Assembly: GCA_902728285.1 (NCBI GenBank)
Contig: CACVBU010000389.1
Span: 46,734 to 110,733 of the forward strand
From: Clytia hemisphaerica
Taxonomy: Eukaryota > Cnidaria > Hydrozoa > Leptothecata > Clytiidae
Length of the DNA stretch: 64,000 nucleotides
Direction of reading: 5' to 3'
Position numbers and translations under genes: made by a program. The first letter of the stretch is position 1. Every line of letters begins with the position of its first letter. Below, one piece after another: positions 1 through 64,000 of this stretch. The notes beneath the pieces were generated by a model. It did no database searches. It saw only the letters and a list, made by a program, of their open reading frames with translations, and had not been told where the DNA came from.

Positions 1-1
1 T

Positions 2-71
2 CCGTGGTCAGACTTAATGTACCAAAGAAAGTTTTTCCGACTTAGAAGTTTTTCAGTAAGTCCGACCACGG
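2..71. repeat. short inverted repeat at the window edge
   Basis: The octamer CCGTGGTC at 2-9 is mirrored by GACCACGG at 64-71, giving a small stem-loop of about 70 bases. It may be the end of a repeat that continues off the window. No gene is associated with it. Confidence 0.4.
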
Positions 72-120
72 TTGAATATCTAAAAATTTGCATGCTTTCT
101 GAAACTGAAATCAAGTTAAA

Positions 121-225
121 ATGTTTTTGGTACGGTGGTGAAATAGGTTAACTTGAAATCCACCGTACACCCCACCGTACCCACCGTACACCCACCGTAC
201 AACACTGTACAATGTACGGCGGTGT
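121..225. repeat. CCACCGTAC tandem tract
   Basis: The word CCACCGTAC is repeated several times between about 160 and 200, with an inverted partner GTACGG near 130 and 212. It is a degenerate minisatellite directly before the candidate exon at 230-301. Confidence 0.5.
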
Positions 226-369
226 CCAGGGTCGTTGATGTCACTGGTGGTCTAGAACCTGAACATGATGATGGCAATGCTCTTCTTCAGCAAGATACAG
301 AGTGAGTGATTCTTATAAATCCCTAAATTGCAGTAGCAATTTTTACTGCAATTAAGGTATAAAAACCAG

Positions 370-1315
370 GCGTAGTTAATCGATATAATCGATAATCTTG
401 AGTAATCGATAAATAATTGATAAGTAATCAATGGGGATTAGATATCGATTAACCGATAGAATCGATAGGTAATCGATACTCAAGATTTTTTCAAAGCTCG
501 ATTATTTATCGATCAATCAGTTACATCAAAATGCCTCGAAAATGTCAATATGAAAATTGCGTAATCAGAGAACGTATGTCTCGCTCATTATAAAAAGGCC
601 GAGACTTGTAAACTTTCAATAATTGGATTGTAACATCGAGTTAAGTCTCTTTTGTTATCACCAGGGGGTAAATAAAACAGACCTTGATACATTTATCGTT
701 CGTTTCAACTTGACTATTTGTTTAAAACTCAGCCTCCTAAATATTTGGGGTAGGTAAAATATGTACAAAGAAATTCATACTTTTCCAACCCGGCCAATCT
801 TTAAAAAAGAAGCGAACAATAAAATGTAATTACACTTTCCAAATAAATCTCTTCGGTGGCGAGCGTAGTCTACTCTGTAGTAATTGTAAAATTTATGTAA
901 TGGGAGTTTGACATGTAATGTAATGTTGTTTGGGGAATTATGAAGTTCTCTGGTATTTCGATTGCATTTATTCAGGTCTATTTTTTATGACTTCTAATGG
1001 TATATACTTTTTCTAACGAGTTTGATTACTCTGTTCTCACACTTATGTCTTTTATTTTTGCGTCCTTTTCCGTGATTACTTTAATTTATATTTTTAAAGA
1101 CAGGTAAGAAGGCATATTGATATAACTGTCAATTTTGTCATCGATTGTTTATCGATTATAGATCGATTATACTTCGATTAAATTAAGTATCGATTAAAAA
1201 TCGATCGGCTATCGATCACAGCTTTTGATCGATTACATATCGATCAAAAATTGATTAATCATCAATCAAATAGTTAATCGATCAACTATCTATTCGTGAT
1301 CGATTATTTATCAGA
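370..1315. repeat. ATCGAT-rich paired tracts
   Basis: Two tracts, about 370-515 and 1,135-1,310, are saturated with ATCGAT, TATCGATA and ATCGATTA words in both orientations. Roughly 25 instances occur, against very few in the 600 bases between. They could be the subterminal repeats of one element or a dense array of binding sites. No gene is recognisable from 302 to 2,970; the rest is low-complexity AT-rich DNA. Confidence 0.55.
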
Positions 1316-1779
1316 TTTTAGGGACTTTGGATTAACGTTCGACAATCGAATTTCAATCGGTCAATTGCGTTCTCGATTTGGTTCGACTGGTTCCATCGTC
1401 AATTCCGTTCGATTCAGATTGTCTGGCCGTGGTGAAATTCCCTTAGAAAGTATGCGAAACATATGCAAAAAGGAAGTATTAATATAAAACTTACATGCAT
1501 AATTTGCATTATATTAAAGTAATCTTGTTGAAGAAAGATAGAAAATTTCCTTCTCTTGAAATCTAAAAATTTAAAACGGCAATTCGGCCACCATTTCACC
1601 GAACCTCCAAAGTCATTTGATTGGAGTTAAGGAACGGAGTAATTAAAAATACATGATTTCACTTTCAATTTTACAGTAAGTGAATATACAGACCAGATAT
1701 GCAACAGTCCCATGTTTCGACCAATCGTCCCAAGTTAGAGTAGTCGACTGTACCCAAATCAAAACAACATTTTAAACGC

Positions 1780-1911
1780 AAAAACGCAGCTCTACTCTAC
1801 TCTACCATTTTTGTTTCGATTTATTTTCGTATTTTAATGACCAGCCGGGCCTTTCATTTGAGGGCTATGCATGTTAGCCTCCACTGACGCAAGTTAACCT
1901 TTTTCACGGTA
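1780..1911 (-). mobile_element. partial MITE, TACCGTGAGA family
   Basis: The right arm (GGGCTATGCATGTTAGCCTC followed by a tract ending CACGGTA) matches the arm of the copies at 50,706 and 59,196. The opposite arm is not recognisable here, so this copy is truncated or diverged. Confidence 0.55.
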
Positions 1912-4269
1912 TGTTGTGTAAAATTGTATATAATTTGGCTTCTTTTTTGATTGAAAGGATTGTAATGTTTACTGAACTTCTAGTTTGATGGATGAACTTG
2001 TTTGATAAGAATGATACCAAGAATTTCATTGAAGGTTTGTTTTGAATAAATATAAAAAATAAAAAATAGAAAATTTGTATCTTGTTTGTCTCAAGCATAA
2101 GAATCGTAAATTCCCTGCTAGCACTTCTGTTTTTTATTCAAAATTACCTAAATGTAAACAAACTGATAACCCTTCCATGGACGAAAATTTCATAAATTGC
2201 CAAAATAAAAAAAAAATTCTGACCGACCAACCCACCTCCACAATCTAGGGTCAGGTGATGGCAAACCAACAATTATTTAAGCCCAGCCCCAGCTAGATCT
2301 ATATCGATTCTTTTTTTAAATTGAAGCAAATTATAGGTCCTGCTTTTATATATCATCACAACTCATTGTTGGTGCATTTTTATGTAAACAAAACTTGAGT
2401 TCACATTTTTGTCTGATTGTATGTTTGATGGCTTTTTGAAAGGAACTTATGTTCAAGAGTAGCTTTTTTAAAAGCTATTTCAAATTTTTGCTTTCAGATC
2501 ACTCAATGTAACCCTCAATGTAAATATAATGCGGATAAAATGAAAGAATGAATGACTAATTTTTCATAGGAATGTTTGATGATCAAATGTACTCTACAAC
2601 ATTGGGGAAAGCATTGAGCACAGTCATCTGTGAATATAACTGAAATTCTATTACTACACATTTTAATGGAACTGCTGTAAACAACGTCACTTCTCAGAGC
2701 TAAATGAATTAAAAAAAATTTCTAGCTATTTTCATTGAAAAGTATGAATTCTGGCCCAAATACTTTTAAAAGGCTTTTTCGTGAAGGTGAATGCCTCTTT
2801 ATTATATTAAGAATTCTTAACAAATTGCAAGAGTTTATGCTTGTATTCTCACATTCAATTTTTTTTTAAATTTGAAAATCTTTGAAGCTGTGAAATCAAA
2901 ATTTAAAATGTCCCTAGTAGTAAAATCAATCATTGCCTTAATTTTAAGACTGACATTTTTAAAAAATTTTTAGAACTGCTGATAGTGAAAGAACATTGAC
3001 TGAGAGTGAAAGAACATTGACAGCATTAAACTTGTCAATACATGATGAAGGAAAAATGAGTGGGTTTTTACAGAAATGGCAATGAACGTGTCAAGGAAAT
3101 TTATTCAGACAGATAGAGGGAATCAGAATCAAGTGATGAAGAAAAATCTGCACTAAATGTAGCATCCTTGATGGTGGACAAATAAGTGACTGATAATGAA
3201 TATGACAAGGATATTGATACATACACAGATACTGAAACAGAATCGGAAAGTTCAAGTGATGAAGAAGAATCTGATACGGATCAAATTGAATATATTGGGT
3301 ATGTTTTGCTTACTTTTTACTTGATCATGATATCCAATCTGTTTTTCCACTGGTTCTCAACTTCAATTGAGCTAGAATCTGAGAATGTATGTCTGTTAGT
3401 CAGTCAGTATGTAACCTCAATAAAACATTTGGACAGACTGGAGACTTCAAAAATGGTCAGATTTGGCTTAAATTTTGCTCACTTGTTCCTTGTGTGAATA
3501 TCTGGGGGTGTTTTTGAAAATTTACAATTTTGTACGCAACAACACAATGGCCTTACTTTTTTCTTTCTTTGTTTGGATATGTGACAAAATTATGTGGTTA
3601 GCTCGGTTGAAGTGTGCCAATGATTATAAGATGGTTATCTTTCAATTAGCAAAATGATTTCCTTTCTGATTTGATTTGATACACATGTTATGGATATAGC
3701 ATGTGGCTCCCTAGATTTTGTAGAGAAGGAGATCTCCTATAAACAACTTAACTTAAATTATTATGTTTTAATAGCTAAAAAAAGACATGGGTACAAGCTT
3801 TTTGCTTATAGCTATATAGGTAAATACTTTTGAAACATGAACAGCCATGTGTCCTACATTCAGGTGACAGGGAGAGATTCATCCTCAAAATTTGGCTTTG
3901 CGTCAAAGTTTTACTAGCCAAAGGAATATTCTTGCTAAACATAAGATGATTATGTTTATATATTTCCTACTGTCTGGATTTCTGTCTCATTTGAATGGTT
4001 TAACTCTTTAAATAATACACAAAGAAATAAGAAAATAACATAAGAAATTGATTAAAGTTTATGAAAATGTTTGACTTCATTTGTTGTTTCTATTTATTAT
4101 CAACACTTGCCTTTAATTCATGGACATATACCTAAACTTCCACTTACATTTTCATTTGTCAGATATTTTTATGATCAGGCAGACAAAGTCAAGAAAATTG
4201 AGATACAAAAACTAATATTTTGTAGTATGAGTGCATAGTGCTTTGTGACTTGGTTTATTGTACACTCAA

Positions 4270-5475
4270 TGATCGATATATTTCATATCTAAAAAATTTG
4301 GGTTGGGAGACAAGATACATGGTGACGACGCGCCCCTCGAACTAGCTTATTTTTTCTATTTATTTTTTCATATTTTCATAGATTCCAGAGTTGTTTGCGA
4401 CTTGCCTGTATCTTGTGATTTTTTCAAAAACAAAATTGTCTCTCGGGATTGATATGGAGCGACGCGCTCCTTCTTCCAAGGCGTTTGCGAACTACAATAC
4501 TTTCCCTTTGAGATGATTCATGCTAAATGGCATTAAGCAAAACGATCATAAGAAAAACCACGACAAAGCATCACAGTGAGTTCATAACCAATACAGTTAG
4601 TCAGCGTTTAATGAAATATTATTTTGTTAGATCTGGTCAGCTTAGTGGAGTCAGTCTTGGTTTACTTGTGATTTGAAAAATCTAATTTCATATCCTAAAG
4701 AATTTGGGCTGGGAGACGAGATACATGGTGACGACGCGCCCCTCGAACTAGCTTTTTTTTTCCTTATATTTTTTCAAATTTTCTTAACAATTTATATATT
4801 TTTAAATTTAGTCAGGAATATTTTTTCCATTTTTATTAGAAATTAGGGATTCCAGAGTTGTTTGCGACTTGCCTGTATCTTGTGAGTTTTTCAAAAACAA
4901 AATTGTCTCTCGGGATTGATATGGAGCGACGCGCTCCTTCTTCCAAGGCGTTTGCGAACTACAATACTTTCCCTTTGAGATGATTCATGCTAAATGGCAT
5001 TAATAAGCAAAACGATCATAAGAAAAACCATGACAAAGCATCACAGTGTGCTCATAACCAATACAGTTAGTCAGCGTTTAATGAAATATTATTTTGTTAG
5101 ATCTGGTCAGCTTAGTGGAGTCAGTCTTGGTTTACTTGTGATTTGAAAAATCTAATTTCATATCCTAAAAAATTTGGGCTGGGAGACAAGATACATGGTG
5201 ACGACGCGCCCCTCGAACTAGCTTATTTTTTCCTTATATTTTTTCAAATTTTCTTAACAATTTATATATTTTTAAATTTAGTCAGGAATATTTTTTCCAT
5301 TTTTATTAGAAATTAGGGATTCCAGAGTTGTTTGCGACTTGCCTGTATCTTGTGAGTTTTTCAAAAACAAAATTGTCTCTCGGGATTGATATGGAGCGAC
5401 GCGCTCCTTCTTCCAAGGCGTTTGCGAACTACAATACTTTCCCTTTGAGGTGATTTATGCTAAGGCATAAATAAG
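4270..5475. repeat. tandem repeat, ~2.6 copies of a ~470-bp unit
   Basis: The block GGGAGACRAGATACATGGTG followed by ACGACGCGCCCC recurs near 4,303, 4,708 and 5,180. The first unit is about 404 bp because it lacks roughly 70 bp of AT-rich DNA; the next is about 471 bp. Each unit also carries a 15-base palindrome, GGAGCGACGCGCTCC (4,456-4,470, 4,923-4,937 and 5,393-5,407). Outside an AT-rich spacer the copies are nearly identical, so the array is recent. No open frame spans a unit. Confidence 0.85.
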
Positions 5476-8377
5476 CAAAAAAGATTGTAACCAAATCAAT
5501 ACCAAGCTACAGTTTATTTATATACCAAAGACATGAAGTTAGATAACTTATGATGAGAAATAATTTGAGAATGTTTGTCTTTGTTTTTCTCTTCATCTGC
5601 ATGTCTGTCTGTCTGTAACTTCAAAGATGTTCGGTTTTTTTGGGTGAAACCTGGGGTAGTTTTTGTTTTAACCAGTAGGTTTACAGTTTCTCAGGCTTTG
5701 TCATTTCAAAATTCCAGAATCATTCCAAAATTGCACTCCTAAAAAGTACTTTAGGCATGTGATGAGGAGTGCTATGAATAACTTTAGTAGTAAAATCCAA
5801 ATTTATGGCCTGTGTTTGATTGTGTGAATCGTTAATTCAAACAACTGCGACCCAAGTTTTTCTTTATACATACCATAGATACAACAGAACATAAATTTAT
5901 CTTTAAAAAGCTCTAAACACTAAAATAAAATCCTCCAAAAGCCAAAGCAAGCTTGGAAACACAAAAATCCTTCCTCTCGCTAAGGGCGTCATCTTGGTTT
6001 GAAAATGTTTAAATCAAAATGTCTCGTGGATTTCAGCGAATGGCAACATTTAGTGGGAAAGAGGATTTGCTGACTATTAAGCAGCCTCTATAAGAAACTT
6101 TTTCGTTAAACGATGAGCAGAAGCCTAGAGACTTCCAAAGACTTAAAGGGGAGTCTTTTATTTTCAATTTCCTAAAGGGGGTTACCACTTAACAGGGGGG
6201 ATTCCCATAAATATCTGTTCTCATGATAATACTTGAAAATAGTATATCTCAACCAGTGAATTATTTCCCCTTGATAATGATATTGTCTAACCTTTTTAAC
6301 AATAAGCTTGTCATTCAAGGCTTCAGGGGACTGAACAAAAAAAATTTAAGGAAGTTTTATGGGTGTTTTTGAGGAGATGTAAATCTGAACCTTTTCCCAA
6401 AAATTCAAACCTTCAGACAGACAGGAAATCTAGTATTATTATTCTGGAAAGATGATTCAAGTTCTTGTGGTTTTTGTTTTGATTTTTTTGTTTACTCATG
6501 AGGTCTTGGAAATGTTCTCAATCTACACGTTCTATTATTAGTTTTAACAAATTACCAAGATAACTGCTTTTGCTGCATTCTTTGTAATGCCAAATTTAAG
6601 ATGGACTGAAATTAATAATTGAGTTTTAGAGGGCACATTGCTATACATTGTAATTGAGTTTTAAAAAGAAATCATTTGCTAAAAGAAAACTATTCGAATA
6701 ATTGATAACCAAATATGAGGCACTATTCCTATCACTGTTATCCAACTTGTCAGATTTTCATACTTTGAAATTGAATTTCCTCTATTTAGCTTATTTAATT
6801 TCTTACTTAGACAACATTTCAGAGGAGCCGTGCTTTCAATATGTGAGAGGACCTGGAATATTAGTTGAAAATTCTTCTTGCACTTATGGTAAATGAGAAA
6901 GTGAAAAATATGACTTATTGTAACTGCTTCTGCTTACTAGTTTGGTTTTAATTTGATTGTCTTGCCTACTTTTAATTGTGATTTGTTACATTCTAGTAAA
7001 TTTGTGTTCCTTTGAATGAGCTACTATAGCATTTTTATCTACGTTTTGTTGATACAATATTTTCAAATTGAAGAAAAAGTTTGAATCAAATATTTTTAAT
7101 CTGATTAATTTTTTTTTCACTCTAGTGATCAAGTGATTTATTTTGATGGATAATCAGCATTCAAAAGATGTCCAAATTGAAGAAATGGTAAAATTATTGT
7201 TTCTTGGGTTTAATGGAATATTACATTCTGCTGGGGGTCTCAAAAGGGGGTGGCAAATGTTTCATTTCAGGGAGATTCTGAAAAGGAGAAAGAAGGAGAG
7301 CATGGGAAAAAAGTTCTGACAAAGCTCATACCATTTGCAGCAAATTTATTACTTATCAGTTGAAAAATCGTGCATTATTGGTTAACTTACAAAGGGCTGA
7401 ATCACTTTCTAAAAAGTATGCATATTTTTGGCAAAATTTAAGAATAATGGGCTAAACGTCTCAGAGGGAGGGGCAAAAATGTTTCGATTTTCTGGTTTGG
7501 AAGGTAATTTTTTGGTTTACAGACATTGGAAAGGAACCTCTAGACCGGATGATGGAAAAAAATTAAAATTAAATTGTTTTTTTTTTCAAACTTGAATTAA
7601 TGGTTGAGAAAATAAAAGAAATGTGTTTTGAGATACCAGAAAACAACGAAAGTTTTGTAGTAGTTAACTTGTGTTAAGGGTGCAATTAAGGAAAGCATAC
7701 AGTATTGGAGAGCTTTTGTTATTCCTTTCTATCGCATCATACCATTTCATCCGATACGATCAGTTCCATTGATATCCTGTGTCGTGTGGCCTTCTTGGTA
7801 GAAAATTAAAACTATCCATCATGACGCCTGCTTTTAACCATGCAGATCATGGCTTATGATTGAAGCAATTCCCTTTCCATTTTAGCTGTTAACTGGATGC
7901 TGGACATTTATGCTGCCATACGTTGAAGTTCTTGAACGAAATTTGAAATGATAACAACGTGATCATACCTCAAAAGACTGCCATCGGAGAAAGAGTATAT
8001 CGTGCTATTTCGATTGATTGACGGAGAACATATTATGGTAAACGATCGAATGAGACAATCCAACTTGTAATGGTTATATATTACATGATTTTTTTTAGAA
8101 GCATACAAAAATCCGAAAACAGGCTCAGAGATGCTTAGGTCGAAAGCTTGATAAGGCTGAAAAATGCTTGAGGGGATGCTTAAATCTAAAGCATAAATTT
8201 AGGAAATGCTGAAAATCCGTGAAATTCCAGCCAAAAAAGCCAAAATCAGGAAAAAAATATTTTGTAGGCTCAAGCAATGCTTGCCATATGCTAAATTTTT
8301 CCCTATATCTGAGCCTAGATATGCTTATAAGTGCAATGCTTATAAAAAAACATGTATTCTGCTTTCACTGAAACTTT
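5476..8377. other. intergenic stretch without a recognisable gene
   Basis: This is mostly AT-rich single-copy-looking DNA. The only exon-like piece is about 6,812-6,888, open in one frame, preceded by an acceptor and followed by GTAAAT; I could not link it to flanking exons or to a family. Short open frames here look random. Confidence 0.5.
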
Positions 8378-8967
8378 GGGCGCGTTCACACTGGAAAGTT
8401 TACTTAATTAAATCTATCAAAGTTAAACAAAGAGATTTATGAAGGATAAATACACTGGTTTATTACAGTTCTTTGTAGGTTCACGAGATCTATTATTAAC
8501 ACGGTAATTGATTTTGCTTAAGGCTTCTCTTTGGTTTATTTTTTATTGAGAGTTTCGATTTCACCTGTGATTGGTTGATATTGGTATCCATACATCACTT
8601 GAAATCCGCAAACATATTTGTTCTAATGGTTTTACTCAATAACTGCATTCATCTTACACATCAACAACACCGTTTGCACTATTTCTAATTTTTTCCTCAG
8701 TTCATTCGTTTTTGAAATCGTAAAACTTTTTGTTCTCTGCACGCATTCTTTGTTTATGCTTCCTTAATAAAATCTTTTGTTTTAAGGGAAGCCTCTACCC
8801 TACCCTTAAGACAATAGAGCTTACGACTCTTAATTAAGGCAGATCGATTAAAAATTACAATACTACGCGTTCGACTCTTTGTTAAATGCACGTTCTGTTT
8901 TGTAGTCAACAAAAGATTCTCCTAACCACATTTTTATTAAGGAAGGTCTGTAGTGTGAACACGACCT
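8378..8967. mobile_element. MITE with GTTCACACT inverted termini
   Basis: The left end GGGCGCGTTCACACTGGAAA pairs imperfectly with the reverse complement of the right end, GGTCGTGTTCACACTACAGA. The similarity continues for about 30 bases into an AATTAA/AATAA stretch. The ~590-bp interior is AT-rich and has no coding frame. It is a non-autonomous DNA transposon; the superfamily is uncertain because I see no clear target duplication. Confidence 0.6.
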
Positions 8968-9123
8968 TTAACTTGGTTATTAAAGACTGATTGACAATTG
9001 ACAATTCAACGCAGACTATTTCATGAAGGAAGTAATGCATCATAAACTCTCGACGCCTAGATATTTTTCAATTTATTGTACTCTTATTAGATCAATATAA
9101 TTCTATGATTATTTTGTAAAAAT

Positions 9124-9393
9124 GGGCTCTCCCAGAAAAAAAATTGTACATGGGGGGGGGGTGGAGGATATTTTGTCCGGGGGTAGCAAAAAATCATAAA
9201 GATTTCCCTTGTCCGGGGGGTAAATTTGCTCTGTCCGGGGGTAATTTGGGGTGTCCGGGGGGTCAGCAGATGCTTGTCCGGGGGGGTAAACCTATTGTCC
9301 GGGGGGGCCAAAAGTTACCCTGTTCGGGGGATAAATCACTAAAAATTGTCATATCCTCCAACCCTCATGTACAATGTTTTTCTGGAAGAACCC
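9124..9393. mobile_element. TIR element with iterated TGTCCGGGGG words
   Basis: The terminal repeats are about 28 bases. The left end starts GGGCTCTCCCAGAAAAA and runs to ATTGTACATG, and the right end is its inverse, reaching 9,393. The interior repeats TGTCCGGGGG about six times (9,170-9,310), separated by short AT-rich spacers. An open frame crosses the words but is explained by the repeat. The architecture resembles the G-run elements at 9,899, 14,343 and 18,537, but the termini differ. Confidence 0.65.
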
Positions 9394-9419
9394 AATACAT
9401 GGAAAAGATAAACCTTAAT

Positions 9420-9690
9420 TAGTCCAACCGAAAATAAACCCTTAGAGAGGTAAAATTCTTTTTTTGGGAACCCTTGGAAAGACTTCCTAAATTTTGGTAG
9501 ATTTTCACCAAGTTTTGTTCGAAATTTCTGGGAATTTTGACCCTTTCTGAGGGAAACTCTCGATTTTCGTGATTTTGGAACTTCTCCTTCAGAGACTAAC
9601 TTATAAATCTACACCCCATTCGAGAGACTTTTGAGGCGTGAAAAAGGTATCCTTATGGCTCGCACATACCCGTCCTGTTTTGATCAAGTG
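9420..9690. mobile_element. degenerate fragment of the G-run element family
   Basis: It contains eroded versions of the CCCTTAGAGAGA word. It ends in a GCACATACCCGTCC tract like the right subterminal part of the element at 9,899. No G-run or target duplication is preserved. Confidence 0.4.
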
Positions 9691-9898
9691 CAACCGCTGG
9701 GCTCTTTTGCTATGCTATCAAAATGTTCGAATAGTGCCTTCAAAATTCCCAATATCCAGAACATTCGGATTTGGAGAATTTAAATAGACTTTTACTCCAC
9801 AGAAGGGCCTTTAGCGAACTTTCTACTTGATTTTCAACCTTTGAATAAGTATACGCCTGTGATAGATTCTCATGGCGTTATACTCTGCAACTATCGTC

Positions 9899-10259
9899 CC
9901 GGGGGGGGGGGGGGGTAGGATACTAGGGTTGGTGAATGAGGGGTATGTGCGGACGGGACCTCCGAAAAACCGACCCTTAAAGAGACTGATTTTTGCTGAA
10001 AAGGTGACCCTTAGAGAGACTTTTTGAATTTTTTTATTTAGATTTTTGAAAAAAGTGATACCCTTAGAGAGACTTTATTACAATTTTTTCTCTGGAAATC
10101 AAAAAAATTCCTAAAAATCTTGAATTTTCCGACCCTTAGAGAGACTAATTTAAAACTTTCTGATTTTTCCCCTTAAAGAGACTTTGAAAGGTGAAAAAAC
10201 CGACCCTTACCGTCCGCACATACCCATCATCCATTTTTGCCTAAGTCCCCCCCCCCGGC
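9899..10259. mobile_element. G-run-bounded element, CCCTTAGAGAGACT words
   Basis: It begins CCGGGGGG and ends CCCCCCGG. Inside each end lies GGTATGTGCGGACGG in inverted orientation. The copied target CTATCGTC appears at 9,891-9,898 and again at 10,260-10,267. The interior repeats GACCCTTAGAGAGACT about six times, with 25-40 base spacing. There is no coding capacity. It belongs to the same subfamily as the copy at 46,033. Confidence 0.8.
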
Positions 10260-10269
10260 CTATCGTCAC

Positions 10270-10740
10270 TTGAAAGACTGCCAAATGCCTGAGCTAAGAG
10301 TGCTACATTTTCACCTCTTTTCAGCTGGAAATACAGTGCCGTTCCCATTAAATATTGTAATCATTAGGCAATTTTGGGACAGTTATTTTTGCATTTTTTA
10401 TTTCCAGCTGGAAATAGAGAGCCGTTCCCATAAAATATCTATATTGCTCTGACGTTTGCTACCTTTATTTTCCTTTTTGATCTCCAGCTGGAAATAAAGA
10501 GCCGTTCCTATACATTTGTATATCTCCTCCTGGCAAATGTGAACGGCTATTTTAAGGAAAAGGTCGAAACTTTTTTTTTGAGAGCTGTTCCCGTGCAATT
10601 TGTTCCATTTTCCTGGCATATTTTTCTTTTCCAGTTGGAAATTTGGAGCCGTTCCGGACAACCCGATTATGTTCATTTTATAGAAATTTTCTCCTGGCTG
10701 GCAAAAAGGAACGGCTTTTTCGTGTTTTGCCTCGGTGGCT
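10270..10740. repeat. ~80-bp tandem array with TTCCAGCTGGAA palindromes
   Basis: Palindromic TTTCCAGCTGGAAAT followed by GAGCCGTTCC recurs near 10,322, 10,402, 10,482 and, more degenerate, 10,630. Inverted GGAACGGCT appears near 10,707. The spacing is close to 80 bases. Overlapping open frames on both strands (10,398-10,760) are explained by the array and are not called as genes. Confidence 0.65.
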
Positions 10741-10859
10741 GCTTCTGGAACTTTGGCCACTGTACAAAATAGTCAGATATCGAAATTGTTGAAAAATCAA
10801 AACTGGATGAAAAATAGGGAGTGGTACGACACAAAAGTATTTTTAGCTCTTGCACCTGC

Positions 10860-11557
10860 GTTCGGTAATTTAGCGTTTCCCTTATACATTGAGTAGGTAG
10901 TTGTTAGAGAAAAGCTCATAAATTTTTAAATAAAAAATAATTCAGAGAACGCAACTTTTCTTGTTTGTTTTGATGCCTTAGTATCACGCCAGAAAATTTC
11001 AAAATAATATTTTGGTTAATTTTATTCTGACAGATTTTTGACAATCATTTTCAAAACGAGCTATTCCCTGTGAATAAAAGAAAACCTTGATATTTGAAAT
11101 GTCACCTCCCCGACTGCGATTTGGGCAAATAGGATTTTTTATCGTATGGGTTGCTTCATTTTTTTATTTGCTTGTGATAAATGCATGATAGGGCCAAATA
11201 ATTTGAGGTGTGATGCGTGATTTGGGCTATTTTTTGAATAAATTTTAGCGATTTTCGTGATAGTGATTTCAAATTTTACCTTTCGGCTCACAGCTAGGGG
11301 GGATTGGAAGGTGCACCACTTATGGACGAATATTAAATTTTTATAGTCAAATAGCTATATTAGAATCTTTGGGATGCAAAGGTTTTTGTTGAGAAAATGT
11401 GCTAGGAAAATACCTTAATGTTAGGTTTCCTCTCATATTACCCCCCCTACAGTCATTGTAATACGTCAGATTTGTGACATACCTTAACAAAGGAAATACA
11501 TGAATCTGCCTAGCCTAATCTACTAGGAGCCCTTTCAGAATAAGGATAAAGTTTGAG
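10860..11557. other. AT-rich spacer downstream of the receptor gene
   Basis: Nothing recognisable is present. If the receptor transcript continues past the donor at 11,614, its last exon should lie in or beyond this stretch, but I could not identify it. Confidence 0.4.
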
Positions 11558-12565
11558 TTACGGGGAGGAATAAAGAAATAAAGAATAGAAAAAAAATGAT
11601 AACGTACTTTTACCTTGCTTCCGAACACCGAGGAAGATCGTAAACTTCTCCCATTGAAATCGAATCAATTTACTTGCGTGCCTATTATTATACAAGAAGA
11701 TGAGGGCGTTGGCGCCCGCACTCAAACAAAAAAGGGCGTAACACCCTAAATGTGTAAATTGCATCCACCAAGATAGACGGCGGCCACTTCGGTCTGACAC
11801 GACGGCTTTGATGACGGTTGAACAGAAAAACGGGATTCTAAGCGGCAGCAGGGTACATAAAGTAGACAACATGATTTTACGTAAAACTTTCTCTGAATAT
11901 GCCGTATAATGCATCATGTAGCTTGAAACGGCTTTACGTCGTTTGGCAACAAGCTCTGTACGCCTGTATATCAATACAACCAGCACGATTAAAAGAACGC
12001 CAATAAAAGTCTGGAAAATCTCTGTCTGTAGGTAAGCGTCGACATCCCCATTACTATCAGCTAACAATGATATTAAAGACATTGATCCAGCTACGATAAA
12101 AGCCAACAAAAAAGCGATGTTGACTCGTGTATGGGTGATAATTTGCTTTACGCGTATCATGTGTCTTGTATGAATGTACCGGGAGATCGCTATAAGCACC
12201 ACTAAACAAAGCGATAAATCAGCTAGAACAGATGATGAAAATTCCACTATAAGGTCAAAAGAGCATGGCAGTTCTGGATGGAAGATCTTTACAGCAAATA
12301 AAGTTTGTGCTGTGATGGCAAAACAACAATCACTCATACAAAGATAGACCAACAATGAAATAGAAGGTCTACGTTTGATTTGTTGCGACTTCACTAAAGC
12401 GTATATAGAGAGTACATTTGCACACAGATTGACGAAAAGGATGCTCAAATCAATAGCGATTAGGATTGCACGTTGTCCACTGGTGATGTCTAGTTTCCCA
12501 GTAGTGAATGCAGTTGTGCAAGGTGCTTTTGTCGTCTCGTTCCCAGTACTTGTATGATTTCCCAT
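11558..12565 (-). CDS. rhodopsin-like (class A) G protein-coupled receptor
   Basis: This is an open frame of 335 codons with seven hydrophobic segments at about residues 33-57, 69-93, 103-128, 149-168, 180-200, 229-253 and 268-292. The N-terminus has NHTS and NETT glycosylation sites. Class A marks include Asn in TM1 (CANVLS), Asp79 in TM2 (MSD) and Cys101 before TM3. The TM3 end is Ser-Arg-Tyr at 128-130 instead of Asp/Glu-Arg-Tyr, and TM7 has ANALIFLY in place of NPxxY. The second extracellular loop is very short and has no cysteine to pair with Cys101. The ligand is unknown. Codons past residue 317 (after VRKQ) probably read into an intron, because a GTAAAAGT donor sits at 11,613; the true C-terminus may lie in another exon. 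The start at 12,565 is the first Met before the glycosylated N-terminus. Confidence 0.85.
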   Translation of the reverse strand: MGNHTSTGNETTKAPCTTAFTTGKLDITSGQRAILIAIDLSILFVNLCANVLSIYALVKSQQIKRRPSISLLVYLCMSDCCFAITAQTLFAVKIFHPELPCSFDLIVEFSSSVLADLSLCLVVLIAISRYIHTRHMIRVKQIITHTRVNIAFLLAFIVAGSMSLISLLADSNGDVDAYLQTEIFQTFIGVLLIVLVVLIYRRTELVAKRRKAVSSYMMHYTAYSEKVLRKIMLSTLCTLLPLRIPFFCSTVIKAVVSDRSGRRLSWWMQFTHLGCYALFCLSAGANALIFLYNNRHASKLIRFQWEKFTIFLGVRKQGKSTLSFFFYSLFLYSSP

Positions 12566-14334
12566 GGTGGAATTTTTCTTCTTCTACTCTGTTATCTGTT
12601 ATCTGTAGAATTATTCGATTATGATTTTTGATTCTCTTTACGTATGATTCTTCTGTAAAAATCTTTTGAATTCGGATTGGTGCTTCTGGAAGTTTTATGA
12701 TTAAGATACATTCGATGATGGAAATATGATATTTTACCTCCTGTTTCCTGATTGCGAAATCGGAAAATCTCGAAATTCTTTCAAGCCATTTGAGTTGCTA
12801 GTATTTGTTTTTGGAAATTATCAGTGACTCCATATTTCATAAATTCAAATCCAGGCAAGTATATTTCTGGTTAAAATGTGCGACCACTAAAATGAAACTT
12901 CAAGTAAGTGATATTTGCAATCAAATCACAGCAGAGTTAAAATCGAATCAAAATAAGTATTGTAGATTTTCTGGTAAGCTTTGGCTCTGCCTGGAATCAA
13001 ATTTGCCGACGCAGAAATAAAACCATGTAGAAATGACACAATCTCAAAATCATTTCTTTCTCTAGGCATCGAATCAAAAAAAGAATTGGACAATTCTTTT
13101 GTCTTTTTTCTTATTCACGTATTTTTTCATTGCAATAGAATTTGTCGAAATTTTTCTTGAAGAATCTTTTTTTGAATATAAATTTCTTTCATTTTTTTGT
13201 GTTTGAACAATAGGTTAATTAATACAGACCTTTTAAACTACTGTGTGAAGAAAAATTGACAGTGCCACATGTTGAGAGTGCAAAAAACCTGAATTTTGAC
13301 CTGTTGACAATAGAGGGATTTTTGTATATGCATGGCTGTCATGGTAACTTGCATCTGCCTTGACAACAAAAAAAAACAAAGAAACAAGGCTGAAATGCTT
13401 TTTGATTGCGTATGGCCAGATTTTCTCGTGAATTTTTCTTGAAATACGAATTTTTTGATGACTTATTTTTCACGAAAAATAGCCTGTTGCATTAAATTTT
13501 CCCAAGTCGAGTTAGTGGGTGAATATTTAAAACGGATAGGAGCTCTATGGTATTCCATTCTAATTTCTGTGTTTTAGAAGTTCAAAATTTTCCCATGACG
13601 CTCTATGAGTTTATGTAAAGATCCTTGACAAAAATCAAATTGCAATGAATACAGTAGATCATGTAAAGCTCTTCTTTTAAAGCACCTATTTAAAATTCAT
13701 ATCGACATGGCTTCACCGGAGCATTCAATTTGAAATTAATGTCCATCCGTTGGTCCAAAAAATTTGTTTTTTAAAAATTGAGGTTCAAAAAATTGATCGT
13801 GATCCTGAACTTTTTGCTGTCAAAAATTATCAAAATATGTGCATGACAGTTGAAAGAAGAAAGCCACCATAAAAATTTTGTTACTCTAAGTATATATTCC
13901 AAATAAATATACCTCATTTTGAAGGACGAAGGAACTGATTTTTTCAAATTAATTGGTAGAGCTTTGAAATTTCGTGACTCAAGAAAACAAGGCAAATTAC
14001 TTTAAAATACCTATCAAATCAGTTTTTTCAAAAAAGATGAACAAAATAAAAAAATGTTAAATGAAATAATAGAATAAAATAGCTACATGTCATTCGAGCA
14101 TACCTCCAAGCTCGAACAACTTATCCACAAATTAAAACATTCGAAGCCCTATATTCTTACTACTGCGAAAACCGCAATTATCGAATATAATCAAATAAAG
14201 AAACTGCATGAAAAGGGTTGGGTTCTAGCATTCAAAAGAATTGGCGCGCTCATCAGACAAGGCCATTTGAGCTTTTGTAAACTCGTTCTCAATTCCCTAT
14301 TGTTCTAATATCGAACAAGTTGTCTAACAACATG
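12566..14334. other. intergenic stretch, no gene recognised
   Basis: It is AT-rich, with several short open frames (for example 14,087-14,308) that show no domain or conserved motif. It may hold the receptor promoter on its left edge, but no defined element is visible. Confidence 0.4.
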
Positions 14335-14342
14335 ACAAAAAG

Positions 14343-14695
14343 CCCGGGGGGGGCACTGGGTTTGCGGACTGACGGTATATGCGGGCCAAAAATTGGCTTT
14401 AAAATTGCACCCTTACAGTGCAGCAAAAATCAGTGAAAATCATACCCTTAGAGTGCATTTTCCCCCAAATTTTCGATCCCTTTTGTGCAAAAAAATGGTC
14501 AAAATTCTAGCATTCTTGGTCAAAATACCTAGATTTTTCAAGAATTTTCTGAAATTTCTACCCTTACAGTGCATCTCTAGTTTTTCCGACCCTTACAGTG
14601 CATTTTAAACATATTGGAAAAGGTACCCTTAACACCCGCACAAGCCCGTTGGTCCTTTTGCCCAGCTGCCCCCCCCCCCTCCGGGACAAAAAGGC
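14343..14695. mobile_element. G-run-bounded element, CCCTTACAGTGCA words
   Basis: It starts CCCGGGGGGGG and ends CCCCCTCCGGG. It is flanked by the exact 8-bp duplication ACAAAAAG (14,335-14,342 and 14,696-14,703). The interior repeats CCCTTACAGTGCA about five times. Overlapping open frames are repeat-derived. It lies just downstream of the cysteine-rich gene's poly(A) signal. Confidence 0.85.
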
Positions 14696-14806
14696 TTCAC
14701 GGAGATTACCAGCTGGCACACAACGTTGTTCGACGTTGGAAACGTTAGATAAACGTCGAAAAAACTTTGTGTGCCAGCTGGGTTGATTCCTGCCATGGTC
14801 AAATTA

Positions 14807-14812
14807 TTTATT
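14807..14812 (-). terminator. poly(A) signal AATAAA of the cysteine-rich gene
   Basis: TTTATT on the + strand reads AATAAA on the coding strand, 80 bases past the stop codon at 14,892. This is a normal distance for a 3' UTR in a compact gene. Confidence 0.6.
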
Positions 14813-14891
14813 CGTGTTCACCATAGAAAACGATGCGTTAAACCCTTATAAAATTGATTGGACTTGATACATTTGGATTGCATATCCAAAT

Positions 14892-17048
14892 TTACAACTC
14901 AGTTTTAGGTTGGTGTATTTCATGCTCACTTAGAAAACCAAGTGCGCCCTTCCTGACGCCCACATCGGGCGCCATATCTTTCTCAATAAATGGACATCTA
15001 ATTTTCCCAAACTCTCCCTTATTTCCATCCCCAAGCTCTTCCCATTGCCATGACAACATCTCACAAATGACGTCATGTCTAGTAAATGGTGTCGCTGCCG
15101 GTTCTTTCGAACATTGAACGAACGGTATTGGAGTAGCTAACGAATGGCATCCATGCTCTTGCGATAATAATTCACTTCGTGCAGCTTGCACACCGTGCAT
15201 TACAAAGTCCTTATCGATCTTCTTTTCGTCTGTGTAGGATAAATGTTTCTCTAATGTTTTCAAACATTTCTGATCAGCTTCTGATCGTTTGCAAGCCTTA
15301 TAAGGTTTTGGACAGCAGCATAAAAAGACGTTTTCTTGATCCTGTAGAACAGTCAAAGGGTTTGTGTCTTCACAGATTTTCTCTAATTCGTCCAAGAAAC
15401 AGCCTGATTGTTGCCAATAAGGACATTTTCGTCGGTCAGTGTATGAAGCGATTCGATAGAGTTGAGGAGACGTATCTGTTAAAGCTGAAAAGAAGAAGCA
15501 TCTGGTTGTGAGTTTGTTGAGCTCTTAAGTGAGTCTGGGTTGCTGGGCTACTGAGGCAGCACTCTAATAGTTATGAATGTGATAAAACATCTTCCTTTTG
15601 TAATTTCAGCAAATAAGCAATAAACTTGTATTATAAAGTAAATTTAAGTATTTCGGGCTTATTCAAGGAACTCTTAACAAAGCATTTTTTTGGAAATTGC
15701 ACCACATATTTACAAAATACTGAAAATTAGTAACATTTTCAAGCTTAAGACCCCAAAATTCAAGGACAATTCAAAGACAAAGACTTCAAATGTTTCTTGG
15801 CGAAATTACATAGAAACAAAACGTTGAATAGCTTAGATACCTGCTTCTTCTTCCTCTCTATCGTTAACGGGATGCAAGATTCGTTCGCTTGCATCGTCTT
15901 CATTCGAGGCTCGATATTTCCTTTTGAAAGGACACTTCGCTTCGAGCATCTCACCTTGATTGTCTATACCTAGTTCTTCATAAATCCAATATAGCTGTTC
16001 ACATTGATGCTGCAAAGAGATGAACAGTTATCAGTGAAGAACTGAACATAAAAATAAAGTCTTTGAACAATAAAAGTTTGAAGCAAGTTCCTTATTTGAA
16101 GTAAAGTGACAATTTATCAAAAAAACTTTTGAGATTATTTGCTGACTTTTTCAGAAATTTTTCGAAATTGTATGAGGTCAGTAGTTTTTTTAGGAATGAT
16201 TAAAAAAGATTATGGTTTTCGGCTGACAGGAAGAATATTCTTAGATCTTCTTATTACAATTAACAAAAACATAGTATACTAACCTGTTGCAGTTTAAACG
16301 GTGGTATCCCATTATTATCGCATTGCACTGGTTTTCTTGTCGAAAGATATTTTCCACAATTCTCATCTTGTTTTAATAGCTCCCGTCTAACATCGTTAAA
16401 AGCTTTTAAGGTCATTGCATAAGTTTTTTTCTCGTGGTCAACTTTGTCCATTACTTGTGCGAAAATGTCCACACATCTTTCATCTTTGTCTAATTCCCGG
16501 CATTCCTTGAACGGTTCTGGGCAGCAACAATGTTCTGATTGTATTAACAAATGTAGTTTAGCTTGTCCAAAATCTTCAGGGTTTTCATAGAAGTCGCACA
16601 CGTTTTCGAGGATGGTTAAAAAACAACCCGATTGTTGGAAGTACGGACATTTTCGTCGGTTTTTGTATGAACCAATTACCGGTGACTTCTTTCCTATAAA
16701 GAAAAAAATTTTGATTTAAAATGTGCTGAACTTTTTAGCAGTTGCAATCCACTCACGCGAAGACTGTTTGTTTGTTTATTAATGGGCGGTGATGGGCGGC
16801 AGGCGCTAAAGAATTCTCAAATTCTTCAGCTATTTTGAAGGAGAAAAATATTAAAAAGGGAGCGCTTACAGTGAGAGTTCGTTTGTCGTTGTCTTAGTGG
16901 AGAAGCCGATGTTACAGCCTAAAAATGCGATTTTTCGTCCTAAAAATCACAATATCAAGTGCAAATCTGATATACCTTTTTTGCATTCCACACAACAGTG
17001 TTGCATCAGTAGTACTGCCAACAAAAATAACAAACCCAAAACCCTCAT
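14892..17048 (-). CDS. secreted protein with duplicated cysteine-rich module
   Basis: Four exons on the reverse strand, 17048-16976, 16693-16284, 16009-15841 and 15484-14892, join in frame (phases 1, 0, 1) at GT-AG sites. Together they encode 414 residues. Exon 1 supplies a signal peptide of about 20-22 residues (MRVLGLLFLLAVLL core). Two copies of one module follow, starting at Cys40 and Cys238, about 198 residues apart. Each has the order CPY-aromatic-QQSGCF, a Cys about 8 residues on, a CCCP-x-P-aromatic-K-x-C knot, a helical basic/acidic stretch with R-x-ELL-x-Q and Cys, then V-x-C, a W-x-x-EELG-x-x-N-x-GE segment and CPF. The first module is split across exons 2 and 3, the second sits in exon 4. 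No transmembrane segment follows the signal peptide, so secretion is inferred. I do not recognise the family or any catalytic motif. Confidence is high in the gene structure and none in its function. Confidence 0.88.
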
Positions 17049-18160
17049 GATAACTGATTAAATGTTACAACAGTTTCACAAAAAACCACAAAGAACGTAT
17101 ACGTTGTCTCTCTCTCTCTCTTCTGTTTAGCAGTAACCTCGGAGTGTTTGGAGTGACTTTTTAAAAGAGTAATTGTCATATCATATCATAAGCAAATCAT
17201 GACTGTTTTAATGTGTCTTAAAGAAACCAGGTTTTTTGTGTTACCATTATCATTTCAAGAGAAATACTAGAAATGGCAAAATAGTGGTTTTCACTCGCAC
17301 AAGTTAATGAGACCTCTCAATTAATAAATTTACTAATATTATCTTCTTTTTATTCAAAAACTGCCATCCTTTCTCATCAGGGAGGAAGATATTTTTTAAT
17401 TACGCTTCTTTGGTTGTTGCCTACTTAATCCAATTTTCTCTTTTCATGTTGTGTTGCGAGCACACAAGAAATCACAGTCAAAAGTCTATTTGTCTGTCAA
17501 AACCACATATTAAAAACGGAAGAAAAATGAGCTCTTTTACCCTTTGATTGTTAATCGCAATTCCAGCCAACTCTCTCCAAATCGAATCTTTATTATTCGA
17601 ATCTCTCTGTATTTCGAACTAAAATGAGGGTTCTCTTAGCTAAGAAATGATTTAAATTGCTCGCTCTGTAATTCGAATCTTTCTCTCATTCGAATAAAAT
17701 TTTTGGTCCCTGGAAGATCGATGGTCAATTGTATATATGGGGGTATTAAAATTCAAATAGTTTTTTAGCATTTATTAATCGATCGGGCTCAATTAATCAA
17801 TCGAAGATTTGTGTATTTGGAATGAAAGTCGACATAAAGCCACAAGTCAGCTTATCTGTTTACTCTCTTATCCACTGGTCCAGAAAGATCAGGTCAGTCA
17901 AATCTTCCTAACATGCACCGTGTTAAATTTTCTCCCTTCTGGAAAAACTTTCCTGTTGTCTCTCTAACTCTGGAAAAAGGCAAATACGGTCAAAATACGA
18001 ATCTTGTCTATTTTAATTGTATGAAACAATCACATTTAAAATAGCAAAACTATATAATTATCTGGAATAGTCACTTAAATAATGTTATACACTTGTTTAA
18101 CCTAAAGAGGCAAAGATATTGATGATGATATTATTAATCTATTCAAAGCTGTTATCATCT
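17049..18160. other. upstream region of the cysteine-rich gene
   Basis: It contains a short CT microsatellite near 17,107-17,121 and, at 17,570-17,700, an iterated TTCGAATCT tract that resembles the internal words of other elements here. No TATA box or exon could be fixed. Confidence 0.35.
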
Positions 18161-18169
18161 ATCAATGAA

Positions 18170-18415
18170 ATTGTCTGTAGACAGGTTGTAGTGGTTCGAA
18201 ATACCGTTTTCCCGTCAAAATCTTGACTGAATCCCGAAATCCCGAAAATTGAAAAAAATAATAACAACGTCACATCGGAGAGGTTAAAATACCGGAATAC
18301 TGACAAAAAATAAAGCTAATCACCGTCACCGTCTGGTCTTGAAATACCGCTTTCCCGTCTCTTTTTACGTCAAATTCCGTAATACCATACTAAAAAAGGG
18401 TCAATCCCGTCACAC
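18170..18415. repeat. iterated AATACCG / TTCCCGTC tract
   Basis: AATACCG and TTCCCGTC words recur about eight times, mixed with AATCCCG. It looks like a word-iterated element similar to the one at 53,905, but I could not define its termini. Confidence 0.4.
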
Positions 18416-18536
18416 CGTGGTGTGCTTCATTTTAAAGGTTGTCATACCTTGGCTATGCTGTATTCTTTGGTCCCGTGCTTTTATTTATGTCAAGAAAGCA
18501 GCGATGTCATAAAGTTCTTTTATGGTATCATTGGAT

Positions 18537-18865
18537 CCCGGGGGGGGTACTAGGGTTGCGAGCTGACGGGGGGGTGCCGCCCGACTTTCGAACTTTGGAC
18601 CCTTACCGGGACTAAAAAGGAGAAAACAAAGGAAAATTTTGGGAATTTTACGACCCTTAGCGGGACTAATTTGACCAATTTTGACCAAATTTCGATCTTT
18701 CAGGGGGTAAAAAGTTGAAATTTTCCTATTTTTCCGACCCTTACTGGGACTGAAATTTGATTTTCTGATTTTTCCGACCCTTAGCGGGACTTTGGAAGTC
18801 CAAAAAAGGTACCCTTAAGGGCGGCACATACCGTACCCTCCATTTGCCTAAGTACCCCCCCCGGG
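18537..18865. mobile_element. G-run-bounded element, CCCTTAGCGGGACT words
   Basis: It starts CCCGGGGGGGGTACTAGG and ends CCTAAGTACCCCCCCCGGG. It is flanked by a perfect 8-bp duplication, CATTGGAT (18,529-18,536 and 18,866-18,873). The interior repeats GACCCTTAGCGGGACT about five times. This is the cleanest copy in the window and defines the family's ends. Confidence 0.9.
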
Positions 18866-18959
18866 CATTGGATTGTTCTAATTTTGATTAAATCTCTATA
18901 GGCTCTTGCACAGTTACGGCAGGTCAAAATCGCTAGCGAAAATAAAAACGCTGCAGAGA

Positions 18960-19135
18960 AAGGCTTCAGACACGTTGGGCTATTATGATTGAGAAAATTT
19001 TGGAATTTCAGTCCCATTCAGGGTCACTTTTTTCGCAAATTTCGAGTCCCACGTAGGGTCCATTTTTCGAACCTCAGCGGAGCACCCCCGTCGGTCGACA
19101 AGGGTAGTACCCCCCCCCGGGGGACAAATTCTTAT
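18960..19135. mobile_element. right-end fragment of a G-run element
   Basis: It has AGGGTCCATTTTTCG-like iterated words and ends in GGTAGTACCCCCCCCCCGGG. No left terminus or duplication is visible. It lies about 100 bases from the copy at 18,537, so it may be a second, truncated insertion. Confidence 0.5.
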
Positions 19136-20199
19136 TCTATTTAGCGCATATTAATATTAGGACGTTAGGATATTCCAGATTTATTCGTTACCTTTGAGAG
19201 AAGAACTATTTTGGTTTAATTTGGTGGATGGAAGAAAAAGTTTTTTTCAGAGGGAATTTACAATAATTTAAATTTGGGATCAGGGGAATCCTTAGAATTG
19301 TGATCTTGATAAGTACTCAAATAAATTTTCCCGTTGTTTGAAATTATTTTGACCCAGTAAGAATCAGAAGAATTAACAATAATTTGATTTGACATTGACA
19401 ATTTTAAATGGTGAGTCAATGATCGCTCAAATTTCGAAAATTTATTTTGTAAGTCATGAATTTTAATTGCGATTTTGACGCCTCAGTATAGCATCTCACT
19501 ATTCAGTGAATGAAAAATCACCGAAATTTCAAATGGATGCCATAGAGAAGTTTCTTTGATGCCGCTATATCAATCTAACAGATATGCTCAATGTGAGCTT
19601 CTCCAGCGAAGAGTTTTTCTCCGAAATTTTGCTGCGATATTCCACTTTCACTTTCGCTTTCCCTTACGCCGGTTTCCGTGGTCAGATGGTGTCGCTACAA
19701 GGTCAGAGTTTTTATGTTTAGTAAATGCGACCGCGGTTTTGTAAACAAGCTTTTCGATTTTTTGAAAGCTTCTACAAAAAAAATTTTGAATGGATTTCTG
19801 CAGCAAGACATCAAAATGACTCAAAACTTTCAGCCTGTTAATAGCAAGGCAAAAGTAATTTTTTAAGCATGGAAACATCGTGAATCTTTGAGTATTTATG
19901 TCATCATGGATGAGTTAATGGTATGTAAATCTCACTTTTATCATATTAGTCTGAGGAAACAGATTTTTAGACAGCCATTTTTTTCTGTTTTGATTGGTTT
20001 GATGCTAAGCAGCTAAAGCTGGGATCCCGATAGCTGAGACCAGACTCTCTCACTATTAACTGCACGTGATAAAATTGATAACTTTTTCCAATCAATGACC
20101 AATTGATAACCAATTAATTGATTTGATATCAATTGATTCCGATAGGCATGGCAAAATGAAGATATCTTTTTCAACAAGATAAAAAACTACATATCTCTG

Positions 20200-20492
20200 C
20201 AGTGCTGCAAATAGGGAAACTTCAGTTGGCCGGTAATTTTTTGAGTGTAACGAGGGAGTCTGGCGGAACCATCTTTGTAGTCTGTTATTACAGATTGACT
20301 TATTGGATTATTAGATTGGCTAAACACTTATTTTAATTTAAAAACTGTTCCTCCTTTAATTAGAAGCGCTATTAAGTATTTATCTAAGCCTCTAATCTTC
20401 AAATTTTAACCGGACAAAATGAAAGATTGAGGCCGGTAGAAACTACGAAATGACCGGTAATTACCGGTCACCGGCCGTTATTTGCAGCACTG
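20200..20492 (+). mobile_element. MITE with CAGTGCTGCAAATA termini, copy 1
   Basis: It begins CAGTGCTGCAAATAG and ends GTTATTTGCAGCACTG, about 293 bp, with subterminal CCGGTAATTACCGG palindromes at its right side. CTCTG flanks both ends. No coding frame. A near-identical copy in the opposite orientation lies at 20,907-21,196 and a partial copy near 56,797. The CAG...CTG ends resemble hAT elements, but an 8-bp duplication is not evident. Confidence 0.75.
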
Positions 20493-20906
20493 CTCTGAAC
20501 TGAGTTTAGTCCAGACAGTGTTAGAAACAAAATTGCGATTGAGTCAAGCCAGTATAATCAAACACAATTGAAGAATTGCAATTTGATTATCGAATGCAAT
20601 TGAATCTCAATCAAACAGCCCCAATTCCTGAGTATTATTATATTTTGTTCAATATTGCATTCAAATAAAACAGCAATGGCATGGTTTCTATCGCTAAGCG
20701 ATTATGTTCAGTTGGTTTGATTCATTTTCTACGTTTTATCCATCTTTGATGATGTTAGATTAGTTCAATATTACGATTGATTGTATTTGATAATTTAAAT
20801 TGCAATACACCTTTCCTTTATTTTGCAAAACAGTTGTGCGCACATATTTTATTACCATACGTTGGTCTAATGTCAAAATCCCTCTTCTAATTTTGACTTT
20901 CTTCTT

Positions 20907-21196
20907 CAGTGCTTCAAATAACGGCCGGTGACCGGTAATTACCGGTTATTTCGTAGTTTCTACCGGTCATTCTGAAGCTCAATTTTTTATTTTGTCCGGT
21001 TAAAATTTGAAGATTAGAGGCTTAGATTAATACTTAACAGAGGAACAGTTTTTAAATTAAGATAGGTGTTTAGCCAATCTAATAATCGAATAATTCATTC
21101 TGTAATAACAGACTACAAAGATGGTTCCGCCAGACCCCCTGCTCGTTACACTCAAAAAATTACAGGCCAACTGAAATTGCCCTATTTGCAGCACTG
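20907..21196 (-). mobile_element. MITE with CAGTGCTGCAAATA termini, copy 2
   Basis: This is the inverted copy of 20,200-20,492, starting CAGTGCTTCAAATAACGGCC and ending TTTGCAGCACTG. It is flanked by CTTCTT on both sides. The independent flanking duplications suggest two separate insertions. Confidence 0.75.
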
Positions 21197-21519
21197 CTTC
21201 TTTAGAGATATGAATAATAGGAAGGTCACTGATGGACTCCTCAGCTGATTACTAAGCAAAGAAAATTAGTTTCAATCAACTATTATTCCCATCTCTAAAG
21301 AAGGGTGACAAAATCAAGAGGGATGTCGACATTAGACCAACTTACAGTTCTCTTCATTGTTTGGCCTCTGGGTGTTAAACATACCCATTTTTGACTGTGT
21401 TTCCTTAGGGAAAGTTGGCAAAAACGTGTTTGCTTACCTCCAAAACAATTTTATACACAATTGGTGGAGGGCGCATTTTCCTGGGCAATTTCTAAGAAGT
21501 TCAAAAGGTGTATCAAATT

Positions 21520-22370
21520 CGGCAGGTACAAAATGCATAAAACATAATGCATATTGCATAATGCATAATAGTATTGTGTAATTTACAGAACGATTTTATA
21601 TTATCTGAAACTCTCCTTTGCAGAGGCTAAAACCGCGAAAACCTCTCTAGAAGAGTTCCTTGTAAACATTCCAATCAGAGGGATTTCCCCAGACATAATA
21701 TTTACTTTTCGAATCCGAACAGATCCGAACGAAAGAGAAAATATTCGAATCATAACAACAAAGGGTTTTCCGTCAGCATAAATAATAGGCCATAATAAGA
21801 AGATGCAACAGATCAGATAAAAAAACAACATAAACATTCGAATGTAAAAAGATTCGAAGTCTATTTTCTTTTATCTAGCTTCCGGATGAAGCTCTTTAAT
21901 TTATGTATATTGGCTGGATATTGGCTTATCTAACAAAAAAGCATTCACATGGTTCAGTAAGAGAGAAAACCTGTTGAAATTTATTAGCAATTGTTCGAAA
22001 AGATCTCTGAGAAAACCCAGAAAGATCTTGCTATAAAATTTACGTTTTCGGGTTAGAAAAGTAACATACGGAGTAGATATTTTCGTGTTTTTTCTACATT
22101 ATACTACGTTCTGTAAAATACAACTATGAAAATCAAAATGGCGACAAGCATTTTCAGTGGATCATGGATTTTCTTCATCTTTCAAAATTCAAATTTACAG
22201 CTTTCTACCCTTTATTTTCTGGTAGAAATTGGTATATTTGTTTTGTTGAAAGTATAATCTTTAAAATTCTCCTTATTATAGGCTCTAAAATTGACATTTT
22301 TCAAATATTATGCATTATGCATTATGCATTATGCAATATGCATTATGTTTTATGCATTTTGGACCTGCCG
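21520..22370. mobile_element. Mutator-like MITE with ATGCATA subterminal repeats
   Basis: The terminal inverted repeats start CGGCAGGT and continue for about 50 bases, with iterated TGCATAATGCATAA words. The 10-bp direct repeat GTATCAAATT flanks the element at 21,510-21,519 and 22,371-22,380. Long inverted repeats with a 9-10 bp duplication fit the Mutator-like superfamily. The 851-bp length and lack of a transposase frame make it non-autonomous. Confidence 0.8.
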
Positions 22371-22380
22371 GTATCAAATT

Positions 22381-23250
22381 GACCCATTCCTTTCAGTTAG
22401 CCACACTTACGCCCCCTGAAACGTATGCATTAAAGATTAATTTTGCAATAAGTGCTTTATCATTTACTTGGCGTGCAAGCAAAAGAATGCACCACAAAAC
22501 TTCTAAAGTGTTTTATGAAAAAATAAACTGGTGCTTTTTAATGAAATAAACATTTAACAAAACTTTGAGAAATTACCTAAGTTTTGAGTCATAGATGAAA
22601 AGATTTGACCTGAGTCAACCTCAAAAACTAATTTGAACCAAAATTCTCAAGAAAAAGATTAACAGATGAGGAAACAACCACCTAAATCTGCGCACAACAA
22701 GATAGGCTATTTTCCAGGAAATTTTGCTGGACCTCGTTTACTGAGCTATTTACATGTGCAGAATTACTTTTACTTCAATGTATAAGTGTAATCAAGGCCT
22801 AAGAAATCAAAGCAATATCTCTGGAATTTAAATACGGCGATCTGTAACTAGATTAGTCTGATTCAAAATGTTCTGTTTTAGCCAAATTTTGAAAAATTGG
22901 CGAAGATTAAATACTCTCTTTTTATTTTATCCTTTAAAGAGCATAATAGAACACATTCTCTCAAAATTTCAAGTTCCTAGCACTTCCCGATCCGGAATTA
23001 TCTTCATTCCTATTTAGAGGGATTCAGCCTGGGATAAAGAAGGAATAGAGGGATCTCTCAAAAACGAAAGTGCGTCCCGGAACTTATGACCTGGTGGATA
23101 TATCGAAAGATTTCTTTCTTCTACGGAAAATCAGATGGTAGTGAGCACATAAGTACTGTACTGTACGTTTCTAAGAGAGGAAATATATAAAAACGACTGC
23201 TTTGAAATTTTCAAATAGAAATTTATTTGAACATGACAGCATTTGGATAA
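22381..23250. other. intergenic stretch without recognisable features
   Basis: AT-rich DNA with no sustained reading frame, splice-bounded exon or repeat that I can define. Confidence 0.4.
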
Positions 23251-23255
23251 TAATA

Positions 23256-24526
23256 GACCTTTTGCTAGTAAGGATGAATAAGTGAAAACTTGAGCATCAA
23301 AACAATGATAACAAAATTAATGCATACTTATAAAATAGACCTTTTCCTAGGCTTGATGCAGGGGGGGCTCGGTACTAAAATCCAAGACATATATGAGTAC
23401 TAAAAGGTTTTTTGACGATTTTTGACATACCCCCACCTAATTTTTGAAAAAGGAATTTTAGTACACATGTACTAAAGTTTTTTTTGACATTTTAGCATAG
23501 TGACCACCTAAATTAGGCTTACTTTGGAACTCGTTTCAGAGAATGGGTCTTTGGACTTTCAATAAAATGCCAACTCTGGTTATTTAAGCTGTTAATGAAC
23601 CTGATCTATCTCTCTCTATTCTAGATATATAAAGACTCAAAAACAGTCAAGACACTTTTGCTCTGCTCTACTTTAGTTATTGCAAAGATTGATTGGTTAT
23701 TTTTTACCTCTAATTTACAGCTTGCTATTTCTTTTCTGTTCAGTTATCCATGGTTCTTTACAAAGACAAAGCATTCAACTTCGAAAACATTTTTTATTCC
23801 ATAGTATATAAAAGCAGAACATTAAATACACCCCTGTTTCACAGCCCCGGTGGAACTGTTTTCCTCAGTGGGGATAAAAATTCTATTGTTCCAAGGTTAA
23901 AAAACCCAGTTGGGATGGTTCTGGAGTGCAATTTTTAAACATGGAATTTCGAGTGGGGATGAAATCAAAGTCAATTTCCCAGTGGGGCTGAAATTCAAGG
24001 GTATTTTCCCACCGAGGACGAAATTTTTGCTTAATTTGTGACACAGAGGTGTTAAAATCTTATTTGAAAAGTTTTTATTTTTTTCATTTTGCCTAAAATG
24101 CTCGGTCAATAGTTAAATTTCCTAAAATTTGATGATTTTTTTTTAAAACTTTTCTTAAATTTCTTGAAGACCCCACCTAATTTAGGATTTTAGTACACAT
24201 GGTACTGAAATGCTTTAAGGCTTTTTTTGTAATACCACCACGTCACTAAAAGTCATGATGTCTGAAATTTTAGTGCTGACCCCCCCCTGCTTGATGTCCA
24301 TGTTGGATAATTGAAAACTCCAGCATAAATTGTGATAACTAAAGTTTCCCTCACATCTGTTAAAACATGGAGGTATCATGATTTATGCTGGAGCTTTTTG
24401 AAAATTATCTGACACATGACATTGTGCCTAGGAAAAGGTCCATAGTTATGCATTATGTGCTATTGTTTTAATGCTGAAGCTTTTAACGATTCAACATGAC
24501 ATCCTAATTAGCAAAAGGTCTTTTTC
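23256..24526. mobile_element. nested MITEs with AGACCTTTTGCTAG / AGACCTTTTCCTAGG ends
   Basis: The outer arms are AGACCTTTTGCTAGTAAGGA at about 23,257 and its inverse near 24,525. A second, related pair of arms (AGACCTTTTCCTAGGC at about 23,337 and GCCTAGGAAAAGGTCC near 24,430) lies inside. The inner G-run element at 23,359 sits within that pair. Iterated CATCAAAACAATG and CTCCAGC words are shared with the complete short copy at 24,812. The arrangement is three or more layers of insertion. Confidence 0.6.
23359..24288. mobile_element. G-run-bounded element inside the nested MITE
   Basis: It starts CAGGGGGGGCTCGGTACTAA and ends ACCCCCCCT. The 8-bp duplication GCTTGATG lies at 23,351-23,358 and 24,289-24,296. 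Outer interior words are TAGTACACATGTACTAAA-like. A central block around 23,845-24,010 repeats CAGTGGGGATGAAA, a word also seen near 47,115-47,240, and may be a further insertion. No coding capacity. Confidence 0.75.
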
Positions 24527-24811
24527 AAACGTTTGCTAAAAGTCAATTCAAGTCAATGTAATCAAGTCTAATTTATAAATCTTGAGTATAGATTGATCAT
24601 TAATTGGTTTTTTCATCAATTCACGATTGTGGCTATTGATTGTATTGCATCTTAGAGTCAATATATAATATCCAAAATTTATGATCAATTGATAGGCAAT
24701 CCCTTAAAGTCTTGATTTTTTATTGTCTATTACTGTTATTGGTTATTGGCCATCAATTAGCAAAAGTTATTGATTTATCAAGTGGGAGAGTCTGGCTGAG
24801 AGCAACAGAGT

Positions 24812-24986
24812 GATAGACCTTTGCTAGTAACTATAAAAAACTCCAGCATCAGCATCAAAACAATGATAAGATAAAATTAATGCAAACTTGTAATAAATAT
24901 ATGCATTAATAATGTTTCATTGTTTTGAGGCTGGAGTTTTTAAACTATTCAACATGACATCATAACTAGCAATTTCAAGGTCTATC
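24812..24986. mobile_element. complete short MITE, GATAGACCTTTGCTAG family
   Basis: This near-palindromic 175-bp element starts GATAGACCTTTGCTAGTAAC and ends CTAGCAATTTCAAGGTCTATC in inverse. It has inverted CTCCAGC and CATTGTTTTGA inner blocks. It is the intact relative of the interrupted element at 23,256-24,526. Confidence 0.75.
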
Positions 24987-25062
24987 CCCCTCTACTTGTG
25001 GTGTGTTAAGGCAGACGATTTTGGTAGCCTATAATGCTCAAAGTGTCAAGCTGCTGCTTTTT

Positions 25063-26104
25063 GGACCTACCCCGGTGGGGGGTGGGGTGGAGGTCCTATA
25101 AATTAACCTGTGTTAGTCCGTCCGTCCGTCCGTCCGTCCGTCTGTTACCAACTTTTCTCAGGATTGGATCAAAGGAATCTTTTGATTTTTGGTACAAAGG
25201 TGCAAAATGGTAGTGGCCAAAATGTGACGGAACCCGATTTTCGAAAAAAAAAATTTTTTGGGCAAATTTGGGCCAAAAAACGGCTAAAAAGCGGGTTTTT
25301 TGGACTTTGTGAAAAATTGGATCATTAATTCTTTCTGATTTTTTGCATGAAAATAGGCTAACATCATTGGTAAAAGATGGCTCAAGCAGATTTTTGCAAA
25401 AAAATTTGTTGGCTCAAAAAACGCATTTTTATCTATAAGAATCACTATTAATAAGCATACATCAATGTTCTTAGTCAAATTACTCAATTTTTTTATGAGA
25501 TATATGTTTTTTTGCTCATGAGGGCTTACTATTGAAGAATATATGTGTGTTTAGACAAGAAATTTTGGTTGCTTGGCGTGTTTTTATAGAAAAACTGGCC
25601 AAATTCAATATTTTTTTATAAGCACATTATCGATTACTTAGGTATTAGCTTTTCTCGAGATTGGCTCTTTCATTCTTTATGATTTTTTGCACAAAGATGC
25701 CTAACTATAAACCCTCGAATGTGACGGAGCCCGATTTTCGAAAGAAAATGTTTTTGGGCAAATTTGGGCCAAAAAACGGCTAAAAAAACGGGTTGTTTGG
25801 ACTTTGTGAAAAATTGGATGAAAATAGGTAAAAGATGGCTCAAGCAGATTTTTGCAAAAAATTTTGTTGGCTCAAAAAACGCATGTTTATCTATAAGAAT
25901 CACTATTAACAATGTTCTTAGTCAAATTACTCAATTCTTTGATGAGATAGATGTTTTTTTTGCTCACGAAGTTTTGAATATGAAAGAATATTATAAACGA
26001 CTAATTTTAATAGATCGTCACTATTTGTGTTCTGAATGATTGTTTAACGGTCATGCTCACGTAGATATCAATTATATGTGTTAAATTCATAACCAGGTAG
26101 GTCC
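25063..26104. mobile_element. GGACCTACC-ended element I with GTCC microsatellite
   Basis: The left end GGACCTACCCCGG and the right end GGTAGGTCC are inverted repeats. A (GTCC)n microsatellite sits at 25,117-25,140, just inside the left end. The interior repeats CTTTGTGAAAAATTGGAT, GATTTTTTGCA and GATTTTCGAAAAAAAA blocks twice, about 550 bp apart. Open frames here are repeat-derived. No transposase. Confidence 0.6.
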
Positions 26105-26862
26105 ATAAAAGTATCACTTGTTTAACCAAATTCTATACAATAATCTGGCTGTACTGACCACCTGGATATTGCATTTGGTAGCAATTTCGGCCAGATCAAC
26201 TTGTTAGGTGCCTGTCATTGGACATTTTAAAACCATACAAAGGTATTGGCAAACTTATCTCGCTAACTACGCTCTGAAAATTTGGACTTTCAAATCTCCA
26301 GGAAATTAAAGGGGTAAGCAAGTGAATTCTGCACTGTCTAAAAAGCTTCTCAATCACACGCTTTAAAGTCCAAGGAACCAAGTACACAATTAAACAGTTA
26401 CAAGTTATGCCTGCATATACAAGTGCTTGCTTATCCTACCCGGTTTGAGATTCCTTTGACAGATGAGTAGGGTTCAGGTTTTTGCAGAATTAGGTACATG
26501 CACAGTCAAACAGAAGTTAACATTTTTTTACTACATCATTTCCTACGTTAATTTTCAAGTATAAGACAGTTCAAGGTTTTAAAAACCCAATAAATTGTAA
26601 GTAAAAGTGATCCTGAAAGTGAATTTTTGTCCCGATTCCGAAATGTAAATGTTTTTCTCTACACATTGTCCTTACCTAATGGGTGGCAGGGTGGTTGCTA
26701 GGGCACGTGGCATCCCTTGATTACAATTCCACTAAGACAAGCTTACGAAAAACAAATAAAATAACCTTTAGAATAGAATAACTAGTAAGTGTTTAAAAAG
26801 TACAAAATTAAATAGCTCAACCTCACAACTCTCTTAAATCATTTAATCTATATTTTTTTTAG
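26105..26862. other. region upstream of the first identified APPBP2 exon
   Basis: An in-frame stop precedes the exon at 26,863, so the start codon must be in an earlier exon, here or further upstream. I could not identify it with confidence; the missing piece is probably very short. Confidence 0.4.
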
Positions 26863-29800
26863 GATCTAGAGTGGGTCCCGCATGAAAAGAAAGATTTGAA
26901 ACCATCCAAACCAAACCTTCTACAACTACGAGTGATTAGTTTGGAATATGTTGCAAGAAATGTTCATTATTTCTTTGAACAAGTCCAAGCTCTCCCATCT
27001 TCCCAATTGATTGACCTCTTCAAAAAGGTAATTTTGTTTTTCTTTGGATTAATCTTAAAGTTTAACCTTTCTTCACCTATTTTTCAGCCTTATTTAAAGG
27101 AAACGTTACACTTTTCGATTCTCAGTTTAGTGAATGCATACCATAGGATTGGTTATTGGGCTAACATTTGCAGTACAGTACTGAACTTAACTGACGCTGT
27201 TATTGTTTTTTCTTTGTAGATGTGTCAATTGAAACTTGTCGATAATTTGCAAAGATTGATGTCCAATCTATCTCTGTTGGAGAGGCTTATTAAACATCCT
27301 TGTAATTGGTAAAGCTATTTTTGAATTTCATTTATCATGGGAACACTTAGGCTTAAATCAGATGCTTGAGTACGTGTCTTAAGTGTCACTCTTACAATCG
27401 ATAAAATCATGCTGCTCGGAAAAACCTTTTGTGACATGATCAATAAATTTCCATATAGGGTCTGCAACAGTCTTTTTCAAACATCTTCAACTTTAAAAGC
27501 TATTAATAGATAGATCTTTACTCCAAAGTGACGATTTAGGAAAAGCTGTCAATATCCAATAATTTGAAATTAAGATAAACATGTATCAGCTTCAAAATTT
27601 GATCATTGGAGATTTTGAATAAGGAAAAGTGTTAGTATAATAATTTTTGGACCTACCCCGGTGGGGTGGAGGTCCTATAAATTAACCTGTGTTCGTTAGT
27701 TAGTTAGTTAGTACGTTAGTTACCAACTTTTCTCGAGATTGGCTCATTCAATTTTTCTGATTTTTTGCACAAAGGTGCATTATTATAAACCCTCGAATGT
27801 GACGGAGCCCGATTTTCGAAAAAAAAATTTTTCCGGCCGGTAGAACCGGAAATGTCCCGAAAAAAGCGGTTTTTTGAGATTTTCTCGAGATTTTATCATT
27901 AGTTTTTTGCGATTTTTTGCACATAGATGCACATTAGTACTGCCGAAAAGGTGTCGAAAACCGTTTGCCGAAAAAAAATTTTTTCCGGTCTGTAGAACCG
28001 GAAATGTGCCGGAAATCGTCGTTTTTTCACATTTCCGTCACATTTTTTTCAACTTATTTAATTGTTTCTTTACAGAAAAATGTTCTTTATGATGATGCCC
28101 AAAACTTAGCATCGTTTGATTTCCAAAAAAATCATCCTTTGAATCCGGAACTCCTTAAAAATCGCCGGAACAGCCGAAAACCGGCGTAAAACGGTTTTCC
28201 TTCATTTTTTCAACTTATACTCGACAGATTTTCATGATTTTTTGCACAATGATGTAAAATGGCAATGCCCAAAATGTGACAGAGCCCAATTTTCGAAAAA
28301 AAAAATTTTCCGGCCGGTAGAACCGGAAATGTCCCGAAAAAAGCGGTTTTTTGAGATTTTCTCGAGATTTTCTCATTAGTTTTTTGCGATTTTTTGCACA
28401 TAGATGCACATTAGTACTGCCGAAAAGGTGTCGAAAACCGTTTGCCGAAAAAAATTTTTTTCCGGTCTGTAGAACCGGAAATGTGCCGGAAATCGTCGTT
28501 TTTTCACATTTCCGTCACATTTTTTTCAACTTATTTAATTGTTTCTTTACAGAAAAATGTTCTTTATGATGATGCTCAAAACTTAGCATCGTTTGATTTC
28601 CAAAAAAATCATCCTTTGAATCCGGAACTCCTTAAAAATCGCCGGAACAGCCGAAAACCGGCGTAAAACGGTTTTCCTTCATTTTTTCAACTTATACTCG
28701 ACAGATTTTCATGATTTTTTGCACAATGATGTAAAATGGCAATGCCCAAAATGTGACAGAGCCCAATTTTCGAAAAAAAAAATTTTCCGGCCGGTAGAAC
28801 CGGAAATGTCCCGAAAAAAGCGGTTTTTTGAGATTTTCTCGAGATTTTCTCATTAGTTTTTTGCGATTTTTGCACATAGATGCACATTAGTACTGCCGAA
28901 AAGGTGTCGAAAAACCGTTTGCCGAAAAAAATTTTTTTCCGGTCTGTAGAACCGGAAATGTGCCGGAAATCGTCGTTTTTTCACATTTCCGTCACATTTT
29001 TTCAACTTATTTAATTGTTTCTTTACAGAAAAATGTTCTTTATGATGATGCTCAAAACTTAGCATCGTTTGATTTCCAAAAAAATCATCCTTTGAATCCG
29101 GAACTCCTTAAAAATCGCCGGAACAGCCGAAAACCGGCGTAAAACGGTTTTCCTTCATTTTTTCAACTTATACTCGACAGATTTTCATGATATTTTGCAC
29201 AATGATGTAAAATGGCAATGCCCAAAATTATACATTACTTCCATTAAATTCTAATTATTCGTTTTATAAATAGGTAGGTCCATTAAAGTATTACTTGTTT
29301 AAATTTAAAGTAATCTATTTTCTCCAATACAGGATTACAATGCATCAGGCGTTGAATTTAGTTTTAACCAAGGAGAAAGATTTTGATTACTTTCTGGCAG
29401 AGCAGAAGAAAGCAGCTTGTGAAATGCTGAAAAAACAATTCACCAAAGAAAACATATGTAACCTGAACGAATTGATGCAGTTTGTTCATGAAAGTATCAT
29501 TCTAGGTAAGTCTTCCAGGGAGTGTATCAGAATTCTATCAGCCTCGTTTTTAACCACACCTATAACTTTAATACGCCTCCCTCAAGACGAAAATTCAAGA
29601 CCTATATAATATGGTATGTATAAGAAATAGCAGGAAATACAGGGTGTCCCGAAAAAAAGTATCGAGTCGTACCACTTCTATGGAAAGTGTGTGTTTCACT
29701 AAATCTGCAATGTTTATCAAAGTTCCTCTCTGTGTCATATTAATTGTCATCAGACATCTTTTATGAACGACTTTTACAAAAAGCAATTCTCAATAACTTT

Positions 29801-32800
29801 AACGCTATGAAACTTGCAAAGAAAGTTCAAGAACCGTCTTCTCAGAATCATGTTCGAACTCGATACTTTTTTTCGGGACACCCTGCAGTATCTTTCTCTG
29901 ATATGCATGGGTGCGATTCTGCTTGAGGTTATACAGGGTGTCCCTAATAAAAGTATCGAGTTTGAACGTGCGATTGAGTAAAAAAGTTTGTGTGTGTTAT
30001 CGCTAAAATATAAGAACGTTCTCCATCATATAGGCTCATTACAAAAGGTAGTTACAACTTATAAATTAATCAATAGCCCTTTTACAATTCAAATTCCCTC
30101 GTGCGTTTTACTTTTTTATTGTTCCATACATTCCATTTTTATTATTTTCATAGTTTTACATACGATTCTTTACAAACATGTTTTAATTGTTGCGTTTTTC
30201 TCATGATCGTAATTTCGTTGCATTTGCAAACAGGCAGAGTATGTTTTTATTGTTACGTAATGACAAAGAAAAAAGAGGGAGAGCTTAAAATACAATTTTG
30301 TGAATACACACTTAAAACTTTCTACTCAATCGCATGTTCAAACTCGATACTTTTATTAGGGACACCCTGTAGATACATGAGATCATCTATTTGCAAAACA
30401 AATGTGATAATCACGTGCATGCTGTAATTGAATTAACTAATACTCGTTACAAATTAAATTAACACTAATTAGTAATTACAAAGACAAGGGAAATCATTTA
30501 GTATCTACTAAATCTTTTGTTACGGTAATGACTTTTTACTAACAAAAAGAACATTATCGTCATGGTTTGTCGTTCATTAAATGGATTTAGAGGGTCTGTC
30601 ACCACAATATCAGGGTTTTCCATCCTCAGGAAATTGGAAATAATCAAATTTAAATCTAATTTCAACGAATTTGGCTTAAGTTGAAACAAATTAGCATTTT
30701 GCATTTAACCAATGAGCTTGATTTAACTTGTAATAATCTGAGAGTTTTTTAAGCCAAAATAGAATAATGAAAATGTCAAAAATTAAAATCGAGTGCAATT
30801 AGCATCAATCAGAAATAATATGTTAACTCTGTTAATTATTTTGGTGTTACGGAATTGCACGATTCAAAAAATATTCAAAAAAACCTTTTAAGCCCACAAA
30901 TGTAGACAATTTTTAATATCAGAGATATTTTTTTAAGAATTTTTAATATCAGAGATATTTTTTTAAGGCAACAAGCTTCTTGTTAAATAATTAATGAGTT
31001 CACTGTCACGACCATAGTATGCGTAATATGCGCTATTATTTTTTAGAGCATTTTTTACGCTCGATACTATCTTTTTTCTCTTGTAGAGTAGTTCTTGTTG
31101 TGTTTTCTTCCTGAAGAGATGTCGGGCTTTATATACGGAAGGAAATGTAATTTGACACCGTTATTAAAGACAATAAAAGGGCGTGATTTTTACTCAGTAG
31201 TCTTTTCCAGTCTTTGGCTCTTGTCATTAAGACAACATAGAGATGACTGACGTCACTCAAGCTAAATTGGAACTAGTAAATTTTTTAAAAAACAATAAAA
31301 AGGGCGAAAACGAGAATGAAGACGCGGCCGAGGAGAACTTTGTCCCGTTATTTGACAAATATTTAAATCAAAGTTACACAACAAAGCAAAACTCGGCGAA
31401 AAGCCATTTAGCAGAATACGATTCTCCCGACGGCGTTGTAAGTTCTGATAAAAACTTTAACAGGTTATGGGCCCAGACACAACGTCCACAACAAACTGAT
31501 AACTGATATTTTGTTTATTCTGGTCCAGTGCATTATCTCTGTTGATTATTGTTGAATTATTGTGATAATTCGTGATGGCTGCTGAAAAGGACTTTGATTG
31601 TAAGTTCGATAAGCTAACTGCTGAAAACTACCACAATTGGAAATTTAACATGAAAATGTTCCTAATTGGAAAGGATTTATGGGACATTGTCAATGGCACA
31701 GAAAATTGGTGACAATGCCACTGCAGAGGAAAAAAATTTAAGAAAAGAGAGAACATGGCACTTGCTAGTGTATGTTTATCTGTTTCTACAAGTCTACAAA
31801 TTTATATTCGTGCATCAGAGACTGGCAAGGATGCCTGGGATAGTCTCGCAAAGCATTTTCAACAAAAGACTTTATTGCGTAAGATACAGCTAAGACGAAA
31901 GTTGTATTCCATGAAGCTCGAGAGAGGTGCTGAAATCATCCAACATATAAACGACGTCAAAACTATATCTGAACATTTGGAAGCAATTGGTGATCCAATC
32001 GCTGAACATGACTTGGTAATCATACTGATCAGTAGTTTGAGTGATGATTACAATTTCCTGATAACCGCATTAGAGACAATCGCCGAGGACAATCTTACCT
32101 GGGAATATGTTAGGGATCGTTTGATTCATGAAGCAGAGAAATTCAAAAGCCCAATGTCGAAAGGGAAACGTGACGATGCATTTCTTTCGAAAACTCCGAA
32201 ATTCCAAGGTCGAGATCGTAAAAGCAAAGATAAAAAGTCGAAGGAGTTAACCTGTCACTACTGCCATGAGAAGAATCACTTTGCTCGAGATTGCGCAAAG
32301 AAGAAAGCCGACGAGAAAGCCAAGAAAGAGAAGGCTAACCTTGTAACCGATCAACAACCGGAGATTGCCTTGAAGTCGAACCAAGAATCGAACGGCGACG
32401 AATGGTGGATCGATTCCGGAGCATCACAGCATATGACTTACGAACGAAAGAGTATTGATAATTACAAGAAATTTGATCAACCGTTGAACATTCAATTAGC
32501 GGATGATAGTCAACTACAATCGTTTGGAAAAGGTCAAGTACGCGTGACTGTTTTGAACGGTAAAGAGAAAGTCGACATTCTTCTGAATGATGTCTTATAC
32601 GTACCAAAGTTGAAAAATAAACTGTTCTCACTTCCATCCGTAACCGAGAAAGGAGCTGCAGTCGAATTCAAAGGACAATCATGTAATTTGAAAATCAACG
32701 AGAAATATTACACGATTGGTCAGAAACATGGAAAACTGTACAAACTGAATACTGTCGACGAGGCTTGTTATGTTACTCAAGCTCGACATGACATTGATCT

Positions 32801-35800
32801 ATGGCATGAACGTTTCGGTCATCGAAAGCCTGAAGTTCTTGAATGAGAAAGAACTTGTCAATGGTTTGCTCATCAGTCCTGAAAAATCGGTCGATCCCAA
32901 ATGTGAAGGGTGTGCTCTCGGAAAGCAGCACCGAGATTCGTTCCCGAAGAGTTCAGATGCTGAGACAAAGGAACCACTTCAGTTAATCCACAGTGACGTA
33001 TGTGGACCTATGAGTACCGAATCTTTCGGAGGATCAAAGTATTTCGTCACGTTTATTGATGATTATTCAAGATACACAGTACTGTATACAATGAAAGCTA
33101 AAAGTGAAACTTTGTCGAAATTCAAGGAGTATGTTAGTTTGATGGAGAATGCCACTGGTCAGAAAGTGCAGAAACTGCGAACAGTCAAACGTCTTCGTAC
33201 CGATAATGGTGGAGTACACGTCCACAGAGTTCAATCGATACTGCAAAGACAAAGGGATTCAACGTGAGTTTACAATCCCTTATTCTCCACAACAAAATGG
33301 TGTTTCAGAGAGAATGAATCGTACCATCCTCGACCTCGCAAGATCAATGCTTCATCAAAGCAACCTTGGATTAGAATTCTGGGCTGAAGCCGTCGCAACC
33401 GCTGTCTACATTCGAAATCGCAGTCCGAGATGGAAGCTGAAAGATCAAACGCCTATCGAATGCTGGTTCGAGAAGAAGCCTGTTGTTAGTCATCTACGTG
33501 TATTTGGATGTAAAGCTATGGTTCACGTTCCGTCTGAGAAGCAGAAGAGTAAGCTTGACAAACGTTCCATACCGTGTATCTTCGTTGGTTATCCAAATGA
33601 CAGCAAAGGATATAAATTGTTCAACCCTGAAACTGGAAAGATGATCCGTAGTAATGATGTCCTGTTCTTCGAAAAGGAGTTTCCACTCGTTACCGGAAAT
33701 TCTAAGGAAGAGGACATAGTTGATGAACAATGCCAGTTTTATTTCGATAATGACATTGTTCCTGAAGTCGCTCCTGTAGTCGTGCAAGAGGCTGCACCGG
33801 AAGCTGTACCAGAAGTCGTTCCTGATCAAGCTGTTCAAGGAGAACCTGTCGAGGTTTCTCAACGCGCTCAACGTGATCGTAAGGCGCCTGATCGTTTAGG
33901 TGTCATCACTGGCAATTGGTGGGAATTGGCGAATGTTGCTGTTGATTCCAATGAGCCCCAGACCTACACACAAGCGACAACCTGTGAGAAAGCTGAATAC
34001 TGGCGGAAAGCTATTGATGATGAAATGAATTCGCTAGTTGCAAACCATACATGGGACTTAGTTGATTTACCTGAAGGCAAAAATGTTGTCGGTAGTCGAT
34101 GGGTTTTCAAAGAAAAACGAGGTGCAGATGTCGAGATTACGAAATACTAAGCTCGTGTCGTCGCCCAGGGTTATTCTCAAGAGAAAGGGAATGACTATGA
34201 CGAAACCTTCGCCCCAGTTGCAAAGTACAATTCGTTAAGAACTGTTTTAGCTGTTTCCAACGAATTAGATCTCGATATACATCAGATGGATGTCAAAACC
34301 GCATTTTTGAATGGTGAATTAGATGCTGAAATTTTTATGAAGCAACCAGAGAAGGCTTCATGAAAGATCCGTCCAAAGTCTGTAAACTGAACAAAAGTAT
34401 TTATGGACTGAAACAATCGGCTCGTCTATGGAATGTCACTATTGACAGTTATTTGAGATCAAATGGGTACAAAGTTGCTGATGCTGACCCATGTGTTTAT
34501 TCGAAATGTATCAAGGAGAACGACACAACCTCTTTGATCATTATTGTTTACGTTTACGGTTTTACCCTCGCATCAAACGATATCAATTTGCTCAAACGGG
34601 AGAAGAAGAATCTAGCCGAGAAGTTTGACAGGGTCGATCAGGGAGAAATCAATTACATCCTTGGTATGAGAGTTCGTAGATATCGACAAGCTGGGATCAT
34701 TCGAATTGATCAATCTGCTTATCTTCGCAATGTTCTGCAACGATTCGGCATGGCCGAATGCCGACCAATCTCAACACCAATGGAGACATGAAAGTCTTTC
34801 GAAAAACTTGCTCCTGATGAGAAGCCTGTCAACCTGAAAAATTATCAAGCTGCTATCGGTTCCTTGATCTATGCGTCGATCGGAACTCGTCCAGATCTGT
34901 CTTATTCAGTGGGAGTATTGAGTCGATACATGTCCCATCCTAGTGAAGAACACTGGAAAGGTGTTAAACGCGTATTTCGTTACATCCAAGGAACTTTGGA
35001 TCATTGTTTAGTTTATGTTTCGTCAAAATCGAGAAATGTTGAATTATCAGCCTACGCCGATGCTGATTGGGCTGGTGATAAGTCATCCAGAAAGTCGACA
35101 TCTGGATATGTTTTTCAAGTCGGTACATCTCCTGTAACGTGGAGATCTCAACGTCAATCCGTTGTTGACCTGTCAACAACCGAGGCTGAGTACATTTTCC
35201 TCAGTCATTCTACGCAAGAAGCCGTATGGCTACGTCAATTGTTAAGTGATATTGGTTTTAAACAAACAAAACCAACAACGTTATACGAGGATAACCAAGG
35301 TGCTATCAGACTTAGCGAGAATCCGAAACTTAATTCCAGAACGAAGCATATTGACAAAAAGTATCATTATGTCAGACAAGCTGTTGATGAGAAAGTTGTT
35401 CAAGTGAAGTATTGTCCAACTAACGACATTGTTGCTGACATTTTCACGAAAAGTTTGTCGAAAGTAAAATTTGAACAGTTGCGAACATTACTTGGAGTAC
35501 AAAAGTAGAAACTTACTGTTAACCCATTTAAGGGATATTTGGACTTGGTGACAATGATGACATGTCACTGTCATATTGTCAAGTGGGAGTGTTAAATATT
35601 TAATGAGTTCACTGTCGCGACCATAGTATGCGTAATATGCGCTATTATTTTTTAGAGCATTTTTTACGCTCGATGCTATCTTTTTTCTCTTGTAGAGTAG
35701 TTCTTGTTGTGTTTTCTTCCTGAAGGGACGTTTACGTTCTGATAAAAACTGTAACACTTCTTCTGATTGTTGATATTCAGAAAAATGGACCACTACGAAA

Positions 35801-38800
35801 TTACATTTTCGAGCTCCTCTTTTGAGCTCGATTTTCTCGTATTACGGTATTTTTCAACGACTAAGTTTACAAGTCTATCCCTTTTAGAAGAAGGAAGTTT
35901 TTTGTGTTTTTTGTTTCAAATTTTCCGCTTTTTTATTGCTTCATAGGTTCATTTCTGACAGAACATGGACGTTACAAGAGTGCATACATTGTTTTCGAGT
36001 GTGTGGAAATATCTGATTTGAATGGAAATATTGAACCAGCTATGTTATCCATGGCATTTGATATAGCTCTAAGGTTTGAACTTTTTTCAAAAGCACTTTT
36101 ATGCAAGGGCGTACAAACAAGGCAGCTAGCACAGGTGTCGCTTTTGGGTGTTAGTGAGATTAAGTACTCACATACCGTATTACTTCGAATAAGCGCCCCG
36201 AACGTTTATTAATGTTTTAGACTTTTAGGGGGGATGGGAGCGTTTATTTGATTTGGGCTTTTATTAAAAGTTTTCCTTCAAAGGAGGGGCATTTTTTTAG
36301 GGGGCGTTTACTCGAAATAATACGGTACACGGATACTTATCTTTTGGAAACAAAAGACTTGTTTAGTTCTTGTTGAGCAACGCTTCGTTATGGAAATGTG
36401 TTTGAGCGAGAAGTTTGAAAGCACTAAATCACTAAATCTTCACACGAGGGAGTTTATCACAATAATAATCTTCCTACTTTCTGATCATTGACGATATAAT
36501 TCATCGATTAATACCCCTCAGACTGTCTGATGTTTAATGATAAATAGTTTCTGCAATTTAATTTAAAAAAGATTTCTTGAGTTATTCATAATACTGTTCG
36601 GATATTTTTATTTTCAAGTTGGAAAAATATCTGCCTTGAAAAGCTAAGCTTTTGCCAGCTAAAACACATCAGTATAAAACATTCTTCTAATAACGTTGTG
36701 TAGACGTTGAGAAAACGTTTATCTTGATTCTTTCTAGGACATCACATGTGTTGACAGTGGATTGCAAATATAACGAAGCAAACAAAGCCATCTTGAATAC
36801 GTCTCTCTTACTCTCTTACATGCACAATTCAGGTTTACATCCGAATTGTGCATTGTTTTATACGACCTGCAGCATGTACATGTTTTCTCTATCACAGTAT
36901 GATAAGGTAATATCTCGACACAATATGATTTTTGATAACACTTGTATCGTAGTTCATCTCTCTCTAAGCAGTCGTAGCAAGAAGGTAGAACATCCAGCTT
37001 CAGTGCGCAAAATTGTTGGTCCGATTCGAAGTCAGGTCATGCCAAAGATTCCCAAAATCGTACTTGATGCCTCTCTGCTTGATGTTCAGTACCTCAAGAG
37101 ATGGAAAAAGGAGAGTGACGCCCTCACCTACCTTCGGGTAGACAGCTAGACCAAATTAGATTCTCCGTTCAAGGTCGTATTATCGAAGGTTGACTATTTA
37201 CTTATTTTATTGAGTTTTTTTTTTCTTTTTCCAGGCGTACAATTTGGCAGTACAAGCCGTCCAAGAAATCAGTTGTGATCTGAGTCCAAAAGTAATAATT
37301 TCTCACTAACCCAAAATTTAGAAATATTAAGTATTAAATTAAAACATTCTTCTAATGCACTGTGTTGGATTTCTCCACGGGAATAAGGCGGGTTCGTGGA
37401 GGTCAAAATTCTTGCAACGTTACAAATCATTTTCAGAAGCTCGTTTTGGGCTCAAACGAAGCGTATAACTAATTAGAATAAGATTCAGTCTAGGCAGATG
37501 TTTTTTCATTTTGAAATTTTGTGTAATTCGCAAAAATCCTCAATTTTGCGCTATTTTGATGACGTCATAAAAATTTAAAGTCAAATAACTTTTGATAGAA
37601 TCATCAAAATAATTTCAAACTTTCACCAGAGATGCATTTCAATGAAAATTTCCAAAAAATCTTCAAAAATTTTCAAAATCTTGATGACGTCAGCATTTTT
37701 TAAGGATTTTAGTTTTTTTGCCTAAAAAGTGATGACGTCATCAAATTTCATAAATTTTTTCATTTAATTCTGAAAACATTAATAATATGCATCTTTGGTC
37801 AACATTTGAAATTATTTTGATAATTGTATCAAAAGTTATTGGGATTTTAATTTTTATGACGTCATCAAAATAGCGCAAAATTGAGGATTTTTGCGAATTA
37901 CGCAAAATTTCAAAATGAAAAAACATCTGCCTAGACTGAATCCTATTCTACTTAGTCATACGCTTCGTTTGAGCCCAAAATGAGCTTCTGAAAATGATTT
38001 GTAACGTTGCAAGCATTTTGACCCCGCCTTAATCCCCTGGAGTTACAACTATTCAAATTAAACCTCAAAATTAGTATACCTCCTTCTATAAATTTGAACC
38101 CGTCTTTTTTGTCTATATCCAATTTTTCTCGATTTCAAGTATGTTCTTTCTTAAATTTTTCAATCAAAACAAAACTCTGAATGAGATTTTTTTCGTCACA
38201 CATGACAATTTATTCGTTATAGATTATAGTTGACACTCTACGGCAAGCATGCAAAGTCTGCATCATCAAAAGGATATTCTCACAAGCACACATCTACATC
38301 AACGAAGCTCTTAAGCTTGCAAAGTATGTACTCAAGCGAAAACTCCTGCTCTAAAATTATGGTTAATATTTGAGAAAATGGGGAATCCCTGTTATATTTT
38401 CAATTAAATTAGCATTTGTATGAATATGGGAAAATGATTTGAATTAATAAGTTCTCCCGTTTTCAGTAGTTTTTTGAACGCGGGCTCTTTTCCTACTTTT
38501 AATCCACATTTGACATTAAGTTGATAATGGTTTCAATCAACAGAAACTCGCCTACAGTTATCTCTCTATCCCTCAGGTAAGTTATGGCATATCTCAAAAA
38601 CTGAAAATTACCGTCATTTTTAGATCGCACTAGCCGACAGAAAATGACCAAAATATGACTGAACATGAAGGGTACTATGATGTAGTTTCTAACCTGATGT
38701 GTAACCTAACAAAAACTGATCATGACGTCATCCTTCATCTTAATCATTTGTTTGGTCATTTTCTTTCGACTAAAGTAATGCGTTCTTAAAATTATGATAA

Positions 38801-41800
38801 CTTAAGACATAACTTAAGTCTTGTTAACTGAAAAGTTACCAGGAAAATTACCAAGTAGAATAGAAGTGATAATCATGCTCTCCGCTTAATTCATATTTTC
38901 GACTGTTCTTTCCTGTCTAGATATTGGTTTGGAGAAGATCATCCAAAATATGCCGATTGTTTGGCTGATTATGGTTTTTATTTGATCAGTGTTGATTCAG
39001 TCACCGCTTCTGTTAAATTCTACGTGGTAAGTACACCTGTATGAAAAAATGAGTTCTCAATTTCAAATCTCAATACCATAAGGGAATTAATTTGGCTAGA
39101 GGTCAATTGTTTAAGTTGAATCTTAGCTAACACAAAACGTTAAAAAGTCATTCCTCTAACGTCAACTCCTACGTTAACCTATATACCGATGCTGTATCTT
39201 TTAATTTTGTTAATTTTGGTGTACGACGGAGTTAATCTTTAACGTCTAAGCCAAAACATTGCATTCGGAATTCCCATGGGCTGCTAGTATCCGCTTACGG
39301 AATTGTGCTTCTTATACTACATGCGCTTTTGTAGAGGTCTGCGATTCAGACCAGAATACGTCTGGTATTAAATGGATCTTCCATTATCGCCATTGGTTTT
39401 TCTTAGAACTTTAACGATCTTTTTAGTTAAGTTTCTGTTTTCTTTTAGATGGCACTTCAAATACGTCAATCACTGTTCGGTGACCGTAACCTTGTCACTT
39501 CAATGACGCACGAAGATTTAGCGTACGCTATATACGTACGTGATTACAGCATTGGGAACTTCGAAAGTGCCAGGTATGTATTAGCGAATACCTCACTAAA
39601 AACCGGGATTTTTCATCTCGTTTCTTAGTGAGTTCCACTTTGACGATTTTCGAAAAATAGAAGCCTTTCAAGTGCTTTGACGCAAATTCGATTTTTTCGC
39701 TCTGCAGGAGCTTCGAAATTTAAAAGTGACGTCAAAAAATCGAATGTTTAGAGCCCGAAAACCCGGGCTCAAAACATTCGAAAAAATCGCAAAGTGGAAT
39801 AGATGTTAATTGCGTAAAAAACGCGGGTGACGTCTAGTATAGGCCAGGTATGTATCAGTGTTCTCTATTGTTTTCTTATTGGGATAGTGCTTTCCTATGA
39901 TGGTAGAAGTCTGTCCAGTTTTAGAATTGACTATTCTGCTATGCTGTTTTCATTTTCGGTTGTTAACCACGAGATTCGAATGTTTTGAAATCGAAACGTT
40001 CGAAAATTCCACGTAAAATAGAAAATAACATGTCGGACTAAAGTAGTGTATTTTAAAACTTGACTAAATTTAAAACCCCATGTCTAAAGGTGTTCACAAT
40101 ATTTCAGACTTAACCTTTCTTCATCAAATTTGTAGAGGCCATGCGGAACAAGCACTAAAAACAATGGTTGAACTTTTACCAGAAGATCATCTCATGTTGT
40201 CATCCGTCAAAAGAGTTCAAGGTACGTTTAGGGAAATAATTTAACTGTTCTATAATTCCCGCGGTTCTGTATCTCTACCGCGAAAATCATTAGTACAATG
40301 ACAATGGACAACTTTGTTTCAAAATTTGGATAGAAATCCCAAAAACCGAAAGAAAATATTCCCAATGAGCCCCCTTCCCCCCCAAAAAAAAGATAACTAG
40401 CTTTAGATATTATTCCGATTGACTTGAAATATTTTAGTGTGCACTCAATATGAATTGGCATCTTTGGTAAAAATTTCGGCATCATTGATGACGTCAAAAT
40501 CTTAGCAAAATCTAACCTTGCCAAACACTTTCTGTTAAAATAATTTTTCCCTTTCGCTGCTGCTATCATGAACATAAATATACCTACACATCAAGGGTTG
40601 AAACTGCCAGAGATCATTTCAATTTGATATTTTATTGGTTCGGTGCACTGACCTTTATATACCCTGGACCAAGTTTCTCAATCCCGACCAAGCAAAATCT
40701 TTGATCGGAGTTTTTTTGAAAAGTGGTACCCTAATGGCGGCACTACTCAATAACGGTGTAAATGCATCGAGAGCGCTAGATCTACCTTCCGTGGAACCTC
40801 TAATTAGCGGACACATTCGGGGAAAGGGGTTAGTGTCCGCTAATTAGAAGTGTCCGCCTTTTAGAAACTTTTGATCTCGGAGCTCCAATTGTGAAATTAG
40901 GCCATCCCAGGGTGTCGTAAATACAAAATTGGGGTCTAAAGTACTTATCTGCAGACACTAGGCCATCAGAGCTCGAGCGACTGGCAAGAGGTTAAATCGA
41001 GGTGGTGGGTACGGACTTGAATTACCAGTGATTTATGATTTCTTTGGCCCATCTAAATTCGTTGAATGGGTCAAGGGAAAACTGGAAATTTGTAGAAATA
41101 ATTTGAATAATAAGACTAATAAGTGCTTGAAATAAAAATATCTAAATTTTTTTTTTTCGATTTTGGACGTCTGTGACCCGTTTGGTATTCAGTCCGCTAA
41201 TTGGAGAGCTAAAATAGGGGTTTTGGCCATTTCGTGCGAAAAAGTTTGTCCGCTAATTGAGTGTCCGCCTCTTAGAAGCTTTTTTATGAGGATTTGACTA
41301 GGAAACGGCCGGGGAAAATTAAATTGTCCGCTAATCAGAGGTATCCGCCTTTTAGAGTGTCCGTTAATTAGAGGTTTTACTGTATGATGTAGCGCCGTTA
41401 GACGTTAATTTTTAACACTGCAATGACTTCTTTACGGGGTACCAATTCAAAAAGAAATTGGATCAAAGATGGCGGATATAGCTTAGTCCAGGGATATATA
41501 AAGGTATGTGGTTTGGTCGAGTCTTGGTGTACAATTTATTTTATATTTCCAATTTTCATTTATAGCTCTGATACTGGAAGAGATTGCTCTAGATAGCGAC
41601 AACAAAGTTATGGAAGCTAGGCTTCTAGGCTGTGCAGAAAAATTACATCTTGATGCACTGAAGTTAGCTAAGTATGTCACAGTCGACGTTCTTTTGACGT
41701 CATTTCAGTGACTTCATTCTAACAATGATGTTTGTAATTTTTTTCCAAATCCAAACAGATGAGACTATCTAGTAAACCTTTAAATCTTTGAAGAAAATAT

Positions 41801-44276
41801 GAAATACAATACAATTGTATAAAACCTTAAAAATTCATTATAGGGCTAATTATACGGCATCGGCTTATAATCTTTACTAACTTTTGTGCAATGACTAGTG
41901 TAACAAGGGCTTAATAGGTGTACTTGACTTAAAAGTCCAATATGATATCAAACAAACTGCTTTTTTAATTCTCTAGACAAACTTTTGGTGAAGGAAACGT
42001 TCAGACTGCAAAACATTATGGAAATCTCGGTCGCCTGTATCAATCCATGAAAAGATTTAAGGTAGGTTTTTTAGTTCAATTTAATTCAATAGGGATTTTG
42101 AAGAATGACCATCAGATTGAGGGTCAAAATACCTACTTTTGTGCTCTGGTATCTAAGGAAGATGTCACCTTGTTACCCAACGGGCTATCTCTTGTCATTT
42201 AGATATCCTAGGGGGTAACTTTAAAAGGGGTTAGATCTTTGCGGGTTTTCGGCCTCATCTACGGAATCAAGTCACAAAAAAGAAAAAACCACAAAATAGT
42301 TTTATATCAAATTCAAAAATACTTAAAATTAACGTATTGCGAAATCTAAAAATTCACAAAATCAACCTCCTTAAAAGTATCCCCTTGATTAAGCATTTTT
42401 CAGAGGGTCCAATTTTAAAGACTAAAATTTCCTCTTCACGATTGAGACTTCCCTTTCACAAATTCCTCATCAAGAGAATTTCTTACGTTATTTTCTTACA
42501 GGAAGCAGAAGTCAATCATGTCAATGCTATCGAAATCAAAGAAAAACTACTAGGGAAGGAGGTTAGTCATAGTTTAGACGACCAACTTTCTACCATGTCT
42601 ATTCTGATTGTTAAAGAAGGCAAATACTTGGCAGAAAGTTGGCCTTAATCTTGAAGGAAGTCATTGCATTGCCGTCAAAAGTAATACATTGATCTGAGAC
42701 AGCTAACTTTCTCTACCTACTTTAAATCGAAATTTGAATAAGTAGGCCAAAAAGTGGACCTTCTAAACTAGAGCTTAGAATAGACTTTTCTTGAAAACTC
42801 TTGAAAGTTGGTATTGGTAAATCTTAACTGCAGTTTGAAAGCAATGTAGATATTTCTTAACTTTCTTTTCCATATTAAAGCACTACGAAGTCGCACTCTC
42901 CATTGGACACTTGGCATCGCTTTATAATTATGACATGAAACGTTACGATTTAGCTGAACCACTTTATTTGAGATCCATTGATATTGGTAAGTCCCACACG
43001 CGCATGCGTCTATGCATGATTATACTTTTCACGATCACCTTCTTTTGAAGAGGTCCAACTTTGTATGACATGCTTGCTTGTTGAAGCTTTTCTTTTAGAA
43101 TTTCGAAATTTATCAGCTTTACACCATATATATCTTATATAAAGATAGAGCTACTGTGTATTTCCCAAGCAACGGCAGGTGAAGCAAAATAACGCGCCAT
43201 CTTTGCTGAAAGTAGGTCACAGTAGGTAATTTTTTCAACCAAGCAAAAAAACCTGAACAGCGCGAAACGTAGCAACGAGGCGAAAGATAGATCTTGATCA
43301 ATCAAATTACCGGCACCGAACTATGGTCTACTAATCAAAGATGGCGGATTATTTTGATTCAAATAGGGACGGAGTAGCTCTGTCTAGTGTTTTATATAAG
43401 ATATGTGCTTTACACTCTTAGAATATCGCTTCTTTTTGTTATGGATTTTAGTTCGCCCCCTTTTGCCTCCCATCATACTTTAAACTATTGGTATTAGAAC
43501 GTTGTCTTAACGTTTTTCTGCCAGTTTGGTTTAAAACCTAAGCAATCCTGAATTTTTATTCACTTTTAGGACGAAAGTTGTTTGGCGTTTGGTACAGTGG
43601 ATTGGAATATGATTATCGTGGTTTGGCGCATCTTTATGAAAAGACTAGTATGAACAATTTCTCTTAAAAGATAATTCTATTAACTGCATAGGTGGAAAGC
43701 TGTAATTTTTCTATAATCGCGGTGAAAAACTGACATTGTTCATAGATTGCAACTTTTTATCGTGAATCTACCCAAGAAGTAACAGTGAATTTTGAATGAA
43801 ATGAAACAGTGAAATGAATAATTTCTATTTGGCCTTAGACTACCCTCCATTTGCCTATGATAAAGGTTATACTAAAGTCTGTCTCAAAAGTCTATGAACA
43901 CTTAACTTATTTTTAAAGAAAGATAATCTTTTACATTATTCTTCCTTGAAAATATCTTTCCAACGGAGTATAATTTTATAATAAAGCACCTATGTTGGTG
44001 CTGAGAAAATATAAAAAAGTGAAGTACCAACATATTTTTGAGACTTCATGTAGGTTAATTTTTCATTTTCTTGTGTATGTTACAGACCAACATCAGCAGT
44101 CATCAACTTACCACATGGCTTTACATGATTGGATGGAAGAAAGACGCAACAAAGTATTCAAACAACCCACAAAGTTAGACATTGAAATGGACAGAGATAC
44201 CAACATCAAAACAGTCTTATCTAACATCAAGAAAAATGCTTCTTATGGGTCTGGCTCCTCTGGAAGCAATACCTAG
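26863..44276 (+). CDS. APPBP2: amyloid protein-binding protein 2 (APPBP2) orthologue
   Basis: Sixteen coding exons join in frame at GT-AG sites: 26863-27027, 27220-27308, 29333-29505, 35947-36073, 36738-36906, 37235-37291, 38223-38323, 38921-39026, 39449-39573, 40136-40221, 41566-41671, 41977-42061, 42502-42561, 42881-42986, 43570-43647 and 44086-44276. They give 607 residues, close to the 585 of human APPBP2. Family blocks in order include LEWVP near the start, KYNEANKA, VDTLRQACK, HPKYADCLADYGFYL, HEDLAY, LPEDH-x-x-L-SS-KRV, TAKHYGNLGRLYQSM, VALSIGHLASLYNYDM, GLEYDYRGL and YH-x-x-LHDW. The protein is built of TPR-like helical repeats. In mammals it binds APP's basolateral sorting signal and is a substrate receptor for a CUL2 E3 ligase. 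The C-terminal tail is Ser/Gly-rich. The initiating exon is not found. The introns are full of repeats, but none interrupts a coding exon. Confidence 0.95.
27649..29281. mobile_element. GGACCTACC-ended element II in an APPBP2 intron
   Basis: It has the same termini as the element at 25,063. The microsatellite site just inside the left end holds (GTTA)n instead of (GTCC)n. Most of the length is a three-copy tandem array (27,805-29,240). It lies wholly between the APPBP2 exons ending at 27,308 and starting at 29,333. Confidence 0.6.
27805..29240. repeat. three tandem copies of a 478-bp unit
   Basis: GATTTTCGAAAAAAAA followed by TTTCCGGCCGGTAGAACCGG recurs at about 27,810, 28,288 and 28,766. 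The copies differ at only a few positions, mostly in A/T homopolymers. The repeated 60-74 codon open frames on both strands are copies of one another and show no domain, so they are not called as genes. Inverted CCGG-containing words could fold the unit. Confidence 0.85.
29640..29885. mobile_element. Tc1/mariner-like MITE, CAGGGTGTCCCG ends
   Basis: The inverted repeats CAGGGTGTCCCGAAAAAAAG and its inverse cover about 28 bases at each end, with CAGGG-type termini next to TA on the left. At 246 bp it has no transposase frame. It lies in the APPBP2 intron containing the copia element. Confidence 0.75.
29934..30369. mobile_element. Tc1/mariner-like MITE, CAGGGTGTCCCT ends
   Basis: The inverted repeats are CAGGGTGTCCCTAATAAAAG continuing through GTATCGAGTTTGAAC, flanked by TA at 29,932 and 30,370. 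It is related to the copy at 29,640 by the first 11 bases and the GTATCGAGT block, yet differs inside. At 436 bp it is non-autonomous. Confidence 0.8.
30981..31462 (+). repeat. 5' long terminal repeat of the copia element
   Basis: This 482-bp LTR starts TGTTAAATAATTAATGAG and ends AAAAACTTTAACA, immediately before the primer-binding site. TATATA at about 31,132 may be its promoter. The first ~145 bp and last ~22 bp match the 3' LTR. The middle ~315 bp, which includes most of an 87-codon open frame starting at 31,243, has no counterpart there. Confidence 0.85.
31463..31476 (+). other. primer-binding site for a half-tRNA primer
   Basis: GGTTATGGGCCCAG directly follows the LTR. It is complementary to the anticodon-stem region of initiator tRNA-Met, as in Drosophila copia, where an internal tRNA fragment primes minus-strand synthesis. 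Confidence 0.85.
31575..35508 (+). pseudogene. copia gag-pol, frame-disrupted
   Basis: Gag starts at 31,575 and is stopped by a TGA near 31,710; the frame is partly restored by nearby shifts. Recognisable parts in order are a CCHC knuckle (CHYCHEKNHFARDC, about 32,252), protease DSGAS (about 32,413), the gag-pre-integrase His region ending in a frameshift near 32,840, integrase with HSDVCGP, RTDNGG and NGVSERMN for the D,D,E triad (with a frameshift near 33,215), reverse transcriptase with QMDVKTAFLNG, and RNase H with ADADW, TEAEY and YEDNQGA. Further breaks are a TAA near 34,148, a shift near 34,350 and a TGA near 34,789. The usual YVDD box reads YVYG, so the polymerase site is lost as well. 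Confidence 0.92.
35581..35589 (+). other. polypurine tract of the copia element
   Basis: AAGTGGGAG lies directly before the 3' LTR, the position and composition expected for the plus-strand primer. Confidence 0.8.
35590..35756 (+). repeat. 3' long terminal repeat, internally shortened
   Basis: It starts TGTTAAATATTTAATGAG and ends AAAAACTGTAACA, only 167 bp against 482 in the 5' copy. The break follows CTTCCTGAAG. The matching parts differ at several positions, so the insertion is not recent. Confidence 0.85.
36173..36327. mobile_element. small MITE with TACCGTATTA ends
   Basis: TACCGTATTACTTCGAATAA and GCGCCCC at the left are mirrored at the right by GGGGGCGTTTACTCGAAATA and ATACGGTA. The 155-bp element is near-palindromic and non-coding, within an APPBP2 intron. 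Confidence 0.7.
37375..38040. mobile_element. large foldback MITE rich in TGACGTCA
   Basis: The arms start near AATAAGGCGGG and share GCAACGTTACAAATCATTTT and CAGAAGCTC in inverse. The pairing extends through GAAAAAACATCTGCCTAG and AATTTTGCGCTATTTTGATG to the centre. The ~665-bp element can fold nearly end to end. TGACGTCA occurs several times in both arms. No coding frame. It sits in the APPBP2 intron between 37,291 and 38,223. Confidence 0.8.
39582..39841. mobile_element. 260-bp insertion duplicating an APPBP2 splice donor
   Basis: The 13-bp sequence GCCAGGTATGTAT occurs at 39,569-39,581, spanning the exon end and donor, and again at 39,842-39,854. The 260 bases between contain AATCGAATGTTT/AAACATTCGA inverted words and one TGACGTCA. 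Its superfamily is unknown. Target duplications of this length are more typical of retroposed sequence than of DNA transposons. Confidence 0.6.
40795..41383. mobile_element. MITE with iterated GTCCGCTAATTAGAG words
   Basis: The right end reads CAGTAAAACCTCTAATTA in inverse beside TA (41,384), and the left end CCTTCCGTGGAACCTCTAAT is similar. The interior repeats GTCCGCTAATTAGAG and GTCCGCCTTTTAGA about six times. The termini resemble pogo/Tc1-type MITEs. It lies in the APPBP2 intron between 40,221 and 41,566. Confidence 0.65.
43127..43405. mobile_element. MITE with ATATCTTATATAAA ends
   Basis: ATATCTTATATAAAGATAGA followed by GCTAC at the left is mirrored by GTAGCTCTGTCTAGTG and TTTATATAAGATAT at the right. 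The ~279-bp interior contains GCGCCATCTTTG and CAAAGATGGCGG in inverted orientation. No coding frame; within an APPBP2 intron. Confidence 0.65.
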
Positions 44277-45482
44277 TGCAAGTTGTACTTTTTGAGTCTT
44301 TATCTCTGATTCAACTTTTGGAGGAAAATAGGTTATGGACGTTGAAAGAATGTGCTTATTGGACCTGTATGCCTGGTTTCACCATAAATGATAGCTCGGT
44401 TATATAAATGTCCCATGGCTGTCTAGCTCCTCTGGATACAAGAGCTAATCTTTAACAATGTTTGAAGACTGAGCGTTATTATGTGCTTGGCTCTTCTGTA
44501 AGCCTTGAAGCAAAGCTAATCTATATCAATCTTGAAATATTGTGCTTATTGGCTTCGGTTCTGGATAATTTCCATATGTTGAGTTGCCTGGTTTGTGAAT
44601 TCTATTTCTAAAATACAATTCTCTTTGAATACATCTGGAATTTGTTAGCTTGGACCGGTTTGATGATGGCTTGATATAATCGCACTTGCGGTCAGATACC
44701 CATTTCGTGATCTTCACCAATCGATAGAGTTTATCACGGAACAACTCCATTAAAAATGGTAACTTCACCGTGAATGAACTTTTGAATCGATCATATATTT
44801 TTTATAGTATCAAATAGTAAAACCGCTTCTTCTTCGAAATTGGCCTTATTTACGCTTGGTAATTTGTTTAGCACAGAGAGTAATCCTGTACGCTCTTTAT
44901 TTTCATAAGAATAATTTTATGTTGGCAGTGAGGCTAAAAGATGCCAAAGGGAGAACATTTTAAGAACGACCCTGATCTGCAAATTATTAGAATAATTTTT
45001 AAGGGCAAAATTAAGAATATGAGTGCATAGAATTCCTCAATCTTGCAGAATAAAAGGAGAATGAGAACAATTTTAGGCTAAAATTGCTAAAAACTAAGAA
45101 TAGGAACAAATGGTCAAAAGGATTTTAAAATGGTCGAAAAGAAGAGGTTTTACGGCGTTTATTTGTTGGCTTGTTTACATATTTCTTGTTGTTTATTTGT
45201 TTATTTGTAAAAAAATTGTGTCTTGTAATATTCTGTATTTTATACATTTGCGTTTGTTTATTAGAATATTTTGGTAAGGTTCGCGTTAAAAAGTATTTAT
45301 TTAGATATATAGGGTTTTTACAGAGACTTTATAGTAGATCTATGGTATGTCTCTTTTTTCCCAAGGATTTAGAAAATTTCTTTTTTTTATACTGTAATAA
45401 TATTTTTCATTTTCTAAACACATAAATTTTATCAATTTGATATGTTTGATTCTGAACCTCACAGTAGTATAAACGTGTCTAA
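44277..45482 (+). other. APPBP2 3' UTR and spacer
   Basis: Degenerate GGCTCYTCTG words near 44,249, 44,422 and 44,490 suggest a decayed ~70-170 bp tandem repeat. A possible AATAAA lies at 45,049-45,054, about 770 bases past the stop. No other gene is seen. Confidence 0.4.
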
Positions 45483-45780
45483 AGGCTTGGGGACACGAGA
45501 AGTTTTTTTTCGCGTTAGTGCAATGCAACATGCTCCATCCCACCAACACAAGAAAAAAGTGTGTGTCTACATGGTTTTACCCAAAAGACACGCTAAATTT
45601 GTCCCTGGGACAATGGAGCAAAATTGATTCGAATCATTGTCCCAGAGACAAAAGTGAGATTTCACTTTTATTGGTAGAAGGAAAAATGGAGTGGAGACAT
45701 GAGAAAGCGTTTCAGGTTGGTGGGATGGAGCATGTTGCATTGCACCAACGCGACAAAAAACTTCTCGTGTCCCCAAGCCT
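45483..45780. mobile_element. PIF/Harbinger-like foldback MITE
   Basis: The arms AGGCTTGGGGACACGAGAAG continue as an almost perfect hairpin through ATGCAACATGCTCCATCCCA to a central TTGATTCGAATCA. The 3-bp duplication TAA flanks it at 45,480-45,482 and 45,781-45,783. A TWA-type duplication and short size fit PIF/Harbinger MITEs. Open frames on both strands are explained by the palindrome. Confidence 0.8.
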
Positions 45781-46032
45781 TAAATCATAAAAATGTTTTG
45801 TTGGTAGAATGATGAAAGTCTAGAAAAGAAAAAAAACTTTTACTACTTCTTGCTGATGCACGTGAAACGTTCAAGTGAAAGTAATAACTGTTGAAAGTAT
45901 TTTGTTTCGTTGACGTAGGTTTCGAAGCAACTTGAAATGTTGTAAAAATGAACTTAAAACACCAAACGGTGAAAAATACATTGCTTTCACGTTGATATAT
46001 ACACTTCAAGGATTTCCAAGGATTGTTTTACC

Positions 46033-46444
46033 CCCGGTGGGGGTACTTAGGCAAAAATGCATGATAGGTATGTGCGGACGGTAAGGGTCGGTTTTTTCAC
46101 CTTTCAAAGTCTCTCTAAGGGTCGGAAAAATCAGAAAGTTTTAAATTAGTCTCTCTAAGCCACGGAAATTTTTTTTCAGAATTTTTAGGAAATTTTTTGA
46201 TTTCCAGAGAAAAAATTGTAATAAAGTCTTTCTAGGGGTACGACTTTTTACAAAAATCAAAAAAAAAATTGTAATAAAGTCTCTCTAAGGGTATGACTTT
46301 TTTCAAAAATCGAAAAAAAAAAATCAGAAAGTCTCTCTGAGGGTTACCTTTTCAGCAAAAATCAGTCTCTCTAAGGGTTGGTTTTCGGAGGTCCCGTCCG
46401 CACATACCCCTCATTTGCCAACCCTAGTACCCCCCCCCCCTGGA
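46033..46444. mobile_element. G-run-bounded element, AGTCTCTCTAAGGGT words
   Basis: It starts CCCGGTGGGGGTACTTAGGC and ends in ACCCTAGTACCCCCC and further Cs. Imperfect flanking copies are GTTTTACC (46,025) and GTTTTTCC (46,445). The interior repeats AGTCTCTCTAAGGGT about seven times. It is the same subfamily as 9,899 in reverse. Confidence 0.8.
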
Positions 46445-46452
46445 GTTTTTCC

Positions 46453-48150
46453 ACAACACAAAATAATGTTTTTTTTGGCTTGAACTTTGCTTGAAAAATG
46501 ATCCGGTGATTGTGTAAAATTAGATACAGTAATAAGAGACAAAGGAGAAGATCGTGCAATTCTTTGTCCTATATTTCCAAACAACTTTCAAGTAACAGTG
46601 TGAATACACCCTGTATTGCCCCTCCCCCTGTAGAGTTCTCTAGAGACAATGAATATTTGTAACTTTTATGAATTTGATTCAATTATCACGAGAATACAGT
46701 GAATATTACCTATGATGAAAATAACTTTTTCTTCGATTCTGCCCTACATCTCAGTATCTCAGATAAGGTGAGATGCTATTAAATCTTGCTGAAATGGTTT
46801 GGTAAAAACATCATCAGATATTTCACGTATATTCTTACTAAAACTCTCTCAAAGATGGTTAGATTAATGGACCAATCTATTGCTGTGCTGAAACAGATAA
46901 AGGTCAATATTGTTAACTACTCTCAATATATCTGAGATACTTGTCTATCTGAAAAGTTTACCAAATTTTGATTCAATATAACACCCCTATCTCAGCTTCT
47001 CGGTAGAACAATTCCCCACAATGGGTTTAAGAAATTTCTATGGAAATCTCAACGTGAGTAGAAATTCTATTATCCCCATCACAAAAAATATAATAAGGTT
47101 GTTTTTGAGTGTCATTTTTTTCATTGAATTTCAAATGGGGATGAAGTTAAAGTAAATTTTCCAGTGGGGCTAAGACTGTTGTATAATTTTCCACAAGGTA
47201 CGAAACGCGGTACGAAATTTCGGCCAAATTTTCCAGTTGGGTGGGTCAACAGGGTTTGTGAAATCCAGTGAAATGGGATCATCATAAAAAAAATTCAATT
47301 TTTTTTTTCATGAAATATGTCAGAAATAATAAACAACGTCTTCAGTTTAAATTTTCGACCCAGCACTTTCCATGACCATCTTTGTTAATACGCTTCTTTT
47401 GACCAGAGGAATGTAAAGAGATGGAAAAACAGCTTCTTCAGACAGAACAATAGACAAACGGCTCGTCATATACCAGGTCCTTTGCCCTTAAGGGAGTTTG
47501 TTTCGAGCTAGTGGATTTCTTTTTTTGTTGCTTTAAAAAAGTTGCATAATTAGCGTGGTATGACGAAATTCTTTTGTTTCAGGTCAAATTATGCGAACTT
47601 TAGGGGCTTATATTTTGTGGAGACCTCTTTTATACCAAAAGATACCTATATTTTCTTGCTCAGAATTTTCTAGCGATTCTAATAATATAACGGCATCATG
47701 ACCACATAATTAGAGAAAAAGCTAAAGTGCACGAAAACAAGAAATCAAATCTGTCTTTGATGAATTTCTATTAAATTTTTTAGAAATAATTTGGTATCAT
47801 TGTGATTTTTTCTACAAGTCAGTGTAAAATTTGTTACTGGATACTGAAAGTTTAAAAAGTAATGGATCAAAAACGAAAAACATAAAACCACTTTTATAAA
47901 CACAGCATATAGAAACCAGCACTCTTCGCATGGCGAGCCGTTTTTTTCTGAACTTTTTGTAACGACCAAATTAAAGCTAAAACAAAGGAGTTTTCAATAG
48001 AAACGATCAGAACACTTCGGGTAATCAGAGAAGCACTTTTTCTATTTCATCCCATTTCTCTGTTTTGACATTGAGCTATATGCGAGAGTTAAGGAACAAT
48101 GGGAAGCGGTCGGCGTCACGCAAAATATGTTTTGGGCTTTCCTTAACCAT
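46453..48150. other. intergenic stretch without a gene
   Basis: A word-iterated patch at 47,110-47,240 repeats AATGGGGATGAA and CCAGTGGGGCTAA, as in the core of the element at 23,359. Otherwise it is AT-rich DNA with no supported exon. Confidence 0.4.
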
Positions 48151-48151
48151 A

Positions 48152-48858
48152 GTATAAGAAAGCCGCGGCTGGAATATGTACCGCATTGTCTTTTCAGTTA
48201 ATTGCTGTTCCATCTCTGTCTCCGAGCTTTATAAGAACATCAAGATACTCGGTTTATTATTGGTAGATAGTTTTTGAAATTTTTCTCTTATTTTCCTTTA
48301 AAAAAAGTTTTTTTATTGCTAGATATCTTTGAATCTGTACCCAATAGAACACTTGAACTAATTTTGGACATATTTTAGGGGTATTTTGTGGAAACAATAG
48401 TTTTTCGCCAAAATTGAAATTATAAGAACTATATTCAAGATGACAACTTTCCTGTCAGTTTGAATTATGAATTTTGAAGGTGCTGGTTTGAAATTTTCAC
48501 AGTATTATCTTGATGTAATTTTTCATTGATTTCTAAAAAGATTTTACTGAAATATTGCGAAGGCACCCGAGGCACTTAATTAATTTTTGAGTTCTTTCAG
48601 CCCAGCCATTTTGTGCTTGTTTAAATTTCTTATTGTTGATCTTTCCTTTACAATGATTTTATAATGCAAGTGTATTATCAAGAGCATATCATTAATGTCT
48701 AAAACGCGCTAAGAAGTAAGTATTAACGACAAACCAATAAAATCTACCATTAAAGATGCTACATTACTGATTTCTTGATCAACAAATAGTCATCAAATAC
48801 GACAGAGATAGAACAAGAGAAGTTCAGATGTTATCATTCCAGCCGCGGCTTTCTTATA
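48152..48858. mobile_element. TIR element with GTATAAGAAAGCCGCGGC ends
   Basis: GTATAAGAAAGCCGCGGCTG at the left is repeated in inverse at the right as CAGCCGCGGCTTTCTTATAC, perfect over 20 bases and flanked by TA. The ~707-bp interior has no transposase frame. TA flanks fit a Tc1/mariner-type non-autonomous element. Confidence 0.75.
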
Positions 48859-49569
48859 CTAAGCCTTAACTCACCTGAGTGTGTAATTTTGCCCGATATT
48901 TTGAGAAATGTAAAAAGGAACGCTGACCAACGGCACGTTATTTTCCTTAAACGTGATATCCTTGGTAAATCCTTAGCCAGATGCATTTTTGTGGAAAGTT
49001 GTAAAAAAAAAGATTAAAGTAGCCTGGGTTCATTGAGAAAAAAATCAATGGGAATCATGCGGGTCGTTAGTAATCGTAGAACAATTACAAATTTTTACAG
49101 TTTAATGTCGAAATGCTATGTTTACACTTGACCAGATTTGACCCACAATTGATCAGAAAAATGGAACTTTTCGTGTTTGATTTGAATATATATTACATAT
49201 ATGTGTGACAAATGTGCACATGGTAAATAAATACAAAATAGTAAGCTAACAAAAAATAGAAAAGAAATAATTAAAAGAGAGGAAATCACTGACAAAGCCT
49301 GACAAAATATAATCATTCATTTTACAAAAACCTTTGAAATTTCTCTATATTAAACTAAGTGAAATTCATCAGATAGCTTAAAAGTGTTTTTTTTGTATGC
49401 GAGATCGTGAAGAATGACACGGAAAATAAAATACTGTAAAATATAAGGGTGCACCATTAATCAAATCAAATTCACTCTAATCTAAGTTTACAAAAAATTT
49501 TCATCTAATATATAAAATAAACAAAACTCAAAGTATTTTAATAAAATATTTCCGATTGTTGGATATAAC

Positions 49570-52152
49570 TTAGTTTGCAGCAAGGTGATATAATGCATAA
49601 CCAAAAGTGCTACAACAGATGAGTGAACGGACGGCATGAAGTTTGTTCCACTTGTGATAATTCGAAACAATGTAGTCTGATCCTGAAATGAATAATAGTC
49701 AGAAAATTTGTTCTTAGGCTTTTAGACCATTTTGAAAGACATTCTATGCATAATATCTAATTTGCAAATCAAGAATTGAGTCAAAAGGTGAAACAGGAAA
49801 AATCTAAGAATGTTCAAATAAAGACGAAAATTTCGGTGAAAGAAATACGCAATTCGCAGGAATAAACTTTTGCAAATGACAAATTTGACCATATCTTGCG
49901 GGAATTAACTTTCACGAATGGGGACTTTGTCATTTTTTGCGTAACTTAATTCTTACAAAAGTTTCTTCCGTAAAGATTTCTTCCTTTTAAAAAAGTATAG
50001 AGTTTTGATTTTCTAAAAAGTTGGGACCAAATTAAACATACATCTGAACCAAATAATCATGTTACCTTGCTTCTTGCATTCCTCTACATCTAATAAGAGG
50101 TTGTTTGTTGGTTGGACGAAAAGTAATGTGTAAGGGAACACAAGTTCACCAAGTAAAAGTGCAACCAGAAGCTTCTTATCTGCTTTCTCTGTACCTTTTG
50201 TTAAAGCATAATGTCCAATAGCCATCAGAAATGCTGCACTGTATGTCAGAGGCTGAAAAACAAGAAAATAATTTTGTTATTCTTTAAAAAAAGATTTTTT
50301 GAGAAAATAAATCTTGCAAAATTAAATCAACACAAAATTTCCTATATAATATATTCAGCTTAAAAAAGTACATTGTAATTTTTGCTATTTCTAGTGTTTT
50401 TAGGGCAACTTTCAACTAAACTTTTGGCTGATTCGTGATACTAAATCCATGCAAAACTCTTCAAAATGCTGATTGTAGTGAGAATATTTTATATGTACCG
50501 AGGATAGGTTATCCTTTTCTGAAAAATTTGATGAAAGCCCCAACATGCTTTAAGTCAAAGAAAGGTAAATACATTGCTTAGATCCTTACACATCGGCCTC
50601 TTTGTTTTAAAAACAGTGGGACTTTTGAAACAGGAATCAGTGACTACCATCACTTGATTTTTTATAGCATGTTCAAAGCTAGTTTTAAAACAGCTCCCAA
50701 AATTATACCGTGAGATTGGGTAACTTGCATCATTGGAGGCTAACATGCATAGCCCTCAAATGAAAGACCTGGCTGGTCATTAAAATACAACTACGCAGCT
50801 CCGCTTGCAGCTCTAGTCTACTATTTTTGTTTTGATTTAACTTTGTATTTAAATGACCAGCCAGGTCATTCGTTTGAGAGCTATGCATGTTATCCTCCAT
50901 TGATGCAAGTTACCCAAAGCCGATGAAATTTACATATGAGTTTACCGTCGGCCGCCCGCATCTCTAAAAAGCACCCGCATGAAAATTTCATTATCTTCAA
51001 AATTCCTAAAATTTTCATTATTTCTATATTTCTTTACAACTACAACCTCCATCGTTGTTAAAATCGTCTCTACGCAGGATTCCCTCTACGCATGACCTTT
51101 TTCCCAGAATAAACACGGGTAAACAAAGAAGATTTTTTACAGAAAATGTGACCGCCCTCAATCCTACAACTACAGCGGGCGTCACGCCCGTCTATCTGCC
51201 TAACCGCCCTGGCGGCTATTTTAGTTTTTTGCCAAATCTAGCGCCACTGTAGCAATCAATCTTTATTTTTCGTTCGCAAAACATGCGTAGGGTTGAAGCG
51301 AAGCAAAATTTTTTATTTTGAGAGAGAATGGTTAGCAGAAATGGTGGATAAGGTGCTGTTGGGAAAATAATGAATAATGAATAATGAAATCATGCCGCAT
51401 CTATTTTTGGGTAAGTTCACGACGGTAAACTCATATGTAAATTTCATCGGCCCAATCTCACGGTAGATCTTTTAAAAATTTTGATAAAAGTTGTTTCCGC
51501 TCAGCTTTAAGTTGTAATTTTGATTGCGATTTCTCAGATTTTGATTCATTTTAGGGCTATGCATGTTAGCCTCCACTGATGCAAGTGTATTGATACAGTC
51601 AATAAAATTCAAATTTCTGTTAAAACTGGATTCAATAGTCAGGTAAACGCAAATTAAGGATCCCTTGCGTGCGGGGGATACTCATAAACACAACATGTGC
51701 TGCACCTTTAGTATGGGTAGGTTTTTCAACACCCTCAAAATGCGCTGTATAAGGATGTACTTTTGATAGAGCGACTTCACTTTAGTGCCGTTTTAGATAG
51801 ATGCAATGTATGTAAGGATAAATCTTTAAAGTTTCGACTCCAGCCAATCATTTCGCATTTTTTATTTGTTTTGAATTGACATACAGCACTACATGCAGGC
51901 ACATGCCGCTAATAATAGGGAATTCAAATGATAGGAAAATTTACAACACAGTAACTAAGCACTTACACCAAACTTCTTTCCTCTTTTGAAGTTGCTGTTC
52001 CAACATTGCAAAGCATGTTCTGCATCATAATCGAGAGCACATGGAACTTCAACCACATTGATGTAAAGAGCAGAACCAGCAACTAGACCTACTCCAGCTG
52101 TACAGCCTGCTTTCAAAGCTAACAGAAGAGAATCTCTTTGTACAAATGCCAT
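49570..52152 (-). CDS. DUF1772 family four-helix membrane protein
   Basis: Three exons on the reverse strand, 52152-51967, 50252-50066 and 49682-49570, join in frame (phases 0 and 1) to encode 161 residues, the usual size of the family. Four hydrophobic segments are visible: about residues 9-34, 63-79, 90-109 and 142-160. Family hallmarks are the first-helix GLVAGSALYINVVE segment, the C-terminal part of helix 3 with the motif FPYTLLFVQPTNNLLL, and a final W-N-x-LH-x-VR stretch. DUF1772 is annotated by Pfam as anthrone oxygenase after fungal members; animal members have no established reaction, so none is assigned. The first intron carries a nested MITE (50,706-51,465). G+C-rich DNA at 52,270-52,430 may be the promoter. 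Confidence 0.88.
50706..51465. mobile_element. TACCGTGAGATTGGG MITE split by another element
   Basis: The left end TACCGTGAGATTGGGTAACT at 50,706 matches the inverse of CCCAATCTCACGGTA at the right. The inner arms GAGGCTAACATGCATAGCCC pair within 50,735-50,905. The right arm is split by an insert at about 50,917-51,450, whose own ends read GCCGATGAAATTTACATATG in inverse. CCCAA is duplicated at the insert's borders. Confidence 0.75.
51555..51592 (-). mobile_element. fragment of the TACCGTGAGA MITE family
   Basis: Only the arm block GGGCTATGCATGTTAGCCTC followed by ACTGATGCAAGT is present. It lies about 90 bases past the complete copy. Confidence 0.55.
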
Positions 52153-52880
52153 CGCTGTTCTTAGAGGGGTGGGCTTTTGCTCTGAATTCTATCTCTGCTG
52201 AATTAATGAAAAGATGAATTTGCTGTCCAAGGTCCACTTTGGAATGTTTTTGTTTACATTCTTAAATCCATGGTCCAAAACTACGCTCGGGCGGATTAGT
52301 TTCCGCCGCAGTCGCCCCCGCCAAAAATAACCTGGTCGGGGAAATAAATAAGAAGAATGAAATTTACGACAAGATAACAACAGGGCGGCGTGATATCCGT
52401 CCGGGCCCACCGTGTATTGTGCCGCGTGATTCTTTTACAAAGATCTGCGGGTAGAAACTTACAACAATGCAACGATGAAATAGAAATATAGTTTTTTCTC
52501 AGCAACGCCTATATCCTTTGTTTGCTTTAGTTTGGATCAGGTTGACATTAGTGAAGTTAAGTAAATCGGTAAATCACGACAACGAACGAAAATTTAACAG
52601 ACTAGTGATTTTCAACCAATCAAATTTCGTACTTTCACTAGCCGATTATCTTGGTATGCTTAACCTCTTTGTGCCCATGGGCCCCTGTAATGTCAACCTG
52701 GTCCCTTCTTTTCCCCAAGCACGGGACAGTTTCTAAAGCGGATCTTAAATTATACCCGAAAACATCCTGTAGGTGGGGATTGACACCACTTGATGTATGT
52801 ACCGCAGTACCGTTTTGAAGAACTAAAAGTTACTGGGCGTAAAGAAAAACACGATAAGCCGTTTTCCATTCAGAAGCGAG

Positions 52881-53154
52881 CCAGTTTGCAGAGCATGGCA
52901 CGTTCGCTCGAGATCTCGAGCACACAACTAAAAAAAGTCGAGTGCAGGTGCAAAGTTTGAAGTTTTCAGGTGTAAGAGTGCAGCAGACGGTTTTTTAGCC
53001 CAAAGTGCAGAATTCTTTTTGTCTTTTTGCTTTAGTCCAATTGAGGTAAAGGTGCACCTTGTCCGGACTAAAATTTATCAGGTGCGCTCTTCCAGTGAGA
53101 AACTGGAGAAAAAAAAATTCCTCGAGTGCAGCCTTGCCATACTCTGCAAACTGG
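52881..53154. mobile_element. MITE with CCAGTTTGCAGAG ends
   Basis: CCAGTTTGCAGAGCATGGCA at the left is mirrored at the right by TGCCATACTCTGCAAACTGG, with inner CTCGAG words. It is 274 bp and non-coding, between the DUF1772 and KIFBP genes. Confidence 0.7.
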
Positions 53155-53498
53155 GTGTTGACTTGAACCAACCTTAGGATCCGTATTTTTTCGTTGAATT
53201 CATAACGAAAATGATTGATATGATACACCATTGGACAAGGCATCCAGACTCCGAGAAAAAAGTTTACAACAACAATGGGTTTTTTTCCTTGCGTGTTTTT
53301 AGCCGATTTTGTCCCTCTAATTCTAAATATTCTTTTTTCTCACAAAAATTAATGATGTGGTCCGAACCGCACATACCCAAATAATCTCTCCAACCAGAGC
53401 CAACTCTACAGGCCAGAATCATTGTTTCGATGGAAACCTACATTTTTAGAACCATACATGTGTGATCTAGATACACCTTCAAACTTTTGACCCAATTT

Positions 53499-53820
53499 CC
53501 CGGGGAGGGGGGGGGGGCACTTAGGCAAAATAGGGTGTGCCGCTGGTCAGGGTCCTTTTTTTAGGCTCTGAAGATATCTGTCAGGGTCCCAAATCCACTA
53601 ATTTTCAAGATGTGTATCTGACAGGGTCCACTTTTGATTATTTGGACAATTTTTCAGGGTAAAAATTAGAAATTTTTTCAGTTTTTCGTCTACTTTTGGT
53701 CATTTTTGCCACTTATTTTCAATTTTTCGTTTTGACAGGGTCACCATTTTACCAAAAATTCATATCTGACAGGATCAACTTTTCGAACTTTTTCGAACTC
53801 CAGCGGCACGTCCTCGTCGC
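53499..53820. mobile_element. G-run element, CTGACAGGGTCC words, right end lost
   Basis: It begins CCCGGGGAGGGGGGGGGG and continues CACTTAGGCAAAATAG, as in other members. About seven CTGACAGGGTCC words follow. GTGTGCCGCTGG near the left is mirrored by CCAGCGGCAC near the right, but the final C-run is absent, so the right terminus is truncated. Confidence 0.7.
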
Positions 53821-53904
53821 CGTCACCTTGTTACTCGCTATTTAAGCTGTCCAAAAGTGCCCATATGATGATTGATATTTCTAGAACGACACTCAGATCA
53901 AGGG

Positions 53905-54243
53905 GGGGGGGGGTTTCAAGGGGTACCCGATTCCGCAATTCCGCCAATTTTTTCTCCAATTTCCGTCAAACCGTCTTAAATTGAACCAAAATTCCGTCAC
54001 CGAAAATTCCTTTGAAATTCAATATTTTTGTCGAAAATTCCGCAAATTTTGAATATCTTTTACCAATTCCGAAATTCCACAATTTTTTTTGCTAAATTCC
54101 GTTTTTCCGCACTAAAATTGTCCAATTTTCCGTCTCCGACAGAGAACCCGATTTCTGTAATTCCGTCTAAATTTTCGCCGAATTCCGCCACTCCGTCCGA
54201 AAAAAGGACCGATTCCGCTCCTCCGCCAAACATGAACCCCCCC
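53905..54243. mobile_element. G-run-bounded element, AATTCCG words
   Basis: It starts with a run of G after ATCAAGGG (53,897-53,904) and ends in CCCCCCC before a second ATCAAGGG (54,244-54,251), an exact 8-bp duplication. The interior repeats AATTCCG about fifteen times. Open frames on both strands are repeat-derived. Confidence 0.8.
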
Positions 54244-54251
54244 ATCAAGGG

Positions 54252-54741
54252 ATCAATCAATATGGTAAGTATATTTGGGTACTAATGGATTAAGCACCAC
54301 TAAAGTAAACCATTACCTTTTCAGTGTTATTTAAAAAGTAATCTTGCCTAAATAATCTATCACCAATAATCGAAATAACAAATGATATAACTTTTCCTAG
54401 AATATATAATATGTTTTAAGTATGAATTGATAAATAAAATGAATTTATAAATTGGGAAAAACTGTAATGTGAGCAAATAATAATAAAAAAAAAATTTGTT
54501 TGGAAAATAGAGCTTGACTGATCGGGTGGGTTTTATAGACGATCGAATGGTTCGCTTAGGCTTCCAATCGCTTTCTAATCGTTGAAACTTAACTGACCGT
54601 TCAACCATTATACTGTAAAGTTAAAGGGAATTTTGGAACAATAGGGCGGCGGCGCATATAGTGAGTTCTCTACTTCAACAAATTGTCCGATAGAATAAAA
54701 TCTAAAATGGGGTAGTAAAAAACAAATCGAAAAAATATTAT
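54252..54741. other. KIFBP 3' flank
   Basis: AT-rich DNA with no gene. I see no canonical AATAAA on the KIFBP strand immediately after the stop; AAATAAT-type variants are present at the coding end. Confidence 0.35.
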
Positions 54742-56529
54742 TTACATTGTATCTAATACTTTGTTGACTTTTGCATGAAACAGACCTAACATTTCTCGTG
54801 AAATACCAAGTTCATCTTTAAAAACATCACTGGCGTGTTCATCTTCATCACAATATTCCACAATAAATTCATAACATTTCTTTTCCTTTTCCAAATAAGA
54901 TAACTTGGTTTGTTTATCATTAGTATAATATTTCGAATTTAATCGGGCCATATAGAAATAACAAATCAAAACACCTCGAACATCATCCGCCTCAATCTTG
55001 TCCGGTAATTTCCCTTCCTTTTGGTAAGAATCAACGAATCCTTGATAATATTTAATCGACTGTAACAATAGGTGATTTATTTTACGAACGGAACTGGTCG
55101 AAAATTTAGCAGGATTCTCCTCGATAATTGCTTTTTTAAGTTCAGATAAATCACTATACGCTTCAGCAATTTCGAATGTCAATTGACGACAAATGACCAA
55201 ATAATGTTGAGGATTTAACTCAAGTAGAATCACATTTAACATATCAATACGACGTTTATGCATTTTACATCGATTATCAAAATTATCATCAAAAAATGAA
55301 AGATATTTGTACAGCTGACTAATATCTTGTGTGATCTCAACGTAGGCTGTAACGTAACCATCCAGCTGATAGAACTCTTTGGCTTGTTCCAAACATTTCA
55401 AACTATAAACAAACAAAGCTTTTGCTTCTGCATAAGTTGTGGGTAGTTTATCAGTTACTCTTTCCTCGTACACAGTCACCTCAAGATCTTTGAATCTCAA
55501 TTCTTTAAAGTTTTCATGCTCCTCATTCATAGATTCGGTATTGATCTCAGAAGTGGCTGTTTTAGCATTAGAAGCATGAGCATGTTTCAATAAATTCAAC
55601 CCATATTTAGCCCAACATCTAAATACATCAGCTTTAGATTTCAACATTTTCTCCTCGGTTCTCTCTTTCTCATTTTGCTCAGAAAATTCCATTGATTCTA
55701 ATTTAACGAAAACCTCCTTGTTGATAAGCTCAGCACAGGATAGACAATAACGTGCAAAATTATACTGGTCCTGTGTCACATAATACTGTGAAAGAGTAGC
55801 ACAATTCAGCGACCAATCTAATGGGTCATACTGTTTCATTTCCATTTGACGTGCCAATGTGATATGGCAATATTTTGATGAAGTTTTAGTGTCACCTCGA
55901 ATACCATAAGCTTGAGCTAAATAATACAATGTATGAGTGTGCAAGCTCTCAAAAAACACATCCTTGTTTTCAATCAATTCATTGTTTGATTCAGCCCAGA
56001 ATGATTTATAATTCAAAGGTGCTTCTGACGTTTTATTCTTATAATCAGTAAACAACTTTTCCGAGATAACCAAATAGTTGTAGGCTTCCTCATAGGAACA
56101 TCTATTAGACCATAAAATTCCATACTGGTTATTGACAGTGATACTCAAAGTTACCCATGAAAACTCTAGATCACGCTTGTTGATAATTTGGATACACTTA
56201 TCCAGATACTCTTGCCCAGTAGGAACCTCCTCGCACTCAACATAATTGACAGCTAATTCATAATGGATAACACATAAGAGATGTTGAGCTGTAACAGAGC
56301 TCGTTGTATCATCAACATTAGCTTCATTTTGAGAAACAGTTTCCGATGAATCCTCCATAAAATCCTCTAATTTACATTTCAAAGCTTTCAGAATGTCTCT
56401 AGCCTTGTATTTCGATTTGAATGGATCGTCTTCAGGATCAAACTTCGATTCTTCATTATTCAGATGGAGGAACTCTTTATACTTTTTGTAACCTTCCTCC
56501 TCTAACCAACTTTTGATAATGGAATGCAT
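54742..56529 (-). CDS. KIFBP: KIF-binding protein (KIFBP / KBP)
   Basis: One uninterrupted frame of 595 codons, near the 621 of human KIFBP. Conserved blocks include KSKYKARDIL near the N-terminus, GILWSNR, THTLYYLAQAYG, DPLDWSLNCATLSQYY, KEFYQLDGYVT, RCKMHKRRIDML, LNPQHYLV-x-x-RQL-x-FEIAEAY, KINHLLLQSIKYYQ and the C-terminal Y-x-FIV-x-YC. The protein is a TPR-like alpha-helical solenoid. In vertebrates it binds the motor domains of a subset of kinesins, blocks their microtubule attachment and is needed for axon growth. The start at 56,529 is preceded by an acceptor-like TTTTTTTAG ending 7 bases upstream, so the 5' UTR is probably spliced. No frame damage is visible. Confidence 0.96.
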   Translation of the reverse strand: MHSIIKSWLEEEGYKKYKEFLHLNNEESKFDPEDDPFKSKYKARDILKALKCKLEDFMEDSSETVSQNEANVDDTTSSVTAQHLLCVIHYELAVNYVECEEVPTGQEYLDKCIQIINKRDLEFSWVTLSITVNNQYGILWSNRCSYEEAYNYLVISEKLFTDYKNKTSEAPLNYKSFWAESNNELIENKDVFFESLHTHTLYYLAQAYGIRGDTKTSSKYCHITLARQMEMKQYDPLDWSLNCATLSQYYVTQDQYNFARYCLSCAELINKEVFVKLESMEFSEQNEKERTEEKMLKSKADVFRCWAKYGLNLLKHAHASNAKTATSEINTESMNEEHENFKELRFKDLEVTVYEERVTDKLPTTYAEAKALFVYSLKCLEQAKEFYQLDGYVTAYVEITQDISQLYKYLSFFDDNFDNRCKMHKRRIDMLNVILLELNPQHYLVICRQLTFEIAEAYSDLSELKKAIIEENPAKFSTSSVRKINHLLLQSIKYYQGFVDSYQKEGKLPDKIEADDVRGVLICYFYMARLNSKYYTNDKQTKLSYLEKEKKCYEFIVEYCDEDEHASDVFKDELGISREMLGLFHAKVNKVLDTM

Positions 56530-56796
56530 TTTTGTACTAAAAAAAATTGAGTAAAGAATTAGTTATTAAGTCAATCTTAATTGGACTGTTCAAATAGAGG
56601 TCTCTTGGTTCTTTTGTAATAACATTGCTGTGTCCTGGTAGACAGCAAAATTGTAATAAATTATTAATCAATTATTTTAATAAAATAAGTCGCAGTGTAA
56701 TATGTGAATCTCCAAACAAGTTTAAGTACATAAAAATTCTTCCAGCTAAATACAAGCAAATCTATCAGCATAGTGCTGGAAACACTCCTGTTGACA

Positions 56797-56970
56797 GTGC
56801 TGCAAATAACGGTCGGTGGCCAGTCATTTTGTAGTTTCAATCGGCCATTTTAAAAATCATTATTTCATTTTGTCCGGTTAAAGTTTGAAGACTAGAGGCT
56901 TGGATAAATACTAATAGCGCTTCCAATTATAAGAGGAATAGATTTTGAATTAGTTTTTAGCCAATCTAAA
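56797..56970 (-). mobile_element. partial CAGTGCTGCAAATA MITE
   Basis: It begins CAGTGCTGCAAATAACGG and follows the copy at 20,907 through TTTTGTCCGGTTAAA and TAGAGGCTTGGATAAAT. It then loses similarity, so the left end is absent. It lies upstream of KIFBP. Confidence 0.7.
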
Positions 56971-57266
56971 GGTCATTTTTCTTAAGGGGTTCTTTTCAAA
57001 CCTTTTTCTCCAATCTTTGACATATCGTGTGCTTTTCATTTTGCACAGGATATGTTCTAATTTAAAATTACATTTAGGTAAGCGTAGTCGTCTAAGGACA
57101 ATCTAGTTTTTATATTTATAAAAACTAGATTGCTGACGTGTGGAAAGGAATTTCGGCTGATCCTTTTGTTTTGATAATAACATCAAAGCGGGAATTAATT
57201 TTCTTCTCGTTTCTTTCATTCCTTTTTCTTTCTTATAAGTTCACGCTTTCCCTCGCCACTCTCAAA

Positions 57267-57341
57267 GCGTGGTTAGCTCAAGCGGTTAGATCGTCTGTCT
57301 CATATGCATGGGGCTCCGAGTTCGATTCCAATGGGTGTCCA
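57267..57341 (+). tRNA. tRNA-like sequence (CAT anticodon position), probable tRNA-derived repeat
   Basis: A 75-base stretch has an intact A box (TAGCTCAAGCGG at 57,274) and B box (GAGTTCGATTCC at 57,318), with CAT at the anticodon position (57,301-57,303). The acceptor and T stems pair poorly and the anticodon stem has mismatches. A second copy in the opposite arm near 58,751-58,785 stops at the anticodon. It is more likely a tRNA-derived SINE or tRNA pseudogene than a working tRNA. Confidence 0.45.
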
Positions 57342-57569
57342 ATTTTTCAATTCTTCAATTTTCTTTTTTTAATTCTCTTTCTTTTATAATGAAGTCAATC
57401 AAACAAGTAACTAGCATATATTACCTCCGCTCTCTGTCTAAGGTTTAGATAAGCTATGATAGCATCACTTTTTTAAGTCTTTTTTTCTTCAGTCTTTTTT
57501 TTGCCACAAGCGATTATTCAAGGCTGAGATATAGAAGAACGGGTATAGGCGTTTACGCCTGTGTTTGCT

Positions 57570-57635
57570 GACTGACAGTTTCAGTTTCAGTTTCACTGTC
57601 ACTTTCACTTTCAGCCAGCGAGTGAGCGAGCGATT
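57570..57635. repeat. TTTCAGTTTCAC minisatellite
   Basis: TTTCAG and TTTCAC hexamers repeat about six times, followed by GCGAGTGAGCGAGCG. Simple-sequence DNA inside the inverted-repeat structure. Confidence 0.5.
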
Positions 57636-57661
57636 CTTTGTAAGAGAATTGTCAAATAACT

Positions 57662-58502
57662 CATAGGATCCACCCCCCAGAGATTTGGGGGTAGCTAAAA
57701 AAAAAAGTGTTAAAAAAGCCAGGTACCTGCATTTTCATTAGTGGGGCGGGGGCTGTTGTTTTTGTATGAAGTCATCACCCTTGAGTTCCTTGAAACCCTT
57801 GAAACACCCTAGAAAAGTCAATATTATTTTGGCGACTCTTGAATTTGAAATGCAAGATTTATACCCTTAAGCCCTTGAAATGCCAAATTTTGTGGCCATT
57901 TTCAGCCATTTTAACTTTCAGAAATACAAAATTTTTCCCATTGCCTGGGATACAAACATTGCAGTGACTTAAAAATGAGAAAACATACTTTTGGAACTCC
58001 TGAGACTCAAGGGGATATTACACGCTCATTCTTAGGGGTTTAACCTTCAACCCATTAAGTGCCACTGGAATTATATGAGATTGGCAGGCCAGGGTGATAG
58101 AATGGGTGGTTGTAAAATTATCAATTATCAGTTAATTTAATAAAGGCCCTCCTTTACACAAAAATTGTAAATTGAACCTTTCTCCTTTTGTCGACAGATT
58201 CCTTGAAATCTTTGAAAACTAGCAAAGATCAACTAAAAACCCTAGAAACCCTTAAAAGTTTGTGGTAAATAAAAATCTCTTGAAACCCTGGAAAATTATA
58301 GAAAAAAATGACACCCTTGAATTTGTTGAAAAAGAAGTGCTGGCCGCCATGGAAGTATTTTCCCAGGAATGACAAAAGAGCCTTTTTGTATTTTTAACAA
58401 TAAAAAAAATAAAAAAGGGGGTAACTCAAATTGGGGGGGGGGGGGGGGTTACTTTAGAATTCTAAAAATTTTGGGGGTACCTGAACCCTGGAGGACCCTA
58501 TG
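57662..58502. mobile_element. TIR element with CATAGG ends and CCCTTGAAA words
   Basis: CATAGGATCC at the left and GGACCCTATG at the right form short inverted ends, flanked by ATAACT (57,656-57,661 and 58,503-58,508). G-runs lie just inside both ends, and CCCTTGAAA words recur about eight times. A fragment of the right end recurs at 61,588-61,652. Confidence 0.65.
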
Positions 58503-59195
58503 ATAACTTCTTTCAGAATCATTGAACTTCTCGTTTTATACTTTAAAGGCAGATTATTATTCATATTTCCGGGTCAAAATGTTTGGCACTTGATCCAATC
58601 GTTTGCTTATCTTTCTTGCGTGGTCGTTGTTTGAATTTCAGTCAATGCTTATAAAATACGGTTGTTATAAGAGTATCTAACTCCTCACTAGGAGGGAACA
58701 GATCATAGATTCGAATTGAACACGTAATTACTAATAGCAATTAACATTACGAGACAGACGACCTAACCGCTTGAGCTAACCCCGCTTTGAAAGTAGTGAG
58801 AGAAAGCATGAACTGATAAGAAAGAAAAAGGAGAGAAAGAATCAAGAAGAAAATTAATTCCCGCTTTGATGTTATTATCGAAACAAAAGGATCAGTCATG
58901 CCGAAATTCCTTTCCACACGTCAGCAATCTACTTTTTATAAATAGAAAAACAAGATTGTAAGGAAGATTCTAAAAAAAATAGCTGTTTTCTTAGACGACT
59001 ACGTTTTAAAAAGGTTCAGAGATCCAATGATTGTATAAAGCCATTCAAATCTAAAGATCTCTCATTGTTAGCTTCAAGTTTCTAAAACTCAAAAACACAA
59101 AGAGAGGGGTAACTCTAACTTATTCATTTATTACATACAAACATTTGATACTATTTTTAGCATAAAGTCATTTTGAAACCTTTCCTGGTCACAAC

Positions 59196-59404
59196 TATCG
59201 TGAGATTGGGTAACTTGCATCAGTGGAGGCAAACATGCACAGCCCTCAAATGAATGACCCGTCTGGTCATTAAAATACAAAGTCTAAGCGGAGCTGCTTA
59301 GTTCATTTGTTTTGAAATTTTGCTGCTTTGAATAGTCAGTCACTTGATGGCTATGCAAGTTTCCCTCCACTGATGCAAGCCACAAGCTACCCAACTTCAC
59401 GGTA
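59196..59404. mobile_element. TACCGTGAGATTGGG MITE, complete copy
   Basis: It runs from TATCGTGAGATTGGGTAACT to CTACCCAACTTCACGGTA, with inner arms CAGTGGAGGC and CCTCCACTGATGCAAG. At 209 bp it gives the unsplit length of the family. Confidence 0.75.
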
Positions 59405-59542
59405 TACATCATAACTCTAAATCTCACGTTTATTTTTTGTGTTAGGAATTTTAGTCTTAATCTTCTCGCAAAATTCATTTTTGAAATTTCTCTTGCAGAG
59501 TTTCTGAAAATATTTGTTCTTCTTTTTTATGTTGCTTTTATT

Positions 59543-61463
59543 CGGTTTGTGTAATTTACGATGCGCGATCCAACGATTCACGATGCACGATGCATGATCC
59601 ATGCATGATTTATGTCGATTTATGTTAATTATTCTAATTATGCACAAATAAGTTTTCATAATGCTACAATCCTTCAAGAAATATTTGAGACAAAAGGGAA
59701 ATCCACCGGGGTGTTTTGAAACCACAATCGATTTGTAAGTGCTCTAAAGTAGGTTCGAAGGGTAGAGTTTTAACTCTGAGTTTTAACGCTAGACTTAAGA
59801 CTTAGGACCTTAGGATCTGAGGATCCAAAAGTTCAAAAATGGTCCAGTAAGGCTCCGAATCTAGCCTGGAAGTCTGCCTACCTGTCTCAAATTGAAATAT
59901 TTGATTAACTTAAAGAGATAGCCCAAAATCGGCTTTTTCGCCCGAACTTTAAATCTCGAAAAACGTCAAAATAACCGGAATTCTCAATATATTTCTTGAA
60001 AGATTGTCTGAGAAACTGAAAAATCCCAAATTCTGCTCAGCGGGGGTTCTTATTCCAAGTTTAAAGCAATTTTTCTGGCTCAAAAATCCCCTTTCTTCAA
60101 TTTTAGGGGCTAAAACTAAAAAAAAAGTCAAAATTTGCTGAAATTTTCACGTTTTTGACTTTTCGTAAATTGGACCTTTGCAAAATATTAAATATTTCAT
60201 AAAAAAGTGATTTTGGCCAGGAGCAAACCCTTTAGAATGGTCCGAAACATGCTTTAAGACGAATTTTAGAGGTCTTCAGGTAATTTTGGACCCCCCGCAG
60301 AGCAGAAATCAGCATTTTTCAGTTTTTCAGACAATCCTTCAAGAAATATTTGAGACAAAAGGGAAATCCACCGGGGTGTTTTGAAACCACAATCGATTTG
60401 TAAGTGCTCTAAAGTAGGTTCGAAGGGTAGAGTTTTAACTCTGAGTTTTAACGCTAGACTTAAGACTTAGGACCTTAGGATCTGAGGATCCAAAAGTTCA
60501 AAAATGGTCCAGTAAGGCTCCGAATCTAGCCTGGAAGTCTGCCTACCCGTCTCAAATTGAAATATTCGATTAACTTAAAGAGATAGCCCAAAATCGGCTT
60601 TTTCGCCCGAACTTTAAATCTCGAAAAACGTCAAAATAACCGGAATTCTCAATATATTTCTTGAAAGATTGTAGCTACAAACATCATATAACAATAACGA
60701 AAAAAAATTAAAAAAAGAAGGGGAAATAATTTATCATAATCATAATGATTAAAATAACTTTCTTCTACATCTTCTGTGTAGAAAAACCAAAAATTGATAG
60801 CGAGAGTTTGTTTTTAAAACGAAAGAAAAAGCCTTGACGTCATAGAAAAGTTTTGGCGCGAAAAATTTATTAAAAGAAAACTCATTTTTGTATGTTTATT
60901 ATTTTTTTAAGAACAGTGAATAAGGTAAATAAGGAATCATTGGCTACATTACTTTTGGCATGTTCTTATAAAAGCCTTTTACCAACAGAATGGCAACTGG
61001 TGTTTTTATTTATTTGATTTTTTCTCTGTTTGATGATCAAGTTAATTCATTTTATTTGATCATTCTCAAAAAAGGTGAGCTTATACACGCGCTAAACGTC
61101 TTCCCCCTACTTTACCACAACATTGTAAGTTTTTGTTTATAACCCTGTCTCAATCCAATGCATTTGGTTGGTTTAATCAGAGAAACGTTGTTTTTTTTAA
61201 GAAAGAGAGCAAATAGGTTACATAAGATAAATATTCAATTCAAAGCATGGGCAAAAAAGTTTATGTTTTGTTTTGATTTGATTTGATTGTTGAGGTTAAA
61301 TTTATACACGCATACTTTACAAAGGAATACAAAAGAAGGAATTAAAATATGTGATTACTAAAACCTATAAATGCATAATTAGAATAATTAACATAATATA
61401 TGCATGGATCGTGCATCGTGCATCGTGAATCGTTGGATCGTGCATCGTAAATTACACAAACCG
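59543..61463. mobile_element. Mutator-like element, non-autonomous, 9-bp duplication
   Basis: The inverted repeats of about 110 bases start CGGTTTGTGTAATTTACGAT and contain iterated CGATGCACGAT words and TTAATTATTCTAATTATGCA. The 9-bp direct repeat GCTTTTATT flanks it (59,534-59,542 and 61,464-61,472). Long TIRs with a 9-bp duplication fit the Mutator-like superfamily. There is no transposase; the interior holds a recent composite duplication (59,666-60,672) and AT-rich filler. Confidence 0.85.
59666..60672. repeat. 342-bp direct repeats flanking a 323-bp inverted-repeat core
   Basis: Copies at 59,666-60,007 and 60,331-60,672 are equal in length and differ at only about two bases. Each has inverted ends ACAATCCTTCAAGAAATAT and ATATTTCTTGAAAGATTGT. 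The core between has its own inverted ends (CTGAGAAACTGAAAAAT and ATTTTTCAGTTTTTCAG). An open frame at 59,949-60,131 is not conserved coding sequence. Confidence 0.85.
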
Positions 61464-61587
61464 GCTTTTATTAGTGCTTTTAAATTGTTATTATTTAAAA
61501 AATATTTTTTTAGTATATCCGGGAAAATGTACATATATGTATGTACCCTTTTTTGGATTAATTTATAGAAATAGAAATAGAAAATTC

Positions 61588-61652
61588 AGAATTCTAAAAT
61601 TTTGGGGGTACCAAAATTTTTGGGGGGTACCTGAACCCTGGAGGACCCTATG
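61588..61652 (+). mobile_element. right-end fragment of the CATAGG element
   Basis: AATTTTGGGGGTACC is repeated, followed by TGAACCCTGGAGGACCC and TATG as at 58,466-58,502. Only the right end is present. Confidence 0.6.
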
Positions 61653-61699
61653 ACAGTATATCTTCTCAGAGGTCTGCGACTCATAAAATATATAAAAGA

Positions 61700-64000
61700 A
61701 ACAGATAAAAAAATTCACTCCATTAAGAATTAGTGAATAAGAATTAGTGAATAAGGCAAAACCTTGGGAAACCTGGTGGAGCCATCTTTTTCAGCGAACT
61801 AAAAAGAAAAAGAAACTAAAAAAGTTATAAAATACACTTACAAGACGCCCTGGTTTGGAACTGACAGACTGGACGAGGAAATCTGGCCAAGTGTCCAATA
61901 CAAACGAAAAAGCAGAATACTACTGAGGTCTCGGCAAATAACCAAGGACCAGCTGTGCGTGTGATTGGATCCACGTGCAGCTGAGCAGGTACCTCTTACT
62001 CTATCTTATTCTATCGTATATAAACTAATCTTTTACAACAATGATTCTCTCGCGACTGCTGCTCATTGCTATGTTATCCTGGCAACTAACTGAATGTCAG
62101 ATACCTTTGAACCAAGTAAACTCATTGCTTTGCTGCAAAGTTCTCTCTAAAAATGAAATCTCGCTGTTTTCCTTTGCTATTACTTATCAGGAAAATCGAT
62201 ACCACCCATGCAAGACGAAAACAAGTGCCATATTACAGCAGATGCTATTAATCATTAGTGGTACTGTCGAACTCAACCCTGGCCCATCACAGAAGTTGAA
62301 ATATCCCTGTGGTGAATGTTCAAAAGGCAGTTTCTTCTGGTGCTTCTATCGCTTGTGACCTCTGTAACCAGTGGTTTCACCTTAAATGTACCAACATGGA
62401 TGATCAAAATCTATCAATGCCACATCCAAGAGGAGAGTTTAGAATGGCTTTGTCCAAGTTGTGCTTTAGCAGACATCTCTTATAGTCTATTCGATACCTC
62501 GATCTCGTCCTGCAGCTCAACCTCTACCAACGATATCACACCCGAGAAAAAGAAAGTCAACCATCTACGTGTCGTTGTGTGCAATTTCCAAAGTATCTGG
62601 AACAAAAAAAAACTTCTGCTTGGAAACTATTTACATAAAAACGACATAGACGTTCTAATTGCTCTGAAACTCACTTGTCTTGTAACATTAGCAAACTCTC
62701 AATTCCTTCCAAAGCATTACCTCGCCATTCGAAAGGATCGCGATCATAGATGGAAAAGGAGGAGTAATCGTCATCCACAAAGATAACCTCCTAGTTCAAG
62801 AACTTCCGCAGCAAAAATCTGAAATTGTATCAATTAAAATAGAATCCTATGAGAAGCCAGTAATTCTCACAGCCTGCTACAGACCCCCATCAAGTGATGC
62901 TTCTTACAACATTCAGTTAATTAAAGATATTTCCAACACTGTGAAAAAGTATAAATGAACCCGCACTGGATTTGTGGAGACTTCAACCTTCCAGACATAG
63001 ACTGGGAATCTAACACTATTGTCAGAAGCCAATACTCAAAACAATTAAACGAAGATTTCCTTGCCCTTCGATGCTCTAAATCTCAATCAGCTTTTTGACT
63101 TCACACCTCGGAAAAAGCCATACTTGACCCTAATTCTAACGAACCGACCTGGTCTTACTAACAATGTGAGCCGTATGAAGGATTTGGTGACCATGAGACA
63201 GCTGTTATTGCTGATGTTTTCTGCCATCCCCCAAAATTGAAACCTATCCAACGCAAGATCATGTTTGGCATCGGGCAAATATAGAAGGCCTTCAAAAGGA
63301 TATGACTGAAGGTATACAAAAACTTCTGCACACAACAAACACTACAGAAACAGACATCGATAAATGTTGGGAAACGTTCAAGCCAAATTATCTCGAATTC
63401 GCAGGACAAACATGTACCAACAAAGACCACATCTCAGCGTTTCAATCAACCCTGGTTTAACGTAGTATGCAAAAAGGCAGTTCGAAAAAAGTCAAGAAGA
63501 TACCGAGTATACAAAAGAACTAAACTTGATCGAGACTGGAAAATATACCAGGAGGCAGCAAAATTGGCAAGAAAGACCTGCCAAAACGTATACAACACCT
63601 ACATCAAAGAAAACATTTGCAATGATAAGAAAAATAGCAAGAAAGTTCTTCTCATTTGTGAAATCCAAAAGAACAGACATTTGTGTTTATCACCTCTCTT
63701 GGGTGAAAACAACGAAATCCATACCAAAGAGGAGGAACTAGCAGAGATTCTAAATAACCAATTCACAAGTGTCTTCACAGAAGATGATGGTACAACCCCA
63801 ACACCATTAGGCCCTAAAGGAAAAAAAGATCAATGACATCATTGTTACCAAAAACGGAGTCGTAAAACTACTTAACGAATTGAATCCCTTTAAAGCTAGC
63901 GGTCCTGACGGAAATCGGAGCCCGTATTCTAAAGGAATCAGCTGACCAAGTTGCTGACGGTTCACCCTATTATTCAATGCATCATTAAAGCAAGGGAAAA
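61700..64000 (+). mobile_element. non-LTR retrotransposon (CR1/L2-like), 5' part, degenerate
   Basis: The putative 5' UTR is 61,700-62,040 and translation starts at 62,041. The N-terminus looks like a signal peptide (MILSRLLLIAMLSW). A 2A-like peptide, SGTVELNPGP, lies at 62,257-62,286. A PHD-type finger follows (CGEC, CDLC, WFHLKC, WLCPSC), crossed by two frameshifts near 62,330 and 62,430. An endonuclease domain follows (HLRVVVCNFQSIWNKK, TACYRPPSS, ICGDFNLPDIDW, GDHET), with several more frame breaks. The start of reverse transcriptase (LLNELNPFKASGPDG, about 63,865-63,915) is reached before the window ends. This order is that of CR1/L2-group elements. The copy is inactive because of the frame damage. 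Confidence 0.88.

Follow-up and report, generated by a model that had tools for sequence, protein, structure and literature searches.

The hAT element Hermes makes 8-bp target duplications, a feature shared by the element family described here. The subterminal repeats of Hermes are bound by BED domains (PMC10368747). In CACTA (En/Spm) elements, TNPA-like proteins bind a repeated motif of the subterminal regions, and a co-evolution of motif and binding protein has been raised (PMC2613891). Galileo, a P superfamily element of Drosophila, has THAP sites repeated in family-specific long TIRs and bound in a subfamily-selective manner (PMC3688188). A specificity differing between subfamilies has been proposed for the CACTA subterminal motifs and in part shown for the Galileo THAP sites.

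We analysed a window of 64,000 nucleotides from Clytia hemisphaerica, in which the main family of word-filled elements has CCCGGGG tips. It resembles the CACTA elements in that a short two-part motif is present many times close to conserved termini, varies between subfamilies of one genome and is retained in non-autonomous derivatives; those elements, however, have CACTA ends, 3-bp duplications and both direct and inverted motifs (PMC2613891), whereas we found CCCGGGG tips and 8-bp duplications in an animal genome, with a putative binding protein. Galileo similarly combines outer tips conserved between subfamilies, family-specific inner parts and extra binding sites in repeats, but has three sites located in TIRs of >1 kb (PMC3688188), compared with two to six words in elements of ~200-440 bp here. 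In Hermes the transposase zinc finger binds several short sites in the subterminal region, with the short site AAGT in fixed phasing near the tip (PMC10368747), in contrast to the long, bipartite, one-direction words and non-CAGGG-like tips of the present family. The coral CMITEs are cnidarian MITE families with internal sequence conserved between families, but they are piggyBac-like, make TTAA duplications and have variable TIRs around a constant interior (PMC2872659), the reverse of the CCCGGGG case. Tetris and Helentrons also hold tandem repeats within non-autonomous elements; in these the units are long (~220 bp in Tetris) or form satellite-like arrays (Helentrons) (PMC4079207, PMC7492417), whereas here short subfamily-specific words alternate with positionally conserved spacers.

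Word-filled elements of the window

The initial annotation had named elements at 9,899, 14,343, 18,537, 23,359, 46,033 and 53,905, with truncated members at 18,960 and 53,499, and had assigned them to one family. All were confirmed at these positions, and the six elements fall into no fewer than three unrelated families. Of these, the main one comprises those at 9,899, 14,343, 18,537 and 46,033 and, judged by their ends, both fragments. On the forward strand lie E1 (9899..10259), a member of subfamily A with five CCCTTAGAGAGACT-type words and the duplication CTATCGTC at 9891-9898 and 10260-10267; E2 (14343..14685), of subfamily E, with words CCCTTACAGTGCA, the duplication ACAAAAAG (14335/14686) and a second copy at L019:3869-4194 (92%); E3 (18537..18865), of subfamily B, with words GACCCTTA[GC][CT]GGGACT and the duplication CATTGGAT (18529/18866); and E8 (the 18,960 fragment, with approximate limits 18990..19121), which is truncated, carries words AGTCCC(N4)AGGGTC and is closest to subfamily B by its single CCCGGGG end. 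The reverse strand carries E5 (46033..46444), a subfamily A copy with 90% identity to E1, and E7 (53499..53829, right limit approximate), which belongs to subfamily D by its terminus, has the word TATCTGACAGGGTCC and lacks the C-run end. The flanks of E5, GTTTTACC and GTTTTTCC (46,025/46,445), match at 7 of 8 positions.

Other termini were found in E0, E4 and E6. E4 (23359..24290), unrelated to the CCCGGGG family, has the ends CAGGGG...CCCCTG; its flank GCTTGATG is exact (23351/24289), and the duplication is the 7-bp CTTGATG (8 with the adjoining G) if these symmetric ends are taken. Nested within it at ~23828-24053 is a MITE with TIR ACACCCCTGTTTCACAG and TTTCATCCCCACTGGAAAT-type words. E6 (53905..54243, forward strand) belongs to an unrelated young MITE family with AATTCCG words and has the 8-bp duplication ATCAAGGG (53897/54244), which is exact, as are those of E1, E2 and E3. 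E0 (9124..9393, forward strand) represents a separate family with TIR GGGCTCTCCCAGAAAAA..., the iterated word TGTCCGGGGGG and an apparent 3-bp duplication, AAT; relatives occur in L014, L032, L033 and L005/L006. The termini of these three elements and the MITE nested in E4 rule out a single family for all. Another MITE-like element of the window, at ~37483-37945, repeats TGATGACGTCA, which includes what we take to be an ATF/CREB site.

The 8-bp flanks were found beyond chance. Among 232 G-run...C-run pairs from the window and 40 loci (331,503 bases), 8 had exact and 3 one-mismatch 8-bp flanks, versus 0 of 153 in a reversed-order control; one of the three is a false pairing with the end of E1, the pair search did not pick up the elements at 14,343, 23,359 and 46,033, and the 40 loci were partly selected by the family motif and therefore are not a random sample of the genome. 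Genome-wide (417.4 Mb), GGTATGTGCGGACGG occurred at 675+640 sites and GGGGTACTTAGGCAAA at 1006+988, compared with 0+0 for each reversed-pattern control, and the family has approximately 2,000 exact right-end sites. Locally iterated 10-mers with at least three partners occupied 201 positions of the window versus 0 in one Markov-model random sequence. The CCCGGGG elements have the features of MITEs or other non-autonomous cut-and-paste elements: they are short, have TIRs and target duplications and are present in high copy number.

Main family termini read CCCGGGG(n)TAC with 8-bp duplications, and its elements consist of little beyond two transposon ends, each built of three parts. The tip is a G-run, CCCGGGG(n)TACTTAGGCAAA or TACTAGGGTTG. 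An inverted subterminal motif joins the constant GGTATGTGC to about 5-6 variable bases, and a 16-bp word with about 9 variable bases and the constant AAGGGT recurs as direct copies tens of bases apart. The words had been described as private to each element. A different iterated word does characterize each subfamily, but the words are versions of one bipartite 16-mer, with the variable halves AGTCTCTCT, AGTCCCGCT, AGTCTCTCA and ATGCACTGT and a common constant half. We extracted 31 elements (overlapping loci L002, L006 and L007 omitted) and placed 30 of them, all except L066, in five subfamilies. Word position 5 is T in 57 of 59 subfamily A copies and C in 30 of 31 subfamily B copies, and AAGGG is almost invariant in the words of all subfamilies. 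At either end of the element, one half of the subterminal motif is likewise subfamily-specific, and this half agrees between the ends in A, A2 and C; A and A2 have a common word (difference 0.26) and different subterminal motifs. The shared termini, 8-bp duplications and subterminal motifs reported at first were borne out for this family.

Words changed in concert within elements, spacers did not

We compared the first, second and last word of the 21 elements with at least four words (9 of the 30, with fewer, were omitted). Words differed within an element at 0.0-1.8 of the 9 variable bases, versus 1.7-5.1 between subfamilies with different words. In subfamily B the uniformity of words inside an element was only partial (1.81 of 9), and the margin for subfamily C was small (1.33 within, versus 1.67-1.82 against A2 and A). 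Consensus spacers of A, B, C and E showed an identity of 0.562 at the same position, 0.447 at different positions and 0.453 within an element (permutation p ≤ 0.0005), the weakest comparison being that of A with E (0.51 versus 0.459). Spacers inside an element exceeded shuffled ones in similarity only marginally (0.453 versus 0.439, with window lengths differing slightly). The words have changed in concert within an element, whereas the spacers have not and have kept their positional correspondence across subfamilies.

Inside subfamilies, words and spacers decayed equally, 6.3% versus 7.5% in A and 5.7% versus 4.8% in B, which is expected after insertion and is not evidence of selection; the C copy L015 was omitted from this analysis, and its inclusion gives mismatches of 3/48 in words and 34/104 in spacers. 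The words were mostly better kept than the spacers in the separate E0 and CGCGAAAG (CGCG) families. In the E0 family mismatches numbered 4/67, 7/59 and 6/60 in words versus 25/126, 30/122 and 32/122 in spacers; a fifth relative, L005, omitted from the count, had words no better kept (17/53 versus 31/106). The CGCG family showed 0/57 and, twice, 0/55 in words versus 91/289 and, twice, 93/289 in spacers. Both tests set the words by one reference row and therefore favoured them; with L032 as the reference row the E0 result holds in three of four rows.

A long relative and the probable role of the words

Like MITEs, the family has a longer relative with matching ends (C28:94255-105833). This element has A2-type ends on both sides, three full words inward of each subterminal motif and the flank ATAAATT on either side (7 letters seen). 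Its left end is identical to an A2 MITE at 143 of 144 positions and its right end at 82% over 134 positions. Of 123 candidates for the 80-base inner junction, 40 were scored, and four places matched it over its entire length. An interior piece of the element was present at three of these, on three contigs; the fourth long copy, C541, seems to be without that piece. Besides the C28 element, the long copies lie at about 182-191.4 kb of C771, at 1-5.5 kb of C432 and from 14.5 kb of C541. L022 and L025 were rejected as long copies, since each resembles an ordinary copy interrupted by another repeat, and L071 is an unrelated high-copy repeat lying in the C28 copy.

The CCCGGGG elements would all belong, as MITE-like members, to a single lineage of DNA transposons generating 8-bp target duplications. 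On balance we consider it probable that the small ones are non-autonomous derivatives and that their words are predicted binding sites of an element-encoded protein, the specificity of which varies by subfamily. Conserved components of the machinery would recognise the tip and the constant halves, and the variable halves would form the address read by the DNA-binding domain of this protein. Subfamilies may have arisen through joint change of that domain and its sites, and a small element would stay mobile only if most of its words fit the current protein. Judged from sequence organisation, the words in the small non-coding elements are most likely docking sites for the mobilising enzyme, a role for which the initial annotation had suggested transposase-binding arrays. 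If the words are binding sites, one protein–DNA recognition problem has been solved in parallel at least five times in this genome, several of the solutions being present in tens to hundreds of copies, and a change of transposase address, with all sites following, would be readable from sequence and testable. Other short word-filled elements of the genome may then also be transposon ends reduced to binding sites.

Neutral turnover would account for the words as surviving cores of minisatellites without a binding role, slippage or tandem duplication driving their expansion and short gene conversion their homogenisation. Recent local duplications, such as a 30-bp unit present twice at the right end of the C28 element, are consistent with it, as are the 53-bp period in E5, the differing number of words among copies and the several unrelated types of word-filled MITE-like elements here. 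Such turnover should drag the spacers along, yet same-position spacers remain related across subfamilies and those inside an element are barely more alike than shuffled ones; moreover, the constant half is fixed and change is confined to the other half. We regard this explanation as rather unlikely. The words could also be sites for a host transcription factor, silencing or replication protein, exploited or unavoidable, for which the TGATGACGTCA repeats at ~37483-37945 offer a parallel; however, a host factor alone leaves unexplained both the subfamily-specific words beside constant termini and the co-varying subterminal motif at both ends. We consider this explanation improbable.

The initial annotation had proposed one mobilisation system carrying satellite-like cargo that is constantly re-invented, and had taken interiors aligning as one family to count against this. 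Different words do lie between common termini, and the interior of E7 aligned barely above shuffles (its score was reached by 1/200 shuffles against E1 and 0/200 against E3). The interiors of E1, E3 and E5, however, clearly align, that of E2 more weakly; the spacers of subfamilies A, B, C and E show positional correspondence, and the termini of E0, E4 and E6 differ. Within a subfamily the words are the same from copy to copy, as the second copy of E2 illustrates. Among 20 further right ends, chosen solely for the absence of subfamily A's exact motif alongside, 19 had A-, B- or C-type words, and the remaining one (L054), which lost its interior, retains only a B-type end and no word. Invention of a word at each insertion is also contradicted by 39 other copies of the E6 type at 96-97%, almost full length, and 39 other matches of the E7 type at 75-90%, some partial (40 scored of 934 and of 1300 candidates, respectively, E6 and E7 included). 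We consider the proposal of re-invented cargo highly improbable.

Superfamily placement

The 8-bp duplications of the family are of the length made by hAT and P elements and, among KDZ elements, by Zisupton. The termini of hAT elements are CAGGG-like; such termini are absent from the family, whose well-kept copies end in CCCGGGG, and none of the 99 matches listed for the hAT dimerisation domain (150 of 159 candidates scored) falls in the four long copies. These results do not establish membership in hAT, as first suggested. Nor do the long copies contain any of the 110 KDZ transposase matches listed (150 of 171 candidates scored), any of the 91 listed for the MULE transposase domain (150 of 157) or any P-element RNaseH_N match among those listed (150 of 247). 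CACTA termini with a 3-bp duplication were not found in family elements, and a Pfam scan of a 22-aa possible exon found no domain. A THAP match (E 1.8e-5) lies 3.5 kb inside one of the four long copies, C541 (150 of 227 candidates scored). The THAP consensus is TxxGGGx, and the constant half TAAGGGT fits it in the A, B and E words, not in the C or D words.

Tentatively, the lineage may be of an undescribed superfamily, given its CCCGGGG tips, its 8-bp duplications and the four transposase families without a listed match in the long copies. Its diversification would have come from exchanges of two separable DNA addresses, the variable halves of the subterminal motif and of the word, with tips and constant halves kept, and it would represent a natural series of matched transposase–site pairs in one genome, evolving to restrict cross-mobilisation; we consider this possible, though doubtful. 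Contig C267, which is not represented in the scored junction matches (40 of 123 candidates), carries a lone A2-type motif with a KDZ match 13 kb and a THAP match 5.3 kb away.

Elements bounded by G-runs

Six G-run-bounded elements and two fragments were present where the initial annotation had placed them, and the enrichment for 8-bp target duplications was confirmed. These flanking duplications are far above chance expectation: they were found in 11 of 232 G-run...C-run pairs (8 exact, 3 with one mismatch) and in 0 of 153 pairs of the reversed-order control, in a sample of 41 sequences (331,503 bases in total), 20 of them chosen by a family motif. The proposal that all elements belong to one family was not borne out, since E4 has CAGGGG...CCCCTG ends and E0 has other TIRs. 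E0, E4 and E6 stand apart from the elements with CCCGGGG tips. E6 (53905) represents a distinct young family, with 39 other copies 96-97% identical over almost the full length (best 40 of 934 candidates). In E4 (23359), the duplication is 7 bp and symmetric. A MITE nested inside this element has relatives, free-standing or partial, at two other loci (L010 and L017). E0 (9124) shows an apparent 3-bp duplication and has relatives at L014, L032, L033 and L005/L006.

Common termini and layout were observed in E1 (9899), E2 (14343), E3 (18537), E5 (46033) and the fragments E7 (53499) and E8 (~18990). The tips of this CCCGGGG family read CCCGGGG(n)TACTTAGGCAAA at one end and CCCGGGG(n)TACTAGGGTTG at the other; inside each lies the inverted motif GGTATGTGC with a variable tail, followed by short iterated words in a single direction. 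In the searched genome (417.4 Mb, 951 contigs), GGTATGTGCGGACGG occurred at 675+640 sites and GGGGTACTTAGGCAAA at 1006+988 sites, both against 0+0 for the reversed pattern, and GGTATGTGCGTGCC at 142+144 against 1+2. Of 31 family elements extracted, 30 were assigned to subfamilies (15 A, 1 A2, 8 B, 4 C, 2 E; L066 was excluded), the surplus of A arising because the first loci were selected by A's motif. A further 20 right ends, taken solely for absence of A's exact motif and typed by ends and words, comprised 12 B, 3 C, 3 A2 and 2 A-like; 19 of them carried one or more words of the A, B or C type (up to 2 mismatches), L054 alone having no remaining word. The D type was assigned to the family by terminus and layout, its interior hardly exceeding shuffles. 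At one family copy (L016:495-822, exact 8-bp duplication AGACAAGG), a CCCGGGGG tip directly abuts subterminal TATGTGCGG; the G-run tip may have been re-formed there via internal deletion.

Words and spacers

The initial annotation described a private word in each element. The words do differ by subfamily, but most of those in the CCCGGGG family are variants of one bipartite site, as follows from the subfamily words themselves: AGTCTCTCT/AAGGGTC in A, AGTCCC[GA][CG]T/AAGGGTC in B, [AT]GTCTCT[CG]A/AAGGGTC in C, ATGCACT[GC]T/AAGGGT in E and TATCTGAC/AGGGTCC in D (E7). A and A2 have a common word with different subterminal motifs (GGACGG and GTGCC, respectively), so the word and subterminal modules change separately.

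When the first, second and last words of 21 elements were compared, words within one element differed at 0.0-1.8 of 9 variable bases, and same-place words of subfamilies with different words at 1.7-5.1. The spacers between words behaved in the opposite way, with an identity across A, B, C and E of 0.562 at the same position, 0.447 at different positions and 0.453 within an element (position permutation, p <= 0.0005; 0.439 against shuffled spacers). Thus, the word copies changed in concert and the intervening DNA did not. After insertion, words and spacers decayed equally in subfamilies A and B. Words were better kept in three C copies (mismatches 1/192 versus 33/564 in spacers); a fourth, L015, had 3/48 versus 34/104.

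The words and subterminal tails are most likely addresses for an element-encoded DNA-binding protein. Such a protein would recognise both, and protein and sites would have changed together, yielding the differing subfamilies. Comparable arrangements have been described: a soybean CACTA subterminal motif with a conserved and a divergent, subfamily-specific part, for which co-evolution with the binding protein was raised (PMC2613891); THAP sites repeated in the family-specific TIRs of Galileo, inward of a conserved tip and bound selectively by subfamily (PMC3688188); and several subterminal repeats of Hermes bound by BED fingers (PMC10368747). Unlike these, the CCCGGGG family combines its tips with 8-bp duplications, a two-part word with a fixed half and concerted change confined to the words, in four subfamilies of one animal genome. 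No published description of such elements was found among openly licensed papers.

A long relative and its coding capacity

On contig C28, two A2 motifs 11.5 kb apart are the ends of a single element, which reads CCCGGGG(n)TACTAGGATTAATGGG on the left and CCCGGGG(n)TACTTAGGCAAA on the right, has three words at each end and is flanked on both sides by ATAAATT (over the seven letters available). Its left end matched an A2 MITE at 143/144 positions spanning all three words, and its right end at 82% over 134 positions. Among the best 40 of 123 candidates, the 80-base inner junction matched at full length on C28, C771, C541 and C432; the other 36 matches covered the word part (35 spanning 1-41, one 1-52). 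An interior piece was also found on C771 (100%) and C432 (97%), ~4.9 kb from the junction (best 40 of 437 candidates). The corresponding distance on C28 is 7.6 kb because a high-copy repeat inserted there, and the uninterrupted element probably measures ~8.9 kb. The small elements therefore derive from a longer element with word arrays in its ends, as internally deleted or end-only derivatives.

None of the matches listed genome-wide for KDZ (110), hAT-dimer (99) or MULE (91), nor any of the best 150 of 247 P RNaseH_N candidates, lay inside the four long copies. The C541 copy, seemingly without the interior piece common to the other three, has a THAP match 3.5 kb inside (E 1.8e-5, open frame 555 aa), which we regard only as a lead to the mover of the family; C28, C771 and C432 had none among the matches listed. 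The THAP consensus is TxxGGGx, and the constant half TAAGGGT fits it in A, B and E words but not in C and D words. At least 142 THAP matches occur across the genome, and PMC7776569 gives the domain as restricted to animals. No Pfam family was matched by EENFIKIASIYENALKRLDLKK, which precedes GTAATT and may be the end of an exon. P-type transposase domains are plentiful in the genome (at least 150 among 247 candidates), with six copies spaced ~2.8 kb apart at C870:32974-47261.

Other word-filled elements and the window

Short word-filled elements of further types are present in the same genome. With words defined on one reference row, both the CGCGAAAG type and E0 (except for L005) showed better conservation of words than of spacers. 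A 30-bp unit is doubled in the C28 right end; slippage therefore probably builds the arrays, repeat turnover supplying new words, and selection for binding presumably maintains them.

Within the window (C275:46734-110733 in the searched genome; GC 35%), a MITE-like element at ~37483-37945 has long inverted ends (ATTCAGTCTAGGCAGATG...) and an interior that repeats TGATGACGTCA, a word containing the ATF/CREB site. At 41191-41368, iterated GTCCGCTAATTAGAGG-like words adjoin GAGGTTTTACTGTA, which we take to resemble a Tc1/mariner-type end. A AGCTGGAAATANAGAGCCGTTCC word array, part of it inverted, occupies 10321-10780, where clear ends were not found. The TCCCG/ACCG array at 18190-18440 is similar to the AATTCCG words of E6 and had no match among the loci compared. 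Elsewhere, TTCGCGAAAGTTT-type words are iterated in elements at L018:1616-1985, L019:3366-3800 and L034-L036, adjoining KDZ transposase matches in the last. The window has an animal-like character, as judged from a KIF-binding-protein gene, a rhodopsin-type receptor scoring slightly below the Pfam cut-off, a copia-like frame identified by eye and the THAP matches across the genome. Units of 470 bp and 477 bp are repeated in tandem at 4381-5480 and 27796-29228 (matches 97-98%).
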